A DNA stretch of 33,853 nucleotides. Source: Planctomycetaceae bacterium (GTDB taxonomy: Bacteria > Planctomycetota > Phycisphaerae > Phycisphaerales > SM1A02). The stretch is from the NCBI GenBank assembly GCA_021297795.1, contig JAJTGL010000040.1:1-33853 (forward strand). The letters are read 5' to 3'. Shown here one piece after another: positions 1 through 33,853 of the stretch. The translations under genes were made by a program, and so were the position numbers. Under the pieces are notes generated by a model, which saw nothing but the letters and a program-made list of their open reading frames with translations, was not told the origin of the DNA and made no database searches. How positions within the stretch are numbered: the stretch's first letter is position 1; each line of letters opens with the position of its first letter.

Positions 1-467
<467 letters not shown>

Positions 468-476
468 AGGGCGGAG

Positions 477-482
477 ATGATA
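477..482 (-). promoter_or_regulatory. -10 hexamer TATCAT, 9 bases before the CoA-transferase ATG
   Basis: On the minus strand TATCAT is followed by CTCCGCCCT and then the ATG at 467. Predicted transcription start falls within about 3 bases of the start codon, which would make the mRNA leaderless or nearly so. No convincing -35 box. This is one of a recurring set (see findings). Confidence 0.45.
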
Positions 483-525
483 GGGGAGAGGCCGCGCGGG
501 GAGGTGAAACGAGGAGTCGGTTCGC

Positions 526-531
526 TATCCT
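526..531 (+). promoter_or_regulatory. -10 hexamer TATCCT, 9 bases before the aldehyde dehydrogenase ATG
   Basis: TATCCT is followed by GCCTGCCCA and the ATG at 541. It is diverged from the CoA-transferase hexamer by about 45 bases, so both genes are probably driven from this 73-base gap. No Shine-Dalgarno lies in the gap at usable distance. The -35 region is weak (GTGAAA at 504-509). Confidence 0.45.
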
Positions 532-540
532 GCCTGCCCA

Positions 541-2106
541 ATGCCCTCTTCCACGTCCTCGCCCATGCACCCCGTCCTCACCCGCCTCGGACTTGCGAAC
601 AGCCCGCGCCTCTGCGCGCCGGGAACTCCCAACTCGGTGACGAGCGACAACCCGGCGACCGGCGAGCCGCTCGCGGGCGTGCGGCTCGAGTCGCGCGCCG
701 ACTACGAGAGCGCCGTCGCGCGCGCCGTGAAGGCGCAGGCCTCCTGGCGTCAGCTTCCCGCGCCGAAGCGCGGCGAGATCGTGCGCCGGATGGGCAACGC
801 GTTCCGCGACATGAAGGAGCCGCTCGGCGAACTCGTGACGCTCGAGATGGGCAAGATCAAGGCCGAAGGCCTCGGCGAGGTGCAGGAATCGGTCGACATC
901 GCCGACTTCGCGGTCGGCCTCTCGCGCCAGCTCTACGGCCTCACGATGCACTCCGAGCGCCCGGGCCACCGCATGTACGAGCAGTGGCAGCCGCTTGGCG
1001 TGGTCGGCTGCATCACGGCGTTCAACTTCCCGAACGCCGTGTGGGCGTGGAACGCGATGCTCGCGGCCGTCTGCGGCGACGCGGTGATCTGGAAGCCTTC
1101 GCTGGTGACGCCGCTCACAGCGATCGCGACCAGCGAGATCTGCTGGAAGGTGCTGCGCGAGCAGGATCTCTGGCGACCCGAGGGGATCGACCCGGCGGAT
1201 CTCTTCCCGCTCATCATCGGCACCGATGCCGAGGTGGGCGAAACGATGGTCGCTGACCGACGGTTGCCGCTGATCTCGGCGACGGGCTCGTGCCGCATGG
1301 GCCGGCGTGTCGGTGAAGTCGTCGCGAAGCGCCTCGGACGCTGCCTCCTCGAACTTGGCGGCAACAACGCGATCATCGTGATGGACGACGCCGACATGGA
1401 GATGGTGGTGCGAGCCGTGCTCTTCGGCTCGGTGGGCACCGCTGGCCAGCGCTGCACGACGACGCGGCGCCTCCTCGTCCACGAGAAGGTGGTCGACGAC
1501 CTCTGCGCGCGCCTCGCGAAGGCGTACAAGAACGTGCCGATCGGCGACCCGCTCGCGGCGGGCACGTTGATGGGGCCGCTTGTGAACGCACAGGCGGTCG
1601 CAGGCATGCGGCATGCGTGCAGCGAGGCCGACCGCGAGGGCTGCCACCTGCTCGCAGGTGGTGTGGCGGGCATCGACCGGTTCGCGGGCAAGCCCGGCAA
1701 TTTCGTCGAGCCCACGCTCTACCGCGTGCCGAAGGGCGGCCGCCCGCGCATCTGCTGCGAGGAGACCTTTGCGCCGATTCTCTACGTGTACTCCGTGTCG
1801 AGCATCGACGAGGCGATCGAGATCCAGAACTCGGTCGACCAGGGGCTGTCGAGCGCGATCTTCACGCTGAACATGCGCAGCGCCGAGCGCTTCCTCTCGA
1901 CCGAGGGCTCGGACTGCGGCATCGCGAACGTGAACATCGGCACATCGGGCGCCGAGATCGGTGGAGCGTTCGGCGGCGAGAAGGACACTGGCGGCGGGCG
2001 CGAGTCGGGCTCGGACAGCTGGAAGCAGTACATGCGTCGCCAGACCTGCACGATCAACTGGTCGAAGGACCTGCCGCTCGCGCAGGGGATCAAGTTCGAC
2101 ATCTGA
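541..2106 (+). CDS. ALDH7-type aldehyde dehydrogenase (alpha-aminoadipate semialdehyde / piperideine-6-carboxylate dehydrogenase-like)
   Basis: NAD(P)-dependent aldehyde dehydrogenase, 521 residues. Seen in sequence: the N-terminal DNPATGEPLAGVR block, the cofactor-site FNFPNAVW (161-168, with the oxyanion Asn at 162), general base Glu271 in LELGGNNAIIV, nucleophile Cys305 in GTAGQRCTTTRRL, then NFVEPTL and EETFAPILYV. The C-terminal NIGTSGAEIGGAFGGEKDTG stretch followed by GRESGSDSWKQYMRR is characteristic of the ALDH7 (antiquitin) subfamily, which oxidises L-2-aminoadipate-6-semialdehyde in lysine degradation. The divergent CoA-transferase fits an amino-acid or short-chain acid catabolic setting, but that link is inference. 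ATG at 541 is chosen because a TATCCT hexamer lies 9 bases upstream. A second Met at residue 9 is possible. Substrate is assigned by subfamily only. Confidence 0.85.
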   Translation: MPSSTSSPMHPVLTRLGLANSPRLCAPGTPNSVTSDNPATGEPLAGVRLESRADYESAVARAVKAQASWRQLPAPKRGEIVRRMGNAFRDMKEPLGELVTLEMGKIKAEGLGEVQESVDIADFAVGLSRQLYGLTMHSERPGHRMYEQWQPLGVVGCITAFNFPNAVWAWNAMLAAVCGDAVIWKPSLVTPLTAIATSEICWKVLREQDLWRPEGIDPADLFPLIIGTDAEVGETMVADRRLPLISATGSCRMGRRVGEVVAKRLGRCLLELGGNNAIIVMDDADMEMVVRAVLFGSVGTAGQRCTTTRRLLVHEKVVDDLCARLAKAYKNVPIGDPLAAGTLMGPLVNAQAVAGMRHACSEADREGCHLLAGGVAGIDRFAGKPGNFVEPTLYRVPKGGRPRICCEETFAPILYVYSVSSIDEAIEIQNSVDQGLSSAIFTLNMRSAERFLSTEGSDCGIANVNIGTSGAEIGGAFGGEKDTGGGRESGSDSWKQYMRRQTCTINWSKDLPLAQGIKFDI

Positions 2107-2409
2107 GCGCCTGTGGCGTGCGTCGCGCGCGTCCACCGTCGATGGATCGACTCCGACGTCCGGTGTTCCCGGGATCGCATCCCGGAGTGCGTGGTCGTTG
2201 CGGGTGCGTGCCCATCGCATGGCTGAAGCCGACCAACGTCGTCACCGCCAGAGCGAGTCGCCGCAGCGGCGAGCGCTTCGATCCAGTCCCCGGAACGGAT
2301 GACGCGATCCGTTGACAGGCCATGCGAAACGAAACACCCGGCTGGCATGCGCCAGCCGGGTGTCGGTGGATCGATCGAGTGCGTCGCGCGGCAACGCCCG
2401 CGCGGTGAC
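2107..2409. other. Convergent non-coding gap with two hairpins
   Basis: About 300 bases between the aldehyde dehydrogenase stop and the cyclophilin stop. No open frame here has gene-like composition. It holds a 7-bp hairpin, CCGGGAT (2169-2175) pairing with ATCCCGG (2179-2185), without a T-tract, which may end the plus-strand transcript. A much stronger hairpin at 2334-2363 is listed separately. Nothing else recognised. Confidence 0.6.
2334..2363 (-). terminator. Rho-independent-like terminator of the cyclophilin gene
   Basis: Perfect 13-bp inverted repeat: ACACCCGGCTGGC (2334-2346), 4-base loop ATGC, GCCAGCCGGGTGT (2351-2363). Read on the minus strand it is followed by TTCGTTTCG, a T-rich stretch, about 45 bases after the cyclophilin stop at 2410. 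It can also stop plus-strand readthrough from the aldehyde dehydrogenase, but without a T-tract on that side. Confidence 0.75.
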
Positions 2410-3207
<798 letters not shown>

Positions 3208-3241
3208 GGTCGATTCTCGGGGTTTCTCGAACGGGACGTCG

Positions 3242-3247
3242 ATGATA
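3242..3247 (-). promoter_or_regulatory. Candidate -10 hexamer of the cyclophilin gene
   Basis: Minus-strand TATCAT, 34 bases before the ATG at 3207, followed by a TCCC run as in the other TANNNT promoters of this window. No good -35 seen. Diverges from a TAGCAT at 3318-3323. Confidence 0.35.
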
Positions 3248-3317
3248 CCGGGGCCGCGGCGTTCCGCGGATGCGAGGAGGGTGCCCGTAATCCGCAACGC
3301 GCGGGGGCCTTGTCGCG

Positions 3318-3323
3318 TAGCAT
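3318..3323 (+). promoter_or_regulatory. Candidate -10 hexamer upstream of the ResB gene
   Basis: TAGCAT followed by CGCACCCCCC, matching the TANNNT plus C-rich pattern. It would give a leader of about 130 bases before the ATG at 3458. Alternatively an in-frame ATG at 3344 would shorten the leader, but it adds residues unlike ResB. Confidence 0.3.
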
Positions 3324-3457
3324 CGCACCCCCCGGCACGACGCATGGCCGAGCCGTTCGATTCCATGCGTCACCGGGCCAGGTGCAGCCACCGCTTCACT
3401 TGCTCGCCCGTGTCCGACCAGCGCGCCGCGCGCGCAACCTCCGAAGACCATCGACGC

Positions 3458-6018
3458 ATGACGCCTCCGAACGAATCGACCGCGGGCAGCGCTCCCAACA
3501 CCAGCACGCAGAAGCGGGGCGGTGCGGCCGCGCACGGCGCCGCCGCGGCGGGATCCGCCGAGGTCGCGCCCTGGTGGCGCAGCGGCGTGATCGGGTGGAC
3601 GCTCGACCTCTTCTCGAGCGTGAAGTTCGGCATCTGGCTCCTCGTGCTCCTCTTCATCTACTCGTCGGTCGGCAGCGCGGGCATCGTCTACCTCGACTTC
3701 GACGCAGGCACCTGGAACATCTTCAACCCGGAGAACTGGGCGCACGACCAGATCCGGCAGTGGCGCGGACTCGAGATGACCGAGTTCGAGTGGTTCCACT
3801 GGTGGCCGTTCGACCTCATGATGATCCTCATCGCGATCAACATCGCGGTGACCACGGTGCGGCGCATCCCGTTCAAGCCGGTCAACTACGGCGTCTGGAT
3901 GATCCACACCGGGATCCTCATCCTGATCGTCGGATCGTTCATCTACTTCGGCACCAAGGTCGAGGGCGACACGCCCGTCGCGCGCCGACGCGTGGTGGCC
4001 TCGTACGAGGAAGTCGCCGCCGATGGAACGAAGACGATGCGCGAGGTCGATTTCCTCGCGTCGCCGGGCGTGCGAGCGGTCTCGGGCGAGGGCGACGATG
4101 CGGTCGCCTTCGAGGTGACCACGATCGACCCCGACTGGGAACTCCTCACGGGCGACGACAAGGGCAAGCGCGCCTACAGCGTGACCGTGGCCGTGACGCG
4201 CGGCGAGAAGCGCTACATGCGGCAGCTGCTCGTGGGCTATCCCCAGCTGACGGAAGACCTCATCTTCACGGACGACCCGCAGCAGCCGATGAAGCGCTCG
4301 GTCAAGGAGACCGGGAAGCCCATCTTCGACGAGACGATGGCGATGCGGCTCGACTACGAGCCCCAGGGCCACTTCTACCTGCGCAACGAACTGGTGAAGT
4401 CCTGGGCGCTCTACGTTCGGAAGCCCGGCGAGGGAGCATGGGTCGAGCGTCCCATCGAGGGCCTTCCGCTCTACAACGACTACATCGGCGACCGAGAGCT
4501 CGTCTTCCAGCAGCCGGGAGACACGCTGCTCCCGCTCGACCCGCTCGACGTCGCCGTCCCTGCCACCGATCCGGCCGATCCGTTCCCCGACGTCGAGTTC
4601 CGCGTGAACGGGTACCTGCGCTATGCCGAGGAGCGCAGCATGTTCATGGAGGGGCCGCCAACCGGTCCACTCAATCCGTACGCGCTCCTCTCGGTGGCGA
4701 GCGATCGCGGCCAGCGCGAGGACTACGACCTGCTCGCGCGCGATCCCGACCGATCGGTCGCCGACGGCGGCGTGCTGCGCTTCGCCACCATCTCGGACGA
4801 GGCGCAGTTCGCGCAGTTCATGCGGCAGCCGTCCGTCGTGATCCGCATCCCCGCGAAGGGAATCGAGATCCGCGAGGAGATCCGTGACGTCGCCGCCGCC
4901 AATCCCGACGCACCGTTCGTCGAGATCAAGGGCACCGAGGAGGATGGCAAGGCCGCCTACGCGTATCGCGTGATGAACGTGCGCGACAACGTGCCGATCG
5001 GCAGCGCGTCCGTCTCCGTCGCGATCCTCGAGGTGCGCACTCCGAAGGGCCTGTTCCGTCGCTGGGTGTTCAGCGATCCGTCGCTCACGCGCGACGTCGT
5101 GCAGCCCGATGCATCGGATGCGCATGGCGCGCCGAAGATGCAGGACGACTCGATCGAGACGCTCTACGAGCCGGGCAACGGCCTGGCCCTCGTGATGCTC
5201 GTGCACGGCCCCGGCGAGGAGCGCCTTCGCCTCATCAGTGCGATCGGTCCCGAGACGAGCGTGTTCGAGGTCAAGGAGCGCGAGGCCATATCGCTCCCCG
5301 CGGGCATCACCGTCGGGGTGAAGGAGTTCATCCCCCGTGCCGTCCTCGAGACGCGGCCGATCGTGGTGCCGCGGGAGCAGCGCGAGCGCGACCTGATGGA
5401 GATGCTCTCGAAGGCCCTCGTGTCCGCGCCCGGGTCGGACGCCCGTTGGATTCCGTTCACGCGCTGGGTCTTCGAGGGGCCCGAGTACGTGCTGCGCCGC
5501 TCGCCCTATTCGCCGCGCCTCCTGCGGCTCGCGGATGGACGCGAGGTCGAGGTGCTCTTCTCGCGTCAGAGGCTTCCGCTGCGCACCGACGTGGCGCTCG
5601 ACGAGTTCGTGCTGACCTCGCACCAGGGTGGCTTCACCGGTGCGATGGGCACGATCCGCGACTACACGAGCCGCGTGCGATTCCGCGACGGAGGCGCGTC
5701 GGGCGCGTGGACCGAGCCTGTCGAGGTCAGCGTCAACGCGCCGATCGAGCACGATGGGCTGTGGTACTTCCAGGCGCAGTGGGATCCGCCCGAGGCCGCG
5801 GCGAACGAGCGCACGCGCCCGAGCGCCGGTCTCAACTACACCGTGCTCGGCGTCGGCAACCGGAACGGCGTGTACACGCAGCTCCTCGGATGCGTGATCG
5901 CGGTGGCGGGCATGATCTACGCGTTCTACGTGAAGCCGGTGATCAAGCGGCGTCGGCAGGAGGAGGTCCTCGCGGGCCTACCGCGCGGCGATCGCCGCGG
6001 TTCGAAGGAGGTGACGGC

Positions 6019-6022
<4 letters not shown>
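3458..6022 (+). CDS. ResB-like cytochrome c biogenesis membrane protein
   Basis: Half of the system II (Ccs) cytochrome c maturation machinery, which carries haem across the membrane and attaches it to apocytochromes. 854 residues from ATG 3458. A Gly/Ala-rich N-terminus is followed by TM1 at about 55-77, TM2 at 118-134 and TM3 at 145-164 (YGVWMIHTGILILIVGSFIY, with the His typical of ResB). A very long periplasmic region follows, then a last TM near 815-835 and a basic cytoplasmic end (KPVIKRRR). The ResB C-terminal fold is visible in the FTGAMGTIRDYTSRVRF and WYFQAQWDPP blocks. It overlaps the CcsA gene by 4 bases (ATGA), so the two are translationally coupled. Start choice: the first Met after a poorly conserved, Arg-rich upstream stretch. 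It is longer than classical ResB (about 540), as in many planctomycete and Bacteroidetes versions. Confidence 0.85.
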
Positions 6023-9320
<3,298 letters not shown>

Positions 9321-9365
9321 TGGATTCGCGCCGGGCTCGCCGCGCAGGCGCCTGAGTCTGATCGC

Positions 9366-11087
9366 TCATCCCCGGAAGATCGCGCCGGCCTTCTTGCCGA
9401 CGAGCGCCGCGGCGGTCGCAAGAGCGACGCCGAGAAATGCCATCGCCCAGACTCCGAGCGCGCTGGCGACGCCGGGGCCGTCGCCGAGGCGCTCGGCGAG
9501 GGTGAAGATCGCCTTCGTGATCGGATAGTCGGCCTCGCGCTGCGCGAGGATGAGGCTGTCCGACACCTCGAGCATCGCGAAGCAGAACGCGAGGATCGCG
9601 CCCGCCGCGAGGTTCGCGGCCAGCAGCGGGAGCACGATCTTGCGGGTCACACGCCAGCGGCTTGCGCCGACGTTGAACGCCGCCTCCTCGAGTGCGACCG
9701 ACGTCTGTTCGAGTCCTGCCGCCGCCGAGCGGACGACGTAGGGGAGTCGCCGCACGGCGTAGGCGAGGATCAGGAACGGGATCGGGTTCGGATTGGCACC
9801 CAGGATGTTGCCGACCGATTCGAGCGGCCCGCCCGGCCCGAACGGCCAGCGGAGGCTCGCGGCGACAAGGCCGAACGCGAACACGAGACCGGGTACGGCG
9901 AGCGGCAGCATGACGAGCGCGTCGAGGACGCCGCGACCGCGCACCGTGCCACGCACGAGGAGCCGCGCGACGAAGAGCCCCACGACCACGTCGACGATCG
10001 TCGCGACGCCCGCGAAGATGATCGAGTTGCGCACGGCGCCCGCCGCCAGCGGATGCGAGATCGCCTGCACGAAGTGGTCGAGGGTCCAGCGCTCGGGGAG
10101 GATCGATCCGTACCACTGGCCGTTCGCGGCGAGCGCCGTTCCGATGACGCCGACGTGCGGCAGCATCGCGATGAGCGCGACCATGGCAAAGAGTCCGGCC
10201 GCGACGATGCCGGCGTTGCCGGTCAGCGGCTTGAGGCCTGCGCCTGCGCTCGCCTTCGCGAGCATCGCGTGGCCCTTCCCGCCGAGGATGAGCCGTCCGA
10301 CGGTGTAGGAGAGGATCGTCGCACCGAGCATCACCGCCGTCAGCGCGTACGGCTGCCGCGACGCCTCCATCTCCTTGATCCCGTTGAAGATCTGGACGGG
10401 CGTCGTCTTTGTGAACTCGAGCATGAGCGGCGTGCCGAGCTCGGTGAAGCTCCACACGAACACGATCGTGCCGCCTGCGAAGAGGCCGGGGCGGATCAGC
10501 GGCAGCGTCACGCGGAAGAAGCGCTTCACCTTGCCGGCACCGAGATTCGTCGCGGCCTCCTCCATCGAGGGGTCGAGGTTCGCGATCGCGGCCACGAGAT
10601 TGAGGTACAGGATCGGGAAGAGCGCCACGGCCTCGAGGAGGACGATGAGGAGGAACCCGCCCGTATGTAGGAAGTCGATCGGCTCCGAGATCGCGTGCAG
10701 ATCGAGAAGCAACGCGTTGACCGCACCTTCCCGTCCGAGCAGCTGCTTCATGCCGATCGCGCCCACGAAGGGCGGCAGGACCAGCGGAGCCAGGATGAGC
10801 GTGGAAAGCAGCGGCTTCCCCGGGAACGTGGCGCGCGCCGACAGCATGGCGAGCGGTAGTGCGATCGCGACGGCAACCACGGTGGTGCAGCAGGCGATGA
10901 GGAACGCGTTGCGGAGACCCTCGCGCAGCACCGGGTCGCGGAAGACGTTGAGGACGTGGAAGAGGGTCAGCGACCCGTCGTCGGCGACGAATGCACTCGC
11001 CACCCCGAGCCAGATCGGGTAGACGAGCGGCACTCCGACGACAAGGAGGAGCACCGCGAGCCAGATGCGCTGCGTCATGGGCCGCAT
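9366..11087 (-). CDS. ABC transporter permease, two fused permease domains (iron(III)-type)
   Basis: Inner-membrane permease of the binding-protein-dependent ABC importer family, closest in form to FbpB/SfuB iron(III) permeases. 573 residues holding two consecutive permease modules, each of about six membrane spans. The cytoplasmic EAA loops that dock the ATPase are both visible: EEAATNLGAGKVKRFFRVTL near residue 175 and EEAAFNVGASRWRVTRKIVL near 475. Substrate is inferred from fold only. Neither a solute-binding protein nor a matching ATPase is adjacent; the upstream minus-strand gene is a secreted subtilase-like protein. A TACCAT hexamer lies 9 bases before the first ATG, and no Shine-Dalgarno is present. 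Met4 is an alternative start. Confidence 0.85.
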   Translation of the reverse strand: MRPMTQRIWLAVLLLVVGVPLVYPIWLGVASAFVADDGSLTLFHVLNVFRDPVLREGLRNAFLIACCTTVVAVAIALPLAMLSARATFPGKPLLSTLILAPLVLPPFVGAIGMKQLLGREGAVNALLLDLHAISEPIDFLHTGGFLLIVLLEAVALFPILYLNLVAAIANLDPSMEEAATNLGAGKVKRFFRVTLPLIRPGLFAGGTIVFVWSFTELGTPLMLEFTKTTPVQIFNGIKEMEASRQPYALTAVMLGATILSYTVGRLILGGKGHAMLAKASAGAGLKPLTGNAGIVAAGLFAMVALIAMLPHVGVIGTALAANGQWYGSILPERWTLDHFVQAISHPLAAGAVRNSIIFAGVATIVDVVVGLFVARLLVRGTVRGRGVLDALVMLPLAVPGLVFAFGLVAASLRWPFGPGGPLESVGNILGANPNPIPFLILAYAVRRLPYVVRSAAAGLEQTSVALEEAAFNVGASRWRVTRKIVLPLLAANLAAGAILAFCFAMLEVSDSLILAQREADYPITKAIFTLAERLGDGPGVASALGVWAMAFLGVALATAAALVGKKAGAIFRG

Positions 11088-11096
11088 GGGCCGCGG

Positions 11097-11102
11097 ATGG
11101 TA
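11097..11102 (-). promoter_or_regulatory. -10 hexamer TACCAT, 9 bases before the ABC permease ATG
   Basis: Minus-strand TACCAT, then CCGCGGCCC, then the ATG at 11087. Same spacing as at 477-482 and 526-531. It implies a leaderless or near-leaderless transcript independent of the upstream gene. Confidence 0.45.
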
Positions 11103-11199
11103 GTGGAAACGGCCGGCATCGGCCGCCTTCGGCGACCCTCCGACGCAGGCTCAGGCCCGCGTGGCGACCGGTTCGGCGCGGCCGGGGATCAACCCGGGA

Positions 11200-12813
11200 T
11201 CAACCCCACACCGCGAGCAGTGCCGAGAGATCCTCCGCGCCTACCGAGCCGTTCCCGGAGATGTCGGCCGAGCCCGCCGTGCCCCACTGCGCGAGGAGGA
11301 GCGCCAGGTCGGCCGCGCCGACGGAGCCATCGCCGTCGAGATCGGCGGGGTTCGAGGGCGTCGTGGGCGGGATGTACCACGCCACGCAGACGGGCATCGC
11401 CGTCTGGGTGCCGGTCTTCCGCTTCAGTTCGAGCACGTAGTCGCCGGCGGCGAGGTTTCGGATGAAGAGGTGCTCGACGTTGTCGATAGTCGAGTTCGAC
11501 TCGACGTTGCCCGAGGCGTAGATGCCCGCGCCCGCGGAGCCCGAGATCGAGGTGGGGGTCCCGTCGACGAGCTTCCAGAAACGCAGATCGAAGTCCTGCA
11601 GGCTGTAGCCGGTGAAGGACGTGGTCACGAGTCGATGCCAGGTGGCCACCACGCTGACCTCGTCGACCGGTTCATGGATGCGGAACGACCAGTAGACGCT
11701 GGTGTTCGACACGACCGTCGGAATGTAGTCCCAGCCGGCGTTCCGCTCGAAGGTGCTTGCCTGCGGCGCCGCAAACCCGGTGCCTTCACCGCCCGTGTAG
11801 ATCAGATGCGAACGGTTGATGTCAAGGAGGTCGGTCCCGTAGAGCGGGTCGAGCGGCGTGGTGGTGATGCCCTTGGAGGTTCCGCTGTCGGGCGCGCCGT
11901 TGGACCAGCCTGCGCGGTGCTGGGCACCCGCGAGGAGCGCGGACTTTACGGTGATCGCCCGCGCGGCGTTGACGTTGCCGGTCGTGTTCGGATGGCTGTC
12001 GGCCGTGTCCCAGAGCAGCGCGGCGGCGGCACCCACCACCGGGGTCGCGAAGCTGGTGAACTGGCCGGGAGCCACGATTTCGGGTTTGCGACGGCCGGGT
12101 CCGTCGATGCCCGTCGGGGTCGTCGAGTTGGAGTGCGCGCCGTTCGGAAGACCGACGGCGATGGCGTTGAACGCATACGCCATCATCGGTTGGCCCGCGC
12201 TGCCCGCGCCGTTGTTCACGCCGGTGACCACGGTGAGTTGGTCGCGGTTGATCGAGAAGTCGAGACGTCGCAGCGCGTCGTTGTCGTTCGCCGTGCTGCC
12301 GAACGAGCCGATCCACGAGTGGTTGAACACGCGCAGGCCGATGGGGGGTACGACGGGCGCGATCGAGCTGCCGGAGCCGACCTTCAGATAGGCGGACGTG
12401 ACGAACGGACTGGCGCTCCAGCACCAGACGTTGGTGATGCCGGGCGCGATCGAGAGGCTGTTGCCGTAAAGGTTCTTGCCAACCTCGGTCGCGTGCCAGC
12501 TGGCGCCGCTCGTGCCAGAGACGACGAAGGTCGTACCGGCGAAGTCAGAGGCGGCCTGGTCGGGGGCGAAGTTGGTGCCTTCATTCGCCTCGACCTGTCC
12601 GACGCCGATGCCGGCGCCCGTGGGCGCGGCGGCGCCAAGGCGCGCGAGGAGATCGGTGTAGCGCACGTCGCTCGCGGTGTCGGCGAACGCGGGCGAGACG
12701 CAGGCGAGCACGGCGACCGCGAGCATGAAGCCGCGTGGCGTGCGGAAGGAGGCCGACTGGTGTGCAGCCGAGGTGGAATGCGTCGTGACGGGCGTGGTGT
12801 GCAGGTCGCGCAT
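11200..12813 (-). CDS. Secreted subtilase-like (S8 fold) protein with C-terminal dockerin repeats
   Basis: 537 residues from ATG 12813. A signal sequence (FMLAVAVLACVSPAFA, residues 29-44) predicts export. The region about 65-270 follows the subtilase fold. The His motif is degenerate (WHATEVGKNLYG, His107, then SIAPG), NHSW is the usual core strand, Asn200/201 lie at the oxyanion position, and the Ser motif is FTSFATPVVGAAAALL with Ser254. The first triad residue, normally Asp in VxDTG, appears as Glu75 in GVGQVEANEG, so activity is uncertain. The last ~50 residues carry two dockerin-like repeats (DLDGDGSVGAADLALLLAQW and ADISGNGSVGAEDLSALLAVW). An ATG at 12855 is possible, but it adds 14 residues before a signal region that is already long. 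Target and role unknown. Confidence 0.72.
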   Translation of the reverse strand: MRDLHTTPVTTHSTSAAHQSASFRTPRGFMLAVAVLACVSPAFADTASDVRYTDLLARLGAAAPTGAGIGVGQVEANEGTNFAPDQAASDFAGTTFVVSGTSGASWHATEVGKNLYGNSLSIAPGITNVWCWSASPFVTSAYLKVGSGSSIAPVVPPIGLRVFNHSWIGSFGSTANDNDALRRLDFSINRDQLTVVTGVNNGAGSAGQPMMAYAFNAIAVGLPNGAHSNSTTPTGIDGPGRRKPEIVAPGQFTSFATPVVGAAAALLWDTADSHPNTTGNVNAARAITVKSALLAGAQHRAGWSNGAPDSGTSKGITTTPLDPLYGTDLLDINRSHLIYTGGEGTGFAAPQASTFERNAGWDYIPTVVSNTSVYWSFRIHEPVDEVSVVATWHRLVTTSFTGYSLQDFDLRFWKLVDGTPTSISGSAGAGIYASGNVESNSTIDNVEHLFIRNLAAGDYVLELKRKTGTQTAMPVCVAWYIPPTTPSNPADLDGDGSVGAADLALLLAQWGTAGSADISGNGSVGAEDLSALLAVWG

Positions 12814-13032
12814 CGGTGATCGTGCCTCTTCGGATGGTGCCGGACTGAATCGCATCTGATGAAGTTTCTTCGCCTAAGAGAGGCTGGAGTGCCGCTCGGC
12901 TTCCGCGACCCGTCCCTACGCAGGTTGCGCACGAAGGGTCCGCGGAATCTCCCTCACGACTGAACCTACCACCGGGGTCGGCGGATTCAAGGTTGCGTCT
13001 GCGAAAAGCCGGGGTGTCGGTTGCGCGACCGC

Positions 13033-13907
13033 TCACTCTGTGCGGTTTGCGCCGCCCTCGGCGGTCGCGACCGGGCGTACCGGACCGCGGGGAGCGGCGA
13101 TCTCGTCCAGCACCCGGATCTCGACGCGCGAGTTGCGGGCATCGGCCTCGGCGCTCATCGGCGCCGACTCGACGCGCTCACCGCTTCCGGCGGCCTCCAC
13201 GCGCAGGCGCCACCACTCGATGCCGCCGCCGGCGAGCCGCTTGGCGGCCGCGAGCGCGCGGTCGATCGAGAGCACCATCGCCGCCTCGGGGCGGTCGTAG
13301 TTCTCGGCGACACCGACGTGTCCACGCACCTCGATCACGGTCGACTGGCCCTTGTAGCGACGCGCAAGGTCGTCGAGCGCCTGCATCGCTTCCTCCGACA
13401 GCGTCGAGGACTTCGCGGCGAACACGAGTAGTGATCCGCGGGGCGGACGCTCTGCACGTTGCGGTCGGCGCCCTTGGTGCCTTCGTCCTTGCTGTCCCCG
13501 GCGCCCTTGTAGCGCTCGGAGAGGATGCGCTGGATGAGCAGCTGGTCCTTCGGATCGGTCGACGAGAGATCGACGTCGTTGTGGAACGCGCGGCGCACCG
13601 CGATCGCGAAGTCGATGATGTCGGGCTCGTTGGCGACGCCTTCCGACTGCTCGCCGCCGCCACCCGCGTTGCCGCCCTTCGGCTGCACGTTCATCGCGAA
13701 CATGATGACGAAGAAGCCCATCATGAGCATGACCATGTCGGCGAACGAGATGAGCCACTCGGGCGCGCCCTCGTGCTCCTCGCCGCCGTGGCCGCCGCCG
13801 CCGTGGCCACCGCCGCCGTGACCGCCGTGCTTCTTCTTGTGGCCTTCGTCGCCGTGTCCGTGACCGGCGTCCTTCTTGCCGTGGGAATCGTGCTTGGCGT
13901 CGCTCAT
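13033..13907 (-). CDS. motB: Flagellar stator protein MotB, interrupted by a one-base frameshift
   Basis: MotB anchors the flagellar stator to peptidoglycan and, with MotA, forms the ion channel that powers the motor. From ATG 13907 the first frame reads a His/Gly-rich cytoplasmic tail (10 His in 45 residues), then the single TM, PEWLISFADMVMLMMGFFVI, containing the ion-carrying Asp, then a linker to about QSVRP. The OmpA/MotB-like C-terminal domain (SLLVFAAKSSTLSEEAMQAL, EVRGHVG, SIDRALAAAKRLAGGGIEWW) continues in another frame to the stop at 13033. Adding one base in the G run at 13440-13443 (C run on the coding strand) restores a single 291-residue frame. As it stands the first frame ends at 13335. 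It lies 35 bases downstream of motA. Confidence 0.82.
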
Positions 13908-13942
13908 GGTCGGTTGCTCCGCAGGTCGGTTTCAGCGGGAAA

Positions 13943-14722
13943 TCAGGCCGCGAGCTTGAGATTGCGACGCACGGTGTTCGGGATGAAGGCGAGCATCTTC
14001 TCCTGGGTGGCGCGCGGGTTGTCGCCGGCCTGGATCGACAGGATGCCCTGGAGCATCATCTCCTTCGAGAGGATCTCCTCGCCCGAGCGGAGCGCGAGCT
14101 TGTCGCCCATGGGGCCAGCGATCGCGTTCGCGAGCACGGTGCCGTACATCGTGGCGACGACGGCGATCGCGAGCATCGATCCGAGGGTCTGGATGTCGCC
14201 GCCGAGGTTGCCGAACATACCGACCTGACCGATCAGCGTCGCGACGAGACCGTAGCCGGGCGCGTACAGCTTGATGAGGTCGAAGAACTTCTTGCCGGCC
14301 TTGTGGCGCTCCTGCATCGCCATCACCTCGAGGCGGAGCGTGGTCTCGATGATCTCCTCGTCGGTGCCGTCGACCGCCATGCGGAGGCCCTTCGAGAGGA
14401 ACGGGTCCTGGATCTTCTCGATCTCGTTCTCGAGGGCGAGGATGCCGTCGCGGCGCGCCTTGTCCGAGAGCTGGCTCATGAGCTTCACGGTCTCGATCGC
14501 GGACAGGCCCTTGTTGAAGAGGAAGCGCTTGATGTATCCCGGGATGCACTTCAGCGTCTCCATGGGCATCGCCATGAGGAGCACCGAGATCGTGCCGCCG
14601 AACACCATGATGACGCCCTTCGGCGAATAGAACATCGCGAAGTTGCCGTGCGAGGCCATCCACATGACGAGGACGCACGCGGCGAAACCAATGATGCTTC
14701 CGATGATGCTGGCCTTGTCCAT
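13943..14722 (-). CDS. motA: Flagellar stator protein MotA
   Basis: Membrane subunit of the flagellar stator, 259 residues, normal for the family. Four membrane spans: residues about 5-24 (IIGSIIGFAACVLVMWMA), 32-52, then about 160-180 and 195-215. The large cytoplasmic loop between spans 2 and 3 includes ARRDGILALENEIEKIQDPF and the charged EEIIETTLRLEV stretch. The GYGLVATLIGQVGMFGNLGG block with MLAIAVVATMYGTVLANAI is typical MotA. The start is supported by GGAGG about 9 bases upstream. motA and motB are adjacent with a 35-base gap and probably form one transcript. No other flagellar genes are in the window. Confidence 0.93.
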   Translation of the reverse strand: MDKASIIGSIIGFAACVLVMWMASHGNFAMFYSPKGVIMVFGGTISVLLMAMPMETLKCIPGYIKRFLFNKGLSAIETVKLMSQLSDKARRDGILALENEIEKIQDPFLSKGLRMAVDGTDEEIIETTLRLEVMAMQERHKAGKKFFDLIKLYAPGYGLVATLIGQVGMFGNLGGDIQTLGSMLAIAVVATMYGTVLANAIAGPMGDKLALRSGEEILSKEMMLQGILSIQAGDNPRATQEKMLAFIPNTVRRNLKLAA

Positions 14723-14930
14723 GACTTCTCGCCTCCGGTCCGGGTGAAAACGCCCGGGTGTCGCCGCAAGGGACTGCGGCCCGTCGGGGATCGGCACGAA
14801 TCGCCTGTGGCATCCCTGCGGCCTGCGCGGAATCGGCCCGACGGGGCGGTCTGTGCGGCCTCGGAGGGTCAGTTCGGCAGGAACGGGGGCGGCCTGTCCA
14901 TTCTCGGACGGCGGGCCGGGGCGCTTCCGC

Positions 14931-14936
14931 CTATCC
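14931..14936 (+). promoter_or_regulatory. Candidate -10 hexamer of the hydroxyacid dehydrogenase gene
   Basis: TATCCT followed by CGCGGGCCC, the same hexamer and GC-rich tract as in the leaderless set. Here the ATG lies 45 bases further on, and the leader carries a 6-bp hairpin, CCGGTC (14945-14950) with GACCGG (14955-14960). Confidence 0.4.
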
Positions 14937-14981
14937 TCGCGGCCCCGGTCGGACGACCGGCACCGCACAGTTCGCACCCCG

Positions 14982-15956
14982 ATGACCGAGCCGACCTCCT
15001 CAACACCACCCGCTGCACGACCGCTCGTGGTGGTGACCGAGCACCTTGCCGAGGAGGCTGCCGAGTGGCTCGCCGCGCGATGCGAGGTGCTGCACGCTCC
15101 CGTCAGCGATGTTCGCTTCGCCGAAGCAGCGCACGAGATCGAGGGGCTCGTGGTGCGCACCTACACCCGCGTCGATGCGGCGCTGCTCCAGGTGCTCCCG
15201 CGACTGCGTGTGATTGGACGCGCGGGGGTCGGGGTCGACAACATCGACCTCGCGGCCTGCCGCGCGCGTGGTGTGCAGGTGGTGTCGACGCCCGACGCGA
15301 ACACGCAGGCGGTGGTCGAGTATGTCCTGTGCCTGCTTTGCGATGCCCTCCGGCCTCGGCTCTTCCTCGACGAGCCCGTCGGCAAGGACGAATGGGATCA
15401 GATCCGTCAGGACATCGTGGGCCTGTGGCAGATGGACGAACTCGTGCTCGGGGTGCTTGGGCTCGGACGGATCGGCCGTCGCGTGGCGGAGGTCGCGCGC
15501 GCGATCGGCTTCCACGTGATCTACCACGATCTCGCCGAGATCCCGGTCGAGGCACGGCGGGGGGCCGAGAGCGTGACGCTCACGCGTCTTCTCGCCGAAA
15601 GCGACATCCTGACGGTGCACATCGACGGCCGGCCTTCGAACCGACACTTCCTCGGTCGCGAGCAGCTCGCGCAGCTGCGGCCAGACGCGATCCTCATCAA
15701 CACCTCGCGCGGCTGCGTCTTCGACAGCGTGGCGCTTGCGGAGTGGCTGCGCATGAACCCGGCGGGGGCGGCGTTGCTCGACGTGCATGACCCGGAACCG
15801 TTCGGCGCGGACAGCCCGCTGCTCGGACTACCGAATGCGCACCTCGCGCCACACCTTGCGAGTCGGACAATGACGGCGATGGACAACATGTCGTGGGTGG
15901 TGCGCGACGTGGCGGCGGTGCTCGATGGCCGTCCGCCGCGCTACCCGTGCTTCTAG
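14982..15956 (+). CDS. D-isomer specific 2-hydroxyacid dehydrogenase (phosphoglycerate dehydrogenase-like)
   Basis: NAD-dependent oxidoreductase that interconverts a 2-hydroxyacid and its 2-oxoacid. 324 residues from ATG 14982. The N-terminal catalytic half has LRVIGRAGVGVDNIDL and ANTQAVVEYVL. The Rossmann motif VLGLGRIGRRVAEVARAIG lies near residues 162-180. The catalytic set is present: Arg in NTSRGCVFD, an acidic residue in DVHDPEPFG and the His of LAPHLASRT. There is no C-terminal ACT or intervening domain, so it is a short-form enzyme. Substrate (3-phosphoglycerate, glycerate, lactate or other) cannot be set from sequence. It diverges from motA and converges on the DUF885 gene, with a palindromic repeat cluster between them. 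The open frame runs 43 codons further upstream, but the family N-terminus fits the Met at 14982. Confidence 0.88.
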   Translation: MTEPTSSTPPAARPLVVVTEHLAEEAAEWLAARCEVLHAPVSDVRFAEAAHEIEGLVVRTYTRVDAALLQVLPRLRVIGRAGVGVDNIDLAACRARGVQVVSTPDANTQAVVEYVLCLLCDALRPRLFLDEPVGKDEWDQIRQDIVGLWQMDELVLGVLGLGRIGRRVAEVARAIGFHVIYHDLAEIPVEARRGAESVTLTRLLAESDILTVHIDGRPSNRHFLGREQLAQLRPDAILINTSRGCVFDSVALAEWLRMNPAGAALLDVHDPEPFGADSPLLGLPNAHLAPHLASRTMTAMDNMSWVVRDVAAVLDGRPPRYPCF

Positions 15957-16139
15957 TGCCAGACGGTGCACGGCACGTGCCAGGCGGTGCCTGGCACCGG
16001 GCGGCACGTGCCGTGCACTGCCTGGCACCGCGCGCATCTCAAGTTGCGGGTTGTCCTTCGGAGACTTGTCGGAGGTGCCTGGCACGTGCCAGTGGGTGTC
16101 TGGCACCGGGCGGCACGTGCCGTGCACTGCCTGGCACCG
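15957..16139. repeat. REP-like palindromic repeat cluster in a convergent gap
   Basis: Begins right at the upstream stop codon. A 40-base sequence occurs twice without change, at 15991-16030 and 16100-16139. The palindrome GGCACGTGCC occurs four times (15972, 16003, 16081, 16112) and GGTGCCTGGCACC once intact (15986-15998). The first copy forms a long stem: 15957-15981 pairs with 16003-16027 over 25 bases with two mismatches, enclosing the smaller palindrome. About 45 unique bases separate the two halves. It ends 8 bases before the stop of the convergent DUF885 gene, so it may also act as a two-way terminator. Confidence 0.85.
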
Positions 16140-16147
16140 ATCGGCGG

Positions 16148-18100
16148 TCAGGCGCCGCGCGCCAGTTCCGCCGCGATCCACGCATCTACATTGCGCTCCA
16201 GCACATCGAGCGGCAGCGGTCCCTGCAGCAAGACCGTGTCGTGGAAGCGCCGGATGTCGAACCGCTTGCCGAGCGCCGACTCCGCTTTCGCCCGCAGACG
16301 CCGGATCACGAGCTCGCCGATCTTGTATCCGCACGCTTGGCCGGGCCATCCGATGTAGCGGTCAACCTCGTTCACGATGTTCAGCTCGCTCAGCGCCGTA
16401 TTCCGCTTCATGAACTCGATCGCGCGCTCGCGCTCCCATCCGAACGCATGCATCCCCGTGTCGACGACGAGCCGGCATGATCGCCACATCTCGTAGAGCA
16501 GGCGGCCGAAGTCGTCGTACGGATCCTCGAAGAAACCCATCTCGATCCCGAGCCTTTCCGCGTAGAGCGCCCAGCCCTCCGTGAACGCCGTCGAGTCGAG
16601 GTCTTTGCGGAACTCGCGCACGCCGGCCAGTTCCTGCGCGAGCGCGATCTGGAAGTGGTGCCCCGGCACCGCCTCATGCAGCGAAAGCGGGATGAACTCG
16701 TACTTCGGCCGCTGGTCGAGTGCGTAGGTGTTCGCGTAGAACCAGCCCGGTTCGCCGCGCTGCGGGCTGCCCGGCTGGTAGTACGCCGTGGTCTGCGTCG
16801 GCGCCATGAAGCGCGGGATCTCGCGCACGCCGTAGGTGAGGCGGGGGAGCGTGCCGAACAGCGCCGGCAGCTTCGGATCGATCCGCTTGCACACCTCGCG
16901 ATAGCGGGTGAGCAGTTCCTCCGCGGTCGTGCAGTAGAAGCGCGGATCGCTGCGGAGGTAGGCGATGAAGGCGGCGAAACGCTCGTCCTCGGGCATCGCG
17001 GCGCGCGCCGGATCGGCGGCGAACCAGTCGGTGCGCGCGATCACCTGCATCATCTCGGCGCGGATCCGGGCCACCTCGGCCAGCCCCGTGTCGTGGATCT
17101 CCCGCGCCGACATGTCGGTCGTCGTATGGACGCGCAGCTGGTGCGCGTACCACGCGGCACCATCCTTCATCGCGCTCGCCCCGATCGACGCGCGGCACTT
17201 CGGCAGGTACTCGTTTGCGAAGAAGGCCTCGAACTCCGTCATCGCGGTGTCGATCGGATCGATCCAACGCTCGACCTCGGCACGCACGCGCGCGCGATCG
17301 TCGTCGGAGATCGTGCGCGGCATCTTCGCGAACGGCTTCCGCAACGCGTCGCCAACTCCCTGCCGCGCGGCGCGGATCTGCGCCGGCACGTCGACGATCG
17401 TCACGCTCGGCGGAACCACGCCTTCCTCGAGCCCGCGCCGCATCACCTCGATCGTCTGCCCGATCATCCCAGGCACGCCGGAGAGGCGCTTCGCGTAGGC
17501 CTCGTAGTCGTCGAGATCGGCGAAGGTCGCGAGATCTCCCATCTGCGGGATGTCGGTGTGCGGGCCGAAACGGCCGCCGACCGGCATCATCCAGCCGTTG
17601 AAGCGATGTCCATCGACCGAGAGCGCGAGCTCGCGCACGAGGAGATCGTGGTCAAGCCGGTCTCCGGCGCCAAGCTGCGTTGCGTCGATCGCCCGAAGGT
17701 CGTCGAGGAAGATCACGAGCTGCGCGTGTCGCTTCGCGATGCCCGCGATGGATGCGTCGGTCAGCTCGCCTGCGCGCGTCTCGTCGCCGCGTCGGAGCGC
17801 CATCTCGGGATACACCGTCAGGCGCCAGGCTTCGTACTCGCGAGCGATCGCGTCGAAGCGGGCGGTGGCTTCGCTCGATGGAGTCTCCTGCGGGGCCGAA
17901 GGGGGTGCGGCGACGAAACCCGATGCCGCCCCGTTTTGCGGCGAAAGCGCGGTGGATGCCGCGCCGGAAGCCAGCGCCCCGGCGAGATACCCCGAGACAG
18001 TTGCCGCAAGCGGCGCTGCCGCGCGGGCTTGCGCCGCGATCAGGAGGAGGGGGAGAAGCGAGAACACGGCGACCGGCGCGCGGAGATCGGAGCGGATCAT
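16148..18100 (-). CDS. DUF885 family zinc metallopeptidase-like exported protein
   Basis: 650 residues. The N-terminus is a signal peptide (VAVFSLLPLLLIAAQARA, residues 9-26), followed by an Ala/Ser-rich linker and then the DUF885 domain from about residue 78. The probable zinc site is HEAVPGHHFQ near residue 475, an HExxxGHH form typical of DUF885, and the downstream TEGWALYAERLG supplies a further acidic ligand. DUF885 proteins are related to gluzincin peptidases, and a few members have shown carboxypeptidase activity, so a periplasmic or surface peptidase role is likely; the substrate is unknown. The start is set by the signal peptide. A TAGGCT hexamer ends 6 bases before the ATG and there is no Shine-Dalgarno. 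It is divergent from the dockerin protein gene. Confidence 0.87.
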   Translation of the reverse strand: MIRSDLRAPVAVFSLLPLLLIAAQARAAAPLAATVSGYLAGALASGAASTALSPQNGAASGFVAAPPSAPQETPSSEATARFDAIAREYEAWRLTVYPEMALRRGDETRAGELTDASIAGIAKRHAQLVIFLDDLRAIDATQLGAGDRLDHDLLVRELALSVDGHRFNGWMMPVGGRFGPHTDIPQMGDLATFADLDDYEAYAKRLSGVPGMIGQTIEVMRRGLEEGVVPPSVTIVDVPAQIRAARQGVGDALRKPFAKMPRTISDDDRARVRAEVERWIDPIDTAMTEFEAFFANEYLPKCRASIGASAMKDGAAWYAHQLRVHTTTDMSAREIHDTGLAEVARIRAEMMQVIARTDWFAADPARAAMPEDERFAAFIAYLRSDPRFYCTTAEELLTRYREVCKRIDPKLPALFGTLPRLTYGVREIPRFMAPTQTTAYYQPGSPQRGEPGWFYANTYALDQRPKYEFIPLSLHEAVPGHHFQIALAQELAGVREFRKDLDSTAFTEGWALYAERLGIEMGFFEDPYDDFGRLLYEMWRSCRLVVDTGMHAFGWERERAIEFMKRNTALSELNIVNEVDRYIGWPGQACGYKIGELVIRRLRAKAESALGKRFDIRRFHDTVLLQGPLPLDVLERNVDAWIAAELARGA

Positions 18101-18106
18101 GGACGC

Positions 18107-18112
18107 AGCCTA
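18107..18112 (-). promoter_or_regulatory. -10 hexamer TAGGCT, 6 bases before the DUF885 ATG
   Basis: Minus-strand TAGGCT, GCGTCC, then the ATG at 18100. With the standard distance the first transcribed base would be the A of the ATG. Confidence 0.4.
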
Positions 18113-18176
18113 CTCCGACCTCGCGCGGATTTCGTCCGCGCCGCTTCGCAACCGCAGAAACCCGGGGTACCTTGTT

Positions 18177-18201
18177 CCCGGTCCCAGGCACTGGGATCGG
18201 G
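18177..18201 (+). promoter_or_regulatory. Hairpin in the upstream region of the dockerin protein gene
   Basis: CCCGGTCCCAG (18177-18187), loop GCA, CTGGGATCGGG (18191-18201): an 11-bp stem with one G-T pair, 36 bases before the ATG. A TACCTT hexamer lies just upstream near 18169, so the hairpin would sit near the 5' end of the mRNA, where it could protect the transcript or affect translation. Confidence 0.4.
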
Positions 18202-18236
18202 GGTCCGTCTCCGCACACAACACCAAGGAGAGCAGC

Positions 18237-19109
18237 ATGGCACGCGTTCGCAGCAGGATCGGTACGCACGCATCGGGCCCGGTGTCCGTCTCCGCCTCGC
18301 CTCTCGCCGCGGCCATCGCCGCCATCGCCTTCGCGACGCCGGCGCTCGCCGAGAGCACCGCGTCGCTCGCATCGCCGACGGGAACGACGGTGACGGTCAC
18401 GATGACCGTGACCGTCACGACCTCGCTCGGAACGAGCACCGACAGCGACACCAAGGTGATCTCCACGGTCGCACTCTCCGATGCCCGCGTGCCCGAGCAG
18501 GCACCGCCGTGGAGCTCGATCACGCTCGACACGCTGCGCATCGATCCGGCCGACGCGTCCTTCCACTTCGATCTCTTCTGCTTCCCGTTCCTCGGCTGCC
18601 AGTCGCTCGACGTCGCGCTCACGAACCTGTTCCTCGAGACGACCGCTCCGGTCACATCCGCACTCTCGACAACCGGGCAGGCCGGGTTCGCGTCGGCGCC
18701 GTTCTTCCTGACCGGCAGCTACTCGACCACCGGTGTCGCGACCACGTCCGGCGTGCTCGCGAATCCCGTCAATCCGAACTTCGGCTGCCGCGTCTCGGCG
18801 CTCGCGGGCAACATCATGAAGTTCGACCAGTGCACGCTCTCTCCGGTCACCAGCGTGATCGATCCCGCGTCGCTTCCCGCCGGAGTCACGGCGCTGACGG
18901 TCACGCTCAACGCGAATCTCTCGACCTGCACGCTCGTCGGCCCGTGGGTGGCGGTGAACCCGTTCGACCTCGACGGTGACGGCAACGTCGGCGCCGCGGA
19001 TCTCTCGATCCTGCTCTCCCAGTGGGGGGGCAAGGGTGAGGCCGACTACGACGGCAGCGGAACGGTCGACGCGTCGGATCTCTCGACCCTCCTCGCGAAC
19101 TGGAGCTGA
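18237..19109 (+). CDS. Secreted dockerin-repeat protein of unknown function
   Basis: 290 residues. A signal peptide (ASPLAAAIAAIAFATPALA, residues about 20-38) predicts export. The body, residues 39-235, is rich in Thr, Ser and Val (TVTVTMTVTVTT) and looks like a beta-rich extracellular domain I do not recognise. It contains cysteine-bearing segments (FCFPFLGCQ, FGCRVSA, FDQCTL, STCTLVG) that could form disulfides. The C-terminus has two dockerin-like repeats, DLDGDGNVGAADLSILLSQW and DYDGSGTVDASDLSTLLANW, as in the protein at 11200-12813. In planctomycetes such ends are thought to be sorting or attachment signals, but no cohesin partner is in the window. AAGGAG at 18225-18230, six bases before the ATG, fixes the start. 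Confidence 0.75.
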   Translation: MARVRSRIGTHASGPVSVSASPLAAAIAAIAFATPALAESTASLASPTGTTVTVTMTVTVTTSLGTSTDSDTKVISTVALSDARVPEQAPPWSSITLDTLRIDPADASFHFDLFCFPFLGCQSLDVALTNLFLETTAPVTSALSTTGQAGFASAPFFLTGSYSTTGVATTSGVLANPVNPNFGCRVSALAGNIMKFDQCTLSPVTSVIDPASLPAGVTALTVTLNANLSTCTLVGPWVAVNPFDLDGDGNVGAADLSILLSQWGGKGEADYDGSGTVDASDLSTLLANWS

Positions 19110-19153
19110 ATCGAGGCCTCCCGGCCGCGGATGAGTCCTCGGTTTCGCAGGAA

Positions 19154-19171
19154 CGACCTCGATCGAGGTCG
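19154..19171. promoter_or_regulatory. Perfect 18-bp palindrome, possible operator
   Basis: CGACCTCGATCGAGGTCG reads the same on both strands with no loop, 31 bases before the TAGCAT hexamer of the ACT-domain gene. A loop-free palindrome is better suited to binding a dimeric regulator than to ending transcription, though it could mark the end of the preceding gene. Confidence 0.3.
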
Positions 19172-19201
19172 CAAGCTCCGTCCGAAGCGGCGTGCTTCGG
19201 G

Positions 19202-19207
19202 TAGCAT
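19202..19207 (+). promoter_or_regulatory. -10 hexamer TAGCAT, 9 bases before the ACT-domain ATG
   Basis: TAGCAT, CCCCGCCCC, then the ATG at 19217. Same spacing and C-rich tract as at the other four genes with a 9-base gap. No Shine-Dalgarno. Confidence 0.45.
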
Positions 19208-19216
19208 CCCCGCCCC

Positions 19217-19687
19217 ATGGCCATGCTTCCATCCGACACCGAGATCGGCTACGCACCGCCGATGGTGCGGCATTTCAGCGTCTTCCTCGACAACCGCGTG
19301 GGCAAGCTCCTCGAGCTGCTCGCAAGTCTCGACGAGGAGGGTCACATCTCGGTCCGCGCGATCTCGATCCAGGACAGCTCCGACTACGCGGTCATCCGCA
19401 TGCTGGTCGATCGCCCTGCGACCGCGCGCGAGATCCTCGAGAAGCACCAGTTCGCGCTCTGCGAGACCGACGTGCTCGTCGCGGAACTCTCCAAGGACCA
19501 CGAGCTCCACCACCTCTGCAAGTTCCTGCTCGCCGCGGAGCTCAACATCCACTTCGCGTACCCGACCATGCCGAGGCCGGCGGGCGTCGCGACCGTGGTG
19601 CTTTCGACCGACGACAACACGCTCGCGGGCCAGATCCTGCGGCGGAAGGGGTTCCGCCTCTTCGGCGAGGCGGATCTCGAACACTGA
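19217..19687 (+). CDS. ACT-domain protein, probable amino-acid-responsive regulator
   Basis: 156 residues with two ACT-like halves. The first, residues about 16-80, reads VRHFSVFLDNRVGKLLELLA, then a strand and helix ending AVIRMLVDRP. The second, about 85-150, ends ATVVLSTDDNTLAGQILRRKGF. ACT domains bind small ligands, usually amino acids, and control enzymes or transport. A free-standing tandem pair resembles the ACT proteins often annotated as acetolactate synthase regulatory-like, but no partner enzyme is adjacent, so the ligand and target are unknown. The ATG at 19217 is supported by the TAGCAT hexamer 9 bases upstream. A Met at residue 16 would start exactly at the first ACT strand and is the alternative. 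Confidence 0.75.
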   Translation: MAMLPSDTEIGYAPPMVRHFSVFLDNRVGKLLELLASLDEEGHISVRAISIQDSSDYAVIRMLVDRPATAREILEKHQFALCETDVLVAELSKDHELHHLCKFLLAAELNIHFAYPTMPRPAGVATVVLSTDDNTLAGQILRRKGFRLFGEADLEH

Positions 19688-19808
19688 AGCCGGCGGCGAC
19701 GACTTGTGACCGACGGCGAATCCGTCGGCCTGTCTGCCGTCGAACCCGCCGAACGAACGCATCCAGCGGGAGTGGCCGGAGGCCATTGCGCCGCAGTGAG
19801 GAACACCC

Positions 19809-20018
19809 ATGGCCAGAATCGTCAAGCTCGACGCAACGGGACCTGTGAAGGTCGAACCCTCCGACAAGCCGATCTTCGTCTGCGCGTGCGGGCTCTCGAA
19901 GAAGTTCCCGTTCTGCGATGGAAGTCACAAGCCGACGCGCGAGGAAGAACCGGGCTGCGTCTACCGCTACGACGCGCAGACGAACGCCGTCGTCGACAAG
20001 ACGCGCGACCAGGCCTGA
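19809..20018 (+). CDS. CDGSH iron-sulfur domain protein
   Basis: 69 residues. It contains one complete CDGSH motif: Cys-X-Cys in FVCACGLSKKFPFCDGSHK, with the third Cys and the His of CDGSH, which together hold a [2Fe-2S] cluster by three cysteines and one histidine. The rest is short flanking sequence, typical of the single-domain bacterial form, which is soluble and cytoplasmic. Suggested roles in the family are redox or iron-sulfur transfer; the role here is unknown. AGGA lies about 7 bases before the ATG. It is 121 bases after the ACT-domain gene on the same strand and converges on the cyclophilin gene with a 40-base gap. Confidence 0.88.
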   Translation: MARIVKLDATGPVKVEPSDKPIFVCACGLSKKFPFCDGSHKPTREEEPGCVYRYDAQTNAVVDKTRDQA

Positions 20019-20058
20019 CGCCCGTCGGCGCCGTGCCGCAACGTCGCGCTCGCGCTGC

Positions 20059-21546
20059 TCACTTCGGGGCAGCGGGCGGCCGCACGGGCGCCTGACCCGG
20101 TTTGATCGGCGTGATCGTGGCCGGCTGCGTGCTCGATGGCGGCATCGGCCTCGCGTCGGGCGTCCGGCCGAGGTTGACACCCGCCGGCGGCACGACGTTC
20201 GGTGGATTGACTTCATCGGGTGCCGGTGCGAGGCGATTTCCGCCTTCGGCGTTCGACCTCGGCATCCGGTAGTCGCCTTCGGTGCGGTCCGAAAGCCGAA
20301 CACCCTTGTACTCGTGGTCTCGCTTGCGGGTGACCCGCGCCGCGACGATCGTGTCCTCGGGTGAGAGTTCGCGCACGAGTTCGAGACCGCTCGTCACGCG
20401 ACCGAACACCGTGTATCGACCTTCGATCTCCTCCATCGGCGCCACGAGGATCACGAACTGGCAGCCGCCGGAGTTTGGCTCCGGAAGCTGGGGAAGACTG
20501 CTGGTCGGCACCTGCTTCGCCATCACGACATACCCGGCGAGGGTGGGGCGACGGTCACCGCGCTCGATCTCGTCGGGGATCGTCCAGCCGCCGGTCGACC
20601 TTCCGCCGGAGCCGCCGGATGCGGTCGCCGGATCGCCGCCCTGCACGCCAAGCCCGCGCAGCCGACGGTGGAACGTCGTGCCGTCGTAGGTGCCCGCCTC
20701 GACATGCTCGATGAAGTTGCCGACGGTGTTCGGGGTCTGGTCCTCGAAGAGCTCGAGTTCGATCGGTCCGCGCGAGGTCATGAGTTCGACGAGCGGGAGG
20801 TCGTTCTTCTGCTGGTCGCGGTCGATGGCGACCAACTCCCGCTCGAACAGCGTTCGCAGCGTCTGGGTGCGCATCGTGTTGTCGGCGATGGCCTTCTGCT
20901 GCGCGGGCGAGCGACCACCGGGTGCGGTGTTCAGTTCGGCCTGCGCCTCGTCGAATCGGTGCAGTCCGATGAGCGCCTCGCCGAGCGCGATCTTCGCGTC
21001 GATCGCCTTCGTCGTGAACTGGCGCGAGCGGAGAAGGTCCGCCGCGCGCTCGAACTGCGCGGCGTTGAGGAGTTCGCGTGCCCACGCGATCACGGTGGCT
21101 TCCGACCCCGGGTTCATCTCGCTCAGCCGCCGGAACGTCGTGTCGATCGCAGCATCGTCCTCAAGCCAGATCGCGCACTGGACGCGGGCGGCGAGCAGCC
21201 GCAACGCGATCTCGCGCGATGTCGTCGGGGCCGCGAGATCGGTGTCAAGCACCGGGGTCAGCGCGCGGATCTCCTCGCGCAGCGCATCGGTGAGGGCGCC
21301 CTGGAGCCGGATGCGCGTCGAAAGCTCGCGGAAGCGTTGCTCGGCCACCGAGAGCGGCGGCGGCAGCGGGGCGGGCGGAGGCGTGGTCGGTGCGGCGGTC
21401 GGCGGTTGGATCGGCGCGGGCCGTACCACCGGTGTCAGCGTCTGCGCCGAGGCGAGCTGCGGCGCGGCGAGCACCGCGCAGGTCAGGGCGAACGAACGGA
21501 GCGTCAATGGCGTGGCCGGCATGGTGATCTTCGTGAGGCGATGCAT
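20059..21546 (-). CDS. Exported cyclophilin-type peptidyl-prolyl isomerase with a helical N-terminal domain
   Basis: 495 residues from ATG 21546, the second exported cyclophilin in the window. The signal peptide spans residues about 15-35 (LRSFALTCAVLAAPQLASAQ). After a Pro-rich linker, residues about 60-235 are helical (LSTRIRLQGALTDALREEIR, then repeated Ala-rich helices of TPR-like character), a region not found in simple cyclophilins. The cyclophilin domain covers about 250-410: MTSRGPIELELFEDQTPNTV, TTFHRRLRGLGVQGGDP (Arg and Gln of the active site kept), GCQFVILVAP (Val in place of the second Phe of QFFI) and YTVFGRVTSGLELVREL. A disordered Pro-rich tail follows. Upstream in-frame sequence lacks signal character, so 21546 is preferred; a Met 8 codons later also fits. 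It lies 88 bases after the two-domain pterin-synthase-like gene. Confidence 0.85.
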   Translation of the reverse strand: MHRLTKITMPATPLTLRSFALTCAVLAAPQLASAQTLTPVVRPAPIQPPTAAPTTPPPAPLPPPLSVAEQRFRELSTRIRLQGALTDALREEIRALTPVLDTDLAAPTTSREIALRLLAARVQCAIWLEDDAAIDTTFRRLSEMNPGSEATVIAWARELLNAAQFERAADLLRSRQFTTKAIDAKIALGEALIGLHRFDEAQAELNTAPGGRSPAQQKAIADNTMRTQTLRTLFERELVAIDRDQQKNDLPLVELMTSRGPIELELFEDQTPNTVGNFIEHVEAGTYDGTTFHRRLRGLGVQGGDPATASGGSGGRSTGGWTIPDEIERGDRRPTLAGYVVMAKQVPTSSLPQLPEPNSGGCQFVILVAPMEEIEGRYTVFGRVTSGLELVRELSPEDTIVAARVTRKRDHEYKGVRLSDRTEGDYRMPRSNAEGGNRLAPAPDEVNPPNVVPPAGVNLGRTPDARPMPPSSTQPATITPIKPGQAPVRPPAAPK

Positions 21547-21634
21547 GGCTTCGTACTCGTTGGTCTCCGCAGGGCGCGGTCGCGTCGCCCTGCCTTCGGT
21601 CCGGTCGTGGGCGGGTTCATGCCGCCAGCCGACT

Positions 21635-22501
21635 TCAGCACGGATATCGGCAACTGGTCTTGTCGGTCTCCCAAACCTCCACGCGGTGAAGCCGGGCGCC
21701 GCAGGCATCGAAGGCTGCCGCGAGGAGGCCGTGGCACACCCTTGCGATGTTCTCGACGGAGGGGTTGGTCGATGCGAATTCCGGGCAGTCGAGGTTCAGA
21801 TGGCGATGGTCGAAACGCGCCATGACCTCGGCATCGACCACCGCCTCGATCTCCGGGAATCCGAACGCGGTGCTCCGCCCATCGGCCGGGGGCGCGACTT
21901 CCACGCGGATCCGGTAGTTGTGCCCGTGGCCGTTCGGGTTGTTGCACTTTCCGAACAGCCGGCGATTCTCCTCGTCCGACCGGCCCGCGAGGTGCAGTCG
22001 GTGCGAGGCGGCGAACTCGAACGACTCGCAGAGAAGCGCGGTCGCGGCGGGGGCGAGGGGTGCATCGTGGTTCGGCATGCGTGTACTCGCGGCAGGGCTC
22101 GAGTCGGCGTCGCGCATCGACAGCAGACGCTCGATGCGGATCTCTCGGAACGGGTTGGGTCGGAAGGCAAGCGCGGTGAGCTCGACCGGGAGGGCTGCGG
22201 CCAGCGCTTCGGCCGCCTCGAGGACGAATGCGACAGGGTCGGTCGGGACCCCGGTCGTCGCCTCGCGTCTCAGGTGTGCGGCGATGCGGTCCGGAAGCGT
22301 TGCTCGGACGGCTCGATCGATCACGGTGATGTCGACGAGGTAGCCGCTTTCTCCGGGGTGCCCTCGGCAGGTCGCCGCAAACTCGCCGATCGCGCCAAGA
22401 CCGGGCGCAGGAGCGCCGACGAGTCCGTTCGAGCCCGTTCCCGCCGCGATGGCGGACATCGGAAGTCGGACGAGACGCGTGAGTTCGAGCGGGACCGTCA
22501 T
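21635..22501 (-). CDS. 6-pyruvoyl-tetrahydropterin synthase / 6-carboxytetrahydropterin synthase-like protein, two tandem domains
   Basis: 288 residues, about twice the usual 120-145 of QueD/PTPS enzymes. The C-terminal domain (about 157-288) is complete: the zinc ligands His167 in FAASHRLHL and His192/His194 in GHGHNYRIRVEV, catalytic Cys186 in FGKCNNPN, ARFDHRHLNLD, NPSVENIARV and WETDKTSCRY. This family converts dihydroneopterin triphosphate for queuosine or pterin synthesis. The N-terminal half follows the same outline (LELTRLVRLPMSA, CRGHPGESGYLVDITV, LTALAFRPNPFREIRIE) but has lost the GHGH pair, so it is probably a structural partner. This duplication reading is inference. The ATG overlaps the stop of the upstream open frame (ATGA), suggesting coupled translation. 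Confidence 0.82.
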   Translation of the reverse strand: MTVPLELTRLVRLPMSAIAAGTGSNGLVGAPAPGLGAIGEFAATCRGHPGESGYLVDITVIDRAVRATLPDRIAAHLRREATTGVPTDPVAFVLEAAEALAAALPVELTALAFRPNPFREIRIERLLSMRDADSSPAASTRMPNHDAPLAPAATALLCESFEFAASHRLHLAGRSDEENRRLFGKCNNPNGHGHNYRIRVEVAPPADGRSTAFGFPEIEAVVDAEVMARFDHRHLNLDCPEFASTNPSVENIARVCHGLLAAAFDACGARLHRVEVWETDKTSCRYPC

Positions 22502-23961
22502 GCGCTTGTCCCCGGGTGACGGTCGGCCGCCTGCGAAAGCGCGTGGTTGCGAGAGTGCTCAAGCGGATCGACGGGCGCAGCGAGGTGCCGGGCGGGGCGG
22601 TTCGCGCGGGAGCCCGCACGGCGCGGTTCGGGGAGAGCGACGCCCGACATTCCGGGACGCAGGCGCCCTCCGAGCGTCGAGACCGCGTTCGCGAGAGGCG
22701 GGAACAGAGCCTCGCCGAGCGCAGAATCAGGGAGAAGTTCGGGGGCAATTCGCAAGTCGGTGGCTTGACTGAACCGAAGACGGAGGTACCGTGTGCGGGG
22801 TAGGAAAACACCTACCCCCCAACTTGCCCCCGGAAGGGCTCGGCCTGAGGCTTTGTCTCGGCCGGGCCTTTTTATTTCCCTGTGGTCGATCTCGTCGGGT
22901 GCATGGGTCTGATCGGCTCGCCGCGCAAGACCCTCCGCACTGCCGGCACGCGAGTGTCGTGAGGTCTCGAACTTCTGGAGAACCGATCGGCGTCGAGACG
23001 TCCGTCGTCGCGATGGCTGTACGCCTGCGCTCGATGCCGGTCGAGCGAGGCGAAGCGTCAAGCGCGTGCCTGGCTTCGGCATCCGCTCGGTGAACGCTTC
23101 CCAGACTGGCGGAGCCACCGAGACCTGATCGGGAACCACGTCGACGGCGGCGATCGTCTCGTCGCCGAACGTCACCAGTCCGATGATCGAACCCGATCCA
23201 TCGGCGAGGTAGCGCTCGACGCCCGTGCGTCGGTCGGGGCGGAAGCGCGAACCTGCGAAGACGAAGTCGTTCGGCGGGAGCGCGTCGGTGTTGGGCGTGA
23301 GTGGCGACGCCCGCACGAAGTGGGTGAGAGGGTGCTCGGTGCCATCGGGCAGGACCACGGTGATGCGGATCGCGTCACCGGTCGGTGGTACGGCCGCGAA
23401 CTGCTGGTTGCCGTCGTTCGGCTGTCCCTCCGGCGGCGGCACCTCGCGCCAGCTGCCGGGAGCCCCCGGATTGAACCCCGCAAGAAGCAGCGCCGCGTGG
23501 AGTTCCCTCGCCTTTCCCTCGAAGACGAAGAGCGACTCGTGCTCGCGCGTCGAGGGGCTGCACACGTACTGCTCGAGGAAGCCGACCTCGAGGACGGACA
23601 CCGCTGCAAGTTCAAGCATCCCCCGCGCGCGGTCGACGCGGATCTGCGGGGTGAACTGGACGAACGCGGGTTCGGTCGCGACCGCGGAGCGCGCCGGAGC
23701 CTCGAGCGCGGCAGGCTCGTCGCGCGGGGCGGAAGGCTCCGCGGTGGCAGGGCTGGAGTCCGTGGCGACCCTTGGCGTTGGCGTCGGCGTTGGCATCGGC
23801 GTCGTTGTGGTCGGCTGCGGATCGCCTGCGTGCCTCGCCGGAGACCCGCTCGGACGCGCCGCACAGCCTGCCGGAAGGGTGGTGGCGGCGATCGCGACGC
23901 CGCACGAAAGCAGGAGCCCGATGCCGGCGGCCGTGCGCCTCCATGCCCGGCGAACGTTCAT
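22498..23961 (-). CDS. YdjY-domain lipoprotein, with an open-frame tail of doubtful coding status
   Basis: 487 residues from ATG 23961. The N-terminus is a lipoprotein signal (GIGLLLSC with Cys20, or LPAGC with Cys33), then a Thr/Pro linker. Residues about 100-305 match the YdjY-domain proteins of planctomycetes: LELAAVSVLEVGFLEQYVCS, SLFVFEGKARELHAALLLAG, the proline-rich loop, NDFVFAGSRF, then YLADGSGSIIGLVTFGDETI and PPVWEAFTERM. Function of the family is unknown. After about residue 308 (near 23035) the frame stays open to 22498 but becomes Arg/Ser/Pro-rich and resembles no family. It also crosses a plus-strand promoter, hairpins and terminator (22765-22877). In its favour, the stop overlaps the next ATG by 4 bases. 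The start overlaps the ruvC stop (ATGA). Confidence 0.7.
   Translation of the reverse strand: MNVRRAWRRTAAGIGLLLSCGVAIAATTLPAGCAARPSGSPARHAGDPQPTTTTPMPTPTPTPRVATDSSPATAEPSAPRDEPAALEAPARSAVATEPAFVQFTPQIRVDRARGMLELAAVSVLEVGFLEQYVCSPSTREHESLFVFEGKARELHAALLLAGFNPGAPGSWREVPPPEGQPNDGNQQFAAVPPTGDAIRITVVLPDGTEHPLTHFVRASPLTPNTDALPPNDFVFAGSRFRPDRRTGVERYLADGSGSIIGLVTFGDETIAAVDVVPDQVSVAPPVWEAFTERMPKPGTRLTLRLARPASSAGVQPSRRRTSRRRSVLQKFETSRHSRAGSAEGLARRADQTHAPDEIDHREIKRPGRDKASGRALPGASWGVGVFLPRTRYLRLRFSQATDLRIAPELLPDSALGEALFPPLANAVSTLGGRLRPGMSGVALPEPRRAGSRANRPARHLAAPVDPLEHSRNHALSQAADRHPGTSA
22765..22792 (+). promoter_or_regulatory. Sigma-70-like promoter of the small RNA candidate
   Basis: TTGACT (22765-22770), the best -35 box in the window, 16-base spacer, TACCGT (22787-22792). 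Predicted start at about 22798 coincides with the first bases of the first hairpin. Confidence 0.5.
22797..22877 (+). ncRNA. Candidate ~80-nt structured small RNA
   Basis: Three consecutive hairpins fill the interval. Hairpin 1 is GGGGTAGG (22797-22804), loop AAAACA, CCTACCCC (22811-22818). Hairpin 2 is GCCC (22826-22829) with GGGC (22836-22839). Hairpin 3 is CGGCC (22841-22845) with GGCCG (22860-22864), extended by GAG/CTC inside and AAGG/CCTT outside, followed by TTTTTATTT. A promoter places the start at hairpin 1. No plus-strand gene follows before the divergent strand's genes, so it is not an obvious leader. It lies antisense to the doubtful tail of the YdjY frame. I do not recognise the family. 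A leader or attenuator for an unseen short plus-strand peptide is the alternative. Confidence 0.5.
22834..22877 (+). terminator. Rho-independent terminator with U-tract
   Basis: Stem AAGG/CCTT, a small internal loop, then CGGCC/GGCCG and GAG/CTC with loop GCTTTGT, followed by TTTTTATTT (22869-22877). It is the clearest intrinsic terminator in the window and is oriented on the plus strand, where no annotated protein gene ends. Confidence 0.75.
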
Positions 23962-24491
23962 GCCACACCTCGCAGGCGGCGGCCGCCGCAGAGGGCGATG
24001 CCGATCGCATCGGCCACGTCCGGCGGCTCGGGTATCTCGGCGAGACCGCACTGCGACATCACCGCCCGCTGCATCTGCGCTTTCGACGCGTTGCCCTTGC
24101 CGGTGAGCGCGCGCTTCACTTCCGCCGGCGGGAGTTCGGCCACCGGAATCCCGCGGAGTTCCGCCGCGAGCAGCACCACGCCGCGGCCGTGCGCCATCTG
24201 GATCGCGGTGCGCGCATGGTCGACGTGCGAGAAGACCGCCTCGAGCGCCATGTGCGTGGGCGAATGCTCGGAAAGCAGCGCCGTGACATCCTCATAGAGT
24301 TGCCGCAGTCGTGCGGAAAGCGTGGCATCGGCGTCGAGTCGGAAGATGCCTGCGTCGACAATCGTGGCCGAACCGCGGCTGTCGAAGTCGACCACCGCGT
24401 AGCCCGCGATGCGCGTGCCGGGATCGATCCCGACCACGCGCGCATGGTTCTCCACCCGGGTCCATCCGCGACCGGGCTGCGTGGACCTCAC
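23958..24491 (-). CDS. ruvC: Crossover junction endodeoxyribonuclease RuvC
   Basis: Holliday-junction resolvase that cuts four-way DNA junctions at the end of homologous recombination, working with RuvAB. 177 residues from GTG 24491, close to the usual 173. The catalytic acidic set is present: Asp23 in VVGIDPGTRIAGYAVVD, Glu in MALEAVFSHVDHARTAIQMA, and the pair in PPDVADAIGIAL. The AEVKRALTGKGNASKAQMQ block is also diagnostic. Start choice: a GTG overlaps the stop of the ABC ATPase gene (GTGA) and has GGAGG 7 bases upstream; a GTG at 24455 is an alternative with 12 fewer residues. The stop overlaps the next gene's ATG. ruvA and ruvB are not nearby. Confidence 0.93.
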   Translation of the reverse strand: MRSTQPGRGWTRVENHARVVGIDPGTRIAGYAVVDFDSRGSATIVDAGIFRLDADATLSARLRQLYEDVTALLSEHSPTHMALEAVFSHVDHARTAIQMAHGRGVVLLAAELRGIPVAELPPAEVKRALTGKGNASKAQMQRAVMSQCGLAEIPEPPDVADAIGIALCGGRRLRGVA

Positions 24492-25270
24492 CGAACGGCC
24501 TCCGTGACGCGCCGCCGCCCGCCGCCGTCGCGATCGCTCTCGAGTTCGCCGTCCTTGAGCCGCACCACGCGCTGGCAACGGCCGGCGATGCGGTCGTCGT
24601 GGGTGACCATGATGAGCGTGAGTCCTCGCGAGTGGAGTTCCTCGAAGGTCTCGAGGATCGCCTGCCCGGTGTGCGAGTCGAGGTTGCCCGTCGGTTCGTC
24701 GGCCATCAGGATGGCCGGACTCCCGACAAGCGCGCGCGCGATCGCGGCGCGCTGCTGCTGGCCGCCCGAAAGCTCGCGTGGCCGGTGGTGCACGCGGTTC
24801 TCGAGGCCGACGAGCTTGAGCGCGTCGTGTGCCCGCGCGCGGCGGTCGGCGGCCGAGATCCCCTGGTAGAGCAGCGGAACCTCGACGTTCTCCGCGATCG
24901 AGAGCTCCGAGATGAGGTTGAACGCCTGGAACACGAAGCCGATCTTCTGTCCGCGCACGCGGGAGAGTTCGTCGTCGCCGAGGCTCTCGACCGCGGCCCC
25001 GTCGAGCTCGTAGACGCCCGAGGTCGGGCGGTCGAGGCAGCCGAGGATGTTCATCAGCGTCGACTTGCCCGAGCCCGAGGCGCCCATGATCGCGATGTAT
25101 TCACCGCGTGGAATCACGAGTTCGAGCCCCTTCAGCGCCTCGACGAGCACCGAACCGTCGGGCTTGAAGTAGGTCTTCTTGATGCCGTGGAGCCGCGCCG
25201 CGGGGGCGCTTGCGCGCGAGGAGGACGATGGGGTCGTCGAGCCGGGGGAATGGGACGGAGTGGCCGTCAT
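24488..25270 (-). CDS. ABC transporter ATP-binding protein, MacB/LolD type
   Basis: Cytoplasmic ATPase of the MacB/LolD/FtsE-like class, which powers lipoprotein release or peptide and antibiotic export together with FtsX-like permeases. 260 residues. A Ser/Pro-rich N-terminal extension of about 25 residues precedes the domain. Walker A is GASGSGKST (63-71), the Q-loop is VFQAFNLISELSIAENVEVP, the signature LSGGQQQR, Walker B ILMADEPTGNLDS, and the H-loop VTHDD. These match the subfamily closely. No permease or membrane-fusion gene is adjacent, so the partner must be elsewhere. The ATG at 25270 is supported by TACCAT 9 bases upstream; no Shine-Dalgarno. It heads a tightly packed minus-strand run with ruvC. 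Confidence 0.92.
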   Translation of the reverse strand: MTATPSHSPGSTTPSSSSRASAPAARLHGIKKTYFKPDGSVLVEALKGLELVIPRGEYIAIMGASGSGKSTLMNILGCLDRPTSGVYELDGAAVESLGDDELSRVRGQKIGFVFQAFNLISELSIAENVEVPLLYQGISAADRRARAHDALKLVGLENRVHHRPRELSGGQQQRAAIARALVGSPAILMADEPTGNLDSHTGQAILETFEELHSRGLTLIMVTHDDRIAGRCQRVVRLKDGELESDRDGGGRRRVTEAVR

Positions 25271-25279
25271 CGGGCGGCG

Positions 25280-25285
25280 ATGGTA
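25280..25285 (-). promoter_or_regulatory. -10 hexamer TACCAT, 9 bases before the ABC ATPase ATG
   Basis: Minus-strand TACCAT, CGCCGCCCG, then the ATG at 25270. It probably drives the whole overlapping run down to about 21635 or 20059. Confidence 0.45.
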
Positions 25286-25347
25286 GACGCTTCGGGCGTC
25301 CGGCGCGTGGTCGAGCGTCGCCCGCGCGGCGACCCGGGGCGATCCGC

Positions 25348-25353
25348 TACCTT
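25348..25353 (+). promoter_or_regulatory. -10 hexamer TACCTT, 6 bases before the trpE GTG
   Basis: TACCTT, CCCGGC, then GTG at 25360. With the standard distance, transcription would start at the G of the GTG. No leader peptide or attenuator is seen before trpE. Confidence 0.4.
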
Positions 25354-25359
25354 CCCGGC

Positions 25360-26976
25360 GTGTCCGAACACCAAGAGCACCCATCGTCGGCAGGATCGCC
25401 GCGTGGCGACCGCGTTCGTCACCTCAGGGCGTCGTTCGACGCCCAGCGAGCGGAGTCGCCGCTCGTCATCCTGTCGCGGCGCCTCATGAGCGACCAGCTC
25501 TCGCCGGTGCTCGCGTACCGGAGGCTCGTCCTGCCGGACGAGCGCACCGCGCCGAGCTTCCTGTTCGAGTCGGTCGAGAACGGGGCGACCGTCGGGCGAC
25601 ATTCGATCCTTGGTGCGCGACCGGTGCTCGAACTCTCGTCGCGCGCTTTCACGACCACGATCACCGACCATCGGCGCCGGACGCGCCGCACGCTCGAGTC
25701 GCGCGATCCGCTCGCGGTGCTCCGCGAGCTCGCTGCGCCGCTGCGTCCCGCGTCGGCGAAGGCGCTCGCATCGCTCGGACTGCCGGCGGCGTTCACCGGC
25801 GGGTTCGTCGGCTTCGCGAGTTTCGACAGCGTGCGCTACCTCGAGCCGGAGAAGCTGTCCTTCGAGCGGGCCCCGCGCGATGATCGCGGCATTCCCGACC
25901 TTCACTTCGGGCTCTACCAGGACATCGTCGTGTTCGATCACGTGTCGAAGACGATGCACGCGGTGGTCTCGGGCCGCGTCGACGACCATCCGACGTCTGA
26001 GCGCGCGTTCGACGCGCTCGTCGATCGCCTCGATGCGCTCGAGGCGCAGCTGGCTGCCGATGGACCGCGCCTCGCCCACGGCACGATCGAGATCGACCTC
26101 GCGCGGCGGCCCGAGCTCCCGCCCTCGAACATCTCGCGCGAGGATTTCGAATCGATGGTGCGCCGTGCGCAGGAGTACATCCGCGCGGGCGACGCGTTCC
26201 AGATCGTGCTCTCGCAGCGGCTCGAGCGACGGACCGCGATCGATCCCTTCGATCTCTACCGCGCGCTGCGCGTGGTGAACCCGAGCCCGTACCAGATCTA
26301 CCTGCAGGGCGAGGGCGCGATCCTCGTCGCGTCGAGCCCCGAGATTCTGTGCCGCGTGCACGGCGGCGTGGTGACGAATCGGCCGCTTGCGGGCACGCGT
26401 CCGCGCGGACGGACTCCCGAGGACGACGTGCGTCTCGAGCGCGAGCTGCTCGCCGACGAGAAGGAGCGCGCCGAGCACGTGATGCTGGTCGACCTCGGGC
26501 GCAACGATATCGGTCGTGTGTGCGAGACGGGGTCGATCGCGATCGAGCGCTGCATGGAGGTCGAGCGCTACAGCCACGTGATGCACATCTCGTCGACGGT
26601 GACGGGGCGCCTCCGCGACGGGTGCGATGCGTTCGACGCGCTGCGCGCGACGCTTCCGGTGGGAACCGTGTCGGGTGCCCCGAAGGTGCGCGCGATCGAG
26701 ATCATCGACGAGCTGGAGCCGACGCGTCGCGGACCGTATTCGGGCGGCATCGGTGCGATCGGCTACTCGGGCGACATGGATATCGCGCTCGCCTTGCGCA
26801 CGATGGTGATCCCGGTTCCCGACGGCGCGCGCGCCCCGTGGACGGTGCATCTCCAGGCGGGCGCGGGCGTCGTCCTCGACAGCGATCCCGCCGCCGAATG
26901 GCAGGAGACGGTGAACAAGGCCTCGGCGCTCGGTCGCGCGATCGATCTCGCGGAATCCGCGTTCGGCGGTGGGTGA
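25360..26976 (+). CDS. trpE: Anthranilate synthase component I
   Basis: Converts chorismate to anthranilate, with ammonia from a TrpG glutaminase subunit, as the first step of tryptophan synthesis. 538 residues from GTG 25360. The N-terminal regulatory part shows LSPVLAYRRL and FLFESVENG, the region that binds feedback tryptophan in the family. The chorismate-binding domain has FVGFASFDSVRYLEPE, AGDAFQIVLSQRLER, SSPEILCRV, PLAGTRPRG, EHVMLVDLGRNDIGRV, LPVGTVSGAPKVRA, YSGGIGAIGYSGDMDIALAL and QAGAGVVLDSDP. Start: the VILSRRLMSDQ stretch before LSPVLAYRRL aligns with the TrpE N-terminus, so the Met at 25486 is too late. The GTG has a TACCTT hexamer 6 bases upstream. trpG is not downstream; the next gene is convergent. 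Confidence 0.93.
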   Translation: MSEHQEHPSSAGSPRGDRVRHLRASFDAQRAESPLVILSRRLMSDQLSPVLAYRRLVLPDERTAPSFLFESVENGATVGRHSILGARPVLELSSRAFTTTITDHRRRTRRTLESRDPLAVLRELAAPLRPASAKALASLGLPAAFTGGFVGFASFDSVRYLEPEKLSFERAPRDDRGIPDLHFGLYQDIVVFDHVSKTMHAVVSGRVDDHPTSERAFDALVDRLDALEAQLAADGPRLAHGTIEIDLARRPELPPSNISREDFESMVRRAQEYIRAGDAFQIVLSQRLERRTAIDPFDLYRALRVVNPSPYQIYLQGEGAILVASSPEILCRVHGGVVTNRPLAGTRPRGRTPEDDVRLERELLADEKERAEHVMLVDLGRNDIGRVCETGSIAIERCMEVERYSHVMHISSTVTGRLRDGCDAFDALRATLPVGTVSGAPKVRAIEIIDELEPTRRGPYSGGIGAIGYSGDMDIALALRTMVIPVPDGARAPWTVHLQAGAGVVLDSDPAAEWQETVNKASALGRAIDLAESAFGGG

Positions 26977-27019
26977 ACGGCGGTTCGTGATCTGCGGGCG
27001 GCGCGAGGGTTCCTTCGCG

Positions 27020-28261
27020 TCACGAAAGCGGGATCGGCGTGTCGTCGTCGGGAGGTTTCGGCGGGGAAGGAGGCGGCTTCCACTCGGGCGGGAGCCCGAG
27101 GTCGGACTCGGCGCGCTCGACGGGGACCTCGGTCGAGACCACGCGCTTCGCGAGCGCGTCGCTTTCGTAGAGGCCCTCGCCCACGAGTTCGGCGTGGCTC
27201 CGGATCCGGAGCGCGGCGAAGATGAAGACGACCGACGCGACGCCGAGCGCCAGAAGCCCGGCAACCTCGATGATGTGGGCGAGGTCTCCCCTCGGCAGCG
27301 TCCATCCGAGGGCCGTGGCGATCGCACCGCCGACCGCGACGAGGAAGGCAACGCGCACGCGCCAACGCGCCGATCGCGAAAGGTCGGCGGCATCCGAGGG
27401 ATCGGTCCCCGCCTTCGCGAGCAGCGCATCGCCGTACTGGAGTTGCGCCACGAGACCGGCGCAGGCCACGCACCACCACGCGAGGATCAGCGCGCGGTAG
27501 AGCAGCGCAAACTTCGCCGGGATGACCGCGAAGGTGCCGAGCGCGGCGTAGAGGCAGATGAGAATCGCGAAGACGCCCTCGACGTACTGGGTCTGGCGGA
27601 AGCGCGCCGTCTGCGGACGGACGCCGTCGCGCAGTTCGCGCGGGAGCATGTCGAGGTTGCGGATCGAGGCGAGGCGGAACCCTGGCGCCATCGCGAAGGC
27701 AACCGACGCCACGATGCCCCACCACGGGATGCAGGGGATCGGCGAGAGCAGCGGGATGGGTGCAAGCGCGAGAAACCCAAGCGAGCCCCAGATGCGGAGG
27801 ACCTCCGCGCGCAGCTGGTTCTGGTCGCCTCGGGTCATCGGGACGCGTCGGCGCTTCGGGAGCACCGTGCCGCACTCGGGGCAGGTCGGTCGCGCAAGCG
27901 AGCCACGGAGGTCGTAGCCGCAGGTCGCGCAGAGGACGGCGTCTTCCCGAGGTGCCTCGGTGGATGACTGTGCGGCCGTGGCCGCCGCCGCGGCGGCGGG
28001 AGTGCGCGGAGGCTGGGGCGACGTCGAGACCTCTTCGGCTCGGGGCCTCGCACTGAACGGGTCCGCGGGCGGGGGCGGCACCGCGGAACCGGGGCGCACG
28101 CGGCCGCCCGCGCCGTGATTCGGTCGCGGGATCGGTGGTGGCGACGGCGGCCCGGATTCGCTCGGCTCGATGCGGATCACGATCGGATCGGGGTCCGACG
28201 AACCTTCTCCCTTCGGAAGCGGTCGCACCGGGCGCGGGGGAGGGTTCTGGTCTGGGTCCAC
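27020..28261 (-). CDS. Zinc-ribbon multi-span membrane protein, function unknown
   Basis: About 413 residues from GTG 28261. The first ~105 residues are disordered and rich in Pro, Ala and Ser. A zinc ribbon follows: Cys111 and Cys114 in CATCGYDLRG, Cys127 and Cys130 in CPECG, a signature common in planctomycete membrane proteins. Then come about six hydrophobic spans (LGFLALAPIPLLSPIPCIPW, GVFAILICLYAALGTFAVI, LILAWWCVACAGLVA, FLVAVGGAIATALGW, VAGLLALGVASVVFIFAAL), and a charged, Pro-rich C-terminus. I do not recognise a catalytic motif. The start is uncertain: GTG 28261 has GAGGG just upstream and a promoter about 73 bases before it. The minus-strand frame stays open far beyond, opposite the S41 gene, and that part is a shadow. 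Confidence 0.65.
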   Translation of the reverse strand: MDPDQNPPPRPVRPLPKGEGSSDPDPIVIRIEPSESGPPSPPPIPRPNHGAGGRVRPGSAVPPPPADPFSARPRAEEVSTSPQPPRTPAAAAAATAAQSSTEAPREDAVLCATCGYDLRGSLARPTCPECGTVLPKRRRVPMTRGDQNQLRAEVLRIWGSLGFLALAPIPLLSPIPCIPWWGIVASVAFAMAPGFRLASIRNLDMLPRELRDGVRPQTARFRQTQYVEGVFAILICLYAALGTFAVIPAKFALLYRALILAWWCVACAGLVAQLQYGDALLAKAGTDPSDAADLSRSARWRVRVAFLVAVGGAIATALGWTLPRGDLAHIIEVAGLLALGVASVVFIFAALRIRSHAELVGEGLYESDALAKRVVSTEVPVERAESDLGLPPEWKPPPSPPKPPDDDTPIPLS

Positions 28262-28585
28262 GCGTCCCTCGCGGGTTCGTCTGTCACGATTCGTACGTTG
28301 GTTCGTCCGGTTCTGCACCGACGACCGATAGAAACGGTACACGACAGCTCCGGCTTCGCCAAGTTTCTGAGACACTTCTGAACACGGATGCCCGGATGTC
28401 CGAAGTGCCAAGGTTGGGGTGCTCGTCGGAGGCCGGGGCGCCGGACCGCCGAGCAGAGAAACCCCGTCGAGAGGACCGCCAGTCGCGTGTGATCGTTGCC
28501 TTCGAGGCGAGCACGGGCTTTCATGACTGGCGACGATCGAGTGTTCGCGCGGCGGAACCGTCCGTGACGCCCCGCAGGAGTTCCC
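28262..28585. other. Divergent intergenic region between the zinc-ribbon and S41 protease genes
   Basis: 324 bases. It holds the minus-strand promoter at 28334-28362 and, at the right end, CAGGAG (28575-28580), the ribosome site of the S41 gene. No clear plus-strand -10/-35 pair was found; TTGCCT at 28497-28502 is a weak -35 candidate. No open frame here looks like a gene. Confidence 0.55.
28334..28362 (-). promoter_or_regulatory. Sigma-70-like promoter of the zinc-ribbon gene
   Basis: Minus strand: -35 TTGGCG (28357-28362), 17-base spacer, -10 TACCGT (28334-28339), the same -10 as the small RNA promoter. Predicted start near 28327, giving a leader of about 65 bases to GTG 28261. Confidence 0.45.
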
Positions 28586-30988
28586 ATGCAGCCCACCCTG
28601 AACACCTTCATCCGCACTCTCCGCCGTCCCACCGCGATTGCGCTTGGGACGGCGTTGTCCATCCTCGGCGTGGCCCTCGCCGGATCCGCGCACGCAGTTG
28701 CGGCGACCGGTACCCGGGAGACCGAAACGACCGTTGCCGAGACATCGCGCGCCACCGCCGAGGACGTCGCGCGCTGGTCCGACAGCGTCTGGGAGGCCGC
28801 GAAGTCCGGTGACCTCGACACGGTCGAGCGCGCGTTGCAGAACGTGCCCGACTCGGTCGCCGAGCTCGAGACGAAGCGTCTGCGCGACTTCATCGCGGCG
28901 CGCAACGCGCACGTCGACGAGGACGACAAGGTGCGCGAGACCGATCGCGCCAAGGCGCTGTCGGAGATGAAGGAGGCCGCGGCCAAGCACGAGGTGACGA
29001 AGGCGCTCACCGCTGCGGTGCGGCTTCAGACGCTGTCCGACAACTGGGCGGCGGCGCTCGATCTCCCGGAGATCCGCGAGCTTGTCGCGCAGGCCGAGGC
29101 GGCCGAGGCCAAGGCGCAGAAGGACGGCGACTGGCTGGTTGCGCAGGAGGTTCTCTTCCGTCTGCGCACGCTCTTCGAGGAATCGGGCGATGCGATGACG
29201 TTCCGCCGCTACGACGCGCGCCTCGACGAGGTGAACAAGCGCATCATGCTTCTCGCGCAGTATGCCCCGCGCGAGCTGTGGCGCCTGCGTGCCGACTACT
29301 CGAAGCGGTTCGACCCGGAGAAGCCGCTTCCCGAGTTCAACGAGGCGTTCGCCGAGGACTGGAAGGAAGCGCTCGACGGCATCACGCGCGGCACGTTGAC
29401 CGCGGCGCTCGAGATCGCCGCCGACGCGCATATCTCGGCCGGCGGCTGGGAGCCGCTCATCTCGGGCGGCGTCGATGCGGTGCGCGTGCTTGCCACGACT
29501 CCGACGTTGCGGGAGAACTTCCCCGGTCTCGCCGACCCCGACAAGGCGAACGTGCTCGCGGGCGCCGTGACGCGCGCGAAGGAGTCGCTCGCCGCGTTGG
29601 ACCGGACGACGATCGCCGAACCGACCTATCGCGAGGTGTTGCGCGAGATCCTTGCGGCGAATGCGGCGGGTCCGGCGCTTCCGGACGAGGTGATCATCCG
29701 CGAGTTCGGCGACGGAGCCCTGGAGGAACTGTCGAAGCGCTTCGAGGACGAGTACACGCAGGTGATCTGGCCCGACCAGCTCCGGCGCTTCCAGCAGACG
29801 ATCCGCGGCAACTTCGTCGGCGTCGGCATCCTGATCCGTCACGACGACCGTCGCGACATCCAGGTGGTGAATCCGCTCGAGGGCAGCCCCGCGGCGCGTT
29901 CCGGCGTGAAGAGCGACGACCGCATCGTGGCCGTCGACGGCAAGTCGACCGTGGGTTGGACGCTCAACAAGGCGGTCGATTCGATCACGGGTCCGGCGGG
30001 TGAGACCGTCACGCTCTCGGTCAAGCGCGAGGGAAGCGAGGAGCCGGTCGACCTCAAGCTCGTGCGCGAGCAGATCAAGATTCGCTCCGTCAACGGCTGG
30101 TGGAAGAAGGCGCTCGACCAGAAGGGGCAGCCCGTCTGGGACTGGTTCGTCTCGCCCGAGTCGGGCATCGGCTACGTCCGGCTCACCGGCTTCCAGGAGG
30201 ACAGCTTCCGCGACTTCCTCGAGGCGGTGCGCGAGATGCGCCGCGAGCGCCAGCTCAACGGCCTGATCCTCGACCTCCGGCACAATCCCGGCGGCCTTCT
30301 CACGAGCGCCGAGCAGTTCTCGAACGCGTTCATCGAACGCGGCATGATCGTGAGCTGCAAGGACCGCAACGGACGCGTCCGCTACCAGAAGGGTGCCGAG
30401 CCCGCCCGCGCGATCCTCAAGGATCTGCCGCTCGTGGTGCTCGTGAACCAGGGTTCGGCGAGCGCGAGCGAGATCGTCTCGGGAGCGCTGAAGGCGCATG
30501 ACCGCGCGGTGGTGCTCGGCGAACGCAGCTTCGGCAAGGGCTCGGTGCAGACCGTGCACGATTGCGGCGGCCCCGGCGACGGCGAGATGGCGAGCCTCAA
30601 GCTCACGACGCAGTACTACTACCTCGCGCCGGGACCGGGCGAGGTCGAGCAGCGTCTGGTCCACAAGAAGCCCGGCGCGACCGACTGGGGTGTCAATCCC
30701 GACCTCGTCGTGAAGATGACCCCGGAGCAGATCGAGAAGTCGCTGACGCTCCGGCAGAATGCGGACGTCATCGAGGAGTGGAAGGCTCCGGAGGATCAGA
30801 AGCCGCGCCCCGACGTGCAGGACCTCCTCACCAAGGGCATCGACCCGCAGCTCGAGATGGCGCTCCTGATCCTCGAGGCGAAGAGCCTCAAGCAGTCGGA
30901 TGCCGCCGCGCAGGCCGCGGCCACCGACGGCGCCGCCACGAAGGGCGTCGCCGAGGGGGCTTCTGGCGACAAGACCAAGGGCGGCTAA
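28586..30988 (+). CDS. S41 family C-terminal processing peptidase (CtpA/Prc-like), exported
   Basis: Serine-lysine protease of the tail-specific (Ctp) group, which trims or degrades exported proteins from their C-termini. 800 residues, long for the group. A signal peptide covers about residues 15-40 (AIALGTALSILGVALAGSAHA). Residues about 45-400 are helical and acidic with no clear family match. A PDZ domain follows at about 405-490 (NFVGVGILIRHDDRRDIQVV, GSPAARSGVKSDDRIVAVDG). The protease domain comes next: YVRLTGFQEDSF, LILDLRHNPGGLL, NQGSASASEIVSGAL with the Ser nucleophile, and GERSFGKGSVQT with the Lys base. The C-terminus is Ala/Lys-rich. CAGGAG five bases before the ATG fixes the start. 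A strong terminator hairpin follows. Confidence 0.92.
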   Translation: MQPTLNTFIRTLRRPTAIALGTALSILGVALAGSAHAVAATGTRETETTVAETSRATAEDVARWSDSVWEAAKSGDLDTVERALQNVPDSVAELETKRLRDFIAARNAHVDEDDKVRETDRAKALSEMKEAAAKHEVTKALTAAVRLQTLSDNWAAALDLPEIRELVAQAEAAEAKAQKDGDWLVAQEVLFRLRTLFEESGDAMTFRRYDARLDEVNKRIMLLAQYAPRELWRLRADYSKRFDPEKPLPEFNEAFAEDWKEALDGITRGTLTAALEIAADAHISAGGWEPLISGGVDAVRVLATTPTLRENFPGLADPDKANVLAGAVTRAKESLAALDRTTIAEPTYREVLREILAANAAGPALPDEVIIREFGDGALEELSKRFEDEYTQVIWPDQLRRFQQTIRGNFVGVGILIRHDDRRDIQVVNPLEGSPAARSGVKSDDRIVAVDGKSTVGWTLNKAVDSITGPAGETVTLSVKREGSEEPVDLKLVREQIKIRSVNGWWKKALDQKGQPVWDWFVSPESGIGYVRLTGFQEDSFRDFLEAVREMRRERQLNGLILDLRHNPGGLLTSAEQFSNAFIERGMIVSCKDRNGRVRYQKGAEPARAILKDLPLVVLVNQGSASASEIVSGALKAHDRAVVLGERSFGKGSVQTVHDCGGPGDGEMASLKLTTQYYYLAPGPGEVEQRLVHKKPGATDWGVNPDLVVKMTPEQIEKSLTLRQNADVIEEWKAPEDQKPRPDVQDLLTKGIDPQLEMALLILEAKSLKQSDAAAQAAATDGAATKGVAEGASGDKTKGG

Positions 30989-31005
30989 GCCCTGGACAAG
31001 GATTC

Positions 31006-31044
31006 AAGCGCGTCGGCGCCGCAACATGCGGCGCCGACGTGCTT
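31006..31044 (+). terminator. Terminator hairpin after the S41 protease gene
   Basis: A 17-bp stem with one G-T pair: AAGCGCGTCGGCGCCGC (31006-31022), loop AACAT, GCGGCGCCGACGTGCTT (31028-31044), then TAT. It begins 18 bases after the stop. The T-tract is short, so it may act partly as an mRNA 3' end. Confidence 0.7.
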
Positions 31045-31083
31045 TATGGCGCTTGCACCGCGGGGGCGTGCGCGCGCTTTCCC

Positions 31084-31113
31084 TTGCGGAATCACCTCTG
31101 TTTCGGGTATAAA
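31084..31113 (+). promoter_or_regulatory. Candidate promoter of the pyruvate dehydrogenase operon
   Basis: TTGCGG (31084-31089), 18-base spacer, TATAAA (31108-31113), the most AT-rich hexamer in the window. It would give a leader of about 120 bases before the pdhA ATG. No clear operator or riboswitch was recognised in that leader. Confidence 0.5.
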
Positions 31114-31237
31114 TCCACGCTTCGCCACCGTTCGCGGTGGCGGTGTGCTTGAAGCCTGCGGTCGTCCCGCGGCGCCAAAACGTTCGGCGTCCGTCCGAAA
31201 GCCTTCGAAGGCGACCCAGAGCGGGGTACCTCTCACC

Positions 31238-32377
31238 ATGTCCATCTCTCAAACTCCGACCCCCGTGGTCAACGGCCAGCCGCGAAAGCTCCCGAGTCTT
31301 CCGGCTCCGACGCTCGTCAAGTGGCTGCGCGACATGCACCTCATCCGCGAGTTCGAGGTGCGGTGCATGCAGAGCTACCAGGAGAAGAAGATCGGCGGCT
31401 TCTGCCACGTGTACATCGGGCAGGAGGCGGTCGCGGTCGGCTGCGTCGCCGCCATGAAGCACGAGGACCCGATCGTCACGGCGTACCGCGACCACGGTCA
31501 CGCGCTCGCGCGCGGCATGACCTCGCGCGCCTGCATGGCCGAGATGTACGGCAAGGTCGGTGGCTGCGCGAAGGGCAAGGGCGGCTCGATGCACATGTTC
31601 GACCGTCCGAACAACCTCTACGGCGGTCACGGCATCGTCGGCGCGCAGACGCCGCTTGGCGCCGGTCTCGCGTTCGGCACCAAGTACGAGGACGAGGTCG
31701 TCAACGGCGGAAAGAACCGCCGCGTGACGCTCGCCTTCCTCGGCGACGGCGCCGTGAACCAGGGCGCGTTCTACGAGGCGATGAACCTCGCCGGCCTCTT
31801 CGACCTGCCCGTCATCTTCATCGTCGAGAACAACGGCTACTCGATGGGCACCGCGATCCACCGCGGCACGACCATGAGCCACGACCTCTGCATCAAGGGT
31901 CGCGCGCATGGCCTGAAGGAAGCCACGATCGACGGCATGGATGTGCTCGCGGTCTACCAGGACATGCACGCGCTCGCCGAGTGGTGCCGCGAGAACTCGC
32001 GTCCCGCGATCGTCGACATGAAGTGCTACCGCTACAAGGGTCACTCGATGTCCGACCCGCGCAAGTACCGCACGCGCGAGGAGGAGGAGCGCCACGAGTC
32101 GAACGACCCGATCGGCAAGTACGAGCGCGCGCTGCTCGACCACGGCGTCGTGACCGACGAGTCGATCAAGGAGATCATGAAGGCGTGCCGCGAGGAGGTT
32201 CGCGACGCGATCCAGTTCTCGAACGAGTCGCCCGAGCCGCCGATGTCGGACCTCTACACCGATGTGTTCGTCGAGCCGTGGGGCCGCTTCACCGGCTCCT
32301 CGCAGCCCGAGTTCACGGGAGGTGCCTCGAACGTCTGCACCTTCCGCGCGACGGATGGAAAGGAGGGCCTCGTATGA
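31238..32377 (+). CDS. pdhA: Pyruvate dehydrogenase E1 component, alpha subunit
   Basis: Thiamine-diphosphate enzyme subunit that decarboxylates pyruvate in the pyruvate dehydrogenase complex, in the cytoplasm. 379 residues. Seen: LIREFEVRCMQSYQEKKIGG and HVYIGQEAVAVG near the N-terminus, TAYRDHGHALARGM, GKVGGCAKGKGGSMHMF, GGHGIVGAQTPLGAGLAF, the TPP-binding motif GDGAVNQGAFYEAMNLAGL ending in VENNGYSMGT, and KCYRYKGHSMSDPRKYRTREE (the phosphorylation-loop region). The match is to the alpha2-beta2 PDH type rather than the branched-chain type, though the two are close. The start agrees with family length; the ribosome site is weak. Its stop overlaps the pdhB ATG (ATGA). Confidence 0.95.
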   Translation: MSISQTPTPVVNGQPRKLPSLPAPTLVKWLRDMHLIREFEVRCMQSYQEKKIGGFCHVYIGQEAVAVGCVAAMKHEDPIVTAYRDHGHALARGMTSRACMAEMYGKVGGCAKGKGGSMHMFDRPNNLYGGHGIVGAQTPLGAGLAFGTKYEDEVVNGGKNRRVTLAFLGDGAVNQGAFYEAMNLAGLFDLPVIFIVENNGYSMGTAIHRGTTMSHDLCIKGRAHGLKEATIDGMDVLAVYQDMHALAEWCRENSRPAIVDMKCYRYKGHSMSDPRKYRTREEEERHESNDPIGKYERALLDHGVVTDESIKEIMKACREEVRDAIQFSNESPEPPMSDLYTDVFVEPWGRFTGSSQPEFTGGASNVCTFRATDGKEGLV

Positions 32378-33426
32378 GCGCCACCATGTCGAGTCCCGTG
32401 ATGTCGAATCCAATCTTCCGCGAGCCCGAGACCCTCGGCGGAGCGGTCCGTGAGATCGAGTTCCGCGACGCGATCCGCGAGGCGATGAGCGAGGAGATGC
32501 GCCGCGACAAGCGCGTGTTCCTGCTCGGCGAGGAAGTCGCGCAGTACGACGGCGCCTACAAGGTGTCGAAGGGCATGCTTGCCGAGTTCGGCGAGCGCCG
32601 CATCATCGACACGCCGATCTCGGAGTCGGGCTTCGCCGGCATGGCGATCGGCGCCGCGATGATGGGCCTTCGCCCGATCTGCGAGTTCATGTCGTGGTCG
32701 TTCTCGCTCGTCGCTGCCGACCCGATCCTGAACAACGCGCCGAAGATGCTCTACATGTCGGGTGGCCAGTGGGGTTGCCCGATCGTCTTCCGCGGCAACG
32801 ACGGCGCGGGCGGACAGCTCGGTTCGACGCACTCCTGGTGCGTCGAGGGGCTCTTCTCGAACGTGCCCGGCGTGAAGATCGTGATCCCGTCGTGCCCCGC
32901 CGATGCGAAGGGCCTGATGAAGACCGCGATCCGCGACGACGATCCGGTGTTCTTCCTCGAGAGCGAGCGCATGCTCGGCAACAAGGGCCATGTGCCCGAG
33001 GGCGAGTACCTCATCCCGTTCGGTCATGCCGCCGTGCGCCGCAAGGGAACCGACTGCACGCTCTGCTCCTGGGGCCGTCCGGTCAACTTCTGCCTCGAGG
33101 CCGCGGAGATCCTTGCGAAGGAGGGCATCTCGTGCGAGGTGATCGACCTCCGCACGATCCGTCCGCTCGACCTGCCGACGGTGGTCGCGAGCGTGCGCAA
33201 GACGAACTGCGCGGTCGTGGTCGACCAGTCGTGGAGCTTCTCGTCGCCGGGCGGCGAGCTCGCGGCGCTGATCCACAAGCACTGCTTCGACGATCTCGAC
33301 AACTTCGTGCACCGCGTCCACTCGGACGACGTGCCCACGCCGTACTCGTCGAAGCTCGAGCAGGAGTACCTGCCGAACGTCCGCAAGATCTGCGAGGCGG
33401 TGCGCGCCGCGACGTACCGCGCGTAG
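32374..33426 (+). CDS. pdhB: Pyruvate dehydrogenase E1 component, beta subunit
   Basis: Second half of the E1 heterotetramer. 350 residues. Family blocks: FRDAIREAMSEEMRRDKRVF, LLGEEVAQYDGAYKVSKGML, RIIDTPISESGFAGMAIGAA, GLRPICEFMSWSFSLVAADP, NNAPKMLYMSGG, FRGNDGAGGQLGSTHSW, VPGVKIVIPSCPADAKGLM, DLRTIRPLD and the transketolase C-terminal domain to the end. An excellent ribosome site, AAAGGAGG (32359-32366), lies 7 bases before the ATG, and the ATG overlaps the pdhA stop, so the two subunits should be made in equal amounts. A 71-base gap separates it from the E2 gene. Confidence 0.96.
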   Translation: MSATMSSPVMSNPIFREPETLGGAVREIEFRDAIREAMSEEMRRDKRVFLLGEEVAQYDGAYKVSKGMLAEFGERRIIDTPISESGFAGMAIGAAMMGLRPICEFMSWSFSLVAADPILNNAPKMLYMSGGQWGCPIVFRGNDGAGGQLGSTHSWCVEGLFSNVPGVKIVIPSCPADAKGLMKTAIRDDDPVFFLESERMLGNKGHVPEGEYLIPFGHAAVRRKGTDCTLCSWGRPVNFCLEAAEILAKEGISCEVIDLRTIRPLDLPTVVASVRKTNCAVVVDQSWSFSSPGGELAALIHKHCFDDLDNFVHRVHSDDVPTPYSSKLEQEYLPNVRKICEAVRAATYRA

Positions 33427-33497
33427 TTGCCCGGACCTGGAGTAGGACTCTCCGGATCCTGTTCGGATCAAGAATCTCAGACGACTGCGATCAAGCC

Positions 33498-33853
33498 ATG
33501 CCCATTGAACTCACCATGCCCCGTCTCTCCGACACGATGGAAGCGGGCACCGTCATCAAGTGGAACGTGAAGGAAGGCGACTCCGTGCGCTCCGGCTCGG
33601 TCCTCGCCGACATCGAGACCGACAAGGCCACGATGGAGATGCAGTGCTTCGACGACGGCAAGCTCGCGGCGATCCTCGTCGAGCCGGGCAAGCAGGTGAA
33701 GGTCGGCACCGCGATCGCGCTGATCGCCCTCGAGGGCGAGGATGTGGCGTCGGTGAAGGCCGGTGCGCGAAGGGTGGCGGTGGGGCTGCTGCTCCGGCTC
33801 CGAAGGCCGCGCCCGCCCCCGCCGCGAAGCCTGCGCCTGCGCCCGCGGCGCCG
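33498..33853 (+). CDS. pdhC: Dihydrolipoamide acetyltransferase (PDH E2), truncated by the window and frameshifted
   Basis: E2 core of the pyruvate dehydrogenase complex, which carries acetyl groups on a lipoyl arm and passes them to CoA. The window holds the N-terminal lipoyl domain: MPRLSDTMEAGTVIKWNVKE, LADIETDKATMEMQ (lipoyl Lys in DKA) and EPGKQVKVGTAIALI. The frame then runs into Arg/Pro-rich nonsense after about SVKAGA (33759-33767). In another frame the expected Ala-Pro-Lys linker appears (KGGGGAAAPAPKAAPAPAAK). One missing base near 33764-33770 explains this. The catalytic domain lies beyond the window. A position after pdhA-pdhB completes the usual order. Confidence 0.88.
   Translation, partial: MPIELTMPRLSDTMEAGTVIKWNVKEGDSVRSGSVLADIETDKATMEMQCFDDGKLAAILVEPGKQVKVGTAIALIALEGEDVASVKAGARRVAVGLLLRLRRPRPPPPRSLRLRPRR

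Follow-up and report, generated by a model that had tools for sequence, protein, structure and literature searches.

Closely Spaced TANNNT Boxes Before Start Codons Point to Leaderless Genes in a Planctomycete Genome

A TANNNT box was found 6–10 bases before an in-frame ATG or GTG in 165 of the 812 genes called in 1.13 Mb of the genome of Planctomycetaceae bacterium (assembly GCA_021297795.1), compared with 17 genes for a gap of 16–20 bases and 6 genes for a gap of 0–4 bases, the gap being the number of bases between the box and the start codon. This suggests that between one in six and one in five genes of the host genome may be leaderless. Leaderless genes, a −10 box of the primary sigma factor and a filter acting on the choice of the start site, taken together, probably explain the data. 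The general leaderless arrangement is known in other bacteria; its long-gap, pyrimidine-filtered version looks new.

Boxes and Genes of the Window

The window, i.e., the whole stretch of DNA analyzed, comprises 33,853 nucleotides of contig JAJTGL010000040.1. Five sites with a gap of 9 bases, listed in a first-pass annotation of the window, were all located, at positions 465–482 (minus strand), 526–543 (plus), 11085–11102 (minus), 19202–19219 (plus) and 25268–25285 (minus). The first precedes the CoA-transferase gene (3–467, minus strand, ATG at 467, running off the window; Pfam CoA_trans, 2.9e-40) and consists of the box TATCAT (477–482) and the gap ctccgccct (468–476), in which positions 7–9, counted from the box, are pyrimidines. 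The gene of aldehyde dehydrogenase (ALDH; 541–2106, plus strand; Pfam Aldedh, 1.4e-124) is preceded by the box TATCCT (526–531) and the gap gcctgccca (532–540), purine-free at positions 7–8 and with A at position 9. The ABC transporter permease gene (9366–11087, minus strand; Pfam BPD_transp_1, 5e-25) has the box TACCAT (11097–11102), seen in the sequence and backed by orthologues, and the gap ccgcggccc (11088–11096), read from the sequence, as is the gap ccccgcccc (19208–19216) between the box TAGCAT (19202–19207) and the ACT-domain gene (19217–19687, plus strand; Pfam ACT_8, 1.3e-09). The ABC transporter ATPase gene (24488–25270, minus strand; Pfam ABC_tran, 2.2e-32) has the box TACCAT (25280–25285) and the gap cgccgcccg (25271–25279), with pyrimidines at positions 7–8 and G at position 9. 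Its open frame reaches further, to an ATG at 25384, and the placement of the start at 25270 is backed by orthologues.

Boxes with a gap of 6 bases were also located as annotated: TAGGCT (18107–18112) before the DUF885 gene (16148–18100, minus strand, ATG at 18100; Pfam DUF885, 9.8e-169) and TACCTT (25348–25353) before trpE, encoding anthranilate synthase (25360–26976, plus strand, GTG start; Pfam Chorismate_bind, 9.1e-88). The Pfam matches agree with the names given to all seven genes. G at position 5 and CC at positions 7–8 are present in all five gap-9 genes, as had been described; the common box, given as TANCWT, needs correction, since TATCCT of ALDH does not match it, while TANCMT matches all five.

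Spacing of Boxes and Start Codons

A genome-wide peak of TANNNT before start codons, suggested earlier as a check of the leaderless reading, was found, gaps 6 and 9 included. The two fixed distances, 6 and 9 bases, proposed from the window were not confirmed: the actual spacing is 6–10 bases, the profile rising abruptly to its peak at 6 and carrying a shoulder over 7–10. Own-genome candidates numbered 68, 28, 23, 33 and 15 at gaps 6–10 and 1 each at gaps 4 and 5, and the gap 7–10 class accounts for 99 of 167 candidates; at control gaps, 0–8 candidates were found, against the 68 at gap 6. For in-frame ATG, the counts at gaps from 0 to 12 in the 1.13 Mb were 1, 1, 0, 0, 0, 0, 52, 22, 21, 31, 11, 3 and 4. 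In a same-genus replicate, 76 of 446 genes had a box at gaps 6–10 (23, 20, 12, 15 and 6, respectively), compared with 15 and 5 at control gaps. Gap 9 as a special distance is ruled out by the counts at gaps 6–10 in both sets.

Gaps of 6–10 bases were found for 137 of 1018 ATG, 30 of 889 GTG and 3 of 263 TTG candidates. TTG starts, considered as a probe of the mycobacterial RTG rule, were uninformative, since TTG candidates also show little excess of Shine–Dalgarno (SD) sites (43 vs. 36); this codon is perhaps hardly used as a start. The bare gap-9 pattern gave 93 matches, against 94 for the reversed-pattern control, and its count without the tract downstream of the box is unremarkable by this control; the case rests on the gap profile and the tract. 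The joint signature TANNNT-N4-GSCCN-ATG gave 32 matches, against 3 for its reversed control.

An artefact of composition or gene calling, in a genome of 69% GC with home-made gene calls, is almost certainly not the explanation. The caller at first under-called the same-genus genome G003 (20/262 genes; 55/302 in a rerun begun from the own-genome codon model), and gaps that are multiples of 3, i.e., in-frame, have a somewhat higher background. Against this, the non-start codons ATC and GTC gave counts of 0–2 at gaps 6–9 in the 1.13 Mb, with no peak; the profile is present in any-frame counts over the whole genome, made without gene calls (259, 93 and 24 at gaps 6, 9 and 13); and the Geobacterales used as a negative control showed no peak (63, 95 and 106 of 778). 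The preservation of the box in orthologues already contradicts an artefact.

Orthologous Loci of the Genus

Conservation was assessed for six window genes in 13–15 same-genus loci each. The box is kept, while the start codon and the gap sequence shift. It was found in all 15 loci of ALDH (gap 9–12; TATCCT in 14, TAGTAT in 1), of the ABC ATPase (gap 6–10), of the ACT-domain gene (gap 7–10; 9 in 11 loci, 10 in 3 and 7 in 1) and of CoA-transferase (gap 8–10; TATCAT or TATGAT, with a pyrimidine run before ATG in 15/15), as well as in 14 of 15 loci of trpE (gap 6–7, GTG start in all) and in 12 of 13 loci of DUF885 (gap 6–8). For the ABC permease, signature sites were found at the gene start in the same-genus genomes G002 and G003, and in L187 and L188 the box lies at gap 6 before GTG. 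The gap class is stable at 6–8 for trpE and DUF885, and at 7–12, nearly always 9–10, for ALDH, the ACT-domain gene and CoA-transferase. Because the genome-wide peak exists and orthologues keep the box, the leaderless reading of the first-pass annotation is supported at the level of sequence comparison.

Purine-Free Tract Downstream of the Box

The C-rich tract had been proposed as part of the signal, in the form of a fixed word, GSCCN. The tract stands, and the fixed word does not; the feature kept is the absence of purines from position 7, over a length that tracks the gap. At gaps 8–10, the run from position 7 up to the start codon consists wholly of pyrimidines in 47 of 71 own-genome cases (expected 11.6) and in 20 of 33 cases of the smaller same-genus sample (expected 6.9). 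By gap, all-pyrimidine runs were found in 22/28 (gap 7), 20/23 (gap 8), 20/33 (gap 9) and 7/15 (gap 10) cases, the matching fractions at control starts being 0.56, 0.29, 0.12 and 0.06. A purine interrupts the run in 13/33 gap-9 and 8/15 gap-10 own-genome cases, including ALDH and the ABC ATPase of the window. Among 26 genomes, the GSCC signature is in excess in this genus only; a YY version of the gap-9 pattern is in clear excess in 6 of 15 congeners, and several lower-GC congeners show none.

The tract is genuine and takes its position from the box, not from ATG. In the own genome, purines account for 66/136 of the bases at positions −3 and −2 before the start codon when the gap is 6, and for 10/112 when it is 8–9 (p = 3.4e-12); the same-genus set gives 24/48 and 5/62, respectively (p = 7.9e-7); starts with SD-like sites have a purine at −3 and −2 in 53% and 42% of cases, respectively (n = 379). 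Since roughly half of the bases at these positions are purines at gap 6, as in SD genes, against about 9% at gaps 8–9, the depletion is tied to the box rather than to AUG. This makes it very unlikely that the C tract is a C-rich or Kozak-like signal for the ribosome, linked to the start codon and unrelated to start-site choice, even though C before the start codons of non-SD genes has been reported for several phyla (PMC5397173) and base −1 is C-rich in every start class of the host, SD genes included (0.53 C). Some depletion at positions 7–8 is already present for TANNNT at gaps 13–40 (58/190), although this still differs from 18/142 (p = 1.2e-4).

Position 5 is a purine in 33/48 gap-9, 22/35 gap-8 and 7/21 gap-10 cases; the enrichment, such as that at gap 9, is left unexplained by the start-site filter model. 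The enrichment at gaps 8 and 9 would be expected if the boxes were real and transcription began about 5 bases after them, giving leaders of 4–6 bases. Such a start is highly improbable: genes with gaps of 4–5 bases would then be the leaderless ones, and these are single cases, against the 68 at gap 6; the purine is also infrequent at gap 10. The first base after the box is a purine in 60/96 short-gap and 25/71 long-gap cases of the own genome (p = 5.8e-4); the same-genus set shows no significant trend (16/43 vs. 7/33, p = 0.21).

Shine–Dalgarno Sites, −35 Elements and Operon Context

The lack of SD sites noted earlier for the boxed genes was borne out in the counts, with an SD-like core in 9 of the 126 genes with a box at the gene caller's own start and in 13/126 for a control stretch, but it is partly built in, because the box occupies the SD position. 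In genes without a box, the core was found in 232/615, compared with 83/615 in the control stretch. The AAGGAG- or AGGAG-like sites reported for other genes of the window do precede the cytochrome-c-assembly gene (6019) and the enolase and S41 genes; in the transketolase-like gene, a site of this kind precedes an ATG that lies 24 bases upstream of 32398. An altered anti-SD sequence is ruled out, as relatives yielded seven 16S loci, two from the same genus, and all seven end in GGATCACCTCCTT; the host assembly itself gave no 16S match.

A −35 element was not found in the 165 boxed genes: TTGAC is present in 1/165 and TTG at spacer 17 in 6/165. Boxed genes are more often divergent from the upstream neighbor (65/165 vs. 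147/647) and less often lie within 40 bases of a codirectional upstream gene (17/165 vs. 171/647). The boxed class is depleted inside operons.

Distribution in Other Clades

In G021, of the same order and another family, a peak was found at gaps 5–6 (30 of 315 genes vs. 8 and 10 in controls). Further clades with boxed genes are L187–L195 (27/113 vs. 3 and 5), G085 (25/317 vs. 6 and 4) and G188 (15/74 vs. 0 and 1). The tract at gaps 8–10 was found in 5/11, 3/11, 7/12 and 3/9 cases in G021, L187–L195, G085 and G188, respectively, very few cases in all four (expected 2.0, 2.5, 3.1 and 2.7). G184, G202 and G115, with 57 genes and 4 matches together, were left out of further counts. A scan of the phylum covered 197 genomes in 77 families. 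In 54 of the genomes, from 22 families, the gap-6 count was at least double the gap-13 count and stood out by more than 5 sd; in 72 genomes it was no higher than the gap-13 count. The two gaps differ in reading frame, so the ratio may be inflated and the scan serves as a lead only.

Proposed Mechanism of Initiation

The boxes are presumably −10 elements of the sigma-70 type, and the transcript would start at the start codon. A primary-sigma box, with no clear −35 element, would adjoin the start codon, RNA polymerase would use the A or G of that codon as the first base of the mRNA, and the ribosome would load onto the 5′-terminal AUG or GUG. At gap 6, the start codon would fall on the standard start site, position 7 counted from the box. 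At gaps 7–10, it would lie further downstream, with positions 7, 8 and on kept as pyrimidines, which the polymerase would skip, taking the purine of the start codon; the box-anchored all-pyrimidine runs fit such a passage. We infer that the run acts via the choice of the start site and that the mRNAs are translated in the leaderless manner.

Starts at positions 10–11, corresponding to gaps 9–10, strain the known range, because transcription in E. coli seldom begins more than 2 bp past the modal position 7 (PMC5730371). The rarity of E. coli starts beyond position 9 (PMC5730371) also favors a short leader, in which transcription begins at C or U at positions 7–9, leaving 1–3 extra pyrimidines before AUG, and the tract is selected as a harmless, unstructured 5′ end. 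For gaps 7–10, the canonical start distance, position 7, lies inside the tract; M. tuberculosis can start on any base, with purines at 85% (PMC3898074); and in two ALDH orthologues the gap is 12 and position 10 is A, so that a start there would leave a leader of 3 bases. Short leaders are nevertheless unlikely. The purine depletion is strongest at positions 7–8, the favored starts, and recovers by position 9 in gap-9 genes (purines in 4/48, 4/48 and 13/48 at positions 7, 8 and 9, pooled), which fits start-site avoidance better than an overall preference at the 5′ end, and an RTG at the 5′ end has been reported as necessary and sufficient in M. smegmatis (PMC4633059).

Under leaderless initiation, the long-gap genes might, as a tentative proposal less probable than the general reading, form a second class of leaderless promoters, in which a pre-scrunched open complex reads past the purine-free stretch to a start codon 8–10 bases after the box. 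Because genes retain their gap class over evolution, this class may be a regulon, possibly with the sensitivity to ppGpp and initiating ATP typical of rRNA promoters, here in protein-coding genes; it may require a polymerase or sigma factor with the start window shifted downstream relative to E. coli.

Leaderless expression with a clear sequence signature would be extended to a little-known planctomycete lineage of freshwater bacteria. The start codon marks the transcription start in leaderless genes, so genomes of uncultured bacteria become readable as experiments in start-site selection, and the purine-free stretch would offer in vivo, evolutionary evidence on start-site choice by RNA polymerase. 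In these genomes, the box also offers a practical rule for placing gene starts, by pointing to the correct ATG or GTG.

Comparison with Known Systems

TANNNT leaderless genes are already known in Deinococcus and Actinobacteria, and TA-led leaderless genes are marked by a TANNNT some 12 bp before the start (Zheng et al. 2011, PMC3160421; Deinococcus, PMC12340547; M. tuberculosis, PMC3898074). The main text of PMC3160421 contains neither ‘Planctomyc’ nor ‘Rhodopirellula’, that of PMC12340547 does not contain ‘Planctomyc’, and literature searches on planctomycete leaderless expression gave one indirect hint, in PMC5397173. The host shares with TA-led genes the box, the gap-6 position, the lack of a clear −35 element, the coexistence with SD genes and the bias towards first genes of units; it differs in the large gap 7–10 class with a pyrimidine run from position 7. 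At annotated starts of D. deserti plasmid 3, counts were 6, 14 and 5 at gaps 5–7 and 2, 3 and 2 at gaps 8–10; R. jostii pRHL1 gave 10 and 8 at gaps 6–7 and 1, 1 and 2 at gaps 8–10. The long-gap class was not seen in these two small samples, and their narrow gap near 6 was not found in the host.

In the E. coli rRNA promoter rrnB P1, whose start-site choice involves scrunching, the discriminator is G+C-rich and transcription begins 9 bases after the −10 element (PMC7822876), equivalent to the gap-8 geometry here; this promoter drives an RNA that is not translated and carries UP and −35 elements, whereas in the host the start codon would be the start site and no −35 element was found. A G+C-rich discriminator with a start at least 9 bases after the box fits the sequence at gaps 8–10, with the start site taken from the codon position. 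In E. coli, purine-rich discriminators favor upstream starts and pyrimidine-rich ones downstream starts (PMC5730371); the first base after the box shifts with the gap in that direction in the own genome, although the E. coli result is biochemical, and the shift here is read from codon position and lacks significance in the same-genus set. The C signal at non-SD starts (PMC5397173) likewise places C directly before the start codon; that survey, which includes one planctomycete species, treats it as start-codon context, whereas in the host the signal follows the distance from the box.

Position of the box relative to start codons

The gap was defined as the number of bases from the last T of the TANNNT box to the start codon, and position n as the n-th base 3' of the box. 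The own-genome sample comprised 60 stretches of the host genome and the window (1,125,694 bases), in which a purpose-written codon-usage caller gave 812 genes; 165 of them have a box at gaps 6–10, 17 at gaps 16–20 and 6 at gaps 0–4. In-frame ATG candidates with TANNNT number 52 at gap 6 and 22, 21, 31 and 11 at gaps 7, 8, 9 and 10, versus 0–5 at gaps 0–5 and 11–25. For the control codons ATC and GTC, no TANNNT peak at gaps 6–9 was present in this sample, and none was found in a 976,797-base sample, mostly from Geobacterales, where 63, 95 and 106 of 778 genes have a box at gaps 6–10, 16–20 and 0–4, respectively.

Counted over the whole genome without gene calls, TANNNT-N6-ATG occurs 259 times, N9 93 times and N13 24 times, and the reversed-pattern control gave 89, 94 and 70. 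The genome-wide peak that the first-pass annotation expected at 6 and 9 bases is present in the gap profile; in the whole-genome counts, the reversed control supports gap 6 and gives no support to the bare gap-9 pattern. When the tract is added (TANNNT-N4-GSCCN-ATG, the GSCC signature), 32 sites were found genome-wide versus 3 in the reversed control.

The pyrimidine tract

Purines at bases -3/-2 relative to the start codon number 66/136 at gap 6 and 10/112 at gaps 8–9 in the own genome (p = 3.4e-12), and 24/48 and 5/62 in the same-genus set (p = 7.9e-7), which is not fully independent because several of its genomes contribute orthologues of one gene. Starts with Shine–Dalgarno (SD)-like sites have purines in 53% of cases at -3 and 42% at -2 (n = 379); the depletion therefore follows the box. 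It was weaker at positions 7–8 of boxes lying 13–40 bases 5' of starts (58/190 versus 18/142, p = 1.2e-4), and 668 other TANNNT hexamers showed little of it at positions 7 and 8 (0.40, 0.47).

Runs made up wholly of pyrimidines between position 7 and the start codon occur in 22/28 (gap 7), 20/23 (gap 8), 20/33 (gap 9) and 7/15 (gap 10) cases, the corresponding fractions at control starts being 0.56, 0.29, 0.12 and 0.06. For pooled gaps 8–10, such runs number 47/71 (11.6 expected) in the own genome and 20/33 (6.9 expected) in the same-genus set; Geobacterales showed no excess at these gaps (4/37, 7.0 expected). The run can contain T in addition to C (examples are cttccttcc and cccacccttc in ACT orthologues), so that the common feature is the lack of purine. 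Of the C-rich tract initially proposed as part of the signal, a purine-free run tied to the box is retained, and specificity for C is not.

Box genes of the window and their orthologues

All seven boxes proposed in the window were found in place, and the gene names are supported by Pfam matches. G at position 5 and CC at positions 7–8 are common to the five gap-9 genes; the suggested TANCWT consensus does not fit the box of the aldehyde dehydrogenase (ALDH) gene. The 34-kb window holds 5 of the 32 genome-wide GSCC signature sites, all within 468–25285, with 0.34 expected (P = 2.7e-5, uncorrected for the window having been chosen). In the divergent pairs CoA-transferase/ALDH (467–541) and ABC ATPase/trpE (25270–25360), the boxes lie back to back, with only about 70–90 bases between start codons.

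For six window genes, boxes preceding a start codon were sought in same-genus loci, the counts including the window's own locus; ALDH paralogues (L096–L100) and loci with alignments short of the N-terminus were left out. The box is present in 15/15 loci for ALDH (gap 9 in 9, 10 in 4, 12 in 2), CoA-transferase (gap 9 in 10, 10 in 4, 8 in 1), ACT (gap 9 in 11, 10 in 3, 7 in 1) and ABC ATPase (gaps 6 to 10), in 14/15 for trpE (gap 6 or 7, GTG throughout) and in 12/13 for DUF885 (gap 6 in 7, 7 in 4, 8 in 1). Only two orthologues of the permease had readable upstream DNA; both are from other genera and have gap 6. Two same-genus copies, judged by coordinates, have the signature with gap 9 at their starts. 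Across orthologues the box is fixed, the start codon moves by codons and the gap varies by single bases. The open frame of the ABC ATPase extends upstream to another ATG at 25384, and longest-frame annotation would misplace the start, which the box and orthologues put at 25270.

Proposed selection of the transcription start

In E. coli, position 7 after the box is reported as the preferred transcription start (PMC5730371), and gap 6 places the start codon on this position. We infer from these sequence patterns that mRNAs of the box genes would be leaderless, with transcription starting on the start-codon purine. The polymerase would initiate at the first purine from position 7 onward, and natural selection would have made that purine the first base (A or G) of the start codon. 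Selection against 1–3 extra bases would be explained by the report that RTG at the 5' end is necessary and sufficient for leaderless translation in M. smegmatis (PMC4633059).

The main rival reading is that transcripts carry a short pyrimidine leader instead of none. The proposed start-site filter has weak points: gaps 9–10 need starts 3–4 bases past the usual one, purines persist in the run in 13/33 gap-9 and 8/15 gap-10 cases, and it does not explain the purine, mostly G, enriched at position 5 (22/35 gap-8 and 33/48 gap-9 genes). The rrnB P1 promoter reportedly initiates 9 bases after the box, has a G+C-rich discriminator and requires a scrunched complex (PMC7822876). For E. coli, discriminators rich in purines are reported to favour upstream starts and those rich in pyrimidines downstream starts (PMC5730371). 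The first base after the box is a purine in 60/96 cases at gaps 6–7 versus 25/71 at gaps 8–10 in the own genome (p = 5.8e-4), and in 16/43 versus 7/33 in the same-genus set (p = 0.21).

Genomic context and Shine–Dalgarno genes

Box genes are divergent from the upstream neighbour in 65/165 cases versus 147/647 for others, and lie within 40 bases of a codirectional upstream gene in 17/165 versus 171/647. Genes without the box have SD-like sites in 232/615 cases, versus 83/615 in a control stretch, and CCTCC at the 16S 3' end is kept in all seven loci found in relatives; SD and leaderless initiation routes would thus coexist.

Occurrence in other bacteria

The window corresponds to contig 14 of a metagenome assembly of 3.2 Mb and 83% completeness. 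Among the matches listed (up to 80), its TrpE (25360–26976) is 78–88% identical to those on contigs from MAGs of ponds, lakes and similar sources whose labels read Planctomycetaceae, Planctomycetota, Phycisphaera or 'uncultured bacterium', in agreement with a Phycisphaerales origin. Public contigs titled Limnohabitans (locus L178) and Candidatus Kuenenia (locus L184) encode TrpE 86% and 83% identical to it, and these labels therefore look wrong. The remaining listed matches beyond Phycisphaerales and other planctomycetes (43–48% identity; loci L197–L254) are mostly Geobacterales/Desulfuromonadales.

Taken together, 15 congeners also show an excess of the GSCC signature (265 versus 45 reversed), which 10 further genomes from the order do not (38 versus 73 reversed); a looser YY version is clearly over-represented only in the own genome and in some of the congeners. 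A gap-6 box excess was found in other families (genomes G021, G085 and G188, loci L187–L195) and, by a rough count with a control gap not frame-matched, in 54/197 genomes of the phylum. In G021 (loci L266–L285), from another family of the order, the box peaks at gaps 5–6 (15, 15) and not at 6–10; families thus differ in the edge of their start window.

On the basis of one species, leaderless mRNA and/or S1 has been suggested for planctomycetes (PMC5397173). No paper on planctomycete leaderless promoters was found by title or abstract in the literature searched, with subscription papers outside it, and the finding is novel only as far as that search reaches. In small samples of known systems, the box peaks at gaps 5–7 (6, 14, 5) on D. 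deserti plasmid 3 (300 kb, 261 annotated starts), with just 2, 3 and 2 boxes at gaps 8–10, and at gaps 6–7 (10, 8) on R. jostii pRHL1 (400 kb), with 1, 1 and 2 at gaps 8–10.
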